Source of the DNA: Streptomyces sp. NBS 14/10
GTDB lineage: Bacteria; Actinomycetota; Actinomycetes; Streptomycetales; Streptomycetaceae
DNA length: 64,000 bases
Direction: 5' to 3'
Assembly (NCBI RefSeq): GCF_002224125.1
Contig: NZ_NCSM01000023.1
Coordinates: 1 to 64,000 of the forward strand
The position numbers and the translations under genes are program-made. The notes under the pieces are model-generated. The model was not told the origin of the DNA and ran no database searches. It saw nothing but the letters and a program-made list of their open reading frames with translations. This document shows positions 1 to 64,000 of this stretch, one piece after another (the stretch's first letter is position 1; the number at the start of each line of letters is the position of its first letter).

Positions 1-749
1 CCCCGCTGCCGCGCAAACTCCAGGAAAATGCGTGGGGTCGACATGACCGCCACTCCACCCGCCAGTGCCATGGAGCATTCCTCGGCCCGCAGTGCCTGGC
101 AGGCCAGATGCAACGCCACCAGCGACGACGAACACGCCGTGTCCACGGTGACCGCAGGCCCTTCCAAGCCCAGCGTGTAAGCGATTCGGCCCGAGGCGAT
201 GCTTCCCGCGCTGCCGGTGAGGATGAATCCCTCGGCGGACTCCGGGGGCCTTGAGGCGTGTCCGACGGGGTAGTCCGGTGGGTTGATGCCGGCGAACACG
301 GCGGTCCGGCTGCCGCGTACGGAGGTCGGGTCGATGCCGGCGTGCTCGAAAGCCTCCCAGGAGGTCTCCAGCAGCAGCCGCTGCTGCGGATCCATCGCCA
401 GCGCCTCACGGGGTGAGGTCTCGAAGAAGTCGGCGTCGAATCCGGCGGCGTCGTAGAGGAAGCCACCGTGTCGCGTGTAGCAGGTGCCGGATCGGTCCGG
501 GTTCGGGTCGTACAGCCGCTCGATGTCCCAGCCACGGTCGGTGGGGAAGTCCCCGATCGCGTCCCGCTCCGCCACGATCAGCTGCCAGAACTCCTCCGCG
601 GACCGTACCTCGCCCGGGAAGCGGCAGGCCATGCCGACAATGGCGATGGGTTCTTGCTCCCGCTCGGTGACCTCGTAAAGACGACGGCGAGTCCGGTCCA
701 GGTCCGCGGTCACTCGCTTCAGGTAGCTGAGGAGTTCGTCTTCGTGCAC
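1..749 (-). CDS. Type I modular polyketide synthase, N-terminal part (runs off left edge)
   Basis: The frame reads from about 749 down to base 1 without a stop, so only about 249 N-terminal residues are present. It opens with a short helical docking segment ([12 protein letters not shown], then an Arg-rich stretch) typical of actinobacterial PKS N-termini. A ketosynthase follows: [14 protein letters not shown], then [10 protein letters not shown], then the active-site [14 protein letters not shown] at about residue 200, so the nucleophilic Cys is intact. GTG 749 is chosen because it gives the usual docking-peptide length; an in-frame GTG at 785 is possible and neither has a strong ribosome site. 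It is separated from the PKS cluster at 17-37 kb by unrelated metabolic genes, so it probably belongs to another pathway to the left. Confidence 0.9.
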
Positions 750-955
750 CAAAGTGGGATCACTTTCTCGAGCGTCCTTGAACACGCATGGCAGCTCGGC
801 AGAGGCAGCAGTCAGAAGCAGACGTTCATGGACTTATATGCCAGTGCGGAAGAACGGCGGTCGCATTGGACTTGAATGCACCTCGAGTAGCGGCGCGAGC
901 GCCGCCGGTCCGTGCCGAAAAGAGTTCGACGCGCCGAAAGTGTTCGGGGAGACAG

Positions 956-1002
956 CTGGGCCCGCTGCTCCCACCACGGGGGTATGGGAACAGCGGGCCC
1001 AG
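956..1002. terminator. Strong hairpin, probable transcription terminator
   Basis: An 18-bp inverted repeat (arms 956-973 and 985-1002, one G-T-compatible mismatch) surrounds an 11-base loop. It lies 24 bp beyond the stop of the amidase-domain gene at 1026 and upstream of the PKS at 1-749. It probably ends transcription of the amidase gene and insulates the PKS promoter, which must lie in roughly 750-955. There is no T-tract, as is common in Streptomyces. Confidence 0.75.
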
Positions 1003-1025
1003 GCGGCCGAGATGGTGGCCGGGTA

Positions 1026-2177
1026 TCAGGTGCGGTAGGCGTAGTACGCGGAGTTCGGGTACGACGAGAGGAGGCTGGACAGCGACCGTCGGTAGGTGTC
1101 GGTGTCGTGGTAGGTGAGGTACGGGACGCCGCTCGTGCTCCGGTACGAGGTGATCATGGTGTGATCCTTGGCGCCGTCTTTGTCGAAGTCCACCTGAAGG
1201 ACGTCACCGATGTCCATCTGGTAGGCGTTCGTGAGGGCGGTGGTCCGCTTCGCGGTCTGCGTGAACCAGGACCACTCGTTGACGCCGATCCAGGTGTCGG
1301 ACTGGCTCGACGTGTTGTACCACCAGGTGTCGTAGTCCTCGGTGGAGGTGGAGTCGTTTTTCCAGCCGCCCGCGTAGAGGGACTGGCTGATGTAGTTGGT
1401 GCAGTCCCCGCCTGCGCTGTTGAAGCGGCGGTAGGCGGTGTTGTAGTTCTTCCAGTACTTCTCGGCGTACGTCGCCATCGCCGCGTAGTTGTACGTGGTG
1501 CCGGTGCCGAGGTTCTTGGGCTTGGCCGGCGCCGGGTACGTGGTGGCGGCGCGGGGGGCGTCGATGATGGCGCTCGGGCGCACCGGCGCCGTCTTCGTCG
1601 CCGGGACGGGCTCGTTGATCGCGCGGGGGCCCTTGTCCGTGCGGCGGACATTCACCAGCTGCCAGGTGCCGTCCGTCTGTGCCGTGAAGGTGAGTTCGTG
1701 GTGCGCGGTGAAGCCGGTGGTCGGGGGCTCGTCGCCGCGGATCTTCTCGTAGGTGAGGGTGGTGGCTTCGGTGACGCGGACCGTGGCCTTCCGCCCCTCC
1801 ACACGGGTGCTGTCGACGGTGGTCTTCGTGTCGGCGTCGCTGTAGGCCTCACCGAGCACGGCCAGCCGGGCGCGCGTGTCCTGCACGGAGGCCAGGCTGG
1901 TGCTCTCCGCACGGGAGGCCGCGGGCGAGAGCCGCACGTTGCCCTGCGACTTCACTGCCGTGCGGGCGAGTTGGGGCCGGTCGAGCAGAGCGGCGGTGCG
2001 GTCGGTCAGTACGGCGTCCGCTATTCGGCCGAAGGACGCGATGGTCGTCTGCGTCGCCGCGGGCGCCGAGTCGTCGGCGGTGGCGTCGGCTGCGTGGGCG
2101 GCGGACAGGGGCAGCAGCGTGGCGGACAGCACTGCCGCGGCCACGGTTGAGTAACGGCTCAACGTCCGAGATCTCAC
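1026..2177 (-). CDS. Secreted amidase-domain protein (amidase_6-like)
   Basis: 383 residues. A signal peptide of about 29 residues ends at an AHA cleavage site. The middle part (about 45-190) looks like a helical/SnoaL-like N-domain common in this family. The C-terminal 150 residues match the actinobacterial 'putative amidase domain': YAEKYWKNYN, then GGDCTNYISQ with a candidate catalytic Cys at about 259, then KDHTMITSY with a candidate His at about 339. The arrangement resembles NlpC/P60-type Cys-His hydrolases, so an extracellular peptidoglycan or peptide amide target is plausible but unproven. The start is GTG 2177, with AAGGAGA 8 nt upstream. It is a single gene followed by a strong hairpin. 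Confidence 0.85.
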   Translation of the reverse strand: MRSRTLSRYSTVAAAVLSATLLPLSAAHAADATADDSAPAATQTTIASFGRIADAVLTDRTAALLDRPQLARTAVKSQGNVRLSPAASRAESTSLASVQDTRARLAVLGEAYSDADTKTTVDSTRVEGRKATVRVTEATTLTYEKIRGDEPPTTGFTAHHELTFTAQTDGTWQLVNVRRTDKGPRAINEPVPATKTAPVRPSAIIDAPRAATTYPAPAKPKNLGTGTTYNYAAMATYAEKYWKNYNTAYRRFNSAGGDCTNYISQSLYAGGWKNDSTSTEDYDTWWYNTSSQSDTWIGVNEWSWFTQTAKRTTALTNAYQMDIGDVLQVDFDKDGAKDHTMITSYRSTSGVPYLTYHDTDTYRRSLSSLLSSYPNSAYYAYRT

Positions 2178-2382
2178 TGGGATTCTCCTTGACCCCGGGT
2201 GGTCTGACCCGGGTGTCCGTCATCTTTGCACGTTCTCCTCAACCTCCTCAGTTGCTTCACGATATGTCCGGTCTGACGCGGTCCCTTCGCGGTCGATCGC
2301 CGGGCCTGCCCGCCCGCACTACCCGCCGGCCCCACCCGCCGCCCCGGACGGAGATGTCCGTGCCGCCTGCTATCCAGGAGCC

Positions 2383-2958
2383 ATGGAAGACACGACGTAC
2401 CCCGAATTGCTCGGGACCATTGATGAGTTCGCCGGGACACTGGACCGGAAGGAGCAGGTAGCCCGCCTTTACGACCTGATGGCTCCGCTGCTCGACCGTG
2501 TTGCGCAGGAGGATGAGGAGTTCAGCGATGAGCCTGTGCTGACGCCCGGGGATGTGGTGCGCGGGCTCCGTCAAGTTGCCGGCGGCGAGCCGGGCGATGT
2601 CGATGCGGTCTATGACCAGCTGACCGCCATGGGCCTGTACTACTGCGAGGATCAGGACCCGGAGCGGCATGTGGTGTCCCAGACGGCGTTCGCGGCGGCG
2701 GTCTGGCTGCGCCTGCTGACCGGCCGGGAGTTGCAAACGACAAGCCTTGATGACGACGAGGATCTGGTCCCGCCCTTCGCTCCCTCGGAGTTCGCGCAGA
2801 TCATCGACCTTCTGGCCTGGACTCGATCGGGTCAGACGTACATGTTCTGGGGGGATGCCCTCACCAATCCCGACTTCTGTGATTTTCCGGCCGCTATACG
2901 CGAGCTCGGGGCGATACACATGGAGATCACGGCCTCATGGCGCCGGAAGAATGGGTGA
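2383..2958 (+). CDS. Hypothetical acidic protein
   Basis: 191 residues, rich in Asp and Glu, with no signal peptide or membrane segment. I do not recognise a family. It is mainly helical in appearance, with a Leu-rich N-terminal third, a DDDED acidic patch near residue 125 and an aromatic C-terminal third. ATG 2383 has AGGAG a few bases upstream. Its stop overlaps the ATG (2951) of the next gene, so the two are probably translated together and may act together. It is divergent from the secreted amidase gene with about 205 bp between. Confidence 0.75.
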   Translation: MEDTTYPELLGTIDEFAGTLDRKEQVARLYDLMAPLLDRVAQEDEEFSDEPVLTPGDVVRGLRQVAGGEPGDVDAVYDQLTAMGLYYCEDQDPERHVVSQTAFAAAVWLRLLTGRELQTTSLDDDEDLVPPFAPSEFAQIIDLLAWTRSGQTYMFWGDALTNPDFCDFPAAIRELGAIHMEITASWRRKNG

Positions 2959-4087
2959 CGGTGCTGTCATGGGCGACGCAACACAACACACGCTCCGTGG
3001 ATTCGCGGAGGTCCTGGTCCGGCTGGGCATAGCGACGGAGGAGCAGACCGCGGTCGGTCTGGCGGAAGCCGCCGGGATCGGCATGGACCTTGATGAGGAC
3101 TTCGGCAACCCCGACGAGCTGACCTTCCTCGTCGGCGAATGCGGGCTCGGCTTCCAGACGCCCGAAAAGGCGATGGGCGATCTCGAGGACGGCTATGAGG
3201 AGTTGCTGCTCGACGCGGCGGCGTGCGTGGGCGGCTCGGTGGTGGTCGACGATGTCGAGCTGGTGAAGGACGAGGACGGAGAGCAGTATCTGCACTTCCG
3301 GCGCAACGGCCGGTCGATATGGCACCCGGCGGAACACCTCTCCGACAGCACGCGCTACATGGACTGGAACACCACCTTCGAGGCCATAGGCGACCTCGTG
3401 CCCGGCAACGACGATCCACGGAGTTTTTACCAGCTGGACGGGGATGCCTATGACGCCTGGTGGCTTCTGCTCACACCCGAACAGGCCGAGGGCCTGAAGG
3501 AGTTCGGTCTGCCGTTGCCGGTGGATGTCGGCAATTGGGTGCGTGACAAGACGCCCACGGCGGAACCCGGCACGCCCGCGTGGTACATGGAGGACGACCG
3601 CCTGCACGCCGACAAGGAGTCCCGCCGGTGTCTTGACGCGTGGCTGACCCCCATGGGCGCCGCACTGGACCGGTGGCGTACGGCCCATCTGCCCGATGAC
3701 TTCCCCTTCGACTACTCACCGGACTCGCTCTTGGTGCTGGAGAGGCTTGTGCTGGACCGTTTCGACGGCCCCGCCGCGCTGCAGGCGGCAGCCGATGCCG
3801 GAGACGAGTTCCACGCGGGAGCGGTGCGGTACGTCGGTGAGACCGCGCTGCGGATGTGGCCGTGCCGTTGGACGTACCGGCACTCCGACGACCCCTTGAT
3901 GGTGTTCGCCAACGAGCCGATGATCTGTCCCAACGCCCCGCAGGGTTTCGCATGGGATGTCTCTCCCCGCTACGCGCTGCACACCCTCGTACAAGACCGC
4001 ACGCCTCATGGCCTGCGGGAGTACCTGAGCACGGTCGGGGATGCGGTCGACAGCCACCACAAGGCGCTCCGCGCCCGTACCCGCTAG
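2951..4087 (+). CDS. Hypothetical cytoplasmic protein, partner of the preceding gene
   Basis: 378 residues from ATG 2951, or 372 from ATG 2969, which has a better-spaced GGTGA ribosome site. ATG 2951 overlaps the upstream stop. The protein is acidic and soluble, with many Trp and Asp. No domain is recognised. The N-terminal 100 residues repeat the composition of the upstream protein (acidic helices), then a WHPAEHLSD and SDSTRYMDWNTTFEA region follows. The coupling to the 191-residue gene suggests a two-protein unit. Function unknown. Confidence 0.75.
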   Translation: MGDGAVMGDATQHTLRGFAEVLVRLGIATEEQTAVGLAEAAGIGMDLDEDFGNPDELTFLVGECGLGFQTPEKAMGDLEDGYEELLLDAAACVGGSVVVDDVELVKDEDGEQYLHFRRNGRSIWHPAEHLSDSTRYMDWNTTFEAIGDLVPGNDDPRSFYQLDGDAYDAWWLLLTPEQAEGLKEFGLPLPVDVGNWVRDKTPTAEPGTPAWYMEDDRLHADKESRRCLDAWLTPMGAALDRWRTAHLPDDFPFDYSPDSLLVLERLVLDRFDGPAALQAAADAGDEFHAGAVRYVGETALRMWPCRWTYRHSDDPLMVFANEPMICPNAPQGFAWDVSPRYALHTLVQDRTPHGLREYLSTVGDAVDSHHKALRARTR

Positions 4088-4115
4088 CCGGCCAGCCTCC
4101 AGCGGCGTCCGCTTG

Positions 4116-4808
4116 TCACGCCCGCCAGCTGTACCGGCGCTCCGGCCGGCCGGCGCTGCCGTAGCGCAGTGCGACATCGGCGTGGCCGGTGTCGTGGAAG
4201 TACTCCAGGTAGCGGCGGGCGCTCACCCTGGAGACGCCGGTGGCGGTCGCCGTCTCGGTGGCGGAGAGGGTGCCGTCCGTGTCGCGGAGCGCCCGTTCGA
4301 TCAGGTCGGCGGTTTCCACGCTCATGCCCTTCGGCAGGGCGTTGCCCGCCGCGGGTGCGAACGCCCCGGCCAGGGCGCGGTCCACGTCGGCCTGGCCGCG
4401 GACGACGGTGGTGAGCAGGCGCCCGCGCCGGGTTGCGTACCGTTCGAGGCGGGGCTGCAGATCCTCGTAGTCGAAGGGCTTGAGGAGGTAGTCGACGACG
4501 CCGTGGCGTACGGCGTCGCGCACCGCCTCGGCCTCGCGGGCCGCGCTGATGACCAGGACGTCGCAGTCGTGTCCGGCGGTGCGCAGCCGCGGGATGACGT
4601 CGAGACCGAAGACATCCGGCAGGTACAGGTCGAGCAGGACGAGGTCGGGGCGCAGCTCGTCCACGGCCTTGATCGCCTGCTCGCCGGTGTGGGCGGTGCC
4701 GACGACCCGGAAGGAGGGCACTCGTTCGACGAATGTGCGGTGGACCCGGGCGACCATGAAGTCGTCGTCGACGACCAGGACGTCGATGGTGCCGGTCGGC
4801 TCGGTCAT
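4116..4808 (-). CDS. CitB/DcuR-family response regulator
   Basis: 230 residues. The receiver domain (about 1-120) has the acidic triad in VDDD, the phospho-acceptor Asp at about 60 in LLDLYLP and the conserved Lys at about 110 in YLLKPF. The C-terminal part (about 170-230) is a winged-helix-like region, with TATATGVSRVSARRYLEYF as the recognition segment, typical of regulators of citrate/C4-dicarboxylate systems. The start ATG 4808 follows AGGAG by 7 nt and overlaps the kinase stop by 4 bp, so kinase and regulator are translationally coupled. Likely targets are the neighbouring tctC-like gene and the permease. Confidence 0.93.
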   Translation of the reverse strand: MTEPTGTIDVLVVDDDFMVARVHRTFVERVPSFRVVGTAHTGEQAIKAVDELRPDLVLLDLYLPDVFGLDVIPRLRTAGHDCDVLVISAAREAEAVRDAVRHGVVDYLLKPFDYEDLQPRLERYATRRGRLLTTVVRGQADVDRALAGAFAPAAGNALPKGMSVETADLIERALRDTDGTLSATETATATGVSRVSARRYLEYFHDTGHADVALRYGSAGRPERRYSWRA

Positions 4809-6517
4809 GGGGTAGCTCCTTCCGCCACCGCGCCGGTGGGGTGGCCGACGGACATGCGCGCGGTGAACATGGCGCCCTCGGCCGTATTGGTGACCGCGAT
4901 CTCTCCGCCGCGGCGCTCGCAGACGAGACGGGTCAGGGCGAGCCCGATACCGCGCTCGCCCTCCTGCGCGGCCTTGGTGGTGAAGCCGTGTGCGAAGACT
5001 TCCTGCGCGAGTTCGGGGGCGACGCCGGGGCCGGAGTCGCGGACCACGATCTCCACGCTGGCTGCGTCCTGCCGCAGCTCGACCTCCACCCACGCCTCGT
5101 CACGCGGGACGCCGCCGTGGAGCGAGCCGTGGAGCGTGCCGTCGGGCTCGCCCGCGGTGGCCGCGTCGATGGCGTTGTCGACGAGGTTGCCGACCACCGT
5201 CGCCACGTCGGCGGCGTCTTCCGGGGCGAGGCGGCCAAGACCCGTACGGTCGGAGATGCGCAGGGCGACCTTCCGCTCGGCGGCCTGGGCGGACTTCGCC
5301 ATCAGCAGCGCGGCGACGGCGGTGTCGCGGACCCGGCGGCCGACGGTCATGTCGAGTGACTGGCGGCGCTGGTTCAACGCGCGGATGTAGCGCACCACCT
5401 CGTCCTGCTCGCCGATCTGGATCAGCCCGGAGATGGTGTGCAGCTGGTTGGCGAACTCGTGCGCCTGTGCGCGCAGCAACTCGGAGGTGCTGCGGAAGGA
5501 ACCGATTTCGCGCTCCAGGTGGGCCAGTTCCGTACGGTCGCGCAGGGTGGCCACGGAGCCGAGCAGCCGTCCGTCCTTGGTGACCGTCATCCGGTTCATG
5601 ACCAGGACGCGGCCGTGGCGGACGACGACCTCGTCGCGCGGGCCCGCGGCGGTGTCCTGCGCCCCGGTCAGCACGTCGAGCAGCCGTCCGTCGATGCCGA
5701 GCTCGGCCACGGTCCGGCCCACGCTGTCCTCGGGCAGCTCGAGCAGCCGTCTGCCCACGTCGTTGACGAGGGTGAGGCGGTGCTGTGGGTCCAGGGCTAC
5801 GACGCCCTCGGCGATGCCGTACAGCATGGCCTCGCGGTGCTCGGCAAGTCCGGTGATCTCGCGTGGCTCCAGTCCGAGTGTCTGGCGTTTCACCCGCCGG
5901 GCGAGCAGCCAGGAGCCGACGACGCCGAGCGCACTGGCGACGCCGAGGTAGATCAGCAGATACGAGGAGGCGCCGCTGAGCCGCTGCCACACCGTCGGGG
6001 ACGCCTCGCCGACCATGACCGTGCCCAGCCTCCGGCCCACGTCGTCCCCCGTCGTGCCGAGCACCGGCACCTGGGCCACCAGCTCCCGGTTGCCGTCCCA
6101 GGCCAGCGAGCCGGACCAGCCCCGGCCCGCGCCGACCCCCTCGCCCAGCGGCAGCCGGTCGCCGACCACTGTGGGGTTCGTCGAGCTGACGACACGGCCG
6201 TCGCGGTCGGCCACCGTCACCGAGGTGACATCGGACTGCACCTGGGTGGAGTGCACCAGAGGAGCCAGGGCCTCGGCGGGCGCGGGTTTCGTCAGGCGGC
6301 TGTGCACGAGCGGGTGGGCGGCCAGCTGCTCGGCCAGCGCGCTCACCCGCCGGCCTTCGACCCGGTTGAAGGTGGCCTCCGACTGTGCGAGCGAGACCGC
6401 GGCGACCGCCAGCAGCACCACCACGACGATGGCGAGCTGGAGCACCAGCATCTCGCCCGCGAGCGTTTGGCGACGGAACGCGGCGACCACAATGAACTCA
6501 ATCTCTCCTGGTGACAC
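4805..6517 (-). CDS. CitA/DcuS-family sensor histidine kinase
   Basis: About 570 residues. Two membrane helices (about 24-44 and 185-206) bracket an extracytoplasmic PAS-like sensor domain. A cytoplasmic PAS domain follows (about 220-330). The phospho-acceptor His, about residue 353, sits in AHEFANQLHT, the CitA/DcuS-type H-box. The ATPase domain has GNLVDNAIDAA (N box), DSGPGV (G1) and GERGIGLAL (G2). I prefer GTG 6517, which has GGGAGAG 11 nt upstream. ATG 6553 would leave only 35 bp to the divergent tctC-like gene, too little for two promoters. This family senses citrate and C4-dicarboxylates; the ligand here is unknown. Confidence 0.92.
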   Translation of the reverse strand: MSPGEIEFIVVAAFRRQTLAGEMLVLQLAIVVVVLLAVAAVSLAQSEATFNRVEGRRVSALAEQLAAHPLVHSRLTKPAPAEALAPLVHSTQVQSDVTSVTVADRDGRVVSSTNPTVVGDRLPLGEGVGAGRGWSGSLAWDGNRELVAQVPVLGTTGDDVGRRLGTVMVGEASPTVWQRLSGASSYLLIYLGVASALGVVGSWLLARRVKRQTLGLEPREITGLAEHREAMLYGIAEGVVALDPQHRLTLVNDVGRRLLELPEDSVGRTVAELGIDGRLLDVLTGAQDTAAGPRDEVVVRHGRVLVMNRMTVTKDGRLLGSVATLRDRTELAHLEREIGSFRSTSELLRAQAHEFANQLHTISGLIQIGEQDEVVRYIRALNQRRQSLDMTVGRRVRDTAVAALLMAKSAQAAERKVALRISDRTGLGRLAPEDAADVATVVGNLVDNAIDAATAGEPDGTLHGSLHGGVPRDEAWVEVELRQDAASVEIVVRDSGPGVAPELAQEVFAHGFTTKAAQEGERGIGLALTRLVCERRGGEIAVTNTAEGAMFTARMSVGHPTGAVAEGATP

Positions 6518-6588
6518 AACCTGGGCGACTCTCCCGCCAGGCCGCACAATCATGACGTCCGCCGTGCGAGAAGCGAAAGGGAGGTGCC

Positions 6589-7575
6589 ATGAGAGGACGT
6601 ACCCGAGCCCTGTCGGGCACCGTCGCCCTCCTGCTCTCGCTGGTGCTCGGCGGCTGCGGCGCCTGGCCGGACACCGGAGCGGCCGATGACGGTCTGCGCA
6701 TTCTGGTGCCCAATACGGCCGGCGGCGGGTACGACACCACGGCCCGTACGGTGGCCCGTGTGCTGGAGGAAACCGGCACCGCCTCGGATGTGCAGGTGTT
6801 CAATCTGCCGGGTGCCGGTGGAACGGTGGGTCTTCGGCGGACCGTCAACGAACGAGGCAACGGCCGGCTCGCCCTCCAGATGGGCCTCGGGGTCCTCGGC
6901 GCGTCGCATGTCGTGCACGCTCGGGTGACCGTACGGCAGACCACCCCGATCGCGCGCCTCATCGAGGAGCCCGAGGCGGTGGTGGTCCGCAAGGACTCGC
7001 CGTACCGCACGGTCGAGGACCTGGTCACCGCGTGGCGGACGGGCCCGCGGCGGGTCAGGGTCGGCGGCGGCTCCTCTCTGGGCGGCCCGGACCACCTGTT
7101 CCCCATGGAGCTGGCCAGGACCGTCGGAATCGCTCCCCGGCAGGTGAGGTACGTCGCCTACGACGGCGGTGGCGGCGATCTGCTGCCCGCGCTGCTTGAC
7201 GGCAGGGTCGACTTCGCCACCAGTGGCATCGGCGAGTTCCTGGACCAGATCCAGGCGGGCCAGCTGCGGGTGCTCGCGGTCACCAGCGACCGGCCGGTGG
7301 CCGCGCTGCCCGGTGTGCCGACCCTGAAGGCGTCCGGTATCGACCTGGTGTTCCACAACTGGCGGGGGATCGTTGCCCCGCCCGGCATCAGTCCCGAGGA
7401 CCGCAAGCGCTGGATCCGGGCGCTGACCGCGCTGCACTCCTCGCGGCAGTGGAAGGCCGAGCTCATCCGGCACGGCTGGACCGACGCCTTCATCACCGGT
7501 GGCGCCTTCGGCGCCTACCTCGAGCGGCAGGACGCCGCGGTGGCCGACCTGGTCACACGCCTCGCACTCGACTGA
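6589..7575 (+). CDS. TctC-family tricarboxylate-binding lipoprotein (orphan)
   Basis: 328 residues. The signal sequence ends in a lipobox (LVLGGC, Cys23), so it is a membrane-anchored receptor in this Gram-positive setting. The mature part matches the TctC/Bug family: LVPNTAGGGYDTTAR near the N-terminus, NLPGAGGTVG, and GVPTLKASG toward the end. Such proteins normally feed TctAB permeases, but no tctA or tctB lies in the window. It is divergent from a CitA-type kinase and followed by a GntP-family permease. It may supply that permease or act as a ligand-sensing partner of the kinase, as described for Bordetella Bct proteins. Start ATG 6589 with GGGAGG upstream. Confidence 0.92.
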   Translation: MRGRTRALSGTVALLLSLVLGGCGAWPDTGAADDGLRILVPNTAGGGYDTTARTVARVLEETGTASDVQVFNLPGAGGTVGLRRTVNERGNGRLALQMGLGVLGASHVVHARVTVRQTTPIARLIEEPEAVVVRKDSPYRTVEDLVTAWRTGPRRVRVGGGSSLGGPDHLFPMELARTVGIAPRQVRYVAYDGGGGDLLPALLDGRVDFATSGIGEFLDQIQAGQLRVLAVTSDRPVAALPGVPTLKASGIDLVFHNWRGIVAPPGISPEDRKRWIRALTALHSSRQWKAELIRHGWTDAFITGGAFGAYLERQDAAVADLVTRLALD

Positions 7576-7655
7576 CCGCCTCCCGCACGGTTGACCACCT
7601 CTCCCCACGGTGCTCGTCCCGCAGGTCACGCATGCCTTCTTTCCGTCCCTTGGTT

Positions 7656-7665
7656 CGTATATACG
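7656..7665. promoter_or_regulatory. 10-bp palindrome upstream of the GntP-family gene
   Basis: CGTATATACG is a perfect palindrome ending 4 bp before the ribosome site (GAAAGG, 7669-7674) of the permease gene. Its AT-rich core stands out in this GC-rich DNA. It could be an operator for a GntR-type or other repressor acting on the permease separately from tctC. No regulator is assigned. Confidence 0.35.
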
Positions 7666-7682
7666 TTCGAAAGGTATTCCGT

Positions 7683-9110
7683 ATGACCACACACACCTGG
7701 TGGCTGCTGCTGATCCTGACGGTGGCGATCGCCGCACTGATCTACCTGATCAACTCACGGCTGCGCGTCCACCCCTTCGTCGCACTGATCGTCGTGACCG
7801 TCGCCACCGGACTCGCGGCCGGCGAACCGGTGGCCAAACTGATCGACTCGATCGAGGAAGGCGCGGGCGGCACCCTCGGGGACGTCGGTGTCACGCTGGC
7901 GCTGGGCGCCATGCTTGGCCGGCTGCTGTCCGACTCCGGAGCGACCGACGCCATCGCCCGCGGCCTCGTCGAACGCGCCGACACCCGCAGGCTGCCCTGG
8001 CTGGTCGGCGCGGTGGCGTTCGTCATCGGCATCCCCATGTTCTTCGAGGTGGGCCTGATCGTGCTGCTGCCGCTGATCTTCAGCGTGGCCCGTCGGCTCG
8101 AGGGGCAGGGCGGCACCAAGGGCAGCCCGTATGTGCTGCTCGGCGTCCCGGCCATCGCCTCCCTGTCCACCCTGCACGGCATGCTGCCGCCCCACCCCGG
8201 CCCGCTGACCGCCATGACCGGCCTGCACGCCGACCTCGGCCTCACCCTCGTCGTCGGCGTCGTCTGCGCCATCCCCACCGTCATCCTGGCCGGCCCCGTC
8301 TACGCCCGCTGGATCGCGCCCCGGCTGCCCGAGGTCCGCCCGGACGCTGAGCTCGTGGCCCAGTTCACCGGCGCCGGACAGGGACCCGCGGCGGCTTCGT
8401 CGGGGCCCGGCGCGCAGTCGCGTACGGACGCGGCTCCCCGCTCCGGTGTGTCCGTCGGGCTGGCCGTGGCGGCCGTGCTCGTTCCGGTCGCGCTCATGCT
8501 GCTGCGTACGCTGGCCGAAACGCTGCTCGACGCGTCCAGCGGGCTGCGCGCCGGCCTCGCCTTCGCGGGGGAACCGCTGGTGGCGATGTTGGCCGGTGTG
8601 CTCTTCGCCCTCGGCGTGACCATCGTCGGCGGTGGCCGCTCGGGGGAGGAGACCCACGCCTCCCTGACCAACAGCCTCAAGTCCATCGCCGCGATCCTCC
8701 TCATCATCGGCGGTGGGGGCGCGTTCAAGCAGGTCCTTCAGGACTCGGGCATCGGCGACGCCATCGCGTCGGCAGCCGAAGGAGCCCATATCAACGTGAT
8801 CCTGCTGGGCTGGCTCATCGCGCTGCTGCTCTCGCTGACCACGGGCTCGGCCACCGTCGGCATCGTCTCCGCGACCGGCATCGTGGCTCCGCTGATCGGT
8901 GGCGGCGGAGGCATGGAGGCGTCGCTTCTCGTGGTCGCGATCGGCGCCGGCTCCCTCGGCCTCAACTACGTCAACCACGCCGGTTTCTGGCTGGTGAAGG
9001 AGTCGTTCGGCATGGACCTCGCCCAGGCAGCCAAGACCCAGACCGTCGTGCAGACCCTGGTCAGCGTGCTCGGCCTGCTCATGGCCCTGCTGCTGTCGGT
9101 GTTCGTCTGA
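7683..9110 (+). CDS. GntP-family (gluconate/H+ symporter-type) permease
   Basis: 475 residues, almost entirely hydrophobic, with about 12 or more predicted membrane segments. It shows GntP-family features: INSRLRVHPFVALI near the N-terminus, FEVGLIVLLPLIFS, LHGMLPPHPGP, and TTGSATVGIVSATG with NYVNHAGFWLVKE near the C-terminus. The family imports gluconate and related sugar acids with protons. The start ATG 7683 has GAAAGG 8 nt upstream; longer readings into the tctC gene are not needed. The context (CitA/CitB pair, TctC lipoprotein) suggests a hydroxycarboxylate substrate regulated by the two-component system. Confidence 0.93.
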   Translation: MTTHTWWLLLILTVAIAALIYLINSRLRVHPFVALIVVTVATGLAAGEPVAKLIDSIEEGAGGTLGDVGVTLALGAMLGRLLSDSGATDAIARGLVERADTRRLPWLVGAVAFVIGIPMFFEVGLIVLLPLIFSVARRLEGQGGTKGSPYVLLGVPAIASLSTLHGMLPPHPGPLTAMTGLHADLGLTLVVGVVCAIPTVILAGPVYARWIAPRLPEVRPDAELVAQFTGAGQGPAAASSGPGAQSRTDAAPRSGVSVGLAVAAVLVPVALMLLRTLAETLLDASSGLRAGLAFAGEPLVAMLAGVLFALGVTIVGGGRSGEETHASLTNSLKSIAAILLIIGGGGAFKQVLQDSGIGDAIASAAEGAHINVILLGWLIALLLSLTTGSATVGIVSATGIVAPLIGGGGGMEASLLVVAIGAGSLGLNYVNHAGFWLVKESFGMDLAQAAKTQTVVQTLVSVLGLLMALLLSVFV

Positions 9111-9265
9111 CTCCGGTCGGCCGTCCTGGGCGAAGACCCACGTGGACGGCCCGCCGCCGGGGTAGATGACCCGCAGCGGCCTCGGCGGGCCGTGCCGGCA
9201 GTCGGCGATGTCCACGCGACCCGACCCGCCGGGCCGCGCGGACATCGGACACGGGGGAGCGCCGG

Positions 9266-9295
9266 GTGGACAAGGAGCACGTGGACAAGGAGCAC
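9266..9295 (+). repeat. 15-bp tandem duplication at the start of the CHAT gene
   Basis: GTGGACAAGGAGCAC occurs twice head to tail (9266-9280 and 9281-9295), encoding VDKEH twice. Both copies begin with GTG, so either could be the initiation codon; the first has the better-placed GGGGAG. Confidence 0.85.
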
Positions 9296-12200
9296 AACGA
9301 CGGCGGGGACAGGGCGTCGGTGCTGCGCGCCTGGGCCGACATCGCCACCCGCCACGCCAACGAGGTGATGCGCCGCCCGGCGGACGACCCGGCGCGGAGG
9401 GCCGCGCTGTGGCAGAGCGTCCAGCATCTCGCCGCCATCGCAAGACTGTTGCCCGCGGACGATCCGCTCCGGGACGACGCCATCGCCTCGGTGGGCATCC
9501 TGGTGTCCGTCTGGCTCGACAGCCGTGGGCCGGGCCGACAGAACGACGCGGTCCGGTCCGCACGGGAGTACGCCCTCTATCACCTGCGCTGGGCCGACCG
9601 CACCAGGCCGCTCACCGACCCGCTCGCGGTGCAAGCCCGCAAAGCGCTGCTCTGGCTGCTCATCCCGGAGCACTACGCGCGAGCCATGCGCGCCTCGCGC
9701 CAAGGCCCCACATCCTCGGCGCGCCAGGAGCCGCCGCCTCGCGCCGCCGACCCGCGGGCGCTGACCGTATCCAGGCCGGACGAACTGGCGGAGGCCATGG
9801 ACGTTCTCCGGCGTCTCGCCGAGGCGCCTGAAGATCCGCAGCGGCTCCGACTGCTCGGGTCCGTCGTGTCGGAGATCAAGCTGACAGTGTCCCAAGCGGT
9901 GGCACCGCACGAGGAGAACACGACGGAGCCGACGGGGACAGCTCCCCCGGAAGACGCCGACGACCCGTTGGCCGACGCCGTCCAGGGCGTGCTCGCCTGG
10001 GCCTTGGAGGACATCCCGCGGTTGACGGGTCTCCTGGTGTGGCTGTCCAGCACGGTGTACGAGGTCAGGATCTCCACCGGGAAGGCCGACGAGGAAGTGG
10101 CGGCCCTGGGTCTGGACCGACCGGTCTTCGCACCGCTGCGCGAGTTGCTGGCCAAGCTCAGGTCGGGAGAGGGCGACCCCCGGGCGCTGGCCGACGGCGC
10201 CCGTCGCAGTGCGGATGTCGCCCGGTGTGCGCTGCGGGAGCTGCCGGCGGACGTACCCGAACGGGCCCGCATGGCCAAGCTGCATGCCGCTCTGCTGCTG
10301 CAGGCCAACTTCTTCGTACCCGGCACGATGGACTTCGACGAGGTGGACGAGGCCGTGTCGGAGCCGGACCCCGAGCCCGCCGGCGGTTTCGGCCGGCCGG
10401 GCCAGGTCACTTTGGAACAGTGGCTGACCAGTCTGATCGATGCGGTACGAGTGCAGCAGACCGGCGATCTGGCACACCTGGAGAGGGGTGCCGCCCGGCT
10501 CCGGGAGATGATCGACGGGCTGTCCGGGGAAGGCGACAAGGCCACGACTGCCCGGCAGGCCGTGGTCGGCGCCCTTGCCGGGCGCCTCGATGCGGCCGCG
10601 ACGCTCGGGGGCAGCTTCCAGGCCGCCGACGCCGCCTTGACGATGGCCAGGGACTTGCGCGCCGCCTACCGCGACAACGGCGCACCGCCCTCCACAAGCA
10701 TGGTCAACGCGGTGATCTTTGCGTCCTACCAAGAGCTGGCTCTGGCGCGCCGCAACGACGACCCGACCGTGCTGCCGCGCCTTGTCGAGGAACTGACCGC
10801 CCTGTACACCACCCTGCCGCCCGACCAGGAGAACCGCTTCGCCATCGCCGCCATCCTGGCCGATGCCCACCGGGAACAAGTCAACCGCACCCAGGACCCG
10901 GCCGAACTCCGCGCCGCGGCCCGGTACTTCCGGGACGTGGTGGAGACCGACCAGCGGCAGATGGCCGCATTGCTCGCACCGTACTTCCCGGCCCTACGGG
11001 CCGACGCGATGATCGAACTACTCATGATCGATCCCAGCCGGGAGGCCGCCGACCGGGCCGTCGCGGAGGTCCATCGGATCCTCGAGGGACCGCAGCCCAC
11101 CCCCCACCAGGAACTCCGGCTGCGGTCCCACCTCGGCCGGGTCCTGCTGCATACGGCCCGCCACCTCGATGACCCGGTCCTGCTCGACCAGAGCATCGCC
11201 GAGCTGTCCCGGGTCCGCGAGCTGATTGGCCAAGGGCACGGCCTGCCGCACACCGCCGACGCGCTGACGCAACTGTCCGAGGCATACTGGCTGCGCCGCG
11301 AGCGGCACCGTCCGACCGCGGTCGAGGATGTGAACGCCAGCCTGGCCACCCGAGGCGAGGCACTGATCAGGCTGGCCTTGGACGTCCTTCTCCAACTCGG
11401 CTCCGAGCACGGCTTGGCCGTGGCCCGCACCGGGTCTGCGCAGGCACTGTGGCTGGCCTACTGGAACACCGTGTGCTTCCGCCCCGCCGACGCGGTGCAC
11501 GCGCTGGAACTGGGCCGGGCCCTGGTGCTGCGGGCCGCCGCCGCGTCCCGTGGCATTCCTGAGCTCCTCGAAGCCCGCGGCCACCCGGATCTGGCCCGGC
11601 AGTGGCGCGCCGAGGTCGCCGCGGACCGGCCCCCGACCGATACCGCGGCCCCGCTCCTGGGCCGGGCCACGGAGCGGCAGATCCCGGGCACCCTGCGCCG
11701 CAGGGCACTTGACGCGCTGGGCGCGGGCAGCGGTGCGGACGCCCGGAAACTGCTCGGCCTTGCGGACCTGGCCGGGCTGAAGGCCGGCCTCACCACCACC
11801 GGCACCGATGCGCTCGTCTATCTCGTCCTCGGGCTCCAACCCGGCCAGAACGGCTTCGCGCTGATCCTCCGCCCCGACACCGGCGACGCCCCGCCCACCG
11901 TCCTCAAGCTGCCGCTGCTGACCCCCGGCAGCCCGCCCCTGGAGCGCTATCTCGACGTCACGGCCCGACGTTCCCAAGCCACCGCCGCCGCCACGGCCGA
12001 TGCCACGGCCGCCGACGCCACGGTTGAGCCGAGCGGACAGGCGGCGCTGGACCGGGAATGGGAGGCGGCGCTGCGCGAGCTGTGCGACTGGGCCTGGCCC
12101 GCCGCGATGGGCCCCGTACTGGCAGCCGTAGGCCCACTCAACCGGCCGCCGCGGATCGTGCTGGTGCCCTGCGGGGCGCTCGGCGCGGTCGCCTGGCATG

Positions 12201-13042
12201 CGGCGCGCACCCCGTACGGGCGTGCCGGGCGTGCGCACCGGTACGCCTGCGAGGAAGCGGTGCTGAGCTACGCCCCCTCCGGAGCCGAGTTCCTGCGAGC
12301 CGGGGCCCGGGACCGGCTGCCCATCGCCGCCGGACAGGTCCTGGTCGCCGACCCCGAACTCTCCCTCCTGTGGGCCGAGATCGAGACCGAGGCGCTGCGC
12401 GCTGCCTGCTACCCGGACGGCCTTTGCTACGGCGAGTTCCCCACGGCCGTCAGCGACGCGCCGGGCACCCCGGAGGACATCCTCGCCGTCCTGCCCGGCG
12501 GCAGCGCACCGGCCGCCGCCGTTCTGCACATCTCCTGCCACGCCCTGGTCGGCCCGTATCCCACGCGCTCGGCGCTCTGGCTCGCCACCCCGCCGGACGG
12601 CCCCCAGGACGCCGGACGGCTGACCGTGGCCCGCATCCTGGACGGCACCGCCACCGGAGCGCCGGACGCCGCGGGCCCGCTGGTGGTGCTCAGCGCCTGC
12701 GAGACCGATCTGAGCACCCGCAACCACGACGAGGCGCTGACCCTGTCCACGGCCCTGATCGCCCGCGGCGCGGCCGATGTCATCGGCTCGCGCTGGGCCG
12801 TCCGCGATGCCTCGACGGCTGTGATGATGGCCGTCTTCCACGACTTCGTCACCGCGCACGCCCTAGCCCCGGTGGACGCGCTGCGCGCCGCCCAGCTGTG
12901 GATGCTCGACCCGCACCGCGAGCCACCGCCCACCCTCCATGACGATCTACGCGGCGAGGCCGCCCGTATCGACCTCGACCAGGTGCACTTCTGGGCCGCC
13001 TTCACCCATCAGGGCAACCCGGCGGCCCAGGGCACGGAGTGA
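9266..13042 (+). CDS. CHAT-domain protein with long helical-repeat N-terminus
   Basis: 1258 residues, no signal peptide or membrane segment. Residues about 20-780 are Ala/Leu-rich helices resembling TPR-like repeats. The C-terminal 350 residues form a CHAT (caspase HetF-associated with TPRs) domain. The catalytic dyad is visible: His at about 1091 in LHISCHA and Cys at about 1144 in LSACETD, with DVIGSRWAVRD after it. CHAT proteins are predicted cysteine proteases acting in signalling, defence or cell death. A low-complexity Ala/Thr/Asp linker lies at about 910-925. GTG 9266 has GGGGAG upstream and is the first of two tandem GTG-initiated repeats. It stands alone, with no adjacent NTPase, trypsin-like or other partner gene. 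Confidence 0.9.
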   Translation: MDKEHVDKEHNDGGDRASVLRAWADIATRHANEVMRRPADDPARRAALWQSVQHLAAIARLLPADDPLRDDAIASVGILVSVWLDSRGPGRQNDAVRSAREYALYHLRWADRTRPLTDPLAVQARKALLWLLIPEHYARAMRASRQGPTSSARQEPPPRAADPRALTVSRPDELAEAMDVLRRLAEAPEDPQRLRLLGSVVSEIKLTVSQAVAPHEENTTEPTGTAPPEDADDPLADAVQGVLAWALEDIPRLTGLLVWLSSTVYEVRISTGKADEEVAALGLDRPVFAPLRELLAKLRSGEGDPRALADGARRSADVARCALRELPADVPERARMAKLHAALLLQANFFVPGTMDFDEVDEAVSEPDPEPAGGFGRPGQVTLEQWLTSLIDAVRVQQTGDLAHLERGAARLREMIDGLSGEGDKATTARQAVVGALAGRLDAAATLGGSFQAADAALTMARDLRAAYRDNGAPPSTSMVNAVIFASYQELALARRNDDPTVLPRLVEELTALYTTLPPDQENRFAIAAILADAHREQVNRTQDPAELRAAARYFRDVVETDQRQMAALLAPYFPALRADAMIELLMIDPSREAADRAVAEVHRILEGPQPTPHQELRLRSHLGRVLLHTARHLDDPVLLDQSIAELSRVRELIGQGHGLPHTADALTQLSEAYWLRRERHRPTAVEDVNASLATRGEALIRLALDVLLQLGSEHGLAVARTGSAQALWLAYWNTVCFRPADAVHALELGRALVLRAAAASRGIPELLEARGHPDLARQWRAEVAADRPPTDTAAPLLGRATERQIPGTLRRRALDALGAGSGADARKLLGLADLAGLKAGLTTTGTDALVYLVLGLQPGQNGFALILRPDTGDAPPTVLKLPLLTPGSPPLERYLDVTARRSQATAAATADATAADATVEPSGQAALDREWEAALRELCDWAWPAAMGPVLAAVGPLNRPPRIVLVPCGALGAVAWHAARTPYGRAGRAHRYACEEAVLSYAPSGAEFLRAGARDRLPIAAGQVLVADPELSLLWAEIETEALRAACYPDGLCYGEFPTAVSDAPGTPEDILAVLPGGSAPAAAVLHISCHALVGPYPTRSALWLATPPDGPQDAGRLTVARILDGTATGAPDAAGPLVVLSACETDLSTRNHDEALTLSTALIARGAADVIGSRWAVRDASTAVMMAVFHDFVTAHALAPVDALRAAQLWMLDPHREPPPTLHDDLRGEAARIDLDQVHFWAAFTHQGNPAAQGTE

Positions 13043-13057
13043 ACACGTGCATCGCCC

Positions 13058-15112
13058 TCAGTAGATACGGCGCCCGCGGGCGTCCGGTACGCCGGACTTC
13101 CGGAAGAAGTACGTGTTGATGTGGTCGCGCCACTCCCGGGCGCTGCGAAGCTGCTCCTCGTAGCGCTCCGCCACCCGGGCGTGGCGTGCCGAATCCACCA
13201 GATCCGCGAGCCCGGACCACACCTGGCGTGCCTCCTCGACCTCCGCCACGCCCTCGAAGTGTGTGTCGTAGATGTGCTGGATCACCGTTTCGCCGCTGTG
13301 CAGCACATGTCCGTACGGCACATGGTGGAAGAAGAGCAGCAGCTCGTCCGGGCAGGTCTCGGGCGATTCGTACGTCTCCGCCCACGGCTTCGCGTACTGC
13401 CCCGCGTACCCGGTGCCGGTGGCCCGGCTGCGGTCGACGCCGACTCCGTCCCGGTCGGCGAAGTGGTACGTCCCCCACGGGCTGTACTCGTAGCCGTCCA
13501 CGCTCGGCCCGTAGTGGTGTCCGGGCTGCACCATGAAGCCAATGCCGAGCGGTGCCGTGTACTTCTCGTACGTCCGCCAGGAGCCGTCCAGAACGGCCCG
13601 CAGCCCGCTGCGCAGCCGGGCGGGATCGGCGGTCTCCTCGGGGGTGAAGGACAGCTCGATCCACTCGTGCAGGATCGCGCGCGGGTCCGCGTCGGGCTGC
13701 CAGGCCAGGCGGCCGACCGCGTACAGGTTGGCCTGCGCCAGCGGATGCCCGGTCCAGAACGGGTCGTCACCGGCGCTCGAAACCGCCACCAAGCCGCCGC
13801 CGCGCGCCAGATCCCCGACGCTCGGACCTTCCTCCCCGCCCCGCCGGAACCGCAGCGCGTCGCTCCACATCGGTCCGAGCCAGCACACATGCTTCTGCTG
13901 CCCGGTGTACTCCTGAGTGGCCTGTATCTCCACCGCCAGCCGTGTGTTCGGCAGCGCGCCGATCACCGGGGAGACGGGCTCGCGTGTCTGGAAGTCCATC
14001 GGGCCGTGTTTCACCTGGAGCACCGCGTTGGGCGCGAACTGGCCGTCCAGGGGTGCGAAGTGGTCGTAGGCCGCGCGTGCCCGGTCCACCGACCGGTCCC
14101 GCCAGTCCTGCCGGTGGTTGTAGACAAAGGCCCGCCAGTGCACCGTGGCGCCGTACGGGGCGAGCGCCGCGGCCAGCATGTTGGCGCCGTCCGCGTGGCT
14201 GCGGCCGTAGGTGAACGGGCCGGGCTGGCCCTCGGAGTCGGCTTTCACCACATACCCGCCGAAGTCGGGGATCGCCGCGTACACCCGGCCGGTCGTCTCC
14301 GCCCACCAGTCGGCCACCGCGGCGTCCAGCGGATCGGCGGTGGGCAGACCGCCGAGCACGACGGGCGCGGCGAAGGAGACGGACAGATGCGTCCGGATTC
14401 CGTACGGGCGCAGCGCGTCCGCGATCGCGGCCACCTCGCCGATGCGGTCGGTCAGCAGATGCGCCTCGGTTTCGTGCACATTCACGTTGTTCACGGTGAG
14501 TGCGTTGATACCGGACGCGGCAAGCAGCCTGCCGTAGCAGCGCACCTGCTCCAGTTCGTCCCGCGAGCCGCGGGCCAGACCGTCCCGCCAGAACAGCGAG
14601 CCACCCGAGTACCCCCGCTCGACCTGGCCCATCACCGGATGCACCGCCACGTTGTCCCAGTGGTCCAGCATCCGCAGGGCCAGCGTCGGCCGGTGCGTCT
14701 CGCGCGCCCGCTCGCCACTGAAGGCCGCCTCGCCGAGCCGCACCAGGTGGAACAGCCCGTACAGCAGCCCGGCCTGACCGGCGGCCGTCACCCGGGTGAC
14801 GCCCTCGGCCCGCCTCAGCGCGAACCCCTCGTCCCCGAGCCGGTCCCCGTCCCCGTCCTCGCCCTGCCGGCCGAGCTCCAGCACCAGGTCGTACGGCGCG
14901 CCCTGCGCCCGCGCATCCCGTACGACCTCACCGCCGAACCGTGCGCACGCGTTCGCCACTTCGCTGTACGCCGTGTCCACCAGTGGGCCCGTTCCCAAGA
15001 TCAGCGTGCGCCGGGAACCGAGCGGGCGGAACACCTCGGGCGGCAGCCACGCCGGGTCCACGCCGCTGGGCAGCGCGGGCACAGGGACGGTAACGGATGC
15101 GGATGCTGTCAC
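13058..15112 (-). CDS. GH67 alpha-glucuronidase
   Basis: 684 residues, the usual length for GH67. It contains the family landmark LRMLDHWDN followed by ERGYSGGSLFW at about residues 145-180, then a (beta/alpha)8 domain and the C-terminal helical domain with VPYGHVLHSG. No signal peptide is seen, so it is probably intracellular. GH67 enzymes release 4-O-methyl-glucuronic acid from xylo-oligosaccharides, the last steps of glucuronoxylan use. GTG 15112 has AGGGG upstream. It stands alone, with no xylanase or transporter beside it, convergent with the CHAT gene. Confidence 0.95.
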   Translation of the reverse strand: MTASASVTVPVPALPSGVDPAWLPPEVFRPLGSRRTLILGTGPLVDTAYSEVANACARFGGEVVRDARAQGAPYDLVLELGRQGEDGDGDRLGDEGFALRRAEGVTRVTAAGQAGLLYGLFHLVRLGEAAFSGERARETHRPTLALRMLDHWDNVAVHPVMGQVERGYSGGSLFWRDGLARGSRDELEQVRCYGRLLAASGINALTVNNVNVHETEAHLLTDRIGEVAAIADALRPYGIRTHLSVSFAAPVVLGGLPTADPLDAAVADWWAETTGRVYAAIPDFGGYVVKADSEGQPGPFTYGRSHADGANMLAAALAPYGATVHWRAFVYNHRQDWRDRSVDRARAAYDHFAPLDGQFAPNAVLQVKHGPMDFQTREPVSPVIGALPNTRLAVEIQATQEYTGQQKHVCWLGPMWSDALRFRRGGEEGPSVGDLARGGGLVAVSSAGDDPFWTGHPLAQANLYAVGRLAWQPDADPRAILHEWIELSFTPEETADPARLRSGLRAVLDGSWRTYEKYTAPLGIGFMVQPGHHYGPSVDGYEYSPWGTYHFADRDGVGVDRSRATGTGYAGQYAKPWAETYESPETCPDELLLFFHHVPYGHVLHSGETVIQHIYDTHFEGVAEVEEARQVWSGLADLVDSARHARVAERYEEQLRSAREWRDHINTYFFRKSGVPDARGRRIY

Positions 15113-15264
15113 GGAAACCCCTGGTCAGTGCGGATCGAGCGGGCCGGACCGGCTGGGTGCGGGCGGGCGGCCCAAGTATGCCGTGCGCCGGTCGGGGCCG
15201 GGAGAGGCCCGGGGACTTCGACTCTCGACCCGCGCTGTCAGTGCCCACCCCTAACATCCGCCCC

Positions 15265-15768
15265 ATGAGCATGATCGGAAATTACGCGCGGCTGACCCCG
15301 GCCGAACTCGAGCGCGTGGTCCACGACCCGGACTGGGGCAGGAAGTTCATCGGCGAGCTGGCCGAAACCGAGCCGGACGAGAGGTCAGGGGCGTCACCGG
15401 CGCGCTGCTTCGATACCGACAAGGCATGGCACGCCCTCGACTTCCTGCTACGCCGCCAAGCGTTTCCCGTGGATGTCGTCTTCGGCGAGGAGGAGATCCC
15501 CGGGGCCGACGGCTGGGGCCAGGGGCCGCCCTGCTATCTCACGCCGGGGCGCGTGCGGGCGGCGGCTGAGGCGTTCGCGGCGATGCCTGCGGCGGCCTTG
15601 GTCAGCGGGGTCACTCCGGACGATCTCGTCCAGGCCGATATCTATCCCGACATCATCTGGGTGGGCGACGAGTCGCTGGACTACGTGACCAACTACTACC
15701 AGGCGCTGGTTCCGTTCTTCCAGGCGGCGGCCCACGACGGGCACGCCATGGTCGTCTGGATCGGCTAG
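15265..15768 (+). CDS. YfbM/DUF1877-family protein
   Basis: 167 residues. The opening MSMIGNYARLTPAEL and the later CFDTDKAWHALDFLL are typical of DUF1877 (YfbM-like), small soluble proteins of unknown function. ATG 15265 fits the family N-terminus; longer upstream readings lie in the glucuronidase promoter region. No clear ribosome site is seen. It is divergent from the GH67 gene and probably monocistronic. Confidence 0.85.
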   Translation: MSMIGNYARLTPAELERVVHDPDWGRKFIGELAETEPDERSGASPARCFDTDKAWHALDFLLRRQAFPVDVVFGEEEIPGADGWGQGPPCYLTPGRVRAAAEAFAAMPAAALVSGVTPDDLVQADIYPDIIWVGDESLDYVTNYYQALVPFFQAAAHDGHAMVVWIG

Positions 15769-15833
15769 CCGACTCGGACGGCGGCGCGAAAGGCCCTTGT
15801 GCCGGGCCGTCGGCCTGTAGTCGGCTGATCCTC

Positions 15834-17429
15834 ATGAGGAGCATGAGGGAGCGGAGCACTGCCACGCTGATCGCCACCCTGGTCACGGGGTCCCTTTGCG
15901 CGGGTGCGCCGAATCCGGGTGCGGAAGCCGCCGAAGCCGGCGTCGACAGGGCGCGGCCGACCGGTGTGTCCGCGGGGCTGGGAGTCGACCTCGACACGGT
16001 GACGATCCCGGAATTACAGGCGCGCATGGCGGACGGTTCGCTGACCTCTACGGCGCTGACCACCGCCTACCTGCGGCGGATCAAGGCCATCGACCCCAAG
16101 ATCCACGCGGTGTTGCGCACCGACCCGACGGCATTGCGGCAGGCGGCCGCCAGCGACGTCAGGCATCGGAGCGGCGACACCCGTGGCCCGCTCGACGGGA
16201 TCCCCGTCCTGCTCAAGGACAACGTCAACACCCGCGATACGCCCACGACAGCCGGGTCGCTGGCGCTGGCCGGCAGCCCGCCGGACGTGGACGCCGCCCT
16301 GGTGACCCGGCTGCGGAACGCGGGGGCGGTGATCCTCGGCAAGACCAACCTGTCCGAGTGGGCGAACTTCCGCGCGGCCAAGCCCACATCAGGGTGGTCG
16401 GCGGTGGGCGGGCAGACCAACAACCCCTATGTACTTGACCGGAATCCGTGCGGGTCGTCCGCCGGTTCGGGCGCCGCGCTCGCCGCGTCGTTGGCGCAGG
16501 TGGCGATCGGCACCGAGACGGACGGCTCCATCGTGTGCCCGGCCGGGATGAACGGGGTGGTCGGCCACAAGCCCAGCCTCGGGCTGGTCAGCCAGGCCGG
16601 CGTGGTCCCGATCTCCGCCGAGCAGGACACCGCGGGGCCCATGGCGCGCAATGTGATCGACACCGCGCTCACCCTGTCCGTGATCAGCGGCACATCGCGC
16701 TTCGGCGTCCCGGACCGGATGACGCACTCCAGCAGTCTGCGTGGCAAACGGATCGGCCTGTGGCGGCTGCCCTCGCTCGGGCCGCAGGTGGACGCCCTGA
16801 TGTCCCGTACGGCCGAGAAATTGCGCAAGGCCGGGGCCGAGGTCGTCGAGGTGACACCTCCGTATCAGCAGCGCCTCGCCGAGCTCGAATTCCCGGCGCT
16901 GCTGAGCGAGTTCCACCGGGACATCGACGCCTATCTCGCCACCCGCGGCGGGCCGCGCAACCTCGCCGAACTGGTCGAGTTCAACCGCACTCATCCGGCG
17001 GAGCAGACCTGCTTCGCCGGCCAGGAACTGTTCGAGCAGGCCCTTGCCGCGCCGCCCACCACCGACCCGGGATACCGGGCCATGCGCGCCGAGCTGAAGG
17101 ATCTCTCCCGGCGTTCCATCGACGAGACCATGGCCGCCCATCGGCTGGACGCCATCGCCGCCCCGACGAACCCGCCCGCCTGGACGACCGACTGTGCGCG
17201 GGGCGACAACGATGTGATCCCGTCCTCAACGCCCGCGGCCGTGTCCGGATACCCGTCCTTGTCGGTGCCCGCCGGGTTCGTGGACGAACTGCCCGTGGGC
17301 GTGCTGCTGATGGCCGGTGACCACCAGGACGCGGGGCTCTTGTCGCTGGGAGCGGCGGTGGAGCACCGGCTGCACGCCTGGCGAGCGCCGCGCTATCTGC
17401 CGACGGTGGGGCCCGACGCCTCCCGGTGA
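15834..17429 (+). CDS. Exported amidase-signature family hydrolase
   Basis: 531 residues. The N-terminus has an Arg-rich start, a hydrophobic stretch and AEA sites, so it is probably secreted. The amidase-signature core is complete: the catalytic Lys in IPVLLKDNVNT (about 125), the Gly/Ser-rich loop GSSAGSGAALAAS with the cis-Ser, and the nucleophile Ser in ETDGSIVCPAG. Secreted members hydrolyse amides or peptides; the substrate is unknown. A second ATG at 15843 is possible. The gene converges with the desaturase operon, 14 bp away, and looks unrelated to it. Confidence 0.93.
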   Translation: MRSMRERSTATLIATLVTGSLCAGAPNPGAEAAEAGVDRARPTGVSAGLGVDLDTVTIPELQARMADGSLTSTALTTAYLRRIKAIDPKIHAVLRTDPTALRQAAASDVRHRSGDTRGPLDGIPVLLKDNVNTRDTPTTAGSLALAGSPPDVDAALVTRLRNAGAVILGKTNLSEWANFRAAKPTSGWSAVGGQTNNPYVLDRNPCGSSAGSGAALAASLAQVAIGTETDGSIVCPAGMNGVVGHKPSLGLVSQAGVVPISAEQDTAGPMARNVIDTALTLSVISGTSRFGVPDRMTHSSSLRGKRIGLWRLPSLGPQVDALMSRTAEKLRKAGAEVVEVTPPYQQRLAELEFPALLSEFHRDIDAYLATRGGPRNLAELVEFNRTHPAEQTCFAGQELFEQALAAPPTTDPGYRAMRAELKDLSRRSIDETMAAHRLDAIAAPTNPPAWTTDCARGDNDVIPSSTPAAVSGYPSLSVPAGFVDELPVGVLLMAGDHQDAGLLSLGAAVEHRLHAWRAPRYLPTVGPDASR

Positions 17430-17443
17430 GCGGTGAGCGGCGG

Positions 17444-18316
17444 TCAGACGGCACGGATGCGGTGGATGAACTCGGCCAGGTCGGCTGTCGACGCGCTGCC
17501 TTTTGTGGTGCTGAAGTTGTTGACGAGCCGGATCAGGGCACCGTACGCCTCGGTGTGGTTGTAGGACACGGCGTCCGCGACCCGCAGTGACCACCGCCAG
17601 TATCCGTTGAGCGTGTCCGCCAGGGGCATACGGAAGGTGGAGAGCACGTCTTTGAGGTCCGGTATCGTCGCGCCGAGTCCGTGCCGTGTGATGTAGGCGG
17701 TGAGGATTTCGGTGTAGAACGCGAAGTGCCGGGCCTCGTCCCTGGCCAGTCGGTGGAGCAGTTCCCGCAGCACTGGTTCGGTAGCGACTGCCTTGAACCG
17801 CTGGTAGAAGAGTTGCGTGGCCTTCTCCTGGACCAGGGTGTAGGTGAACGCCTGGACCGGGCTCTCATAAGGCAGCGAGAACTTCTTTCTGCCTTCCTCG
17901 GCCAGCTCCCGGAGCAGTGTGTCCGGGTCGCTGATCCCGGCCTCGATTTGATATCTGGTCAGGGCCGAGGCGTGCCGCTCCTCCTCGTTCGCCCAGGAGA
18001 TCAGAAACCGGAAGTACTCGCGGTTGAAGCAGAACTCCTCGATGGCCAGGTCCTCACCGGACACCGGGAAGGCATCCAGGAAGTACGTGAGATACCCGGG
18101 AATGTGGTCCTCGATGAAGGTGATGAACCGTACGACCGAGCGGTCGGTCTCGGTGAGTTCTTCCGGCCGCAGCGTCGTCCAGGGCAGCTCGTCGATGGAC
18201 CAGTGGTGGGTATCGGCGCGGCTCACCGCCCTCCGGGTCAGCTTCCCGAGCTCCGCGGGGTCGAGGGCGCGCCGGAGCGGTTGCGGAGGGGATTCGGGCG
18301 GGGCGGTGTCACTCAT
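17444..18316 (-). CDS. Soluble acyl-ACP desaturase-like diiron protein (gene 6 of operon)
   Basis: 290 residues, all-helical. It carries the carboxylate/histidine ligands of the stearoyl-ACP desaturase (DesA) family: Glu in FIEDHIPG, EEERH at about 113, Glu in LVQEKATQLF and DEARH at about 195. Such enzymes use O2 and reduced ferredoxin to introduce double bonds into ACP-bound acyl chains. It is the last gene of a six-gene unit and overlaps the methyltransferase gene by 4 bp. With the upstream ACP and acyl-AMP ligase it probably acts on a dedicated fatty-acyl-ACP. The true outcome (alkene, alkyne or hydroxylation) cannot be read from sequence. Confidence 0.88.
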   Translation of the reverse strand: MSDTAPPESPPQPLRRALDPAELGKLTRRAVSRADTHHWSIDELPWTTLRPEELTETDRSVVRFITFIEDHIPGYLTYFLDAFPVSGEDLAIEEFCFNREYFRFLISWANEEERHASALTRYQIEAGISDPDTLLRELAEEGRKKFSLPYESPVQAFTYTLVQEKATQLFYQRFKAVATEPVLRELLHRLARDEARHFAFYTEILTAYITRHGLGATIPDLKDVLSTFRMPLADTLNGYWRWSLRVADAVSYNHTEAYGALIRLVNNFSTTKGSASTADLAEFIHRIRAV

Positions 18317-19182
18317 GGTGCCTCCGTCGGGCCCATCCGGGACTTCAGCGCGCTCAGCGCATAGTGCTTGGTGGTGTAGCCCCAGCCGGCGTTGGCCGTC
18401 CGGAGATAGCGGATCAGCGGCTCGCTCATGCCCGGTGCCGCCCGTTCGACGCGGTCGCGCTCGGCGTGGATCCGCTGTTCCCAGTCTTCGATGGTGCGGT
18501 GGTAGTGCGCGGTGAGATCCGAGAGCGCGGTGAGGCTGAACCCGGCCGACTCCACCGCTTCCACGAGCGTGGAGAGCGGCACCATATCGGCGAATCCGAA
18601 GATGTCCTCGGTGACGTGCTTGGTGCCCGGCCGCCGCGAGAACTCCTCGTAGGCGGCGTGGTTCCGGAAGCAGCTTTCCGACAGATACAGCGATCCGCCG
18701 CGGCGCAGCAGTTCGTGGACCTTGCGCAGCACCGCCGTCCGGTTCGGCATGTGCACGATCGAGCCGAGCATGGTGATCGCGTCATACGGGCCGGCCACCT
18801 CGATATCGCTGAAGGAGCCGTGCTCCAGCGTGATCAGGTCCGCCACGCCCGTTGCCTCCGCCTGGGCCCGGATGTACTCGAGCTGGGGGCGTGACGGTGT
18901 CACACCGGTGGCGTGGCAGCCGTACTCCTGGGCCATGAACAGGATCAGACTGCCCCAGCCGCAGCCGATGTCGAGCAGCCGCTCACCGCCGGTGAGGCCG
19001 AGTTGCCGCGCGACGAAGTGCAGTTTGTCGGTCTGTGCCTGATCGAGGTCGGTGTTCTGGTCGGTGTACAGCCCGGAGCTGTACTTGAGCCGCTGGTCGA
19101 GGTAGCCGGCGAACAGCTCAGCGGGCAGCTCGTAGTGCTGGTTGGTGGCCTGGTACGCCGCTTGGGGGGTCACGGTGGTCAT
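18313..19182 (-). CDS. Cyclopropane-fatty-acid-synthase-type SAM methyltransferase
   Basis: 289 residues. The SAM motif I is LLDIGCGWGS, preceded by the family signature HYELPAELF and LKYSSGLY and followed by GVTPSRPQ. This arrangement is shared by cyclopropane fatty acid synthases, mycolic acid cyclopropane synthases and some small-molecule C-methyltransferases. Next to two acyl-ACP desaturases, methyl transfer to a double bond (cyclopropane or methyl branch) on an ACP-bound chain is a good hypothesis. An O- or C-methyltransferase acting on another position is the alternative. ATG 19182 overlaps the ACP stop by 4 bp. Confidence 0.88.
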   Translation of the reverse strand: MTTVTPQAAYQATNQHYELPAELFAGYLDQRLKYSSGLYTDQNTDLDQAQTDKLHFVARQLGLTGGERLLDIGCGWGSLILFMAQEYGCHATGVTPSRPQLEYIRAQAEATGVADLITLEHGSFSDIEVAGPYDAITMLGSIVHMPNRTAVLRKVHELLRRGGSLYLSESCFRNHAAYEEFSRRPGTKHVTEDIFGFADMVPLSTLVEAVESAGFSLTALSDLTAHYHRTIEDWEQRIHAERDRVERAAPGMSEPLIRYLRTANAGWGYTTKHYALSALKSRMGPTEAP

Positions 19183-19484
19183 GGTGTCGTCAGTTCTCCG
19201 CTGACGTAGGTGTGCACCAGGGTGACCAGTTCCTCGACGGTGTCGGCGGCGAAGACGGCCTGGTCGTCGAACTCGATGTCCCACTGGCGCTCCAGTTTGG
19301 AGACCACCCGCAGCAGTTTCATCGAGTCGGCGCCGGGCAGTGCCTTGAGGGGGTCGGTGAGACCGATCTCGGCGGGGGAGACCTCCAGTTCGGAGGCGAG
19401 ATATTCGATGGTGATCGCGGCGATCTGCGCGCGGCTGGCGGGTTCGTGGGCGGTGGGCTCGTGGCCGGTGGGTTCGGCGGTCAT
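19179..19484 (-). CDS. Stand-alone acyl carrier protein
   Basis: 101 residues. The phosphopantetheine Ser is about residue 54 in PGADSMKLL, the ACP helix-II motif (with Asp before the Ser). The first 18 residues are a flexible extension (EPTGHEPTAHEP). It overlaps neighbours on both sides by 4 bp and lies between thioesterase and methyltransferase. It is therefore probably the carrier on which the acyl-AMP ligase loads a fatty acid and the desaturases and methyltransferase work, rather than the housekeeping fatty-acid ACP. Confidence 0.93.
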   Translation of the reverse strand: MTAEPTGHEPTAHEPASRAQIAAITIEYLASELEVSPAEIGLTDPLKALPGADSMKLLRVVSKLERQWDIEFDDQAVFAADTVEELVTLVHTYVSGELTTP

Positions 19485-20011
19485 GACTCTCCCGTACCGT
19501 GGTCGAAGTAGTGCTGGACGCGGCCGAAGGCGGCATCGTCGAGCTGCATGAGTTTCCTGGCTTGTTCGGAGCGGATCGGCTGGTAGGTGCCGGTGGCCAT
19601 GACGTGCAGTTCGCCGCCGGACCCGGTGATCTCGGCTTCGGTGTGCAGCACTCCGTTGCCCCGGCCGCTGATCCGCGCGACGGTCAGATACGGTTCGCCC
19701 ACCGCGAGCGGCAGCAGCATCTTGCTGCGCAGGGTCACGGAGAAGGCGAGCAGGCCGTGCACCAGGGCGAGGGTGTCACCCATCACCTCGTCCAGCAGCA
19801 CGTTCACGATGCCGCCGTGCACGATCCCGGGGTAGGAGGCGTAGTTCTCCGAGAATGTGGTCTCGGCGGCGTGGTCCCCGTTCGGCAGCCGCTTCAGACG
19901 CAGCTTGAGCCCGATGGGGTTGCGCGGCGAGCAACCGAAGCAGTTGAAGGAGGGCTCCGCGTGCCAGGGGAGTTCGATCGTCTCGTCGGCGGTGTGCTGT
20001 GCGGTGCTCAT
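19481..20011 (-). CDS. PaaI-like hotdog thioesterase
   Basis: 176 residues with a single hotdog fold. It shows the N-terminal NCFGCSPRNPIGL and the core GIVHGGIVNVLLDEVMG characteristic of PaaI/THEM4-type acyl thioesterases. It may release mis-loaded acyl groups from the operon's ACP or CoA, or hydrolyse the final acyl-ACP. In polyyne-type clusters a thioesterase accompanies the ligase, desaturases and ACP in the same way. 4-bp overlaps with both neighbours. Confidence 0.88.
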   Translation of the reverse strand: MSTAQHTADETIELPWHAEPSFNCFGCSPRNPIGLKLRLKRLPNGDHAAETTFSENYASYPGIVHGGIVNVLLDEVMGDTLALVHGLLAFSVTLRSKMLLPLAVGEPYLTVARISGRGNGVLHTEAEITGSGGELHVMATGTYQPIRSEQARKLMQLDDAAFGRVQHYFDHGTGES

Positions 20012-20874
20012 GCGGGGACCTTGCTGTTCAGCGACTCCTCGGCGATCGCCCGCCGCACATCGGACATCTTGGTCAGCTTGTGGCCGGTGAGCGCGGAGAA
20101 GTACTTGAACAGCTGCTCACAGCACTTCGCCCATTCTTTGCCGTCCTCGTCGACCTCGGCGAAGTAGGCGAACATCTCGTCGATGGTCTCGTGGTTCTCC
20201 AGCTCGGGCAGGTTTCCCTTGAACCGGCTGACCGGATGGCGGTACAAGTCGCGGGTGGTGCCCATGTAGATGTACAGGGTTTCCACGACCGAGGCGCATT
20301 CCTGTGGCCGTTCGGCCAGCTGTTGCGCGGTGTAGTGGACGAACTCGCGGGCGTGGCGGGCCTCGTCGCCGCTGGCCTTCTTCAGGATGGCCGCGAGAAC
20401 CGGCTCCTTCATGGTGCGGGCCACGCATTTGTACGCGTGGGTGGCAAGGACCTCGCAGATGACGTTGGTGGCCAGGGTGGCCGCCCGGGTGACTCCCGGT
20501 GGGTACGCCTCGCGCATCGAGGAGATCGTCCGGTGGTCGATGCCATGGCCCGCCAGCTGCAGCCAGGTCTGGAAGGCGAGATGGTGCTGGATCTCCTGAT
20601 AGCCCCAGATGCAGGCGAACTGCGAGAAGTCGTAGTCCATGGCGAACTCGTTGAGCAGGCCGTGGGTCGCGGCGATGACGTTCGACTCGCCCACGATGGC
20701 TCCCTTGGCGAACACGATGTGCTCGGGTAACACCAGATCGGGCCGGAACTCCTCCCATGGGATGTGGTGCAGCTCCCAGGTGGCGTGCTGATATTCGGCG
20801 AATATCCGGGCGCTGTGCATCCGGTCGTCCGCGAGCAGCGGGACCCCGGCCGGTGACTGTGTTCTGCTGTTCAC
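20008..20874 (-). CDS. Second ferritin-like diiron oxygenase/desaturase
   Basis: 288 residues. Four helices carry candidate iron ligands: Glu in GESNVIAA, YQEIQHH (ExxH), Glu in NVICEVLATHAYK and GDEARHAREF (ExxH). The spacing fits the soluble acyl-ACP desaturase/ferritin-like superfamily, but the sequence is distant from the companion at 17444. It may do a different reaction, such as a second desaturation, acetylenation or oxygenation. It overlaps the acyl-AMP ligase gene by 4 bp (20871-20874), so it is co-translated with it. Confidence 0.85.
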   Translation of the reverse strand: MNSRTQSPAGVPLLADDRMHSARIFAEYQHATWELHHIPWEEFRPDLVLPEHIVFAKGAIVGESNVIAATHGLLNEFAMDYDFSQFACIWGYQEIQHHLAFQTWLQLAGHGIDHRTISSMREAYPPGVTRAATLATNVICEVLATHAYKCVARTMKEPVLAAILKKASGDEARHAREFVHYTAQQLAERPQECASVVETLYIYMGTTRDLYRHPVSRFKGNLPELENHETIDEMFAYFAEVDEDGKEWAKCCEQLFKYFSALTGHKLTKMSDVRRAIAEESLNSKVPA

Positions 20875-22589
20875 ACCCGTTCTCCTCGGTCTGGACTTCC
20901 GGTGGCGGGGTACACCACCGCGCTGTCGCCGTCAGCGGCGGCCACCCGCCGCGCGGCCAGCACGCGCTGCCACTTTCCGCTGGTGGTGCGGGGGATCCAG
21001 CGGGGTTTGACCGCATAGACCCGCACCTGGGACAGGTCCAGCTCGGCCGCCACCCTTCTGCGGACCTCCGCGAGCACCGGGGCGGGGTCGGCATCGGTCT
21101 CCACGATGACGCCGATCCGCTCGCCACCCTCGGCATCGGTGTCGGAGAAGGCGACGCAGCGGTGGCGGTAGACGCCCGGCACGGTGCGCGCGACGTTCTC
21201 CACGTCGTCAGGGAAGAAGTTCTGCCCGTGCACCACGACCATTTCCTTGCGCCGCCCCGTGACGTACAGCTCGCCGTCGAGCAGGAAGCCGAGATCGCCG
21301 GTGCGCAGCCAGCCGTGGTCGAACACCTCGCGGGTCGCCTCGGGGGCGCGGAAGTAGCCGGTGGTCACCGGCTCCCCGGCGATCTGGATCTCGCCAAGCG
21401 TCCCGTCGGCCGCCACTGCCCCGTCGTCACCGACGATCCGCAGCTCGATGCCGTGCACCGCGCGGCCCACCGAAACCACAGGCTTGGCCGCGGGCGCTGC
21501 CTCGTCGACCGTGCGCGCGACACCGGTCGTGGCGAGCTCCTCGCGGTCCACCGTACGGATCTTCGGGGTGTCTCCGGGCGCGGGGTAACTGATCGACAAG
21601 GTGGCCTCGGCCATGCCGTACACCGGGTACATCACCGAGGGGCCGACGCCGCTGGGCGCCAGTGCCTCGGTGAACCGCCGCACGGTGGCCGAACTGACCG
21701 GTTCGGCGCCGTTGAACGCCAGCCGCCAGCTGGACAGGTCGAGCGCGGCAAGCCGCTCGGCCGGCACGCGGTCGACCAGATAGTCGTAGGAGAAGTTGGG
21801 CCCGGTCATCACCGTTCCGCGGTGTGTCGCGAAGTGTTCGAGCACCGTGCCCGGCCGCCGGAGAAAGGTGGTCGGCGAGAACGCGTGGACATCGGCCCCG
21901 TTGAGCCAGTGGGCCTGCAAACCGATCAGACCCATGTCGTGGAAGGTCGGCACCCACTGGACGAACACGTCGTCCGGGCTGAAGGCGCCCGAGACCACGC
22001 AGGCGCGCAGACCGGCCATGGTGGTGCGATGCGGCAGCATCACGCCCTTGGGCAGACTGGTGCTGCCGGAGGTGAACTGGACGATGGCCAGCGAGTCGGG
22101 ATCGACGGTGGGCAGCGTGAGCGGGCTGCCGGTGCCGCTCGGCGACGGCGGGGGCACAATGGCCACCCCGGTGGCCATTGTGGTGAGTTCGTGGCCGAGC
22201 TCGTCGTAGTCGGGATCCAGTACGAGGTGGCGCAGGCCAGCGACGTCCGCGATGCGCGCGAGGCGGTGCGCGGTGTCCCTCGGGTCACCGAAACCGGCCT
22301 GGACCGGCAGCACACTGATCGCCGCACCGGCCCGCCAGAGGCCGAAGAGCGTGGTGAAGAACCGGGCGGCGGTGGGCACCAGCACACCCACGATGTCACC
22401 GGGCCGCACTCCGGCGCGCAGAAACTCGTGCGCCGCGGCGGCGGAAGCGATATCGAGGTCTGCTGCGGTGATGTCGTCGCCTGCGGTGGGAAAATTCGCG
22501 CGGGAGTCCGGTGCGGCTTTCGCCAGCAGGGTCAGGCTTTCTCCCAGGGTCTGTCCGGCCAGTAAGGCAGGTCGCATGGATCGCTGCAC
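20871..22589 (-). CDS. Fatty acyl-AMP ligase (FAAL-type), first gene of operon
   Basis: 572 residues. The ANL adenylation motifs are present: FTSGSTSLPKGVML (phosphate loop), WVPTFHDMGLIG, YGMAEATLSISYP, and WLRTGDLGFLLDGELYVTG with GRRKEMVVVHGQNFFPDDVE. The HDMGLIG and MAEATL forms are typical of FAALs, which pass fatty acyl-adenylates to an ACP rather than CoA. GTG 22589 has AGGGGAA 5 nt upstream; ATG 22577 is an alternative. It heads the operon that includes the ACP at 19179, its probable partner, and is divergent from the PKS genes. Confidence 0.93.
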   Translation of the reverse strand: MQRSMRPALLAGQTLGESLTLLAKAAPDSRANFPTAGDDITAADLDIASAAAAHEFLRAGVRPGDIVGVLVPTAARFFTTLFGLWRAGAAISVLPVQAGFGDPRDTAHRLARIADVAGLRHLVLDPDYDELGHELTTMATGVAIVPPPSPSGTGSPLTLPTVDPDSLAIVQFTSGSTSLPKGVMLPHRTTMAGLRACVVSGAFSPDDVFVQWVPTFHDMGLIGLQAHWLNGADVHAFSPTTFLRRPGTVLEHFATHRGTVMTGPNFSYDYLVDRVPAERLAALDLSSWRLAFNGAEPVSSATVRRFTEALAPSGVGPSVMYPVYGMAEATLSISYPAPGDTPKIRTVDREELATTGVARTVDEAAPAAKPVVSVGRAVHGIELRIVGDDGAVAADGTLGEIQIAGEPVTTGYFRAPEATREVFDHGWLRTGDLGFLLDGELYVTGRRKEMVVVHGQNFFPDDVENVARTVPGVYRHRCVAFSDTDAEGGERIGVIVETDADPAPVLAEVRRRVAAELDLSQVRVYAVKPRWIPRTTSGKWQRVLAARRVAAADGDSAVVYPATGSPDRGERV

Positions 22590-22933
22590 ACTGATTCCCC
22601 TATCGCGGGTCGAAGACCAGATTCATGCATTCCGGACCCTTGATTGATAACGCTTTTGAGTCGGGCAATGACAGTTCTGGAGATCTCATCATGGCATGGC
22701 CGCGCGAGGCGCAGCGCCGCCGACGGGAATGACTAGGAGATCTGCTAAACACCCGCTCCACCGAGATGCTGGGCTTGGAAGCGCTTGACCGGAAAGGTTA
22801 GCCTGCGGATCTCGCCGCCTCTTCCTGGGAATGCCCCTGCTATTCGGCGGTATTCCCGTCGGCGATACATGTACGGCCTGCGTTCGGCACGATTCCGCCC
22901 GACGGTGAGACGGTGAACAGGACAGGTGGTTCC
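22590..22933. promoter_or_regulatory. Divergent promoter region between the FAAL operon and PKS genes
   Basis: About 340 bp without a gene. It must hold the promoters of both the minus-strand six-gene operon and the plus-strand PKS genes. It contains a perfect 13-bp inverted repeat (22718-22730 and 22852-22864), two direct copies of GGAGATCT (22679-22686 and 22736-22743) and an 8-bp palindrome TACATGTA (22866-22873). A TTGACC near 22787 could be a -35 element for the PKS genes. No pathway regulator gene lies in the cluster itself. Confidence 0.6.
22718..22864. repeat. Perfect 13-bp inverted repeat, 121 bp apart
   Basis: CGCCGACGGGAAT at 22718-22730 and its exact reverse complement at 22852-22864. 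A third GGGAAT-containing relative lies at about 22827. Placement in the divergent promoter region suggests a pair of binding sites for one regulator acting on both transcripts. Confidence 0.6.
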
Positions 22934-25900
22934 ATGCAGCCCGGAAGTACCGCACGCCTGACGCCAGTCGCGGTCATCGGCTTGGCCCCCTGCCTCCCGG
23001 GGGTTGCGCCGATCGAGGCGGCGCTGCGGGCGCTGGAGAACGCCGGCATCGTCCCGGAACGGCTCCGGGAGGCGGCGGCCGGTGTGTTCACCACCGAGCA
23101 GGCCGATCTGATCGCCGCCGAACTGGGCGTGGGCGGGCCCGCGTTGACGTGCGACACCCTCCCTGCCGGTGTGGTCCACCTGGCCTGCCAGAGCATTCAC
23201 ATGGGCGAGTCCGCGTTGGCGCTCGCCGGGGTCGCCGCACCGGAGGGCGGCAGCGGATTCCTCGTACTCAAGCCGGTTCCGGCCGCGGTGGCCGAAAGCG
23301 ACCCGATCCACTGTGTGATCAAGGGCAGCGCGCTGGGCCGGGGCGACGTCGTACAGCAGGCTTGTGCGCGCGCCCAGGTGGAAAGCGACCGGATCCAATT
23401 CTGGTGGCGGGGCGACTACCGGGCGGGCGACTACCACGCGGGCGAGGTCGCGTCGGACGGCCTGTCAGGCGGTGGCGGCGAGCCGGCCGGCCGGGGCGAG
23501 GGCGCGGTGGGCGCGGTGGCGGCGCTGCTGGAGATGCCCGTGCTGCTCTGTCGCGGCCGGGTTCCGGTCCCCGGCGCCCGGCCCGACCCCGAGCGCCGTC
23601 TCACCGCGGTCCACAGTTCCTCGGACGGCGCGGGCGTGGCCTGCGCGCTGGTGCTGTCGGAACCGCCCGCGCGCCCGTCGCCGTCGGCACGGACCGCGGT
23701 CCCGGCGCTGCCGTTGCTGCTGTCGGCGGGCAGCGAAGAGGCGCTGTGCGGCAAGGCGGAGAGCCTGCGCGTCCATCTGGCCGAGCCGGAGAGCCCGGAT
23801 CCGCTCGATGCCGCGCACACTCTGGCGGTCGCCAGGCCGCATCTGCCGTATCGCGCGGTGGTCGTCGGCGTCGACCGCGCGGAGCTCGCGGACGGGCTCG
23901 GCGAACTCGCCCTGGGCCGGGGCGGCGCGGGGAAGGCCGACGGTGGGCGCAGGGTCGCCTTCCTCTTTCCCGGCGAGGGCGGGCAGCGGCCGGGCATGGG
24001 GCGGGAGCTGTACCCGCTGTTCGATGTGTTCGCCGACGCGCTCGACGAGGTGTGCGCCCATATGGACGCGGTCGCCACCTGGTCAGTGCGTGATCTGCTC
24101 CTCGGTACGGGCAACGCCACCGAGGTCGCCCCGGCCGATGAGGCGCTGTACACCCAGGACGCGCTGTTCGCCCTTCAGGTGGCGCTGTTCCGGCAGTTCG
24201 AGCACTGGGGCGTACGCCCGGACTTCGTGGCCGGGCACTCGGTCGGGGAACTGGCCGCGGCGACGGCGGCCGGGGTGTTCCCGCTGCCCGACGTATGCGC
24301 GCTGCTCGCCGAGCGGATTCGGCTGTTCCGGGAGAAGACACCGGTCGGCGGCGCGATGGTCGCGATGCGGATCTCCGAGGCCGAGGCCCTGGAATCGCTG
24401 GCCGGGCTTGAGCATCTGGCCGGTATCTCCGCTGTGAACGCCCCGAACTCCGTCGTCGTCTCCGGGGATCGCGAAACCGTGCTGCGGATCGCCGGAGGGT
24501 GGGCGGAGCGGGGACGCAAGGTGAAACAGCTGCCGGTCGACCGGGCTTTCCACTCGCCGCATATGGCCGCGATGGCCGGCGACTTCGAGCAATTCGTCCG
24601 CGGCCTCGCCCCGCGACCGCCGCGCATTCCGATTGTTCCGGTGCACAACGCGCTGGGATCAGATCCCGGTGTCGTCCACCTGCCCGAATATTGGGGGGCG
24701 CAGGTGCGCGGCACCGGGCATTTTCTTCACTGCGTGACCAGCCTCGACGCGGCGGGCGTCGACACCTATGTGGACATGAGCGCGAACGGTGTGCTGGCGG
24801 CGCTGGTCGAGGAGACTCTGCCCGAGTCTTCCGCCGCGAACGCGCATATCACCGCCGCGCTGCACGGCGGCGGGTCCGATCTGCGCGCCGTGCTCGGCAC
24901 ACTGGGCGGGTTGCACACCCACGGTGTCCCGGTGGACTGGCCCGCCGTGTTCCGCGGCTGGGGCGGCCGGCGCATCCATCTGCCGACCGGCGTGGCACGG
25001 CCCTCCCGTACGGCATCCGCCGTATCCCGGTCGACGGAACTGCGGCGGGTGATCAGGACCGAGACCGAGGCGATGATCGAGGGCGGCTACGGGCCGGACC
25101 GGTCGTTCCTGGAACTCGGGCTCGACTCCCTCGCCGCCGTGCAGCTGGTGAACCGACTGCGGAAGCGGACCGGGCTGAAGATCGCCACAGCCGCGCTCTT
25201 CGACCACCCGACCCCGAACCAGCTGGCGGCCCACCTGGAGAACCGCACACCCCGGCCGGTGGCCGCCCGCCCCCGCCGGACCGGCCCGGACGAGCCGATC
25301 GCCATCACCGCGATGAGCTGCCGGTTTCCGGCCGGGGTGCGATCGCCGGAGGACCTGTGGCGGCTGCTCGCCGAAGGCCGTGAGGTCATATCGCCGATGC
25401 CGGAGGACCGCGGCTGGGACCTGGCCGGGCTGTACGACCCGGATCGCAAACGTCCGGGCACCAGCTATGTGCGCCACGGCGGATTTCTCCACGACGCCGC
25501 CGAGTTCGATCCCGCCTTCTTCGGCATCGGCGGACACGAGGCACTGGAGATGGACCCGCAGCAGCGGCTGCTGCTCGAACTGACCTGGGAGGCGTGTGAA
25601 CGGGCCGGTATCGACCCGGCCACCCTCCGCGGCAGCGACACCGGGGTGTACGCCGGGCTGTCATACGGCCACTACGGCACCGGCCCCGGGTACGCGGACA
25701 TCTGTCTGCGACCGCATCTGGCGATCGGCACCGGGGCCAGCACGGCCTCCGGCCGGATCTCGTACACCTTCGGGCTGAACGGGCCCAATCTCGCCGTCGA
25801 CACGGCGTGTTCCTCGTCGCTGGTCGGGCTGCATCTCGCCGCAGCCGCGCTGCGCCGCGGCGAGTGTTCGCTGGCGCTGGCGGGCGCGGTGACCGTGCTG

Positions 25901-28900
25901 TCGTCGCCCCTGGTGTTCGTCGAGTTCAGCCGTCAGGGCGGGCTCGCACCGGACGCGCGGGCGAAACCCTTCGCCGAGGGCGCCGACGGCACCGCCTGGG
26001 CCGAAGGGGGTGGCATGTTCGTCCTGGAGCGGTACTCCGACGCGCGCCGCAACGGCCATCCGGTGCTCGCCCTGATCGCGGGCTCGGCGGTCAACTCCGA
26101 CGGCGCGAGCAACGGGTTCACCGCGCCCAACGGGGCCGCCCAGCACCGGCTGCTGCTCTCCGCGCTCGCCGACGCCCGGCTGCGACCGTCCGATGTGGAC
26201 GTCGTGGAGGCGCACGGCACCGGGACGATGCTCGGCGACCCGATCGAAGCCGGTGCCCTCCTGGAGGCGTACGGGGCGCACCGGCCCCCGGACCGCCCGC
26301 TGCTGGTGGGCTCGCTGAAATCCAACCTGGGCCACACCCAGGCCGCGGCCGGCGCGGCAGGGGTGATGAAGATGGTGCTGGCCATGCGGCACGGGCTGGT
26401 CCCGGCGACCGTGAACGTCGACCGGCCAAGCCCGCATGTGGACTGGGACGCCGGGCTGCGGCTGGTGACCGAGGACACGCCGTGGCCCGACCAGGGCCCG
26501 CTCCGGCGGGCGGGCGTGTCGTCGTTCGGGATCGGCGGGACCAACGCCCACGTCATCCTTCAGCAGCCGCCCGCCGAGCCACCGGCTCCGGCGGAGCCCG
26601 TACGGAGCGTCCCCTCGCTGTGGACCGTCTCCGGCGGCTCACAGGCCGCTCTGCGCGCCCAGGCCGGACAACTCGCCGCGCACTGGGACGCCCATCCCGA
26701 CCTCGACGCGCGCGACATCGGCTTCTCGCTGGCCACGACCCGCTCGGCCCTGACCCACCGAGCCGTCCTCACCGGCGGCGACCACGATCGGCTGCGGCGC
26801 TCGCTGACCGCGCTGGCGGCGGGCCGGCCCGACCCCGACCTCACGGTCGGCGCGGTGGCAGAGGGCGGTCTGGCCTTTCTGCTGACCGGTCAGGGCAGCC
26901 AGCGGGTGGGCATGGGACACGGGCTGTACACGGCGTACCCGGTCTTCGCCGAGGCCTTCGACGAGGTGTGCGCCGGGCTGGGCCTGCCGGTGAAGGAGAC
27001 GGTGTTCGGCACGGATCAGGAGCTGCTGAACCGGACCGAGTACGCGCAGACCGGTCTTTTCGCCTTCCAGGTGGCGCTGTTCCGGCTGCTCGAAAGCTGG
27101 GGCATCCGGCCGGACCTGCTGCTGGGACACTCCCTCGGCGGGCTGACCGCCGCCCATCTGGCCGGAGTGCTGTCCTTGCCGGACGCGTGCGCGCTGGTCG
27201 CGGCGCGTGGCTCGCTCATGCAGGCGCTGCCCGAAGAAGGGGCGATGTACGCGGTGGCGGCCGCGCGGGACGAACTGAAGGAACTGCCGCCGGGCGTGTC
27301 GTTGGCGGCGGTGAACGGCCACCGGTCGGTGGTGATCTCCGGCGTCGAGGAGGCGGTCGTCGCGCTGGCGGAGCGGTTCCGCACCCAGGGCCGCCGGACC
27401 GCGCGACTGCGGGTCAGCCACGCGTTCCACTCCGCCTTGATGGAGCCCATGCTCGACGCGTTCCACACGGTCGCCCGGAGCCTGACCTACCACCCGCCCG
27501 AGATCCCCGTCGCCTCCGATCTGACCGGGCGGCTCGCCACCGCCGACGAGCTGTGTTCCCCCGAGTACTGGGTCCGCCATGTACGCGGTACGGTCCGCTT
27601 CCACGACGGAATGCGCACCCTCCATGACGACGGCGTCACCACCTTCCTGGAGCTGGGACCGGACACCACGCTCACCGAGATGGCCGCCGACTGCCTGACG
27701 GAAACCGCCGAGGCGGCGGTGATCCCCGCCCTGTGCCAGGACGATGTGCTCGGCGCCATCGCGGCGTTGCAGGTACGCGGCCACGGACCCGACTGGTCGC
27801 GGTGGTACGCCGGAAGCGGGGCCCGGCGCGTGGACCTGCCCACGTACGCCTTCCAGCGCAAGCGGTTCTGGCTGCTGCCCGACGCGGCCGTGACCCGACC
27901 CCAGCAGACGGACCGGGAAGCCGCGATGGACCGGCTGCGGTACCGGATCGGCTGGCAGCCCACGGCGGACCGGACCGCCTCCCCGCGCAACTGGCTGATC
28001 ATCCACTGCGACACCCTCCCCGTGCCACAAGCCCTCGGCGCCACGCTCGGCTCCCGGACACTGCCCCTCGCCATCGACGCGGACCGCACCGAGATCGCCG
28101 AGCGCCTGGTGACCGCGGCGAAAGGCGAACCGTTCGACGGAGTGCTGTCCCTGCTGGCGCTGGAGGAGCGGACTCGTCCGGGCACACCCGGCGTACCCGG
28201 GGGACTCGCGCTGACCACGGCGCTCATCCAAGCGATGGGCGACGCCGGGCTCGAAGCGCCCCTGTGGTGTGCGACGCAGGGCGCGGTGTCCATGGGCCAC
28301 GGCGACCGGCTCGGCAGCCCGGTGCAGGCCATGGCGTGGGGGCTGGGCCGGGTAGCGGCCCTTGAGCACCCCGGGCGATGGGGCGGACTGGTCGACCTCC
28401 CCGCCACCCTCGACGCACCAGCGGCCGAACGGCTCGTCGGAATACTCGCCTCGACCGAAGACCAGGCCGCCATCCGCACCACAGGAGTGTTCGTCCGCCG
28501 CCTGCTGCGCGCGCCGCTGCCCACCGATCCCCGGCGCGAGTGGCCCGTACACGGCACCACTGTCATCACCGGAGCGTTCGGTGCGCTGGGCCGACGCGTC
28601 GCGAAGTGGCTGGCCGCCCAGGGCGTCGAACGGCTGCTGCTGACGGGCCGGCACGCCGACGACCCCGAACTGGTCGCCGAGCTGACCGCGCTCGGCGCCG
28701 AGGTCGACACCGCCGCCTGCGACGTGGGCGACCGGGAAGCGGTGGCGGCCCTGCTCGCACGCATCCCCGAGGACCGCCCGCTGACCGCGGTGGCGCATGC
28801 GGCCGGGGTGCTCGACGACGGCGTGATCGACGCGCTGGACTGCCAGCGGCTCGCACGCGTCCTGCACGCCAAGGCCACCGGCGCCAAGAACCTCCACGAA

Positions 28901-29734
28901 CTCGCGGGTGAGCTCGAGGCGTTCGTGTTGTTCTCCTCCGCCACCGGCGCGGTCGGCAACGCGGGTCAGGCCAACTACGCGGCGGCCAACACCTACCTCG
29001 ACGCGCTCGCCGAACAACGCCGCGCCGATGGACTCGCGGCCACGTCGATGGCCTGGGGGCCATGGGGGGCCGGTGGCATGGCGGTGGACGGGACCGACGC
29101 GCAGATCGTGGGCACCCGGCTGCGCCGCAACGGCATGACGGTGCTCGACCCGGACCTGGCGATCGACCTACTGGCCCGGGCCTACGAACACGACGAATCC
29201 GGGCTCGTCATCGCGGACATCGACTGGACGCGCTTCCTCTCGACGCTCGCCGCCACCCGTAACAGCCCGCTGTTCACGGACCTGCCCGAGGCCCAGCAGA
29301 GCAAGGCCGCCCCGCCGCCCGCGGAGATCTCCGCGCTGGTACGGCGGCTCGCCGGGATGCCGCGGGTCGAGTGCGTCCGTACGCTGCGCGATCTGGTGTG
29401 CCAGAACACCGCGCAGCTGCTCGGGCACGACTCGGCCGCGCAGATCCAGCCCGCGAAACCCTTCCATGAGCAGGGGCTCAGCTCGCTGGGCATCGTCGAA
29501 CTGCGCAACCAGCTCAGCGCGCAGACCGGACTGCGGATGCCCGCCAGTGTGCTGTTCGACCATCCCACCCCCTCCGCGCTGGCCGGCCACCTCGCCACGG
29601 AGCTCGCCCCGGACACCGTTCCACCCCACCGCACACCGCCGGAGGCGGAGCCCGGGACGACCGATCTCGAGGCCATCCTGAGCCTCGCCGAACAGGAACT
29701 CTCCCGGGCCGGGGAGGACCGCCACAATGGCTGA
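22934..29734 (+). CDS. Type I PKS: loading region (vestigial KS-AT-ACP) and module 1 (KS-AT-KR-ACP)
   Basis: About 2266 residues. Residues about 10-250 are a shrunken ketosynthase-like region. AT follows (about 340-680; GHSVGE, and RAFHSPHM, a malonyl-type motif), then ACP (LGLDSLAAV, about 730). Module 1 has KS with [14 protein letters not shown] (about 960), HGTGT and [10 protein letters not shown] with GHSLGG and HAFHSALM (malonyl); KR with TGAFGALG (about 1880), VLDD (B-type) and intact Ser/Tyr; and ACP ([10 protein letters not shown], about 2185, with Asp before the Ser replaced by Ser). ATG 22934 has AGGTGG 5 nt upstream; GTG 22913 is an alternative. Its end overlaps the second PKS gene by 8 bp. 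Predicted output is a beta-hydroxy intermediate. Confidence 0.93.
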
Positions 29735-32700
29735 CGACAGGCTCCTCGACACCGTGCAGCGCCTGACCACCGCGCTGCGGGACACCCGGGAACGGCTGCG
29801 CGTGGCCGAGGCCGGCGCCCACGAACCGATCGCCATCGTGGGCGCCGGCTGCCGGTTCCCCGGCGGAGTGAGCGACCCGGAAGGGCTGTGGCGGCTGGTC
29901 GGCGAGGGCCGGGACGCCGTCACGCCCTTTCCCACCGACCGCGGCTGGCCGGACGAGTTCACCGGGGCGGGGGCGTTTCTGACCGACCCGGCCTGGTTCG
30001 ACGCGGGCTTCTTCGGCATCGGCCCGCGGGAGGCCCTGTCGATGGATCCACAACAGCGGCTGATGCTGGAAATTTCCTGGGAAGCGGTGGAGCGGGCCGG
30101 AATCGACCCGCTGTCCCTGCGCGGCTCCCGGACCGGAGTGTTCACCGGCACCAACGACCAGGACTACCGTGGCCTGCTGGGCAAGGTCAGCAACCACAAC
30201 GAACACGCCGACCACCTGGCCACCGGCACCGCGGCCAGCGTGCTGTCCGGGCGAGTCGCCTACTTCCTCGGACTGGAGGGCCCGTCGGCCACGGTCGACA
30301 CCGCATGCTCGTCCTCGCTGGTGGCGTTGCATCTGGCCGTCCGCTCGCTGCGCTCGGGGGAGTGCGACCTCGCGCTGGCCGGCGGTGTCGTCGTACTGTC
30401 CACGCCCGGACTGTTCGCCGCCTTCCGGCGCCAGGGCGCGCTCGCCGCGGACGGCCGCTGCAAGGCGTTCGCCGAGGCTGCGGACGGTGTGGGCTGGGGC
30501 GAGGGCGCCGGGGTCGTACTCGTCGAGCGGCTGACCGACGCCCTCGCCCACGGACACCCGGTGCTGGCCGTGGTGCGGGGCACCGCGATCAACTCCGACG
30601 GCGCCTCCAACGGGCTGACCGCGCCGAACGGGCTCGCACAGCAGCGGGTCATCCGCGACGCGCTGGCCGACGCCGGGCTGCGCGGCCGGGACGTGGACGC
30701 CGTCGAGGCGCATGGCACGGGGACGCGGCTCGGCGATCCGATCGAGGCGTCGGCGTTGCAGGCGGCGTACGGTGGCGACCGGGAAACCCCACTGGCGATC
30801 GGGTCGGTGAAGTCGAACATCGGGCACACCCAAGCCGCCGCCGGTATCGCCGGGGTGCTGAAGACCGTACTGGCGCTGCGGAACCGGACCCTGCCGAAGA
30901 CGCTGCATGTGGACACCCCGTCGTCGCAGGTGGACTGGGACTTGGGCGCGGTGGAACCGCTCACCGAAAGCCGCCACTGGCCGGCCGGCCCGGGCCGCCC
31001 CCGGCGCGCGGGAGTGTCCGCGTTCGGCATCAGTGGCACCAACGCCCATGTGATCCTCGAAGAGGCGCCACCCGCCGAAGCGACACCGGCCGCCCAAGTG
31101 CAGCCGCTGCCATGGGTGCTCTCGGCACGTACCGACTCCGCGCTCCGTGCCAAGGCGGGACAGCTGCTCTCGTATGCCGACGGCAGGGACGCGGCGGGCG
31201 TCGCCTACGCGCTGGCCACCTCCCGCAGCACATTCGAGCGCCGTGCCGTGGTGCTCGATACGGATCCCCGGGCCGGCCTGACCGCGTTGAGCCGCGGCGG
31301 GACCGCGCCTGGCCTGATCACCGGCACCGCCGACCTGACCGGCAAAGTGGTGTTCGTCTTCCCCGGCCAGGGCGGCCAGTGGGCGGGAATGGCCGGTGAC
31401 CTGCTGGAGACATCGCCGGTGTTCCGGGAACACATCCACCGTTGCGCCCAGGCGCTGGCGCCGCATGTCGACTGGGACCTGTCGGCCGTGCTGCGGCAGC
31501 GGCCGGACGCGCCCTCGCTGGAGCGGGTGGACGTCGTGCAGCCGGCGCTGTTCGCGATCATGGTCGCGCTCGCCGCCCTCTGGCGCTCCTGCGGTATCGA
31601 GCCGGATGCCGTGGTGGGGCACAGCCAGGGGGAGATCGCCGCCGCCCATGTGGCCGGTGCGCTGTCCCTCCAGGACGCCGCGCTGGTGGTGGCCCGGCGC
31701 GCCAAGGCGCTGACCCGGCTGTCCGGCAGCGGCGGGATGGCTTCGGTGGAGCTGTCGGCGGACGAACTGTGGCCCCGGCTGGACGACAAGCTGTGCATCG
31801 CGACGGTCAACGGGCCGAGGGCGACGGTGGTCGCCGGAGACACCGACGCGCTCGACGTACTGCTGGCGGACTTGGCCGAATCCGGCATACGGGTACGGAA
31901 GCTGCCGGTGGACTACGCGTCCCATTCGCCCGAGATGGAGATCGTCCGCGACCGCGTCCTCACCGAGCTGGCGCCCATCTCGCCGAAGGCCACGGACATC
32001 CCCTTCCACTCGGCGGTGACCGGCGCCGTACTCGCCGGGACGGAGCTCGACGCCGGGTACTGGTACCGGAATCTGCGCCTTCCGGTGCGGTTCGACCAGG
32101 CCATCGCCGGGCTCGCGGCGCCGGAACACTCGTTCTTCGTGGAGGTCGGCCCGCACCCCGTACTGGGCCCGGCGGTCCTGGAGGCCGTCGGCGACAAGGC
32201 CGTGGTCGTCGGATCGCTGCGCCGCGGGGAGGATGGCCGCAGGGCGCTGCTCTCCTCGCTCGCCGAACTGTACGTCCGCGGTCTGTGTCCTGATTGGACG
32301 GCATGGGCGGGGCCGGACACACCCGGATTCACCGAACTGCCCACCTATCCGTTCGAACGCAAGCGGTTCTGGCTGACACCGGGTGAGTCCAGGAGGGCTG
32401 ACCATCCCGTGCTGGATCCGGCGGTCGAGCTGGCACAGAGCGATGAGCTGGTGTTGACCGGACGTCTGTCGACGGAGTCGACTCCGTGGCTGGCCGACCA
32501 CCGTGTACTGGACGAGGTGATCCTGCCCGGCACCGCGTGGCTCGAATTCGCGCTGCACGCGGGCGCCGCGGCGAACTGCGCCACGGTCGAGGAACTGACC
32601 CTGGCGGTGCCGCTGGTCCTGCCGGACGAGGGGGCCGCCACGGTGCAGCTGCGCGTCGGCGCACCCGATGGCACCGGGCGGCGCAGACTGGACCTCCATG

Positions 32701-35588
32701 CGAAAGTGGACGGCGCGGGCTGGGTGCGGCACGGCGAAGGCGTGCTGAGCCCGGCACCCGCCGAGCCCGAAGCGCTGGAGACGTGGCCGCCCGCCGACGC
32801 GGAAGTGGTCCCGCACACCGGGCTCTACCCCGCGCTGATCGGCCACGGGCTGGGCTACGGCCCCACGTTCCAGGGGCTGCGCACCGTATGGCTCCGCGGT
32901 GACGAGGTCTTCTGCGAGGTGGCCTGCCCGGTGGACACCCACGGCTTCGTGGTCCATCCGGCGCTCCTCGACTCCGCTCTGCACGCTCTCGGCTTCAGCG
33001 CCCCGGCGGGTGGCGAGGCCGGGGCGGCCGGCGGACCGGTGCTGCCGTTCACCTGGACCGGTGTCACCGCGCATGCGGTTGGGCCCTCGGCGCTACGGGT
33101 GCGGCTGTGCGGATCCGTCGACGACGGGGTGCGGCTGACCGTGACCGACAGCGAGGGCGCGCCGGTGCTGTCGGTGGACTCGCTGGTGCTGCGCCCGGCG
33201 GCCGTACGCGGCGGCGCCCCGCGAGACGCGCTGTTCCGGAACAGATGGGTCGAGGTGCGCCCTTCGGGCGGGCTCGCGGCGGAAACCATGGTGGCCGTGG
33301 GCTTCGAGCCCGGGCACTTCCCGGTTTTCCCCGATCTCGCGGCGCTGGAGGAGGCGGTCCGCGCGGGTCTGCCGGTGCCGGGCGCGGTGCTCGTCGCCGG
33401 CTCCCACGGCTCGGTCAGGGAATCCGCACACCGCGCACTGGGGCTGGTCCAATGGTGGTGCGCGCGCCCGGAGTTCGCGGCGTCCCGGCTGGTGTTCGTG
33501 ACCTCGGGCGCGGTGGCGGCCAGGACCGGCGACGACGTCCCCGACCTGGCGGGCGCGGCCGTCATCGGCCTGGTGCGGTCGGCACAGACCGAGGAACCCG
33601 GCCGGTTCGTCCTGCTGGACGCCGATGAGATCACCCCGCAGACGATCACCGCCGCCCTGGCCGCCGATGAACCCGAGGTCGCCCTGCGGGGCGGGCAGGT
33701 GCTGGCGCGCCGCCTGGTGCGGGTCGTCCCCCGGGCTCCCGGAACGTTCGCCGGGCCCGAGGACACCGTTCTGATCACCGGCGGTACCGGCACCCTCGGC
33801 CGGCTGCTGGCCCGCCACCTGGTCACCGCGCACGGGGTGCGGCGGCTGGTCCTGGCCGGCCGCCGGGGTCAGGCACCAGGACTGCGGGACGAGCTCGGCG
33901 CACTGGGCGCCACCGTCACGGTGGTCGCCTGCGACGTCGCGGACCGGACGCAACTGGCCCAACTGCTCGGCGCACACCGGCCGACGGTCGTCGTCCACGC
34001 GGCCGGGGTGCTCGACGACGGCGTGGTGACGGCCATGAACGAGGACCGCGTCGACGCCGTCCTGCGGCCGAAGGCCGAGGCCGCGCTCGCCCTGCACGAG
34101 CTGACCCAGGACCTGCCACTGACGTCGTTCGTGCTGTTCTCGTCGGCCGCCGCCACCGCGGGCAGTCCCGGCCAGTCCAACTACGCCGCCGCCAACGCCG
34201 TACTCGACGCGCTGGCACACCACCGGCGCGCGCGAGGGCTGCCCGCGGTCTCGCTCGCCTGGGGCCTGTGGCAGGAACGCAGCGATATGACCCGCCATCT
34301 CGACTCGACCGCCACCCCACCGTCCACCGCCGACTCACTGTCCACCGAGGAGGCACTGGCGCTCTTCGACGCCGCGGCCGCGCTCGCCGACCCGGTGCTC
34401 GTACCCGCCCGGCTCGATCTGCGCGGCCGTCAGGTCAGGCCGCTGCTACGGGAGCTGGTGAACCGGCCGGAGATCCCGGAGGACAATCCGCGTCAGCTGC
34501 TCGACCGCCTGGACGAACCGGAGCGCGAACAGGCGCTGCTCGACCTGGTGCTGGACAAGGTCGCGTTGGTCCTCGGGCACGACGGCACGGACGAGCTCAG
34601 ACCGCATGCCGGGTTCCTGGAGATGGGCGTGGACTCACTGGCCGCCGTGCACATCCGCAACCACCTCAGCCAGGCCCTCGACGTACGGCTGCGGGCGACC
34701 GTCACCTTCGACCATCCGACCCCGCCGGCGCTGGTCCGGCATCTGACGGAGGTGCTTGCCCGGCCGGAGGGCGAACCGGCCCCCGAGGAGCACGGCGAGA
34801 CCGTCGACGAGCTGATCGCCCGGACCAGGGCCACCGCCTGGGCGCGGACGCGCAGCTACTTCACCTCGCCGGCCGAGCTGCCGCGGATCCCACGACCGAC
34901 CCGGCTGGCCGGTGGCCCGGAGGGGCCGGCGCTGGTGTGTGTCACGTCGGCCGTCGGCACATCGGATCCGGTGCAGTACGCGCGTCTGGCGAAGCCGTTC
35001 CAGGGCGAGCGGGACGTCTGGGCACTGCGGCAACCGGGATTCCACCGCGGCGACCCGCTCCCCAAGTCCCCGGAAGCGCTGCTCGAGACGCACGCCGCCA
35101 GTCTGCGCGCCGAGTTGGGGGAGCGGTCCTACGTGCTCGCCGGTCTGTCCTCCGGCGGCCTGATCGCCCATATGCTCGCCCGGTACCTCTACGACCAGGG
35201 CGCCCCGCCCGCCGGTGTCATCCTGCTGGACAGCTATGCCCCCGGCGAGGACCAACGGCTCGCCCTGCTGGCCCCCGGCCTGCGGGGGGAACTCCAGCAC
35301 CGGGCCGACGACCCGGACTCCGCGGTGCCCAGCGACGACAGCTGGGTCACCGCCATGCTGCACTACGAGACATTCGACTGGCCGTTCAACGAGCTGCCGG
35401 CCCCGGCGCTGTTCGTACGCGCGGGGGAGCCGCTGGAGAGCTGGCCGGCGGACTGGGACTGGCAACCCGTCTGGCCGTACGACCACACCGCCGTCATCAC
35501 CCGCGGCAACCACTTCACCATGCTGGAGGAATACGCCCCGCATACGGCCGCCCTGATGCGCGACTGGATGCGGGACACCTTCGGCTGA
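29727..35588 (+). CDS. Type I PKS: module 2 with thioesterase (KS-AT-DH-KR-ACP-TE)
   Basis: 1953 residues. An N-terminal coiled-coil docking helix ([19 protein letters not shown]) precedes KS (about 33-445; [27 protein letters not shown]). AT (about 540-840) has GHSQGE and YASHSPEM, a methylmalonyl-type motif. DH (about 895-1150) has [14 protein letters not shown] and the Asp in [10 protein letters not shown], so His and Asp are present but the usual motif Gly is Asp. KR (about 1345-1560) has [12 protein letters not shown] and intact Ser/Tyr. ACP Ser is about 1635 (GVDSLAAVH). TE (about 1710-1953) has GLSSGG, an Asp in LLDSY and a His in GNHFTM. ATG 29727 has GGGGAGGA 8 nt upstream. It probably ends the assembly line, yielding an alpha-methyl, alpha,beta-unsaturated acid or lactone. 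Confidence 0.94.
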
Positions 35589-35603
35589 GACCGGCGAGCC
35601 GCG

Positions 35604-36806
35604 TCAGCGCACCAGATGGAGCGGCAGCTCCCGCAGACCGCGAAAGCTGACGTTCGGTCGCCAGACCAGGTCGTCGCCGGTGAGCTCGATCGTGGCATAG
35701 CGCCGTAGCAACTCCGTCAGCACCATCGAGGTCTCCAGCTTCCCCAGCGCGGCACCGATGCAGTAGTGCGGTCCACCGCTGAAGGCCAGCGTTTTCACTC
35801 CGGTGCGGGTCAGGTCGAGGCGGTCGGGATCGGGATAGCGCTCAGGGTCACGGCCGGCCGCCCCGAAAAGCAGCATCACCTTGGCGCCCGCGGGGAGGGT
35901 GACCTCTGCCAAGGGGACATCTTCGTTCAGGAGCCTGGAGACGATCTGCACGGGAGGGTCGTATCGAGTGATCTCATCGATCGAGTCGGTGATGATTTCC
36001 GGGTTGTCGCGCAGCATCCGCAGCTGGTCGGGATGGCGGAGCAGCGCCAGGAGGCCGTTTCCGATCAGATTGACCGTGGTCTCATGGCCTGCGACGAACA
36101 AGAACTGAACATTGGCGATGATCTCTTCCTCGGTCAGCCGCCCGCCATCGACCTCGGCGTGCAGAAGGAGGGAGAGAATATCGTCTCGCGGTGCTGACCT
36201 GCGCTCTTTGAGATGGTCGGCGACGTACTCGCGAAATTCCACTTCCGCCGCGTTCATCTCGACCGCGTCCTCGGCGGTTATCGAGGGGTCGATCACTCGG
36301 CTGATTTGTTCCGTCCAGCGGCGGCACTGGTCTCGATCACTCCCGGGTAAACCGAGAAGTTCGCAGGTCACAGTCACCGGAAGGGGCAGGGCGAGACTGT
36401 GGATGAGATCCGTCTTACCTTCGCCCACGGCGTCGAGCAGCCGGGCGGTCTCGGCGGCTATACGCGGCCGTAGCCGTTCCACTGAGGCCCGGGTGAAAAC
36501 CTTGCTGATCGCGCCTCGGATCCGTCGATGGGCGGGGCCGTCGAGCATGAGCATCCATTTTCGTACGCTCTGCACGAGAGGACTGTCCGGACCACCGCGG
36601 CGGTTGGCCCAGGTCCGGTCCCGATAGAATTCGCTCGACGCTCCCGGTGCGCGCAGTACGGCATCCACATCGGCGTAGCGCGAAAGAACCCAATAGCCGA
36701 AGTGTGATTGATGGAGGGGGTCTGTGTCGCGCAGGCGTCGATAGATGGGATAGGGGTCGGTGCGGACCGATGGATCTCGCGGATCGAAAATTATGGTCAT
36801 TTCCAT
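35604..36806 (-). CDS. Cytochrome P450
   Basis: 400 residues, normal for soluble bacterial P450s. It has the I-helix oxygen-binding motif FVAGHETT, the ExxR of helix K in DEITRYDPP, and the heme loop FSGGPHYCIG with the Cys ligand at about 349. ATG 36806 has GAGG 6 nt upstream and starts MEMTIIFDPRDP, a typical N-terminus; ATG 36800 is possible. It converges on the PKS genes with only 15 bp between. A tailoring oxidation of the PKS product is the simplest role. Redox partners are not encoded nearby. Confidence 0.95.
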   Translation of the reverse strand: MEMTIIFDPRDPSVRTDPYPIYRRLRDTDPLHQSHFGYWVLSRYADVDAVLRAPGASSEFYRDRTWANRRGGPDSPLVQSVRKWMLMLDGPAHRRIRGAISKVFTRASVERLRPRIAAETARLLDAVGEGKTDLIHSLALPLPVTVTCELLGLPGSDRDQCRRWTEQISRVIDPSITAEDAVEMNAAEVEFREYVADHLKERRSAPRDDILSLLLHAEVDGGRLTEEEIIANVQFLFVAGHETTVNLIGNGLLALLRHPDQLRMLRDNPEIITDSIDEITRYDPPVQIVSRLLNEDVPLAEVTLPAGAKVMLLFGAAGRDPERYPDPDRLDLTRTGVKTLAFSGGPHYCIGAALGKLETSMVLTELLRRYATIELTGDDLVWRPNVSFRGLRELPLHLVR

Positions 36807-36847
36807 GCCGCCTCTGTATGTCGCTTCATTTACCCCCTGAGGCATAA

Positions 36848-36898
36848 CACTTTCCAGAGACGCACAGCCAGGATACGGATCCCGGACTAGGGAAAGTG
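36848..36898. repeat. 8-bp inverted repeat upstream of the P450 gene
   Basis: CACTTTCC (36848-36855) and GGAAAGTG (36891-36898) are perfect inverted copies 35 bp apart, 42-92 bp upstream of the P450 start. This is a possible regulator site, with weak support because the arms are short. Confidence 0.3.
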
Positions 36899-36905
36899 CT
36901 ATTCC

Positions 36906-37083
36906 GGCGCGCGCGGGCTGCTGCCCGGTCTGCTGCGGCTGTGGCGCGAGCAGCTTCCGCACATCGAGATCCGGATCTTCGAGGGCCTTGACGAGGAGAT
37001 CGAGGAGCGGTTGGAGAGCGGTACGGTCGACGCGGCCGTGCTCATCGACCCGGACCCGCTTCCCCGCGGCGGCCTCCACCTCG
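36906..37083 (+). pseudogene. Remnant of a LysR-type regulator (substrate-binding domain fragment)
   Basis: In frame from 36906 the plus strand reads LLPGLLRLWREQLPHIEIRI and continues to about 37083 with VDAAVLIDPDPLP. This resembles the start of the LysR effector domain (LLPxLLxxFRxxxPxVxxxxxEG...GxxDxAV). No start codon, HTH domain or rest of the effector domain is present, and the frame then runs antisense into the 3' end of the intact LysR gene at 37130. It looks like debris of a second lysR gene in the opposite orientation. It occupies most of the 323-bp gap between the P450 and lysR genes. Confidence 0.6.
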
Positions 37084-37129
37084 GCGTCGCGACACGCCGC
37101 CGACATGTCAGGCGGCCGGGCTCCCGACG

Positions 37130-38029
37130 TCACCACGAGGGCGCCTGCATGAGCAGCCGGGAGCGAACGGCGGCGATCGACGGTGCGTTCTCGGTGCCGA
37201 CGCGATAGGCGAGGTAGAGCGTGTTGATGGGCGGGATCTCGGGCTCCAGAAGCGGCACCAGGGCACCCGAAGCGAGTTCCTTCGCGCACAGATAGCGCGG
37301 CAGCACCGTGATTCCGGCACCGGCGACGGTCGCGGTCAGCACACCCCGCAGATCGGGGACGACGACAGCGGGGCTGCTCGTGGGGCGGGTGCCGAACACG
37401 GTGCGCCAGTAGCGGCGGATGATGGGGCGGTCCTCCGCATAGCTGATCAGAGGCAGCTCGCGCAGGGCCACCGGCCCTCCGCGCATGAGCTGCCCACCGT
37501 CCACGAGCGCGGCCAGGCGCGGGGCGGCGACCAGGACGAACTCCTCATCCGTGAGCGGCACCGAAGCGATCGCCTTGCCGCGCGGGCGGTGGGTCGAGAT
37601 GACCAGGTCGAACCGGCCGTCGGGGAGACCGGCCAGCAGCTCGTCGGTCAGCCCCAGGGTCACCCTCAGCCGTAGTCCGTCATGGACCAGCGGCGCCAGC
37701 GCGGCCAGCACCCGCGTGCTCATGAGTTCGGCGGGGCCGGCCAGATGCATGGGCTTGGTGAACGGGGTGGTCCGGCCGGCGACGCCGCGCTCGGCGATGG
37801 TGGCGAGGGCGTCCACATGCGGACCGGCCTCGGCAGCGAGTTCATCGGCCACGGACGTCGGCACGACCCCCCGTGGCATACGCAGAAACAGCTGCTGCCC
37901 CATCTGCTCCTCCAGCGTGCGGATCTGCGCGGTGACGGTGGACTGGGACCGGCCGACCTGGCGCGCCGCCGCTGTGAGGGAACCGGACCGGTGGACGGCC
38001 AGGAAGGTCTTCAGCAGGGACAGATCCAC
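37130..38029 (-). CDS. LysR-family transcriptional regulator
   Basis: 299 residues. The N-terminal winged HTH (about 1-60) reads LLKTFLAVHRSGSLTAAARQ followed by SQSTVTAQIRTLEEQMGQQLF, typical LysR. The effector-binding domain follows (about 90-295). It is divergent from the DJ-1/PfpI gene with 165 bp between. A perfect 12-bp palindrome 21 bp upstream of its start is the probable binding site. It likely regulates itself and the PfpI gene in response to an unknown small molecule. Confidence 0.93.
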   Translation of the reverse strand: MDLSLLKTFLAVHRSGSLTAAARQVGRSQSTVTAQIRTLEEQMGQQLFLRMPRGVVPTSVADELAAEAGPHVDALATIAERGVAGRTTPFTKPMHLAGPAELMSTRVLAALAPLVHDGLRLRVTLGLTDELLAGLPDGRFDLVISTHRPRGKAIASVPLTDEEFVLVAAPRLAALVDGGQLMRGGPVALRELPLISYAEDRPIIRRYWRTVFGTRPTSSPAVVVPDLRGVLTATVAGAGITVLPRYLCAKELASGALVPLLEPEIPPINTLYLAYRVGTENAPSIAAVRSRLLMQAPSW

Positions 38030-38049
38030 CAGGGCTCCTCAGGGTCCGG

Positions 38050-38077
38050 CACATCCATCGGTTTTCCGATGGATGTG
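38050..38077. promoter_or_regulatory. Probable LysR operator palindrome
   Basis: A perfect 12-bp inverted repeat (CACATCCATCGG, 4-base TTTT loop, CCGATGGATGTG) lies between the divergent lysR and PfpI genes. Its symmetry and its position close to the lysR start fit an autoregulatory LysR site. Confidence 0.65.
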
Positions 38078-38159
38078 GGGCGATCTTCCCATTGGTCGCC
38101 CATGGGTGCGCCGCTCTACGCTGCGGAGACGCAGAGGGGGCCGGGGAGCGGCCCTCTCG

Positions 38160-38181
38160 ATCGGAAGCACATCGGAAGCAC
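38160..38181 (+). repeat. 11-bp tandem direct repeat before the PfpI-family gene
   Basis: ATCGGAAGCAC is repeated exactly (38160-38170, 38171-38181), ending just before the AGAGGAGA ribosome site of the gene at 38195. It is probably a recent slip duplication in the 5' leader; a regulatory role is unproven. Confidence 0.7.
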
Positions 38182-38194
38182 AGAGGAGACCGCC

Positions 38195-38872
38195 ATGCCC
38201 GGCACCCGAAAGATCCTGCTCGCCCTGACCAGCCACCAGGAACTCGGCGAAACCGGCCGGACCACAGGCTTCTATGTGGGCGAGGCCGCGCACCCCTGGA
38301 AGGTCCTGTCGGACGCCGGTTACGAGGTCGACCTGGTCTCGGTCTCCGGGGGCCGTCCGCCGATGGACGGCCGCGACCTGTCCGATCCGGTCCAGAAGGC
38401 ATTCCTGGAGGATCCGCGCATCGCGGAGAAGCTGGCGGCGACGGCCCGGCCGGAGGACATCACCCCCGGCGACTACGACGCCATCCTGTACGTGGGCGGT
38501 CACGGCACCGTATGGGACTTCCCCGACAGCGCCGGCCTCGCCCGTATCGGGCGCGACATCTACGAGGCCGGAGGGGCGGTCGCCGCGGTGTGCCACGGCC
38601 CGGCGGGCCTGGTCAACCTCAAGCTGTCCAACGGGGCGTACCTGGTCGACGGCAAGAACGTCGCGGCGTTCACCAACAGCGAGGAGGCCGCGGTGGGTCT
38701 CACCGACGTGGTGCCGTTCCTGTTGCAGAGCAAGCTCGAGGAGCGGGGTGCCAAGCACACCGGCGCCCCCGACTTCGAACCGCATGTGGTCGTCGACGGC
38801 CGTCTGGTCACCGGGCAGAACCCGGCCTCGGCCACCGCAGTCGGGGAAGCCCTCGTCAAGGTCCTCGTATAG
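38195..38872 (+). CDS. DJ-1/PfpI-family protein (type 1 glutamine amidotransferase-like)
   Basis: 225 residues. The flavodoxin-like fold of the DJ-1/PfpI superfamily is indicated by ILLALTSHQEL, then FYVGEAAHPW (with the conserved Glu), ILYVGGHGTVWDFP and the nucleophile-elbow Cys, about 133, in AVCHGPAGL. This subgroup includes Hsp31-type chaperones and glutathione-independent glyoxalases that detoxify methylglyoxal. ATG 38195 has AGAGGAGA 6 nt upstream. It is divergent from, and probably controlled by, the LysR regulator. Confidence 0.92.
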   Translation: MPGTRKILLALTSHQELGETGRTTGFYVGEAAHPWKVLSDAGYEVDLVSVSGGRPPMDGRDLSDPVQKAFLEDPRIAEKLAATARPEDITPGDYDAILYVGGHGTVWDFPDSAGLARIGRDIYEAGGAVAAVCHGPAGLVNLKLSNGAYLVDGKNVAAFTNSEEAAVGLTDVVPFLLQSKLEERGAKHTGAPDFEPHVVVDGRLVTGQNPASATAVGEALVKVLV

Positions 38873-39020
38873 GCCGGGGCACCGATTCGGCCGCCCAGGA
38901 ATGAAACGGCTGGTGGTCGCTGTTGCGGCGAGAGCCGCCGCCCCGGCGAAGTGTCGGCGCAAGCCCGGCGGGCACGGCCGCCGGACATGTCGGACACTTG
39001 GATTACGACGCGAGGTAGAA

Positions 39021-39128
39021 GTGAGCACCGTCCTGACAGAGCTGCCGAACAACCGGAAGAAGGCCCTCGACGGCCACCGCGCCGACGATATGGCCATGCC
39101 GTCCGGGCAGGGCGCGGTGCGCGGCTGA
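39021..39128 (+). CDS. Possible 35-residue leader peptide upstream of the nhaA fusion gene
   Basis: GTG 39021 has GAGG 5 nt upstream and starts a 35-codon frame (STVLTELPNNRKKALDG...) whose TGA ends 2 bp before the NhaA ATG at 39131. The nhaA gene itself shows no good ribosome site, so its translation may depend on ribosomes finishing this frame. No homology is recognised. It could also be chance or the remnant of a larger gene. The rest of the 258-bp gap (38873-39020) holds an 8-bp GACATGTC palindrome and nothing else clear. Confidence 0.4.
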   Translation: MSTVLTELPNNRKKALDGHRADDMAMPSGQGAVRG

Positions 39129-39130
39129 TC

Positions 39131-41011
39131 ATGTCCTCCGAGGCCAACGACTACACGGAGCAGACCGCCTGCGCAGCCGACTCGCACTCCCCGCTCCGTG
39201 ACTTCCTGCGGACCGAAACCGGCAGCGCCGCCGTCCTGGTGACGGCGGCGTTCGCCGCGCTCATCTGGGCCAATCTGACGCCCTCGGCCTATGAGGCGTT
39301 CTGGCATACGCATCTGTCCCTGCGGCTCGGCTCCCATGGCATCGCGCTCAACCTGCGCGAATGGGTCAACAGCGGGCTGATGACGGTGTTCTTCTTCGTC
39401 GTCGGCCTGGAGGCGCGGCGCGAGTTCGACATGGGGGAACTGCGCGAACGCAGCCGACTGGCCCTGCCGGTCGCGGCGGGGCTGTGCGGCATGCTCGTAC
39501 CGGTCGCCATCTACCTCGCGATCAACGCCGGACAGGCATCGGCGCAGGGCTGGGGCGCGGCCATGTCCACCGACACCGCCTTCGCCCTGGGGATCCTCGC
39601 CGTGGTCGGCCGGCATATGCCCTCCAGTCTGCGGGTTTTCATCCTCACCATCACCGTGGTCGACGACTTCCTGGCGCTGGCCGTCATCGCCATCGCCTAC
39701 AACAGCGGCCTCTCCGTCCCGGCGCTGCTGGTGGCCATGGGCACCTTCGCCGTCGTCCTGCTGGTGCGGCGGCTGGGTGTGCGCCGCGGTGCCGTCTACG
39801 CGGTGCTCGCGGTGGTGGGCTGGGCCGCCATGCTCGAATCGGGTGTGGATCCCGTGGTCATCGGGTTGGCCATGGGGCTGCTGACCTACGCCTACCCCGC
39901 GGCGCGCAGCGACCTGGAGCGCGCCACCGGGCTGTTCCGGCTGTTCCGCGAACAGCCCACACCCGAACTCGAGCGCTCGGTCCGCGCCGGGCTGGCCTCC
40001 GCGATCTCACCCAACGACCGCCTGCAGCAGATCTTCCACCCCTGGGCCGGCTATGTCATCGTGCCCCTCTTCGCCCTGGCCAACGCCGGCATCCCGATCA
40101 GCGGCGAGCAGCTGTCACGCGCGTTCTCCTCACCGGTCACCCTCGGCATCCTGCTCGGGTACACCCTCGGCAAGCCGATCGGCGTCATCGGCGCGTCGGC
40201 ACTGACCACCTGGCTCAGCCGCGGCCGTATCCGGCTGCCGGTCGGGTGGGGAGCCGTCGCCGTCGGGGGCTCGCTGTCCGGGGTGGGCTTCACGGTCTCC
40301 CTGCTGATCGCCACCCTCGCCTTCCACGGCACCGGCCTCCAGGACGCCAAGATCGGTATCCTGAGCGCCGTCCTCTGCTCCTTCGTCATCAGCTGGCTGA
40401 TCACCCGCGCCGTCGGGGCGCTTCCCCGGGAAGCCCAGCTGCGAGCGGTGCTGGGCAAGGCCGAAATGATCATCGACCTCCCCGTACCCGTGGACCCCCA
40501 CCGCGACCATGTGCGCGGACCCCGCGATGCTCCGGTGACCGTCGTCGAGTACGGCGACTACGAATGCCCCTACTGCGGCCAGGCCGAGCCGGTCATCCGT
40601 GAGCTCCTCGGGGACTTCGGGGATGTGCGCTACGTATGGCGCCACCTCCCCCTGACGGATGTGCACGTCCACGCCCAGCTGGCCGCCGAGGCCGCCGAGG
40701 TGGCGGCCCTCCAGGGCGGCTACTGGGACATGCACGATCTGCTGCTCAGCCACCAGGGCGCCCTGCGCTTCGACGACCTGCGCGGTTACGCCGCGGACAT
40801 CGGTCTGGACGTGGCGCGCTTCGAGCGGGACATGCGCTCCCGCGCCGGTTCGGCCCGTGTCGCGGAGGACGTGGAGTCGGCGGATGTCGGCGGGGTGGCG
40901 GGCACCCCCACGTTCTTCGTCAACGGGCGCAGACACCAAGGGGCGTACGACATCACCGGCCTGTCCGCGGCGGTGCGCGCGGCCCGTGAGCGGGCGGCCG
41001 TCAGCGCCTAG
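39131..41011 (+). CDS. nhaA: NhaA-type Na+/H+ antiporter fused to a DsbA-like thioredoxin domain
   Basis: 626 residues. Residues about 15-430 are an NhaA antiporter with its ion-binding motifs: STDTAFALG and VVDDFLALAVIAIAYN (the paired Asp). Residues about 450-620 form a DsbA/thioredoxin-like domain with YECPYCGQAEP (Cys479, Cys482) and the cis-Pro loop GVAGTPTFFVNG. NhaA-DsbA fusions are known in actinobacteria. The antiporter exchanges Na+ for H+ at the membrane; the fused redox domain's partner is unknown. ATG 39131 matches the normal NhaA N-terminus; extension upstream gives Arg-rich non-coding-looking sequence. Confidence 0.93.
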   Translation: MSSEANDYTEQTACAADSHSPLRDFLRTETGSAAVLVTAAFAALIWANLTPSAYEAFWHTHLSLRLGSHGIALNLREWVNSGLMTVFFFVVGLEARREFDMGELRERSRLALPVAAGLCGMLVPVAIYLAINAGQASAQGWGAAMSTDTAFALGILAVVGRHMPSSLRVFILTITVVDDFLALAVIAIAYNSGLSVPALLVAMGTFAVVLLVRRLGVRRGAVYAVLAVVGWAAMLESGVDPVVIGLAMGLLTYAYPAARSDLERATGLFRLFREQPTPELERSVRAGLASAISPNDRLQQIFHPWAGYVIVPLFALANAGIPISGEQLSRAFSSPVTLGILLGYTLGKPIGVIGASALTTWLSRGRIRLPVGWGAVAVGGSLSGVGFTVSLLIATLAFHGTGLQDAKIGILSAVLCSFVISWLITRAVGALPREAQLRAVLGKAEMIIDLPVPVDPHRDHVRGPRDAPVTVVEYGDYECPYCGQAEPVIRELLGDFGDVRYVWRHLPLTDVHVHAQLAAEAAEVAALQGGYWDMHDLLLSHQGALRFDDLRGYAADIGLDVARFERDMRSRAGSARVAEDVESADVGGVAGTPTFFVNGRRHQGAYDITGLSAAVRAARERAAVSA

Positions 41012-41070
41012 GCGCCCCGTGCGAGCCGAGGACCGGGCGCGGGGCTATGCAGAGAAACGCCCATGCCGTC

Positions 41071-41087
41071 AAGGTATCGCGCAATGC
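41071..41087. promoter_or_regulatory. AAGGTATCG motif upstream of a 2-hydroxyacid dehydrogenase gene
   Basis: AAGGTATCGCGCAATGC begins 95 bp before ATG 41166. A related sequence, AAGGTATCGAGCGATAC, begins 89 bp before the second dehydrogenase gene at 54009. The shared 9-mer and similar distance suggest the same regulator. The region 41012-41165 holds no other clear feature. Confidence 0.4.
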
Positions 41088-41165
41088 GAAATGGGGCTTG
41101 GACGGGCATAACCGCGGGTCCCTACGGTCGTGACACCAGCGCAGGCAGACCCGGTACGAGGAGCA

Positions 41166-42155
41166 ATGGTGTCCAAACTCGCCGTCGTCATGACCCCCGA
41201 GCGCGCCGCCGACGTATGCGGCCCTGATGCCCGGCGTCTGATCGAGGAACACTTCGAGGCGACCTGGGCCGAGGGCGCGTTGGACGACCGGGAAGTGGCC
41301 CGGTTGGCCGCCGGCTGCGATGTACTGCTGACCAGTTGGGGCACCCCGCATCTGGACGCGTCGCTCTGGGCCGACGGCGGCGGCCCCAAGGTGGTCGCCC
41401 ATGCGGCTGGCACCGTGAAGAAGCTCATCGACCGCCAGGTGCTCGACCAGGGCGTCACCGTCTTCTCCGCCGCGGGCCGGATCGCCTGGTCGGTGGGGGA
41501 GTACTGCCTGGCCGCGATGCTCACCCTCGCCCGCCGCCTGCCGCGGTTCGACGCCGCGCTGCGCGGTGGCGGCTGGAAACAGAAGGACTTCAGGGGCGGC
41601 GAACTCGCCGGCCGCTCCGTGGGCATCGTCGGAGCCAGCTCCACCGCACGCGCCCTGATCACCCTGCTGAAGCCGTTCGGCTGCGAGGTGCTGGTGTACG
41701 ACCCGTATCTGGACGAGACACGGGCCGCCGCGCTCGGCGTCCGCACCGCCACGCTGGCGGAGACGCTTCGCTGTGCGTTCGTCTCGCTGCACGTACCCGA
41801 TCTGCCGGCGACCCGGGGAATGGTGACCAGGCAGCTCATCGAGGCGATGCCCGACGGCACGATCGTCGTCAACTCCTCGCGCGGCCCCGCCATCGACCAG
41901 CCGGCGCTTCTCGACCACGTCCTGTCCGGCCGGCTCCTCGCCGCGCTGGATGTGTACGACCCCGAGCCCCCGAGCTTCGGCGAACCCGTGCTGAGCTGCC
42001 CGAATCTGCTGCTCACCCCGCATATCGCCGGGGACACCACGGAAGGGCATCTCGCGCTGGCCGGATATGTGCTGGCCGATGTCGTGGACTGGCTCGACAA
42101 GGGCGTCCACGGCCCGAGCCACGTCGATCCCGCCGCATGGCCGACCGCCGCATGA
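41166..42155 (+). CDS. D-isomer-specific 2-hydroxyacid dehydrogenase
   Basis: 329 residues. Catalytic Arg (NSSRGPAID), Glu (DVYDPEPP) and His (LTPHIAGDT) are all in place. The Rossmann loop reads VGIVGASSTARAL, where family members normally have GxGxxG; the last Gly is Ala, so cofactor binding may differ. The enzyme should oxidise a D-2-hydroxyacid or reduce a 2-keto acid with NAD(P)H. ATG 41166 has GAGGAG close upstream; GTG 41130 is an alternative without a ribosome site. It is first in a run with an enolase-superfamily gene and a sugar ABC transporter. Confidence 0.9.
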   Translation: MVSKLAVVMTPERAADVCGPDARRLIEEHFEATWAEGALDDREVARLAAGCDVLLTSWGTPHLDASLWADGGGPKVVAHAAGTVKKLIDRQVLDQGVTVFSAAGRIAWSVGEYCLAAMLTLARRLPRFDAALRGGGWKQKDFRGGELAGRSVGIVGASSTARALITLLKPFGCEVLVYDPYLDETRAAALGVRTATLAETLRCAFVSLHVPDLPATRGMVTRQLIEAMPDGTIVVNSSRGPAIDQPALLDHVLSGRLLAALDVYDPEPPSFGEPVLSCPNLLLTPHIAGDTTEGHLALAGYVLADVVDWLDKGVHGPSHVDPAAWPTAA

Positions 42156-42220
42156 CCACCTGCCGGCCCACCCCCTCAGGTCCCCCGCCTCAGGTCTCCC
42201 GCGAAAGGACCCACCCTCCC

Positions 42221-43351
42221 ATGTCGCGTATCACGGCGGTCGACATCTTCCCCGTGGCCGTGCCGTTCGCCCGGCGGTTCGTACTCGGCAGCGGCACCGT
42301 CGGCACCCCGGACCAGGCGGGGTTGGTGATCTTCGTCAGGCTCGCCACGGAGGACGGGGTCGTCGGCTGGGGCGAACAGCGGGCCCTGCCGAGCTGGAGC
42401 TATGAGACCGCCGAGACGATCGCCGTGGTCATCAAGCGACACCTCGCGCCCCTGCTGCTCGAACTCACCCCCTTCGACGTGGAGTTGTTCCACGCACGCG
42501 CGAACCGTCGGCTGAGCCCCGCGGTGTCAAACGGCTTTCCGTTCGCCCGGGCCGCGGTCGACATCGCCATGCACGATGCCGCGGGCAAACTGGCCGGGCT
42601 GCCGGTCCACGCCCTGCTGGGCGGCAAGGTACGGGACACCATCCCGCTCTGCTCGGCCATCGGCGTGGGCGAGCCGTCCGCGGTCCGCGAGCATGCCCGA
42701 GCGTCCGCCGACTACCCGGCGTACAAGGTGAAGATCGGCGGGGACATCGACGCCGACGCCGCGGCCGTCACGGCCGTCGCCGAGGTCGCGGCAGCCAAGC
42801 CGATCTGGCTGGACGCCAACCAGTCCTACCGGCCGAGCGGGCTGAAGCGACTGCTGCACGCGCTGCACGACGTGCCGGGGATCCACTGCGTGGAACAGCC
42901 CGTGCCGAGCACCGACACCCTCGGTCTGCAGCGGCTGCGCAGCATGATCGACCTCCCGGTCGCCATCGACGAGGGCAGCTTCACCGCCCAGGACCTGGCC
43001 CGTACCCTCCGCCTCGACGCCGCCGACCTGGTGGTCGTCAAGCTCTGCAAGTCCGGCGGCATCCGGAGCGCGTTGAAGACCGCCCAAGTCGCCCTGGCCG
43101 GCGGTCTGGAGGTGCTGGCCAGCGGGCTGACCGACTGCGGTATCGGCTTCGCGGCGGCGCTGCATCTGTTCAGCCAGCTGGAACTGGCCCTTCCGGCCGA
43201 GCTGAACGGCCCCGAGCTGCTGTCCGATCTCTACGTCGACAACCTGGACATCGTCTCGGCCGTCGCGACCGTCCCCACCGCTCCCGGCCTCGGTGTCGAG
43301 GTCGACGAGGAGCGCATCCGCGCCGAGTCGACGGACCTGGCGTTCGCCTGA
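42221..43351 (+). CDS. Enolase-superfamily enzyme (MLE-like subgroup)
   Basis: 376 residues. It shows the capping domain (about 1-125) and barrel residues of the muconate-lactonising-enzyme-like subgroup: the KxK motif in YKVKIGG, metal ligands in LDANQ, VEQPVP and AIDEGSF, and the opposing Lys in KLCKSGG. Members are cycloisomerases, racemases/epimerases or acid-sugar dehydratases; the substrate cannot be named from the sequence. ATG 42221 has GAAAGGA 11 nt upstream. It lies in a probable operon with the dehydrogenase and the ABC importer, which favours a sugar-acid catabolic role. Confidence 0.9.
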   Translation: MSRITAVDIFPVAVPFARRFVLGSGTVGTPDQAGLVIFVRLATEDGVVGWGEQRALPSWSYETAETIAVVIKRHLAPLLLELTPFDVELFHARANRRLSPAVSNGFPFARAAVDIAMHDAAGKLAGLPVHALLGGKVRDTIPLCSAIGVGEPSAVREHARASADYPAYKVKIGGDIDADAAAVTAVAEVAAAKPIWLDANQSYRPSGLKRLLHALHDVPGIHCVEQPVPSTDTLGLQRLRSMIDLPVAIDEGSFTAQDLARTLRLDAADLVVVKLCKSGGIRSALKTAQVALAGGLEVLASGLTDCGIGFAAALHLFSQLELALPAELNGPELLSDLYVDNLDIVSAVATVPTAPGLGVEVDEERIRAESTDLAFA

Positions 43352-43426
43352 CACCGCACGTCCTCACCGGAGCCCCCCAGCACGCGTCCCCAGCACAGCA
43401 CGTCCTTGAACAGCGAGGAGACGACG

Positions 43427-44749
43427 ATGTCTTCCAGCCTGTCCCGCCGCACCCTGCTCAGAAGAACCGCCGCCGGAGGGCTCGCCGTCGCGGGCCTGAG
43501 CGGCTGCTCGACCGGCCCGCCACCGGGCACCGCCACCTGGTCCATGTGGTCCAACGGCCCGGAGGAGGGCAAGGTCTGGGCCTCGTTCGGCGAATACGTC
43601 GAGAAACGCATGCACGTGAAGTCGGTCTCGACGCTCACCCCGTCGGACAGCTACGCCACCAAACTCGACCTCCAACTGGTCAGCGGAACGGCCAGTCTGG
43701 TCACCGGCATCAACGGCTGGATGGTGCCGACCTACGCGGCGCGCGGCGCGCACCGGCCGCTGGACGATCTGATCGCCGACGACCCGGACTTCGACCTCGA
43801 CGACTTCTACCCCGCGATCCGGTCGATCTCGTCCTTCGCCGGCAAGACGTACGGCATCGGCTTCGACGTGGCGCCCACCGTGCTCTACTACAACAAGACG
43901 CTGCTGGACAAGCACGGCATCGACCCGCCGTCCCCCACCGAGCCCATGACCTGGGAGACCCTGCGGGAGCTGGCGATCGAGCTGAGCGGGCCCAAGGACA
44001 GTTACGGATTCACCTGCGGTCCGGCCATCGACGACCTGGTGTCATGGATCTACTCCGCCGGCGGCAACGTCATCAACGACAAAGGCGACGGCAGCGCCCT
44101 GGACGCCCCCGAGGCCCAGCACGCCATCGAATTCGTCATCGATCTGTTCGTCAAGGACCGCGCGACCCCGCCGATCACCAACCTGGTCAGCGCGAAGGCC
44201 AGCGGCGCCGCCCTGTCCAACTTCCTCCAGGGCAACGTCGCCTTTATGCAGAACGGGCCCTGGCAGGTGCTCAACGTCCGCAAGGCGCCCTTCGAATGGG
44301 ACATCGTCCCCTTCCCCGCGGGGCCCGCGGGCAGCAAGCCGCGCGTATCGGGCTCCAGCTTCGGCATCCCCTCCGGCGTCAAGGGCTCCGACCTGGACCT
44401 GGCCTGGCGGCTGCTGAAGACCCTGACCAGCACCGGCGCGCTGGACATCTACGCGACGGCCGGGCGCAACAACCCGGCCAGACGCTCGTCGGGCAGCGCC
44501 TTCAAACCACCGCCCGCCAACCTCGGCGTCGTCCAGAAGATTCTCAAGGGCGAGGTCGGCGGCGGCCACCCCTTCGACGTGACCACCAACTGGAACCGGG
44601 TGCGGCTGCTGATGGGCCAGGAGCTGCCGCGGGCCTTTCTCGGCGATCTGACGGTCGCCGAGACCATCGAGAACATCAACCCCCGGCTGAACGTCCTGAT
44701 GCGTCAGCACCGGGACGCCGTCCGACAGGCCGACCGGCGCGGTGAGTGA
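43427..44749 (+). CDS. Sugar ABC transporter substrate-binding lipoprotein
   Basis: 440 residues. The N-terminus has a twin-arginine-like SRRTLLRRTAAGG followed by a lipobox (LSGCS), so it is exported and lipid-anchored. The mature domain is a family-1 solute-binding protein (WSMWSNGPEEGK early, then VLYYNKTLLDKHGI, then FLQGNVAFMQNGPWQV). ATG 43427 has GAGGAG 6 nt upstream. It is followed directly by two permeases. No ATPase gene is present, as is usual for Streptomyces sugar importers that share MsiK. Ligand unknown. Confidence 0.94.
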   Translation: MSSSLSRRTLLRRTAAGGLAVAGLSGCSTGPPPGTATWSMWSNGPEEGKVWASFGEYVEKRMHVKSVSTLTPSDSYATKLDLQLVSGTASLVTGINGWMVPTYAARGAHRPLDDLIADDPDFDLDDFYPAIRSISSFAGKTYGIGFDVAPTVLYYNKTLLDKHGIDPPSPTEPMTWETLRELAIELSGPKDSYGFTCGPAIDDLVSWIYSAGGNVINDKGDGSALDAPEAQHAIEFVIDLFVKDRATPPITNLVSAKASGAALSNFLQGNVAFMQNGPWQVLNVRKAPFEWDIVPFPAGPAGSKPRVSGSSFGIPSGVKGSDLDLAWRLLKTLTSTGALDIYATAGRNNPARRSSGSAFKPPPANLGVVQKILKGEVGGGHPFDVTTNWNRVRLLMGQELPRAFLGDLTVAETIENINPRLNVLMRQHRDAVRQADRRGE

Positions 44750-44757
44750 GGATGACC

Positions 44758-45693
44758 ATGGCTGTCGAGACCCGCACCGCCGCATCCCGGACCCCGACTC
44801 CGCGGCCCCCGCGCCCCCGATGGCGCCGCTCGGAGGCGTTCGCCGCCTGGCTGTTTCTGCTGCCCAGTCTGATCGGATTCCTCGTCTTCACCGCCGGCCC
44901 GGTCATCGCCGCGGGTGTGATCTCGCTGCTCGACTGGAACCTGTTCAGCCCGCCCAGCTTCGCGGGTCTTGACAACTTCACCCGGCTGGGACCGGACGCG
45001 ACGTTCTGGTCGGCATTCGGCAACACCCTGTACTTCACCTTCGCCAGCGTGCCGTTGACCCTGCTGGTCAGCCTGGCCCTCGCCCTGCTGCTCAACCAGG
45101 GGCTCCGGCGCATCGCGGTCTTCCGGTCGCTGCTCCTGCTGCCGTACGCCACGATCACCGTCGCGGTGGCATTCGTCTGGGTCTGGCTCTACATCCCGAC
45201 CGACGGACTGGTCAACGCCGTGCTCGGCGTGGTCGGGATCGACGGTCCGGCGTGGCTGATCTCGGACGACTGGGCGATGCCGGCCCTGATCGTGATGAGC
45301 GTCTGGAAGAGCTTCGGCTTCGGCATGGTGATCTTCCTGGCCGGACTGCAGGCCATCCCGCAGCAGTTGTACGAGGCCGCCAGGGTCGACGGCGCCACAC
45401 CGTGGCGGACCTTCCGCAGTGTGACGCTGCCACTGCTCTCACCGGCGATGTTCTTCGTCGTCGTCACCTCGATCATCAATTCGTTCCAGGTGTTCGACCA
45501 GGCCCTGGTGATGACGGACGGCGGGCCGGGGTCACGTACCACCACCCTCGTCATGTACATCTACCAAACGGGGTTCCAGAACTACGAGCAGGGCTACGCG
45601 GCCGCGCAGTCGATCGTGCTGTTCGCCTTCATCGCGGTGGTCACCGCGATGCAGTTCCTCCTCCAGCGGAGGCTCGTGCACTATGACAACTGA
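44758..45693 (+). CDS. Sugar ABC transporter permease (MalF type)
   Basis: About 311 residues with six membrane segments and the EAA loop EAARVDGATPWRTFRSVTLPLL (first 20 residues conserved in type). ATG 44758 has GAGG 6 nt upstream; GTG 44746 and ATG 44752 are in-frame alternatives. It overlaps or abuts the binding-protein stop, and its own end overlaps the next permease by 11 bp. The two form the membrane channel for the importer. Confidence 0.93.
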   Translation: MAVETRTAASRTPTPRPPRPRWRRSEAFAAWLFLLPSLIGFLVFTAGPVIAAGVISLLDWNLFSPPSFAGLDNFTRLGPDATFWSAFGNTLYFTFASVPLTLLVSLALALLLNQGLRRIAVFRSLLLLPYATITVAVAFVWVWLYIPTDGLVNAVLGVVGIDGPAWLISDDWAMPALIVMSVWKSFGFGMVIFLAGLQAIPQQLYEAARVDGATPWRTFRSVTLPLLSPAMFFVVVTSIINSFQVFDQALVMTDGGPGSRTTTLVMYIYQTGFQNYEQGYAAAQSIVLFAFIAVVTAMQFLLQRRLVHYDN

Positions 45694-46543
45694 CATCCCC
45701 GTACTCGCGCCGCTGCGCCGCTCGCCCGTCGCCCGTCGGAAACTGCTGGTGTTCACCTGCTTCCTGGCCACGGCGGTCACGCTCACCCCGATCGTGATGA
45801 TGGTGCTGGTCGCCTTCCAGTCGGACACCGAGTCGATGCAGACCAAGCCCTCGTTCTGGCCGAGCAGTTGGCATACGGAGAACATCAGCCGCGCCTTCGA
45901 CCTGGTCCCCATCGGCCGCTATCTGCTCAACACCGTCATCTTCGCCGGTGGCACCACGATCCTGGAGACGATCACCGCGGCGCTGGCCGCGTACGCCTTC
46001 GCCCGGCTCGCCTTCCGGGGCCGCGAGGTGCTGTTCGGCGTGTATCTGGCCACGTTGATGATCCCGACGCAGGTCACCCTGGTCCCGCAGTTCATCCTGG
46101 TCGCCAAGTTGCACGGGGTCGACACCTGGGCGGGGATGATCCTGCCGCACGCCTTCACCGCGCTCGGGGTGTTTCTGCTGCGGCAGTTCTTCCTCGGCAT
46201 CCCCCGCGACTACGAGGAGGCGGCCCGGCTGGACGGGGCGAGCCGCTGGCAGACCTTCATCCGGGTGATCGTCCCGCTGGCCGTACCGGCCATCGCCACC
46301 CTGGCCGTGTTCAAGTTCATCAGCCAGTGGAACAACCTGCTCTGGCCGCTGGTGATCTCCAACAGCGACGCCACCAGGACCGCGTCGGTCGGCCTCCAGG
46401 TGTTCCAGTCCACCAACGGAACCCAGTGGAACCTGCTGCTGATGGCGGCCACCATCACCACCGTCCCGCTGATCCTGCTCTTCTTCCTCACCCAGCGATG
46501 GTTCGTCAAAGGCATCACCATGAGCGGACTCGGAGGCCGCTGA
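45683..46543 (+). CDS. Sugar ABC transporter permease (MalG type)
   Basis: 286 residues with six membrane segments. The EAA loop EEAARLDGASRWQTFIRVI is present, and the C-terminal FFLTQRWFVKGITMSGL is typical of MalG-type subunits. It is the second permease of the importer at 43.4-46.5 kb and is translationally coupled to both neighbours (11-bp overlap upstream, 3-bp gap downstream). Confidence 0.94.
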   Translation: MTTDIPVLAPLRRSPVARRKLLVFTCFLATAVTLTPIVMMVLVAFQSDTESMQTKPSFWPSSWHTENISRAFDLVPIGRYLLNTVIFAGGTTILETITAALAAYAFARLAFRGREVLFGVYLATLMIPTQVTLVPQFILVAKLHGVDTWAGMILPHAFTALGVFLLRQFFLGIPRDYEEAARLDGASRWQTFIRVIVPLAVPAIATLAVFKFISQWNNLLWPLVISNSDATRTASVGLQVFQSTNGTQWNLLLMAATITTVPLILLFFLTQRWFVKGITMSGLGGR

Positions 46544-46546
46544 CCC

Positions 46547-47359
46547 ATGACATATCTGTGGTCCGTCTTCACCAAGCCCTGGTCCGCCCTGCCCGGCGAC
46601 GAACTGGGCAAGCTGGTCTCCGGGCTCGGCTTCAGCGGCGCCGAGGTCCCGGTACGGGACAGCGCCTATGTCACCCCGGCCGAGGCGGAACGGCTGCTGC
46701 CGCCCTTCGCCGCACGGCTGAGGGCCGAGGGCGTCGAGGTCATCAGCGTCGCGAGCGGCCTGGACGAGCCCGTCTTCGCGGCGTGCCGGGCGGCGGACGT
46801 ACCGATGATCCGCGTCATGGCCGAACTCGGCCCCGACGGCTACACCGCCTCCGTACACCGCTTCCGGCAGCGCCTGGAGGTCGCCGCGCCCCTGGTGAAG
46901 CGGTACGGCGTGCAGGTGGGGGTGCAGCCGCACCACGGGCGCTTCGTCTCCTCCGCGCTGGGTGTGATGGACCTTCTCGACGGGCTGCCGATGGACGGTT
47001 TCCGGGTGGTGTGGGACGCGGCCCACGACGCGCTCGCGGGCGACGACCCCGGGGTGACGCTGCCGCTGGTCGCGGACCGGCTCGGCATCGTCAACCTCAA
47101 GAACGTCCTCCACGTGCCGGTCGAGCCCGCCGGGGAGTCGGCCGGCGAGACGGTCGGCAAGTCGGTCGGCGGCCACTGGAAGCCGTGGTTCGTCCCGGGC
47201 GCCGAGGGGCTGGCGAACTGGTCGGCCGTCTTCGACCGGCTGGCGGCCATGGGCTGGTCGGGGCCCGTCTGCCTGTCCGGTCAGTACTCCGACCCGAGCG
47301 TCCCGGTCGAGGAGCGCCTGGTGACGGACCTGGCGGCGGCGCGCGCGGCGAGCGCCTGA
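46547..47359 (+). CDS. Sugar phosphate isomerase/epimerase-like TIM-barrel protein
   Basis: 270 residues resembling the xylose isomerase-like/AP-endonuclease-2 TIM barrel family: FSGAEVPVRD near the start, GVQVGVQPHHGRFVS, FRVVWDAAHDALAGD and GIVNLKNVLH carry the acidic and His metal ligands of this fold. Members isomerise or epimerise sugars and keto-sugar acids. It is last in the operon, 3 bp after the permease, so it probably acts on the imported sugar derivative. Confidence 0.88.
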   Translation: MTYLWSVFTKPWSALPGDELGKLVSGLGFSGAEVPVRDSAYVTPAEAERLLPPFAARLRAEGVEVISVASGLDEPVFAACRAADVPMIRVMAELGPDGYTASVHRFRQRLEVAAPLVKRYGVQVGVQPHHGRFVSSALGVMDLLDGLPMDGFRVVWDAAHDALAGDDPGVTLPLVADRLGIVNLKNVLHVPVEPAGESAGETVGKSVGGHWKPWFVPGAEGLANWSAVFDRLAAMGWSGPVCLSGQYSDPSVPVEERLVTDLAAARAASA

Positions 47360-47375
47360 CGCGCCGGCGCCAGGC

Positions 47376-48092
47376 TCAGACGAACTGCTGGATCACCAGC
47401 ACGGTCGCGCTCGCCACCGCGAGCACCATGGCGGCGGACCTGGTACGCCGCATGTCCAGCCTGCTCGCCAGCGGGCGGGCGAGCAGCACCCCGATCGCCG
47501 CGGCCGGGGCCAGCAGGGCGGTGTACCGCAGGCTGTTCGAGTGCACGGCCCCGGTCGCCGCCAGCGTGACCAGACTCATCGCGGAGCCGACCAGGAAGAA
47601 CCCGCTCATCGTGGAGCGCAGCTTCGGGCCGCTCAAGCGCTGCCAGACCATGGCCATCGGCGGCCCTCCGATGGAGGTGGCCGTGCCCATCACCCCCGAG
47701 ACCATCCCGGCCAGCAGCACGGACCGCCGTCCCGTACGGGGTACGAAGCCGCGCAGGCTCACCGCGACGCCCGCGAGGACGACCGCGGCGACGAGGAAGG
47801 CGAGTTGCCGGGCAGGCAGCAGGGCGACCAGCGCCGCGCCGCCCAGGACGCCCGGCACCCGGCCGACCAGCGCCCACCCCGCTCCTCGTATGTCCGCGTG
47901 CCCGCCCTCCAGCGCCATGACCGCGCCCGTGACCCCGGTGGCGAGCAGCAGCACCACCACCGGGGTGAGCGAGGGGTCCAGCGTGGCGATCACCGGGGCG
48001 GCGATCAGGCCGAGTCCGAAGCCTATGGAGACCTGGAGCAGCGACCCGACCGCCACGGTGACGAACAGCAGGGCGAACTCCGGCGCGCTCAC
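47376..48092 (-). CDS. TauE/SafE-family membrane permease
   Basis: 238 residues, about 7-8 membrane segments, with the repeated TauE/SafE pattern (GFGLGLIAAPVIATLDP in the first half, SGVMGTATSIGGPPMAM in the second). The family exports or imports small anions such as sulfite, sulfoacetate and other organic acids. GTG 48092 overlaps the upstream ATPase stop by 4 bp, so it is the last gene of the dipeptide-type ABC operon and may handle the same carboxylate or its by-product. Confidence 0.9.
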   Translation of the reverse strand: MSAPEFALLFVTVAVGSLLQVSIGFGLGLIAAPVIATLDPSLTPVVVLLLATGVTGAVMALEGGHADIRGAGWALVGRVPGVLGGAALVALLPARQLAFLVAAVVLAGVAVSLRGFVPRTGRRSVLLAGMVSGVMGTATSIGGPPMAMVWQRLSGPKLRSTMSGFFLVGSAMSLVTLAATGAVHSNSLRYTALLAPAAAIGVLLARPLASRLDMRRTRSAAMVLAVASATVLVIQQFV

Positions 48093-49166
48093 GCTCCCCT
48101 CTGCCCGGTGCCCAGCGGGAAGTGGCACAGCGCCTCATGCGGTTCCCGCCCGGGGTCCGCGGCGCCGTCGCGGGTGATCGCCAGGGGAGCGTGCTCGGCG
48201 CACCGGGCCTCGCTCTTCCAGCAGCGGGTGCGGAACCGGCAGCCCGACGGAATATCGAACGGGGAGGGGATCTCCCCGCGCAACTGGATCTCCTCGTCGC
48301 GTGCCTCTCCCGAGACGTCGAGCGTGGGCGCGGCCGACATCAGGGCGGCGGTGTAGGGGTGCAGGGGCCGGTCGAAGACGTCCTCGGTGAGGCCGTGTTC
48401 GATGACCTTGCCCAGATACATCACCGTCACCCGGTCGGAGACATGTCGGACCACTGACAGGTCATGGGAGATGAACACATACGAGACGCCGAGCCTTTCC
48501 CGCAGCTCGGAGAGCACATTGAGCACCTGGGCCTGCACCGACAGATCCAGCGCGGACACCGGCTCGTCGCACACGATGAGGTCGGGGTCGAGCGCCAGCG
48601 CGCGGGCGATGCCGATGCGCTGCCGCTGCCCGCCGGAGAACTCGTTCGGGTAGCGATGGGCGTCGCTGTCCCGCAGCCCGACGAGGGACAGCAGCTCACG
48701 TACCCGCCGCTCCCGGTCCTTGGCCGTGGGCACGATGTCGCGGTGGGTGCGCCATGGCTCCCCGATGAGGTCGGCCGCGGACATCCGGGCGTTGAGCGAG
48801 GCGAACGGGTCCTGGAACACCATCTGCACCCGACGCCGCCAGGCCAGCAGTTCCTTGCCCTTGAGGGTGAACGGGTCGGTGCCGTCGAAGCGCACCGTCC
48901 CCGTGTCCGGCCGCTCGAGCCCGAGCACCACCCTGGCCAGGGTCGACTTACCGCATCCGGACTCGCCGACCAGGCCAAGGGTCTCCCCGCGCTCGAGCCG
49001 CACATCGACTCCGTCCAGCGCGGTCAGACGCCGGCGCCCATGGCCGAACGACTTGGTGATACCGCTGACCTCGAGCAGGGGCGGGGAGCCGGCCGAGCTG
49101 TCACGGCGCGGGCCCGTGGCGGCGGTTTCGGTGACGGGGGCCCCGGAGGTCGGGGCCCCAGAGATC

Positions 49167-49174
<8 letters not shown>
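48089..49174 (-). CDS. Dipeptide/oligopeptide-type ABC ATPase (DppF/OppF type)
   Basis: 361 residues. Walker [10 protein letters not shown], signature [15 protein letters not shown], Walker [14 protein letters not shown] and H-loop FISHDLSVV are intact. The C-terminal Cys-rich tail ([15 protein letters not shown]) is typical of Opp/Dpp ATPases and may bind an iron-sulfur cluster. GTG 49174 has GAGGAG 7 nt upstream and overlaps the preceding ATPase gene by 8 bp. Confidence 0.94.
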
Positions 49175-50176
<1,002 letters not shown>

Positions 50177-50180
<4 letters not shown>

Positions 50181-51172
50181 GCGATCACCTCCGGGGAAAC
50201 AGCGGCTCGGGCCCCGCGCCGCTTCTTGGGCAGCGTCAGACGCCAGCGCTGCGCGGGATCCGTGGCCAGGCGCACCCAGGCGGCGAGCACCGTGGCCGAC
50301 ACCGTGGTGAGTACGATGGCGATGCCCGGCAGCACGGCGATCCACCAGGCGGTCTGCAGATACTGGCGGCCCTGGGCCACCATCAGCCCCCAGCTCACAT
50401 CGGGGGGCTGGATCCCGATGCCGAGGAAACTCAAGCTGGACTCGGTCAGCATGACGAAGCAGAAGTCGAGCGTGGCCACCGTCAGCAGCGTCGGCAGCGC
50501 GATCGGCAGGATGTGCCGGTAGATGATCTGCCGGCTCGGGGTGCCGAAGGTCCGGGCCGCGTCGACGAACAGCCGGCTCCTGAGCTCGGCCGACTCCGCG
50601 CGGGCGGTGCGCAGATAGACGGGGATACGCGCGACGGCGAGGATCAGCACGATGTTCAGCGCGCTGGGCGAGAAGACATACAGCACGACCACCGCGATCA
50701 GCAGGGACGGGAAGCTGAGGATGACATCGGCGGCGCGCATCGCGATGTTCTCTCGCCAGCCTCCGTGGTAGCCGGCCCACATCCCCAGCGCGGAGCCGAT
50801 CAGCAGCGAACACAGCACCGCGGGCACCGCGACGTACAACGTCGTCCCGGCGGCCTCGATCAGCCGGGCCAGCACGCTGCGGCCCAGTACGTCCGTGCCG
50901 AGCAGCCCGTAGAAGCCGTGGTCGAAGGACGGCGGGCGCAGCGAGGCGCGTAGGTCCTGCCGTATCGCCCGGTCGCCGATGAACAGCCGGCCGAGCAGCG
51001 CGACCAGGAACACCAGGGCGAGGATGACGGCCGCGACGGCCGCGCCCCGGTCCCGGCCGAGCAGCAGCCACCAGCGGGGCGGGCGGGTGCGCGGCGACGC
51101 GGCTTCAGAAGTGGCAGTGGTTTCAGGTGCGGAGGCGGTGCCGTCGGAGGGACGGTCAGCGGGATCGGTCAT
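50177..51172 (-). CDS. Dipeptide-type ABC permease (DppC type)
   Basis: 331 residues. A polar N-terminal tail of about 35 residues precedes six membrane segments. DppC features include GTDVLGRSVLARLIEAA, VDAARTFGTPSRQIIYRHIL (EAA-type loop) and FLGIGIQPPDVSWG. ATG 51172 has GAAGGAG 6 nt upstream, 14 bp after the DppB-type gene. Confidence 0.94.
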
Positions 51173-51186
51173 GGTGGCTCCTTCGC

Positions 51187-52116
51187 TCACGCCGGCACCG
51201 CCTGGCGTACTCGGGGGTCGATCAAGGCGTGGCAGACGTCGACGAGGATGTTCAGCGCGAAGATCGTCACGGCGGTGATCAGAACGGCGGCCTGGAGTAC
51301 CGCGAAGTCGCGCTGCAGAATCGAGTCGATCATGAGCTTGCCGATTCCGGGCCAGCCGAAGATCGTCTCCACGATCACCGCGCCGTTGACGAGACCGACG
51401 GTGAGGTCCCCGGCGACGGTCAGGACGGGCGTGACGGCGTTGCGCAGGGCGTGTCCGAACACCACGCGCCCGGCGCCGGCCCCCTTGCTGCGGGCGACCT
51501 TGACGTACGGCGCGGACAGCGCGCCGACCATGCTGCCCCGGACCACCTGGACGAGCACGCCGAACGGGCGGATCAGCAAGGTGGCGATGGGCAGCACCCA
51601 CACCTCGGGGCCGCCCAGGGTGCCGGAGGTCGGCAGCCAGTCCAGGCCCACTCCGAAGACCAGCACACCCATGATGGCGAACCAGAAGTCGGGGATGCTG
51701 GCCGCGATCATCGACAGCAGACCGGCGATCCGGTCGATGAGCGAGTTGGGCCGGTACGCGGCGAGGCTGCCGACCAGCAGCGCGCCGAGGATCGCCAGCA
51801 GCATGGTCATACCGGCGAGCTGGAGCGTGACGGGAAACGCGTCGAGCACCATCGTGGCGGCCGACTGCCCGGTGCGCAGCGAGGTGCCGAAGTCGAACTG
51901 CACGGCCTGGCCGAGGTAGTCCCACAGCTGCACCGGGATCGAGTCGTCGAAGCCGTGTGCGGCGGAGAACTCCGCGCGCTGCTGCGGGGTGGCGCTCAGT
52001 GGGAGATAGAGGTCGACCGGGTTGCCGGTCAGGCGTGCCAGGCAGAACACGCCCAGCACCACGAACACCAGCGGGATCGCGCTGGAGATGATCCGCTTGC
52101 CGAGGAAGGACGTCAT
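51187..52116 (-). CDS. Dipeptide-type ABC permease (DppB type)
   Basis: 309 residues with six membrane segments. It begins with the cytoplasmic-start helix FLGKRIISSAIPLVFVV and has DppB features GNPVDLYLP, YVKVARSKGAGAGRVVFGHA (EAA-type loop) and VIVETIFGWPGIGKLMIDSI. It follows the binding-protein gene with 1 bp between, so the whole transporter operon (53713 to 47376) is tightly packed. Confidence 0.95.
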   Translation of the reverse strand: MTSFLGKRIISSAIPLVFVVLGVFCLARLTGNPVDLYLPLSATPQQRAEFSAAHGFDDSIPVQLWDYLGQAVQFDFGTSLRTGQSAATMVLDAFPVTLQLAGMTMLLAILGALLVGSLAAYRPNSLIDRIAGLLSMIAASIPDFWFAIMGVLVFGVGLDWLPTSGTLGGPEVWVLPIATLLIRPFGVLVQVVRGSMVGALSAPYVKVARSKGAGAGRVVFGHALRNAVTPVLTVAGDLTVGLVNGAVIVETIFGWPGIGKLMIDSILQRDFAVLQAAVLITAVTIFALNILVDVCHALIDPRVRQAVPA

Positions 52117-52117
52117 A

Positions 52118-53713
52118 TCAGTGCTTCCCCGCCTTCACCGGGCTGGCCTCGGCCAGCCGCATCTCGTCTCCGGTGGCGGAGTTCGGCCGGTACCGGACCG
52201 ACGGCGACAGGCCGAGCAGTCCGCGCATATGAGCCAGATAGGCGAACTGCGCGACTGTCTTGTTCTGATAGGCGAGCAGATCCGCGAAGGCCTTCGCACG
52301 GGCCTTGCCGGACAGCTCGTTCGCCGCGGCGATCCGCCGGTCGAGCTCCTTGGTGCCGAACGTGGACTGCGGGCCGTTGCTCAGCAGGTACTGACTGGTG
52401 GTGAAGGCCGCGTCCCCGGCCTGGTTGCCGTGCATGACCAGCATCGCGATCGGCCCGACACCGCGGGGCAGCGGACGCAGCTGGTACTGAAGACTGGTGG
52501 CCGTGTCCGCCATACGAATCCTTACGTTCAGCCCTATCTGATCCATCTCGTACTGCAGGGCCTCGGCCGTCTCCGCGATCCCGGCGAACTGGCCGTTGCG
52601 CGCGACGATGGTGATCCGCCGGTTGACGGGGACACCGTCGGCGGCCGCCTCCTTGACCAGCGCACGGGCCTTGGCCACGTCGTACGAGGGAGGGACGAGG
52701 TCGTCGTTGTGGCCCACCACACCGGGTGGGACGAGTTGCGCGGCGGGTTTGGCCTTCCCGTCGAGCAGGGCGTCGATGATGCCGTCGCGGTCGATGGCCA
52801 TGCCGATCGCCTTGCGCACCCGGATGTCATTGAGCGGTGCCTCGCGGCCGTCAAGCCGCAGGGCGGTCGTCTCGTTGTTGGGGTAGGCGACCGAGTTCTC
52901 CTTGGTCGCGTCCATGGGGTCCAGCGATGTGGTGATGTCGGCCTCGCCCTTGTTGATCATGGCGGCTCGGACGCTGGCATCGCTGCGCCAGACATAGGTG
53001 GCCCGGGGGTAGGCGGGAGCCTTCCCCCAGTACTTGTTGTTGCGGGCCAGGGAGATCGAGACACCGGTCTGCCACTTCTCGACGGCGTAGGGGCCGGTGC
53101 CGATCGGTATGCGCACCTTGGCCTTGGTGTCGGTGGTGCGCGGTACGACCTCGATGAAGCTGATCCGCAGCGGGAGGATGGGGTCGGCCTTCTTGGTGGT
53201 GACGGTCAGCCGGGTGGGGCTGACGGCGCGCACATCGAGTTTCTCGTCGCCGAAGACATAGCCGTCGACGTTGCAGGCGAGATCGGAGTTGACGGCGCGG
53301 TCGATGGAGAAGGCGGCGTCTTTCGCGGTGAACGGCTGCCCGTTCTGGAAGGTCACGCCGGTGCGGATGTCGAAGGTCCACGTGGTGGGCTTTGTCTGCC
53401 GCCAGCCGGTGGACAGCAGCGGTTCAAGTTTGCCCGAGGTGGGGTCCCGTTCAATCAGCGGTTCGGTGATGTTGGAGCGGACCACGACACCGGTCGCGGT
53501 TGTGGATGACTCGCAGGGTTCCAGCGTCGGGGGTTCCTGGGTGAGAACCACCCGCAGCGTGCTGCCGTCCGCGCTGCCGGCGTCACCGGCGCTGTCGCTG
53601 TTCGCCACGGTGCACGCGCTGGTCAGCAGCATCGTGCCCGAGGCGAGAACGCTGAGAACGGGGTGTGCTCGGGACCTTCTTGGGCGAGGCAAGGAGCGTA
53701 CGGAGGACTTCAT
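52118..53713 (-). CDS. Dipeptide-type ABC substrate-binding lipoprotein
   Basis: 531 residues. An Arg-rich N-terminus, hydrophobic stretch and lipobox (LLTSAC) mark a lipoprotein. The mature part is a family-5 solute-binding protein (RVVLTQEPPTLEPC, then WTFDIRTGVTFQNGQPFTA, then GTGPYAVEKW). ATG 53713 has GGAGA 11 nt upstream. Family-5 binding proteins also take non-peptide ligands. Beside a glucarate-dehydratase-like enzyme and hydroxyacid dehydrogenases, a sugar-acid or opine-like ligand is as likely as a peptide. Confidence 0.93.
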   Translation of the reverse strand: MKSSVRSLPRPRRSRAHPVLSVLASGTMLLTSACTVANSDSAGDAGSADGSTLRVVLTQEPPTLEPCESSTTATGVVVRSNITEPLIERDPTSGKLEPLLSTGWRQTKPTTWTFDIRTGVTFQNGQPFTAKDAAFSIDRAVNSDLACNVDGYVFGDEKLDVRAVSPTRLTVTTKKADPILPLRISFIEVVPRTTDTKAKVRIPIGTGPYAVEKWQTGVSISLARNNKYWGKAPAYPRATYVWRSDASVRAAMINKGEADITTSLDPMDATKENSVAYPNNETTALRLDGREAPLNDIRVRKAIGMAIDRDGIIDALLDGKAKPAAQLVPPGVVGHNDDLVPPSYDVAKARALVKEAAADGVPVNRRITIVARNGQFAGIAETAEALQYEMDQIGLNVRIRMADTATSLQYQLRPLPRGVGPIAMLVMHGNQAGDAAFTTSQYLLSNGPQSTFGTKELDRRIAAANELSGKARAKAFADLLAYQNKTVAQFAYLAHMRGLLGLSPSVRYRPNSATGDEMRLAEASPVKAGKH

Positions 53714-53799
53714 CGTCGGCGTATCTCCGAAAGGGCTGAAGTGGTGCCGCCGGAGACGCGATTGCTGACATGGCTGTCCATACATGCGTACCCGGTCTG

Positions 53800-53810
53800 C
53801 ATTTGTAAAC
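53800..53810 (-). promoter_or_regulatory. GTTTACAAATG motif upstream of the dipeptide-type transporter operon
   Basis: Read on the minus strand, GTTTACAAATG starts about 97 bp upstream of ATG 53713 and is followed by CAGAC. The same 11-mer, followed by AAGAC, lies on the plus strand at 54988-54998 before the glucarate-dehydratase-like gene. The AT-rich motif is unusual here and is probably a shared operator or promoter element. Confidence 0.5.
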
Positions 53811-53919
53811 GCCGAAGCTAAGGCCGAGGTGCAGGGGCGTCAAGGGGTGCGGCCAAAGCGTTGGTTGCGCGGTCCGCCGCAGGTCGGGACGGGCCCCGCG
53901 GCCGCCCATTGATATGGAG

Positions 53920-53936
53920 AAGGTATCGAGCGATAC
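53920..53936. promoter_or_regulatory. AAGGTATCG motif with GTATCG/CGATAC inverted repeat
   Basis: GTATCG (53923-53928), two bases, then CGATAC (53931-53936) form a short palindrome inside AAGGTATCGAGCGATAC, which starts 89 bp upstream of ATG 54009. The same AAGGTATCG lies 95 bp upstream of the dehydrogenase at 41166. The rest of 53714-54008 is the divergent promoter region, with no gene. Confidence 0.4.
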
Positions 53937-54008
53937 AGTTTTGAGCTTAGACACGCATCGAAATCAGCCATACGCTCCCGCCCATTCCACAAGAACGGGA
54001 GTGGCCCC

Positions 54009-54971
54009 ATGCCTTCCTCAACTGGCACCGCCGGCACCGTGTTGCAGGTGTGTCCTCTGCTGCCGACGCTGGAGTCCGCGCTGGCCGAGCACCATCACAC
54101 CGTGCGGCTCGCGGAACTGCCCGATCCCGAGGCCTATCTGCGGGACCACGGCGGCGAAGTGGTGGCGGCTGTGACCAGCGCCCGGATCGGCGTGTCGAAC
54201 GAGCTGATGGACGCCCTGCCCGAGCTCCGCGCGATCGTCCACTTCGGGGTCGGCTACGAGACCACGGACGTCGCCCGGGCCAGGTCGCGCGGTATCGATG
54301 TCAGCAACACCCCGGACGTCCTCACCGACTGCGTGGCCGATCTCGCCGTCGGTGCCCTGATCGATGTGATGCGCCGGCTGTCGGCCGCCGACCGCTTCGT
54401 CCGCCGCGGCGACTGGCTCCAGGACGCCTTCCCCCTCGCGTCCAAGGTGAGCGGAAAGCGCGTGGGCATCCTCGGGCTCGGCAGGATCGGCCGCGCCATC
54501 GCCCGGCGGCTCGAGGGCTTCGATGTCGAGCTCCTTTACTGCTCACGTACGCCCGTCGAGGACGTGAGCTATCGCCGCGTGTCCTCGCCCACCGAGCTCG
54601 CCGCGGAGTGCGACGCGCTGGTCGCGGCGGTCTCCGGAGGCGGTGCCACCCAGGGCCTGGTCTCGGCGAGTGTGCTCGACGCGCTCGGCCCCCAGGGCTA
54701 TCTGGTAAATGTCTCCAGGGGCAGTGTCATCGATGAGCCAGCTCTGGTGAACGCCCTGGTCAACGGTGGGATAGCGGGCGCGGCGCTCGATGTCTTCGCG
54801 GATGAGCCCCGTGTCCCCAAGGATCTGCTGGACCTGGACACAGTTGTCCTGCTTCCGCATATCGCCAGCGCCACCCATGAGACACGTGAGGCCATGGGCG
54901 AGCTCACCTTCCGCAATCTGCACCGGTTCATGACCGAGGGCAGCCTCCTCACACCGGTGCCGGAGCATTGA
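54009..54971 (+). CDS. D-isomer-specific 2-hydroxyacid dehydrogenase
   Basis: 320 residues. The NAD(P)-binding loop is canonical (GILGLGRIGRAIARRL), as are the catalytic Arg (NVSRGSVIDE), Glu (DVFADEP) and His (LLPHIASAT). The form is close to glyoxylate/hydroxypyruvate reductases, which act on short 2-hydroxy and 2-keto acids. ATG 54009 has GGGAG 8 nt upstream. It is divergent from the transporter operon and followed by the glucarate-dehydratase-like gene, so it probably acts in the same pathway. Confidence 0.93.
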   Translation: MPSSTGTAGTVLQVCPLLPTLESALAEHHHTVRLAELPDPEAYLRDHGGEVVAAVTSARIGVSNELMDALPELRAIVHFGVGYETTDVARARSRGIDVSNTPDVLTDCVADLAVGALIDVMRRLSAADRFVRRGDWLQDAFPLASKVSGKRVGILGLGRIGRAIARRLEGFDVELLYCSRTPVEDVSYRRVSSPTELAAECDALVAAVSGGGATQGLVSASVLDALGPQGYLVNVSRGSVIDEPALVNALVNGGIAGAALDVFADEPRVPKDLLDLDTVVLLPHIASATHETREAMGELTFRNLHRFMTEGSLLTPVPEH

Positions 54972-54987
54972 CAGCCGGATCGCCCCT

Positions 54988-54998
54988 GTTTACAAATG
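54988..54998 (+). promoter_or_regulatory. GTTTACAAATG motif upstream of the glucarate-dehydratase-like gene
   Basis: An exact inverted-orientation copy of the motif at 53800-53810, 32 bp before ATG 55030. TTTACA resembles a -35 hexamer, but its closeness to the start makes an operator or combined promoter-operator equally possible. Confidence 0.5.
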
Positions 54999-55029
54999 AA
55001 GACGTCAGCTACATATGAGGACGGTGTTC

Positions 55030-56304
55030 ATGGCTGGGACGGCTGAACGCATCGCCGAAGTCACGGTGACCCCGGTGGCTTTCCGGGACTACCCCTTGCT
55101 CAACACGGTGGGAGTGCATGAGCCGTACGCGCTGCGCACCATCGTCGAAGTCACCACGGAAGGCGGCGTCACCGGCATCGGTGAGACCTACGGCGGCAGC
55201 GTGCACCTGGAGCGGGTGCGCCGGACCGCCGAGGAACTCGTCGGCATGGACGTCTGGAGCCTGAACGACCTGCTGCTGCGCACCCGCCGCGCGCTCGGTT
55301 CGGACACCTCCGGAGGCGATGGCATGTCCGGCATGGTCACGGGCAGCAGCACGGTGGACCGCGTGGTGTCCCCGTTCGACGTCGCCGCGCTGGACATCCA
55401 GGGCAAGCTGGTCGGGCGGCCGGTCAGCGACCTCCTCGGCGGCGCCGTGCGTCCCTCCGTCCCCTACAGCGCCTACCTCTTCTATAAGTGGGCCGGACAC
55501 CCGGATCAGCCGGACGACGACTGGGGCGCCGCGCTCGACCCGGAGGGGCTGGTCGAACAGGCCCGGCGCATGATCGACCAGTACGGCTTCTCCTCCATCA
55601 AGGTCAAGGGCGGCGTCTTCGCTCCCGACGAGGAGATCGCCGCGATCCGCGCCCTGCGGGAGGCCTTCCCCGAACTGCCGCTGCGGCTCGACCCGAACGG
55701 TGCGTGGAGCGAGGAGACCTCGCTCCACGTCGCGCGGGAACTCGACGGAACCCTCCAGTACCTGGAGGATCCGACCCCGGGCCTGGCCGGAATGGCGGCC
55801 GTGGCACGGCAGACCGACACACCGCTCGCCACCAATATGTGCGTCGTCTCCTTCGACGACCTCGCCCCCGCCGTCGCGCAGGGCTCGGTGGGCATCGTGC
55901 TGTCCGACCACCACTTCTGGGGCGGTCTGCGGCGCGCTGCGCAACTCGGTGCGATCTGTGAGACCTTCGGCCTCGGCATGTCCATGCACTCCAACTCCCA
56001 TCTGGGCATCAGCCTCGCCGCGATGACCCATCTGGCCGCCGCCACGCCACGGCTGACCTACGCCTGCGATACGCACTGGCCGTGGAAGCGGCCGGACGAG
56101 GACGTGATCGCCCCCGGAGTCCTGCGGTTCACCGAAGGGCAGGTCGACGTGCCCACCGCCCCCGGACTCGGCGTGGAGCTCGACCGGGACGCGCTCGCCC
56201 GGCTGCACCAGCAGTACCTCGACTGTGGGCTGCGCGACCGCGACGACACCGGCTATATGCGCCGCTTCGACCCCGACTTCGACCCCACCACCCCCCGGTG
56301 GTGA
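55030..56304 (+). CDS. Glucarate dehydratase-like enolase-superfamily enzyme
   Basis: 424 residues. It opens like glucarate dehydratases (VTPVAFRDYPLLNTVGVHE). It has the KxK motif in IKVKGG, metal ligands in RLDPNGAW, YLEDP and VLSDHHFWGG, and the catalytic His in MHSNSHLGIS. These enzymes dehydrate glucarate, idarate or related aldaric acids to 5-keto-4-deoxyglucarate. ATG 55030 with GAGGA 8 nt upstream is preferred over ATG 55015. No downstream aldolase for ketodeoxyglucarate is seen in the window, so the exact substrate is open. Confidence 0.9.
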   Translation: MAGTAERIAEVTVTPVAFRDYPLLNTVGVHEPYALRTIVEVTTEGGVTGIGETYGGSVHLERVRRTAEELVGMDVWSLNDLLLRTRRALGSDTSGGDGMSGMVTGSSTVDRVVSPFDVAALDIQGKLVGRPVSDLLGGAVRPSVPYSAYLFYKWAGHPDQPDDDWGAALDPEGLVEQARRMIDQYGFSSIKVKGGVFAPDEEIAAIRALREAFPELPLRLDPNGAWSEETSLHVARELDGTLQYLEDPTPGLAGMAAVARQTDTPLATNMCVVSFDDLAPAVAQGSVGIVLSDHHFWGGLRRAAQLGAICETFGLGMSMHSNSHLGISLAAMTHLAAATPRLTYACDTHWPWKRPDEDVIAPGVLRFTEGQVDVPTAPGLGVELDRDALARLHQQYLDCGLRDRDDTGYMRRFDPDFDPTTPRW

Positions 56305-56311
56305 CCGCGCC

Positions 56312-57295
56312 ATGCGCATCATGCTCAACCACCGGATCCTGAGCAGGTTCAGCGAGCGGCTGAGGACGCGTACCGAGGGTCACCACGAGTGGCTGGAGGC
56401 CTCCGACTGGGACGCGGAGCGGATCGCCGACGCCATCGGCGACATCGACGTATACATCGGCTCACAGCTCACCGAGGACGATGCGCGGCGGGCCCGACGG
56501 CTCCGGCTCGTCCATGTGGTCGGCGCGGGCTACGACGGCATTCCCCTGGGGGCACTGGGGCCGGATGTGATCGTGGCCAACACCCACCACCACGGCAGAT
56601 CGATCGCCGAACACGTCCTGATGTGTGTGCTGATGCTGTCCCGGCGTGTGCTCGCGGCCGATCAGGAGCTGCGCGCGGGGCGGTGGCGGAACGTCGCCGT
56701 CGACGCCACGCTGCCGTTCGGGGACACCCTGCGGGGGCGGCGCGTCGGCGTGATCGGCTTCGGGGAGACGGGGACGGAGATCGGCCGGCTGTGCCAGGCG
56801 GTGGGCCTGGGCGTACGGGCCGTACGCCGCGATCCGTCGGCCCCCCTGCCGGACGATCTGCGCCCCGACTGGGTGGGCGGCACGGACCGGCTGCCGGAAC
56901 TGCTGGCCGACTCCGACATCGTCGTGGTCACCGTTCCGCTGGGCCCCGCGACCCGCGGGCTGATCGGACCGGCCGAGCTGGCCGCGATGGGCCGCCACGC
57001 GCTTCTCGTCAATGTCGCCCGCGGCCCCGTCGTTCAGGAGGAGGCACTGTACGAGGCGCTGTCGGCCGGCACCATCGCCGGCGCGGCCCTCGACGTATGG
57101 TGGGCCGGCCCGCCGCACGCCCCGAGCCGGCTGCCGTTCCACACCCTGCCCAATGTGGTGATGACACCGCACAACTCCGGCCATACCGAGGAAACCTTCG
57201 CCGACCGGGCCACCGAGATCGCCGCCAACATCACCCGTCTGGCGAACGGGAGTCCCCTCACCCATGTGGTGCGTGGAGCTGAGCTGTCGAGGTGA
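56312..57295 (+). CDS. D-2-hydroxyacid dehydrogenase family protein, variant active site
   Basis: 327 residues. The dinucleotide loop GVIGFGETGTEIG and catalytic Arg (VNVARGPVV) and His (TPHNSGHT) are present. Where the family usually has DVFxxEP with the catalytic Glu, this protein has DVWWAGPP, so that Glu is missing. It may use another residue or have a changed reaction. It starts 7 bp after the glucarate-dehydratase-like gene (ATG 56312) and is probably in the same transcript. Confidence 0.88.
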   Translation: MRIMLNHRILSRFSERLRTRTEGHHEWLEASDWDAERIADAIGDIDVYIGSQLTEDDARRARRLRLVHVVGAGYDGIPLGALGPDVIVANTHHHGRSIAEHVLMCVLMLSRRVLAADQELRAGRWRNVAVDATLPFGDTLRGRRVGVIGFGETGTEIGRLCQAVGLGVRAVRRDPSAPLPDDLRPDWVGGTDRLPELLADSDIVVVTVPLGPATRGLIGPAELAAMGRHALLVNVARGPVVQEEALYEALSAGTIAGAALDVWWAGPPHAPSRLPFHTLPNVVMTPHNSGHTEETFADRATEIAANITRLANGSPLTHVVRGAELSR

Positions 57296-57385
57296 TTCCC
57301 GGTACCCACACCCACGCAGCGGAACTCACGTAAACTTCCCGTCCGTTATTGCGCTTGGTTAAGTTCGGGGACGGGGGTCCGCTGC

Positions 57386-59137
57386 ATGGTGACTTTCGCG
57401 CAGTTGAAGGCGGTCGATCCTGGCCAGTTCGAGCAGGCGGCGGACGGCTGGCACAAGGTGAGCAGCAGTGCCAGTGCGGCCAAGGACCGGCTGGACAATG
57501 AGATCAACGCGAAGCTTCGCGGGGGGCTCAAGGGGCAGGGGGTCGGTGCGGCGCTGGGGCGGCTGGAGCGGCTGAGCGGGAACTTCCACTACATGCAGGT
57601 GGAGTGCGCGCTGATCCTGACGGCGTTGAACGGGCTGGCCTCTGAGTTGCGGGCGGCGAAGAAGAAACTGGACAACGCCGTTCAGGACGCGCGGGACGCG
57701 GGGATGACCGTCAAGGAAGACGGTTCGGTGGAATACCGGCCCCTGGTGCTGCTTCCGGGCCAGGAGTACGAGCCGCCCGGGAGCGGCCGTACGCCGTTTG
57801 TCACGACGACGCCGAAGCAGCGGGCCCAGGGGTTCGCCGACCGGATCGGTGACGCGCTCAAGGACGCGACCGAGGCGGACGGCAAGTACGCCAAGACCCT
57901 GGGCAAGCTGATCACGACGGCCGATCTGTCGGTCACCAAGGACGACTGGATCGACGCGGACAACGACCGGGGGGCGGTCGAGAAGACGGTCGGGGACTAT
58001 CTGCGCGACGTTCCCGAGGACAAGTCACCCAAGGACAACGCGGCCTGGTGGAAGAGCCTGAGCAAAGAGGAGCAGGCGGAGTACATCTCCCTCTTCCCGG
58101 CGAGCGTCGGCAAGCTGGACGGCCTCCCCGTCGAGGACCGCGACGAGGCCAACCGCGTCGTGCTCAATGAGCAGCGGGCGAAGTACCAGACCGAGCTGGC
58201 GGATCTGCCGCCCGAGCCCAAGCCGAAGAATATCCTCGCCGGGCGCTCTTACGTGATCAACCCGGAATGGCTCAAATGGGACAACCACAGGAAGCATGTG
58301 AAGTCCTCTCTCGACGGCCTGAACGCCATTCAGGAGCGTTTCGATGTCACGGGAAAGGTCGACCCTTATCCCAGCAAGAGACCTTCCGGTTACAAACCGA
58401 CCGGCGACGGGCTGCCGCCCGCGTATCTGCTGGGTATCGACCCCGAGAACAACGGGCGCGCGATCATCGCGAACGGCAACCCGGACACGGCCGACCACAC
58501 CGCGGTGATGGTCGACGGCACCAAGAGCAAACTCGGCTCCATCCGCACCCCCATCGTCAGGGGCACCAATCTGTGGCAGGCCGCCAGCGCGATGCCGGGC
58601 GAACCCGAGGTGTCGACCATCACCTGGCAGGGCTACGACGCTCCGCAGAACATGTTCCCGGAAGGCGCGTTGGACAGGTACGCCGACCGGGCGGCGGGAG
58701 ATTTCAACGACTTCCTGTCGGGGCTGCACACCTCCCACAGCCCGTCGGCCAATGACCATCTTTCGGTGCAGGCCCACAGCTACGGGAGCGTGGTGGCGGG
58801 TTCCGCCGCCCGCCAGGGCACCCTCGAGGCGGACGATGTGATGTTCAGCGGCAGCCCCGGCGTCCAGGTGGGGCGGGCCGAGGACATGGACGTACCCGCG
58901 GGGCATGTGTGGAACCAGAAGGCGAAGGACGACCCGGTCCCCAGGCTGGGGGCGCCCACCCACGGCCACCACGAGGGTCTGACCCAGTTCATCACCCCCC
59001 ACGACCGCATCTTCGGTGCCAACCAGATGTCCACCGACACCAGGGGGCACGGAAACTACTGGGTGGCCGGTTCGGAGAGCCTGGAGAACCAGGCGCGCGT
59101 CGTGGTGGGGCGCTACGACGAGGTCCAGCTGAAGTAG
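57386..59137 (+). CDS. WXG-like helical domain plus alpha/beta hydrolase (DUF1023-type) protein
   Basis: 583 residues. The first 115 residues are helical and resemble WXG100/LXG-type modules (FEQAADGWHKVSSSA, then long heptad-like helices). A spacer with Pro-rich joins follows. Residues about 370-570 form a DUF1023-type alpha/beta hydrolase with the nucleophile elbow AHSYGSVVAG (Ser about 465). There is no signal peptide; type VII (ESX) substrates often look like this, so secretion by that route is possible. No ESX machinery is nearby. ATG 57386 is preceded by an AT-rich promoter-like stretch (57340-57370). Confidence 0.85.
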   Translation: MVTFAQLKAVDPGQFEQAADGWHKVSSSASAAKDRLDNEINAKLRGGLKGQGVGAALGRLERLSGNFHYMQVECALILTALNGLASELRAAKKKLDNAVQDARDAGMTVKEDGSVEYRPLVLLPGQEYEPPGSGRTPFVTTTPKQRAQGFADRIGDALKDATEADGKYAKTLGKLITTADLSVTKDDWIDADNDRGAVEKTVGDYLRDVPEDKSPKDNAAWWKSLSKEEQAEYISLFPASVGKLDGLPVEDRDEANRVVLNEQRAKYQTELADLPPEPKPKNILAGRSYVINPEWLKWDNHRKHVKSSLDGLNAIQERFDVTGKVDPYPSKRPSGYKPTGDGLPPAYLLGIDPENNGRAIIANGNPDTADHTAVMVDGTKSKLGSIRTPIVRGTNLWQAASAMPGEPEVSTITWQGYDAPQNMFPEGALDRYADRAAGDFNDFLSGLHTSHSPSANDHLSVQAHSYGSVVAGSAARQGTLEADDVMFSGSPGVQVGRAEDMDVPAGHVWNQKAKDDPVPRLGAPTHGHHEGLTQFITPHDRIFGANQMSTDTRGHGNYWVAGSESLENQARVVVGRYDEVQLK

Positions 59138-59198
59138 GCGCTTCCTGCCGCGGCCCTGTGCGGCCCTCCGTCGAGCCGCCCCGCATACGCGCGCTAGT

Positions 59199-60146
59199 GT
59201 GCGGGTGAGCCTCCATGTCGTCATAGGGTCCGGGCCAGCAGGGGCCGCCACCGCTCGGCTGCTGGCCGAGCAGGGTCATACGGTGCGGGTCATCACCAGG
59301 TCGGGCCGGAGCCCGGAGACCGGCATCGAACACATCGCGCTGGACGCGACGGACAGCGAGCGGCTGACCGCGGCCGCGCGGGGCGCGGCCGCGATCTACA
59401 GCTGTGCCGCACCGCCCTACCACCGCTGGGTGGGCGAATGGCCGGCGCTGGCCTCGTCGCTCTGCGCCGCGGCCGAGGCGACCGGGGCCGTCCTGGTCAT
59501 GCTGGGCAACCTCTACGGCTACGGTCCGGTGGACGGCCCCATGACCGAGGAGCTGCCACTCGCCGCGACCGGCCCCAAGGGGCGGGTCCGCGCCGCCGTG
59601 TGGGAGCAGGCGCGGACACTGCATGAACAGGGCCGTATCAAGGCGGTCGAGGTACGGCCCTCGGACTTCTTCGGGCCCGGCGTGACCGACGGCGGCCACC
59701 TGGCCGCCCGGGTCATGCCGCGGCTGCTGCGCGGCAAGCCCGTCTCCACGCTCGGCGATCCGGACGCCCCGCACAGCTGGAGCTATCTCCCCGATGTGGC
59801 CAGGGCCCTCGTCGAGGTCGCGGGCGAGGAACGGGCCTGGGGACGGGCCTGGCACGTACCGACGGAGCCCGCGCGGTCCACCCGGCAGATGGTCGACCAC
59901 CTCGCCGCCCAGGCGGGAACGGGACCGGTCGCGGTGCGCCGGCTGTCGCCGGCCGTACTGGGCGTCGCGTCGCTCTTCTCCCCGCTGCTCCGCGAGCTGA
60001 AGGAGATCCGTTACCAGTTCGACCGGCCGTTCGTGGTGGACGCGAGCGCTTACGAGGCCGAGTTCGCCGTACGGGCCACCCCCGTCGACGAGCAGGTCGA
60101 GGCGACGGTGGCCTGGTGGCGGGAGCGGCCGGCCACCACCGGGTGA
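59199..60146 (+). CDS. NAD(P)-dependent epimerase/atypical SDR protein
   Basis: 315 residues. The N-terminal Rossmann motif is VIGSGPAGAATARLL (GxGxxG-like), followed by LDATDSERL and VLVMLGNLYGYGP, typical of extended SDR/epimerase-like proteins. The usual YxxxK is not obvious, so it may be a non-catalytic or atypical NAD-binding member. The start is GTG 59199 with GTG 59205 as an alternative, and no strong ribosome site. Substrate unknown; it converges with the glycosidase gene. Confidence 0.87.
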   Translation: MRVSLHVVIGSGPAGAATARLLAEQGHTVRVITRSGRSPETGIEHIALDATDSERLTAAARGAAAIYSCAAPPYHRWVGEWPALASSLCAAAEATGAVLVMLGNLYGYGPVDGPMTEELPLAATGPKGRVRAAVWEQARTLHEQGRIKAVEVRPSDFFGPGVTDGGHLAARVMPRLLRGKPVSTLGDPDAPHSWSYLPDVARALVEVAGEERAWGRAWHVPTEPARSTRQMVDHLAAQAGTGPVAVRRLSPAVLGVASLFSPLLRELKEIRYQFDRPFVVDASAYEAEFAVRATPVDEQVEATVAWWRERPATTG

Positions 60147-60189
60147 CATCCCCGACGGCGACCACGACCGCCACACCCCGCCGTGGCGG

Positions 60190-62049
60190 TCAGTCCTGCA
60201 CGTCGACCACCGTGGAGTACGACGAGCCGTCGGTGCTGCCGACGTCCTGCGAGCCGGTCGCGGTGGCCGGCCGGCCCTTGAGGAGGTTGCGGGTGGGGTC
60301 CGGATCGGGGCTGCCCTGCCCGGGCTGCGGCCAGATGGAGCAGTCCGACCAGGTGCTGCTCCAGCCGGAGTTGCCGCCGCCGTCGGTGAGCGCGAAGGAG
60401 CCGGAACCGGCAGGGTAGGGGCAGTTGTAGACGCCCGCCACGCCGACGCCGGTGGCCGCCACACCGCCGAGCTTCGCCGCCCCCTGCGCCTCGGCCTGGA
60501 CGACGACGGTTCCGGTGTTCTTCACGGTCGCGCCGGTCACGTTGACGTTCTTGACCGCGTAGCCGTGGCCGCCGCCGGAGACGAACTCGAACGCGCTGTA
60601 AGGGCTGTCCGTGATGGTCGTGTTGGTGATGTTGACGGTGGCGTTGATGGCGCTGTCGTAGGAGTCGACGCGCAGGGCCCCCATCGGGTGGTTCCAGTTG
60701 GGGTTCATGGCGCCGGTGCGCACCAGCGTGTTTCCGTCGACCGTGATCGTGCCGGAGAGCGGATGGAAGGGGTCGAGGAACTTCTGGTTGGAGATGGCGA
60801 TCCCGCTGCCGAGCGCGTTGGTGTCGGAGATCAGGTTGTTCTTGACCGCGATGTCGGTGCCGCCGTAGATCGCGATGCCGTTGGCGAGGTTCGGTTGCGA
60901 GATGGTGTTGTTCTCGAAGCTGCTGTCGGTGTCCGGCGCATTCAGCGACCACATGGCGAGCGCGTCGTCGCCCTGGTTGCGCAGGAAGTTGTCGCGGACG
61001 CGCACGCCCTTGGCACTGCCGTTGAGGTTGAGCCCGTCGGCGGTGGTGTCGAGGATGCGGTTGTGCTCGACGACGAGGTTGTCGTTGTTGCCCATCAGCC
61101 AGAGGCCCACCTTCAGGTGCTGCAGCCACATGCCCGACACGCTGGAGTTCGGGCCGAGCGAGCCGTTGACGAAGTTGTCGGGGTTGGAGTCGACGCGCTC
61201 GGTGACTTCCCCGATGACCGCGAAGTCCTTGATGTGGACGCTGCCGGACGAGCTGGACTGGTCGATGAAGCGCGAGGTGCGCACGGTGGAGTACCAGTGC
61301 CCTGCGCCCCGCAGAGTGACGTTCTGGACACCGCTCAGGGAGGAGGTCAGCTTGTAGTCGCCCGGTGGGATCCACACCACGCCGCCCTGGGCGGAGGCGA
61401 TGGCGTCGCGGAACGCCTGCGTGGAGTCGCCCTGCCCGGTCGGGTCGGCGCCCTTCGAGGTGACGGAGACCGATCCCGCGGGCTGCGTGGCGGCCGGCTC
61501 CGCCCGCTCGAAGTCGACCACGTCGATGGTGGCCTGGATGTTGCCGGCCTCGAAGGCGATCTTGTCGCCGGCCTGGACGTTCTGGCCCAGCACAAGCCGG
61601 GCGTCGTCGTAGAAGTGGTGGGTCCTCGCCCCGGCGATCCAGCCGGTGTCCACGTACGAGTACTTGGAGGTGACCGCCAGGGACTTGGCGAGCTTGGTTC
61701 CGTTGACGTACACGCTGAGCGTGCCGGACTGGCCGTCGGGCACGCTGTAGGCGACGTTCACGGCGTTGGCCGCGCGGGGTGCGGTGAATTCGACGCGCTG
61801 GCCGGAGGCGAGACGGACGGCCTGGCGGCCGGATGCCTCGGAGGCGAGGGTGCCCTGGGTGTAGTCGGGGCCGATCTTGGTGCCGGTGGTGGTGGCCGAT
61901 TCGGCCTCGACCGAGGTGAAGGGGAGGGCGGCGCCCGCGGCGGCGTGCGCGGCGGTGGGAGGCAGGACGAGCAGCATGCCGGCCGCCAGGGCCACGGTCG
62001 CGCCGATCGCCGGCATACGCCCGACCGATCCGAAGGTATTGCTGCGCAT
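60190..62049 (-). CDS. Secreted beta-helix glycosidase (GH87/mycodextranase-like) with truncated C-terminal module
   Basis: 619 residues. A signal peptide of about 35 residues ends near AAHA. A CBM35-like module (about 40-185, VEAESATTTGTKIGPDY) precedes a right-handed beta-helix (about 200-560; repeated N/G-rich turns such as VVEHNRILDTTADGLNLNG and NQGDDALAMWS). This layout fits GH87 alpha-1,3-glucanases. The last 30 residues (NLLKGRPATATGSQDVGS) look like the first strands of a discoidin-type module cut short. ATG 62049 has AAAGG 9 nt upstream. The adjacent alpha-glucosidase and sugar permease support an alpha-glucan substrate. Confidence 0.85.
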   Translation of the reverse strand: MRSNTFGSVGRMPAIGATVALAAGMLLVLPPTAAHAAAGAALPFTSVEAESATTTGTKIGPDYTQGTLASEASGRQAVRLASGQRVEFTAPRAANAVNVAYSVPDGQSGTLSVYVNGTKLAKSLAVTSKYSYVDTGWIAGARTHHFYDDARLVLGQNVQAGDKIAFEAGNIQATIDVVDFERAEPAATQPAGSVSVTSKGADPTGQGDSTQAFRDAIASAQGGVVWIPPGDYKLTSSLSGVQNVTLRGAGHWYSTVRTSRFIDQSSSSGSVHIKDFAVIGEVTERVDSNPDNFVNGSLGPNSSVSGMWLQHLKVGLWLMGNNDNLVVEHNRILDTTADGLNLNGSAKGVRVRDNFLRNQGDDALAMWSLNAPDTDSSFENNTISQPNLANGIAIYGGTDIAVKNNLISDTNALGSGIAISNQKFLDPFHPLSGTITVDGNTLVRTGAMNPNWNHPMGALRVDSYDSAINATVNITNTTITDSPYSAFEFVSGGGHGYAVKNVNVTGATVKNTGTVVVQAEAQGAAKLGGVAATGVGVAGVYNCPYPAGSGSFALTDGGGNSGWSSTWSDCSIWPQPGQGSPDPDPTRNLLKGRPATATGSQDVGSTDGSSYSTVVDVQD

Positions 62050-62110
62050 GTGCTGATGCCTTTGTGTGGGGGGAGAGAGAAGGAAGCGCCGTGCAGTGGG
62101 GGTGGGGGGC

Positions 62111-63709
62111 TCAGGCGCGCAGCCAGGCCGCGGTGTCCCGCGGCAGGCGGCCACGGTCGTCCAGCGGTCCGCTGGCCAGCAGGAGCCGGGAGTGGGCGGG
62201 CAGCCGGGCCGGCGTGTCCGCGAGGTTCACCACGCAGATGAGCCCGTCCGCACCGGCGAAGGCGAGGACGTCATCGGGGGCGGGGAGCCAGGTGAGCGGG
62301 GTGTCGCCGAAGCCGGACGTGGCGCGGCGGATACGGAGGGCCGCGCGGTAGAGGCTGAGCATCGAGCCGGGGTCCTGCGCCTGGCGGTCGGCCGCGTAGC
62401 CGGGCCAGTCGGCGGGCTGCGGCAGCCAGGGCTCGACGCGGGAGCCGAAGCCGGCGTACGGCGCCTCGGCCGCCCACGGCAGCGGCACCCGGCAGCCGTC
62501 CCGGCCCGGGTCGGTGCCGCCGGAGCGGAAGTGCATCGGGTCCTGGACCCGGTCGCGAGGGATGTCCGCCTCGGGCAGTCCGAGTTCCTCGCCCTGGTAG
62601 ACGTAGACGGCGCCGGGCAGGGCCAGCGACAGCAGGGCGGCGGCCCGCGCCCGCCGGGTGCCCAGAGCGAGGTCGGCGGGGGTGCCGAAGGCCTTGGTGG
62701 CGAAGTCGAAGGCGGTGTCCTCGCGGCCGTAGCGGGTGACCGTGCGGGTCACATCGTGATTGCACAGCACCCAGGTGGCGGGCGCGCCCACCGGAGCGTG
62801 CTGGGCCAGCGTCTCGTCGATCGACGCCCGCAGCCGCCGGGCGTCCCAGGGGCAGGCCAGAAAGGAGAAGTTGAAGGCGGTGTGCAGCTCGTCGGGGCGC
62901 AGGTAGCGGGTGAAGCGTTCGGTGTCCGGCAGCCACACCTCGCCGACGAAGATCCCGCCGTATGCGTCGGCCACCGTCCGCCAGGAACGGTAGATGTCGT
63001 GCAGTTCGTCGCGGTCGACGTAAGGGTGCCGGTCACGACCCTCGACGAAGTCGGGCAGGCGGGGGTCCTTCACAAGCAGGGCGGCCGAGTCGACGCGGAC
63101 GCCCGCGACGCCCCGCTCGAACCAGAAGCGCAGGATGTCCTCGTGTTCCTGGCGGACGGCCGGATGGCTCCAGTTGAGGTCGGGCTGCTCGGGGGCGAAC
63201 AGATGCAGATACCAGCCACCCTCGGGCAGCCGGCTCCACGCCGGACCGCCGAACTCTGATCGCCAGTCGTTGGGCGGCAGCTCACCATGGTCGCCGCGGC
63301 CCGGCCGGAAGTGGAACAGCTCGCGCTCGGGACCGCCGCCGAGCGCGGCGCGGAACCAGGGGTGCTGGTCCGAGACGTGATTGGGCACGATGTCGACGAT
63401 CGTGCGGATGCCAAGCTCCCGCGCCTCGGCGATCAGCTTCTCCGCCTCGGCCAGGGTGCCGAAGGCCGGGTCGATGGCGCGGTAGTCGGCGACGTCGTAG
63501 CCGCCGTCCTTCAGCGGCGACAGATACCAGGGCGTGAACCACAGGGCGTCGACGCCGAGTTCGGCGAGATACGGCAGCCTGGCGCGGACGCCCGCGAGGT
63601 CGCCGGTGCCGTCGCCGTCGCCGTCGGCAAAGCTGCGCACGTACACCTGATAGATGACCGCGGAACGCCACCAGTCGCGGTCCGTCCGGGCAGGGGTGGG
63701 CTGTGCCAC
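62111..63709 (-). CDS. GH13 alpha-glucosidase
   Basis: 532 residues. All GH13 regions are present: DIVPNHVS (I), GVRVDSAALL (II, nucleophile Asp), FVGEVWL (III, acid Glu) and VLCNHDVTR (IV). The start WWRSAVIYQVYVRSFADG is typical of oligo-1,6-/alpha-glucosidases. No signal peptide, so it hydrolyses imported oligosaccharides in the cytoplasm. GTG 63709 has AAAGG 8 nt upstream. It follows the partial permease by about 60 bp in the same direction and is probably in its operon. Confidence 0.94.
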   Translation of the reverse strand: MAQPTPARTDRDWWRSAVIYQVYVRSFADGDGDGTGDLAGVRARLPYLAELGVDALWFTPWYLSPLKDGGYDVADYRAIDPAFGTLAEAEKLIAEARELGIRTIVDIVPNHVSDQHPWFRAALGGGPERELFHFRPGRGDHGELPPNDWRSEFGGPAWSRLPEGGWYLHLFAPEQPDLNWSHPAVRQEHEDILRFWFERGVAGVRVDSAALLVKDPRLPDFVEGRDRHPYVDRDELHDIYRSWRTVADAYGGIFVGEVWLPDTERFTRYLRPDELHTAFNFSFLACPWDARRLRASIDETLAQHAPVGAPATWVLCNHDVTRTVTRYGREDTAFDFATKAFGTPADLALGTRRARAAALLSLALPGAVYVYQGEELGLPEADIPRDRVQDPMHFRSGGTDPGRDGCRVPLPWAAEAPYAGFGSRVEPWLPQPADWPGYAADRQAQDPGSMLSLYRAALRIRRATSGFGDTPLTWLPAPDDVLAFAGADGLICVVNLADTPARLPAHSRLLLASGPLDDRGRLPRDTAAWLRA

Positions 63710-63769
63710 GGCGGTGCCTTTCTTCTCGAGGGGCGGGGCGGGAGTCGGCCCTTCGTGCTGCGGACGGGG

Positions 63770-64000
63770 TCAGCCCTTCGTGCTGCCCGCGCTGATCCCG
63801 GCGATGATGTGCCGTTGGAAGACGAGGAACAGCGCGACCATCGGGACGCTGGCGATGACCATCGCGGCGATGAGCACGGTCAGCTGGATGTTCTGGGACA
63901 GCTGGACCAGTGCCACGCTGATCGGCTGCTTGTCCGGGTCGGAGAAGACCATCAGCGGCCACAGGAAGTCCTGCCACACCGCCACCAGCGCGAAGATGGA
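63770..64000 (-). CDS. Sugar ABC transporter permease (MalG type), C-terminal part
   Basis: The 77 codons present run off the right edge, so the 5' end is missing. They carry the last two membrane segments (VAVWQDFLWPLMVFSD and IAAMVIASVPMVALFLVFQ) and the typical end FQRHIIAGISAGSTKG. It is the last subunit of an importer whose other genes lie to the right. With the GH13 alpha-glucosidase and the beta-helix glycosidase downstream it suggests uptake of alpha-gluco-oligosaccharides. Confidence 0.9.
   Translation of the reverse strand, partial: SIFALVAVWQDFLWPLMVFSDPDKQPISVALVQLSQNIQLTVLIAAMVIASVPMVALFLVFQRHIIAGISAGSTKG

Follow-up and report, generated by a model that had tools for sequence, protein, structure and literature searches.

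A conserved actinobacterial gene cassette with two ferritin-like diiron proteins and a CMAS-family methyltransferase, a candidate carrier-bound fatty-acid editing pathway joined to a two-module PKS in Streptomyces sp. NBS 14/10

The window analysed here, a stretch of 64,000 nucleotides from Streptomyces sp. NBS 14/10, carries at positions 17444..36806 a locus of six minus-strand genes, followed by two divergently oriented PKS genes and a P450 gene; all nine genes listed in an earlier note on this DNA were found again at their coordinates. The minus-strand cassette encodes, in ascending order, an acyl-ACP desaturase-like diiron protein of the ferritin fold (D1, 17444..18316), a methyltransferase of the CMAS family whose bicarbonate site is incomplete (MT, 18313..19182), a stand-alone ACP (19179..19484), a PaaI/THEM-like hot-dog thioesterase (TE, 19481..20011), a second ferritin-like diiron protein from a small, largely unclassified family, which serves as the marker of the cassette (D2, 20008..20874), and a fatty acyl-AMP ligase (FAAL, 20871..22589). 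Each of the five junctions between neighbouring genes is an overlap of exactly 4 nt, once GTGA and four times ATGA. The intergenic stretch at 22590..22912 separates the divergent operons and, judging from this arrangement, probably contains the promoters of both. On the plus strand follow PKS1 (22913..29734), whose start is probably the ATG at 22934 rather than the GTG at 22913 according to the orthologue alignment, and PKS2 (29727..35588). The cytochrome P450 (35604..36806, minus strand, start most likely at 36806) matches PF00067 (E 1.2e-30) and displays the motifs AGHET and FSGGPHYCIG; among the nine genes, no ferredoxin or reductase was detected by Pfam.

For comparison we used 80 loci, namely the best 80 of 97 confirmed matches to D2 as query, in which D2 is present by construction. 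FAAL, ACP and MT accompany it in every one of them (ACP called by similarity in 53 and by motif only in 27), and 75 of these best 80 of 97 keep the five large genes in collinear order, a recurrence that excludes chance. Spearman coefficients between the distance matrices of these five genes lie at 0.85-0.92 (75 rows, window included); the tree in the analysis was midpoint-rooted and displayed without support values. The cassette stays linked across genera that include Streptomyces, Nocardia and Frankia, and D2, TE, ACP and FAAL recur at two distant loci within the genus of the window. Among Frankiaceae, D2 is present in 29/35 genomes; neither FAAL nor MT was found at four Frankiaceae D2 loci that were examined, and the set at the Frankiaceae locus L123 comprises D2, TE, ACP and D1. 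Of the 67 loci in which D2 is flanked by 8 kb or more on either side, 64 have a P450 (tblastn within the locus found 61, and in L001, L004 and L009 it lies just past PKS2), a raw count that carries no background rate. A location of the cassette on plasmids was rejected, as the search returned only four weak matches (24-26% identity), all of them to plasmids of proteobacteria. Of the two that were inspected, one is annotated and has no cassette, and the other bears no annotation. The PKS pair lies within 10 kb of the cassette in only 12/80 loci, on which ground we reject the idea of a universal PKS starter device. In five of the six loci that were read further, PfaA-type PUFA-synthase genes, which the cluster of the window lacks, lie at a distance of about 8-20 kb from the cassette (two PfaA proteins and one PfaD protein were checked and score above the model cut-offs). 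Given both the rarity of the PKS pair and the nearness of these PUFA-synthase genes, the cassette looks self-contained, like an acyl-ACP editing pathway that is sometimes adopted by PKS clusters.

Activation of a fatty acid by FAAL and ACP, as proposed in the earlier note, is supported by Pfam matches and by the solved relatives of the ligase. FAAL matches the AMP-binding family (PF00501), and its residues 45-553 align with the solved fatty acyl-adenylate ligase 3pbk (E 8e-67). Its five best solved relatives comprise 3pbk, three entries labelled polyketide synthase and saframycin synthetase B, the last four of which we take to be FAALs as well; FadD32, FadD23 and FadD28 rank below these five in the sequence search. 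Along almost its entire chain the protein is thus nearest to solved FAALs. The ACP matches PF00550 (E 3.1e-10) and its translation contains a DSM serine site, and a phosphopantetheinyl transferase gene lies close to the cassette in 9/80 loci. The thioesterase gave no match in the Pfam search of its protein but was matched to PA5202 among PDB sequences (E 5.9e-5), and its HGG and DE residues are invariant across 78 sequences. It was found neither in 3/80 cassette loci nor at its usual place in 4/10 further short Frankiaceae stretches, and hence is not essential everywhere.

None of the nine proteins matches a membrane-desaturase Pfam family (E 0.001), which bears out the previous description of the two oxidative enzymes as ferritin-like diiron proteins. 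D1 shares with soluble acyl-ACP desaturases such as DesA2 and the plant stearoyl-ACP desaturase the family PF03405 (59.7 bits, cut-off 22.7) and the ligand pattern E/ExxH/E/ExxH, here E69, E112, H115, E164, E194 and H197, and its nearest solved protein is DesA2 (E 5.9e-9); another desaturase of the same genome, however, reaches 241 bits against the same family model. Five of its ligands are invariant in 80 rows, and the remaining position holds Glu in 78; L066 and L069, which deviate, are cross-matches to D2 at loci where the contig stops after MT. D2 possesses the same full set of diiron ligands, all six invariant in 81/81 rows, yet the Pfam search gave no match to PF03405 and only a sub-threshold one to Ferritin_2. 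A search of 5.8 billion proteins returned 68 homologues, some with precomputed rubrerythrin or, in a few cases only, AurF (PF11583) matches. D2 matches DesA2 at E 0.24 with phmmer and at 0.0056 with the profile, which gives better scores to an R2-like oxidase (0.0049), a bacterioferritin (0.00064) and, above all, a designed helix bundle (2.8e-8). As it is too remote from solved desaturases, its chemistry cannot be fixed by homology. The D2 profile also weakly detects D1 of the same cassette in 9/12 genomes (8.1e-7 to 2.9e-4), and we therefore regard the two proteins as distant relatives.

PKS1 comprises a dead KS fragment (about aa 15-255) with AT and ACP, followed by KS, a malonyl-type AT, KR and ACP, as assigned by Pfam, orthologue alignment and motifs, and PKS2 comprises KS, a methylmalonyl-type AT, DH, KR, ACP and TE, as assigned by Pfam, motifs and orthologues. 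The motifs support the earlier prediction of a malonyl/KR module and, ending in the TE, a methylmalonyl/KR-DH module; for PKS1, the extension module stands as described, but the earlier note does not mention the dead N-terminal KS fragment and the AT-ACP loading module. Neither the Cys nor either of the His motifs is left in the fragment, EAHGTGT and N[IL]GHT being found in one copy each in PKS1, both inside KS1, and a decarboxylating KSQ-type loader, in which the Cys is replaced and the His are kept, was accordingly rejected. The loading AT is of malonyl type (GHSVG, the Arg in an AER[IV]RL stretch, RAFH) and looks maintained, since 9/9 close relatives keep these motifs and their loading AT is 82-96% identical to that of the window. 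Orthologues of PKS2 are 74-96% identical in 8/10 genomes searched, and 53% and 55% identical in the remaining two.

The earlier proposal, in the version where both PKS modules elongate a fatty acyl starter that has been desaturated and cyclopropanated, finds some backing in the family of MT, which matches CMAS (PF02353, E 4.5e-44, 151.2 bits, cut-off 27), shares with CFA/CMA cyclopropane synthases the AdoMet site and the bicarbonate-site Tyr (retained in 80/80 sequences), and has two cyclopropane synthases as its best solved relatives by sequence. Ring formation is nevertheless reported to require bicarbonate and its ligands (passages in PMC9821293 and PMC11387697), which are Glu239, His266 and Tyr317 in E. 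coli numbering (PMC11387697). In positions assigned by alignment to L099, the canonical CFA synthase of the same genome, which keeps its Glu, His and Cys, the Glu of MT is replaced by Val or Ile and the His by Ser in 80/80 sequences, window included, and the Cys by Ser or Ala in 79/80. Loss of the Glu is the stronger argument, because there are plant enzymes that carry Gln for His and Ser for Cys, as noted in a section of PMC3132707. Cyclopropanation by the bicarbonate mechanism is thus unlikely from the residues, we reject it as the default, and the cyclopropanated starter as a whole appears improbable. A parallel is AmxMT1 from anammox bacteria, a methyltransferase which according to parts of PMC9821293 lacks the bicarbonate site and is proposed to act on ACP-bound chains; it is, however, proposed for ladderane-type type II FAS clusters and has a His-Glu dyad. 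The sequence of MT matches the entry 7v6h, which we infer to be AmxMT1, with E 6.1e-9. As to D2, a role other than desaturation on acyl-ACP, whether as oxygenase, as C-C cleaving enzyme or as CylC-type halogenase, is unlikely, though it deserves serious attention: the protein lacks a PF03405 match, some of its homologues bear the AurF or rubrerythrin matches, and in cyanobacteria FAAL and ACP genes adjoin CylC-type halogenases (passages in PMC8406957), whereas the retained full ligand set and the distant profile relation to D1 speak for a desaturase. In the cyanobacterial clusters for cylindrocyclophane, columbamide and microginin, too, a dimetal-carboxylate enzyme stands beside FAAL and ACP, together with a type I PKS, but CylC is a halogenase, and the passages on its type I PKS clusters mention neither a CMAS methyltransferase nor a second desaturase-like gene (PMC8406957). 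Judged by its sequence, D2 may also catalyse oxygenation, C-C cleavage or halogenation.

Priming of the PKS by the fatty acyl group is plausible, but is weakened by the dead KS fragment and the AT-ACP loader of PKS1 itself. The PKS might instead prime itself from this loader, with the cassette acid joined later or forming a distinct, co-regulated product. We consider this rather doubtful: the AT-ACP precedes module 1 and its AT looks maintained, the cassette has a thioesterase of its own, and 68/80 cassette loci are devoid of such a PKS within 10 kb; yet a KS fragment in which the Cys and the two His motifs are missing should be unable to turn malonyl into acetyl by decarboxylation, none of the nine genes encodes an acyltransferase for later joining, PKS and cassette are kept together in nine species, and past PKS2 the P450 alone is common to the relatives, except for the closest strain. 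A further reading places the locus among polyyne or terminal-alkyne pathways, with soluble enzymes standing in for the desaturases, which in bacterial alkyne and polyyne clusters are membrane proteins. In partial published descriptions of jamABC and of the caryoynencin, cepacin and protegencin clusters, a FAAL likewise loads a dedicated ACP before desaturases act, polyyne clusters also include a thioesterase, and the acyl group of the jamaicamide alkyne system can feed a PKS. JamB-type desaturases number one for alkynes and three for polyynes, with a rubredoxin gene in the latter, and in a subclade of the polyyne clusters that covers 10 actinobacterial genomes a P450 replaces thioesterase and rubredoxin (sections of PMC8406139). 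FAAL, stand-alone ACP, two desaturase-like enzymes, thioesterase and P450 are indeed all present in our locus, and that P450-bearing subclade adds to the likeness. However, the nine proteins show no Pfam match (E 0.001) to a membrane desaturase of the JamB type, neither these genes nor the 20 scanned on their flanks gave a rubredoxin match, and in their stead stand two soluble ferritin-like proteins and a methyltransferase that, although conserved, has no place in polyyne logic. We therefore reject membership in the polyyne family, and regard a polyyne or alkyne product as highly improbable; the resemblance pointed out before is an analogy only.

Our preferred reading, to which we assign a probability of about 55%, is that the six genes and the P450 form a self-contained pathway for editing a carrier-bound fatty acid, here joined to a two-module PKS. 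From the gene identities, the operon, the catalytic residues, the loss of the bicarbonate site, the domain order of the PKS and the conservation across genera, all seen in the sequence, we infer a substrate, an order of steps, the chemistry of D2, a handover to the PKS and a product as follows. FAAL would adenylate a free fatty acid and put the acyl group on the dedicated ACP, where D1 would introduce a double bond and MT would transfer a methyl group onto the activated chain with no closure of a cyclopropane ring, yielding a methyl branch or a methylene group. On the same ACP, D2 would perform a second oxidation of the chain, most simply another desaturation, while the thioesterase may serve in acyl release or proof-reading and the P450 in hydroxylation. 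In PKS-type clusters the edited acyl group would pass, most simply, to the PKS, to be extended by one malonyl unit, with the hydroxyl kept, and one methylmalonyl unit, giving an alpha-methyl enoyl, before the TE of PKS2 would free a chain of the 5-hydroxy-2-methyl-2-enoic acid type. In our literature searches we found neither the gene set, nor a product, nor the chemistry of D2 described, in agreement with the earlier failure to recognise a known product; biotin-analogue pathways were rejected, their gene sets using other enzymes according to passages in PMC13336041.

As a bolder and tentative proposal, D2 and ACP, usually with TE, could be the core of an undescribed acyl-ACP chemistry with a new diiron catalytic family, near-universal in Frankiaceae and frequent in Nocardia, that would yield an oxidised fatty acid with methyl branching, which plays a physiological role in these bacteria, and would have been borrowed by PKS and PUFA-synthase clusters. 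A gene set maintained across such genera, with a P450 nearby, likely makes something useful, and the cassette provides a pair of soluble diiron enzymes and a methyltransferase expected to work on a carrier-bound chain. D2 provides a marker by which the product may be traced through strain comparison, and, as it is present in 29 of the 35 Frankiaceae genomes, a role in plant-associated actinobacteria is worth testing.

The cluster in the window combines a cassette of six minus-strand genes with a modular PKS pair and a P450 gene. From first to sixth, the cassette encodes FAAL (20871-22589), the ferritin-like diiron protein D2 (20008-20874), a thioesterase (TE, 19481-20011), an ACP (19179-19484), the methyltransferase MT (18313-19182), and the second diiron protein D1 (17444-18316). 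PKS1 (22913-29734) and PKS2 (29727-35588) are encoded on the opposite strand, followed by the minus-strand P450 gene (35604-36806). Every cassette junction is a 4-nt overlap (GTGA once, ATGA four times), and the six genes therefore probably form a single translationally coupled operon. By annotation, the flanking genes bear no relation to the cluster: one flank carries an amidase and a GH67 glucuronidase, the opposite flank a DJ-1/PfpI-domain protein together with an NhaA-thioredoxin fusion. The latter (38951-41011, 686 aa) joins a Na+/H+ antiporter NhaA to a DsbA/thioredoxin domain. Elsewhere in the window, a 1258-aa protein (9266-13042) carries a CHAT domain at its C-terminal end and otherwise has no Pfam match. 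The genome (12.1 Mb) yields 126 ketosynthase-family matches; the contig, C44, begins within a minus-strand ketosynthase (window 1-653, C44:3-653), so that this PKS gene is broken by the assembly, and another modular PKS lies beyond the window at about C44:85-115 kb. D2 shares 97-98% identity with its Streptomyces milbemycinicus counterpart, and D1 shares 96% with a protein attributed by name to S. bingchenggensis.

D1 matched PF03405 above the Pfam cut-off and DesA2 among PDB sequences, whereas D2 matched no Pfam model above cut-off; searching 5.8 billion proteins gave 68 homologues of D2. Against PDB sequences, the D2 profile scored best with a designed helix bundle, followed by weak matches to a bacterioferritin, an R2-like oxidase, and DesA2. 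All six diiron ligands are kept in 81 of 81 D2 rows. In D1 (L020 excluded by a length filter), five ligands are kept in 80 of 80 rows and the sixth in 78; the two exceptions, L066 and L069, are cross-matches to D2 from loci whose contig ends after MT, short of D1. Furthermore, the D2 profile picked up the D1 of the same cassette in nine of 12 genomes (8.1e-7 to 2.9e-4), which argues that D1 and D2 are distant relatives of each other. The best solved relative of FAAL is a fatty acyl-adenylate ligase, and the thioesterase appears hot-dog-like from weak matches to PA5202 and THEM2, and its HGG and DE residues do not vary across 78 sequences.

A D2 profile search of named genomes returned 97 relatives, the best 80 of which were used for conservation counts; by our count, 33 of these 80 are labelled Nocardia. 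FAAL, ACP, and MT accompany D2 in all 80, the ACP being recognized by similarity in 53 and by its carrier motif only in 27, but always between D2 and MT. The five large genes keep a collinear order in 75 of the 80, their distance matrices correlate with one another at 0.85-0.92, and TE is missing from three Frankia loci (L031, L035, L048).

Although MT falls into the CMAS family by Pfam, its bicarbonate site is largely replaced. We aligned 80 members (79 loci and the window, without the truncated L066) with L099, the canonical CFA synthase of the same genome, and assigned the site by our own reading of the alignment to L099. The Glu position is occupied by Val (67) or Ile (13), the His position by Ser in all 80, and the Cys position by Ser (60), Ala (19), or Cys (1), while the Tyr is retained in 80 of 80. 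According to three papers (PMC11387697, PMC9821293, PMC3132707), the bicarbonate ligands are conserved in cyclopropane synthases and bicarbonate is required for ring closure. Given this role and the replaced residues, methylation without cyclopropane formation is expected of MT. PMC9821293 concludes likewise for a methyltransferase of anammox bacteria in which the site is also lacking; exchanges of His to Gln and of Cys to Ser are noted for plant enzymes (PMC3132707). With Glu and His each found in 0 of 80, cyclopropanation, proposed in the earlier note as one modification of the starter, should no longer be the default reading.

The gene set described in the same note was right, but its parts list lacked one element: PKS1 opens with a truncated KS-like segment that lacks both the active-site Cys and the His motifs, followed by an AT and an ACP, and this loader, which precedes a complete KS-AT-KR-ACP module, needs to be added. 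Among nine close relatives, the loading AT is 82-96% identical to that of the window compared with 52-88% for the KS fragment, indicating that the AT-ACP part is maintained. Its AT carries GHSVG, RAFH, and an Arg that, going by known AT motifs, we take to be the carboxylate-binding one. In an alignment of relatives, the KS fragment is absent from PKS1 of L010-L012; two of these loci have stand-alone KAS III and FabF-like genes, which may stand in for the missing ketosynthase in trans. These genes sit between P450 and FAAL (L011 5761-8266, L012 5806-8272). All catalytic motifs sought in the modules are present. The AT is malonyl-type (HAFH) in module 1, which also has a KR, and methylmalonyl-type (YASH) in module 2, where DH, KR, and TE are present as well; this supports the predicted hydroxyl and alpha-methyl enoyl units and agrees with the two extensions claimed before. 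The DH motif of module 2 carries an Asp where Gly is usual, as in L089 and unlike L090.

In a midpoint-rooted tree of four joined genes (78 rows, shown without support values), the window and the PKS-bearing loci L001-L012 form one clade, neighboured by Streptomyces loci without the PKS pair (L013-L017). D2 of L002-L009, from Kutzneria, Acrocarpospora, Amycolatopsis, and Streptomyces, is 88-92% identical to that of the window, whereas D2 of L013-L017 reaches only 58-60%; thus, the nine-gene cluster has probably been transferred from genus to genus. Beyond PKS2, in ten flank stretches from ten of these genomes, the PKS-type loci share only PKS and P450 genes, apart from the closest strain (L081), which has this flank in common with the window; on the opposite side, recurrence is limited to generic groups (c24 in L004 and L005, c58 in L006 and L010). 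A second P450 is present in L002, L003, and L005.

The modular PKS pair lies within 10 kb of the cassette in only 12 of the best 80 loci. Where the sequence extends 8 kb or more in both directions (67 loci), a P450 gene was found, as a raw count, in 64; the exceptions are L024 (only a weak partial match), L031, and L035. Other neighbours are a second hot-dog protein (34/80), an FAD oxidoreductase (30/80), and a phosphopantetheinyl transferase (9/80). Second-cluster genes (AMP ligase, FAD enzyme, GDSL hydrolase, or PfaA-type KS) occur within 10 kb in 20 of 80, at least two of them in seven. PfaA-like genes lie about 8-20 kb from D2 in five of six extended loci (G011, G012, G013, G016, G018), the sixth, G015, being extended on one side only; of three proteins tested, two exceeded the cut-off for PfaA and one that for PfaD. 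PUFA-synthase-type PfaA and PfaD genes are located at L091 523-6906, L094 6052-13218, and L095 5311-6879 (Amycolatopsis, Nocardia). L018 has an NRPS about 17 kb from the cassette and, among the matches listed for its genome, PKS1 matches far from it; in L016 an unlike PKS lies about 14 kb away.

In an even draw of 394 genomes from the window's class, D2 was found at E 1e-40 or better in 31, 29 of them in one family, recognized as Frankiaceae since the match positions and scores of its member G306 equal those of the L033 genome, Parafrankia colletiae. Across 35 Frankiaceae genomes, D2 was found in 29 (24 of 27 complete ones), including one (G346) with just two D2 pieces at contig ends, compared with six of 295 in the window's genus, three being distant forms. 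FAAL adjoins D2 in all ten short Frankiaceae stretches, with ACP and MT in nine and TE in six; in G110 (L122), transcription of D2 points away from the remaining five genes. By our count, 17 of the 35 genomes have a second, weaker class of D2 match (~300-316 bits). In four such loci that were read, D2 and ACP occur in all four, TE in three, and D1 in one, while neither FAAL nor MT was seen in the sequence covered. Among Frankiaceae, L123 (15692-18557) and L126 (7690-9522) are small stand-alone D2-TE-ACP loci, L123 also having D1; their sequence as read showed no FAAL or MT. For the window's genus, two of the three distant matches were inspected; both have an MFS gene, then D2, TE, ACP, FAAL, and a DUF6125 gene (L132 6930-12775, L133 6770-12624), an arrangement distantly related to the cassette. 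On a Methylibium plasmid, a D2 relative with 26% identity (L135 7276-9828) lies beside genes for an iron-containing redox enzyme and a crotonase-family protein. Together, the gene contents of the loci read make D2 and ACP, usually with TE, the constant pair, whereas D1, MT, FAAL, P450, and synthases vary.

No description of the cassette gene set was found in the literature searched, although most subscription papers lay outside it and absence is not proven; "ferritin", "diiron", and "cyclopropan" do not occur in the main text of a 2025 FAAL review. FAAL, ACP, oxidising enzymes, and release follow a known logic, of which the enzyme set here is a new variant. The role first assigned to it, making a starter for the PKS pair, would be just one of the contexts in which a broader cassette for acyl-ACP editing occurs.
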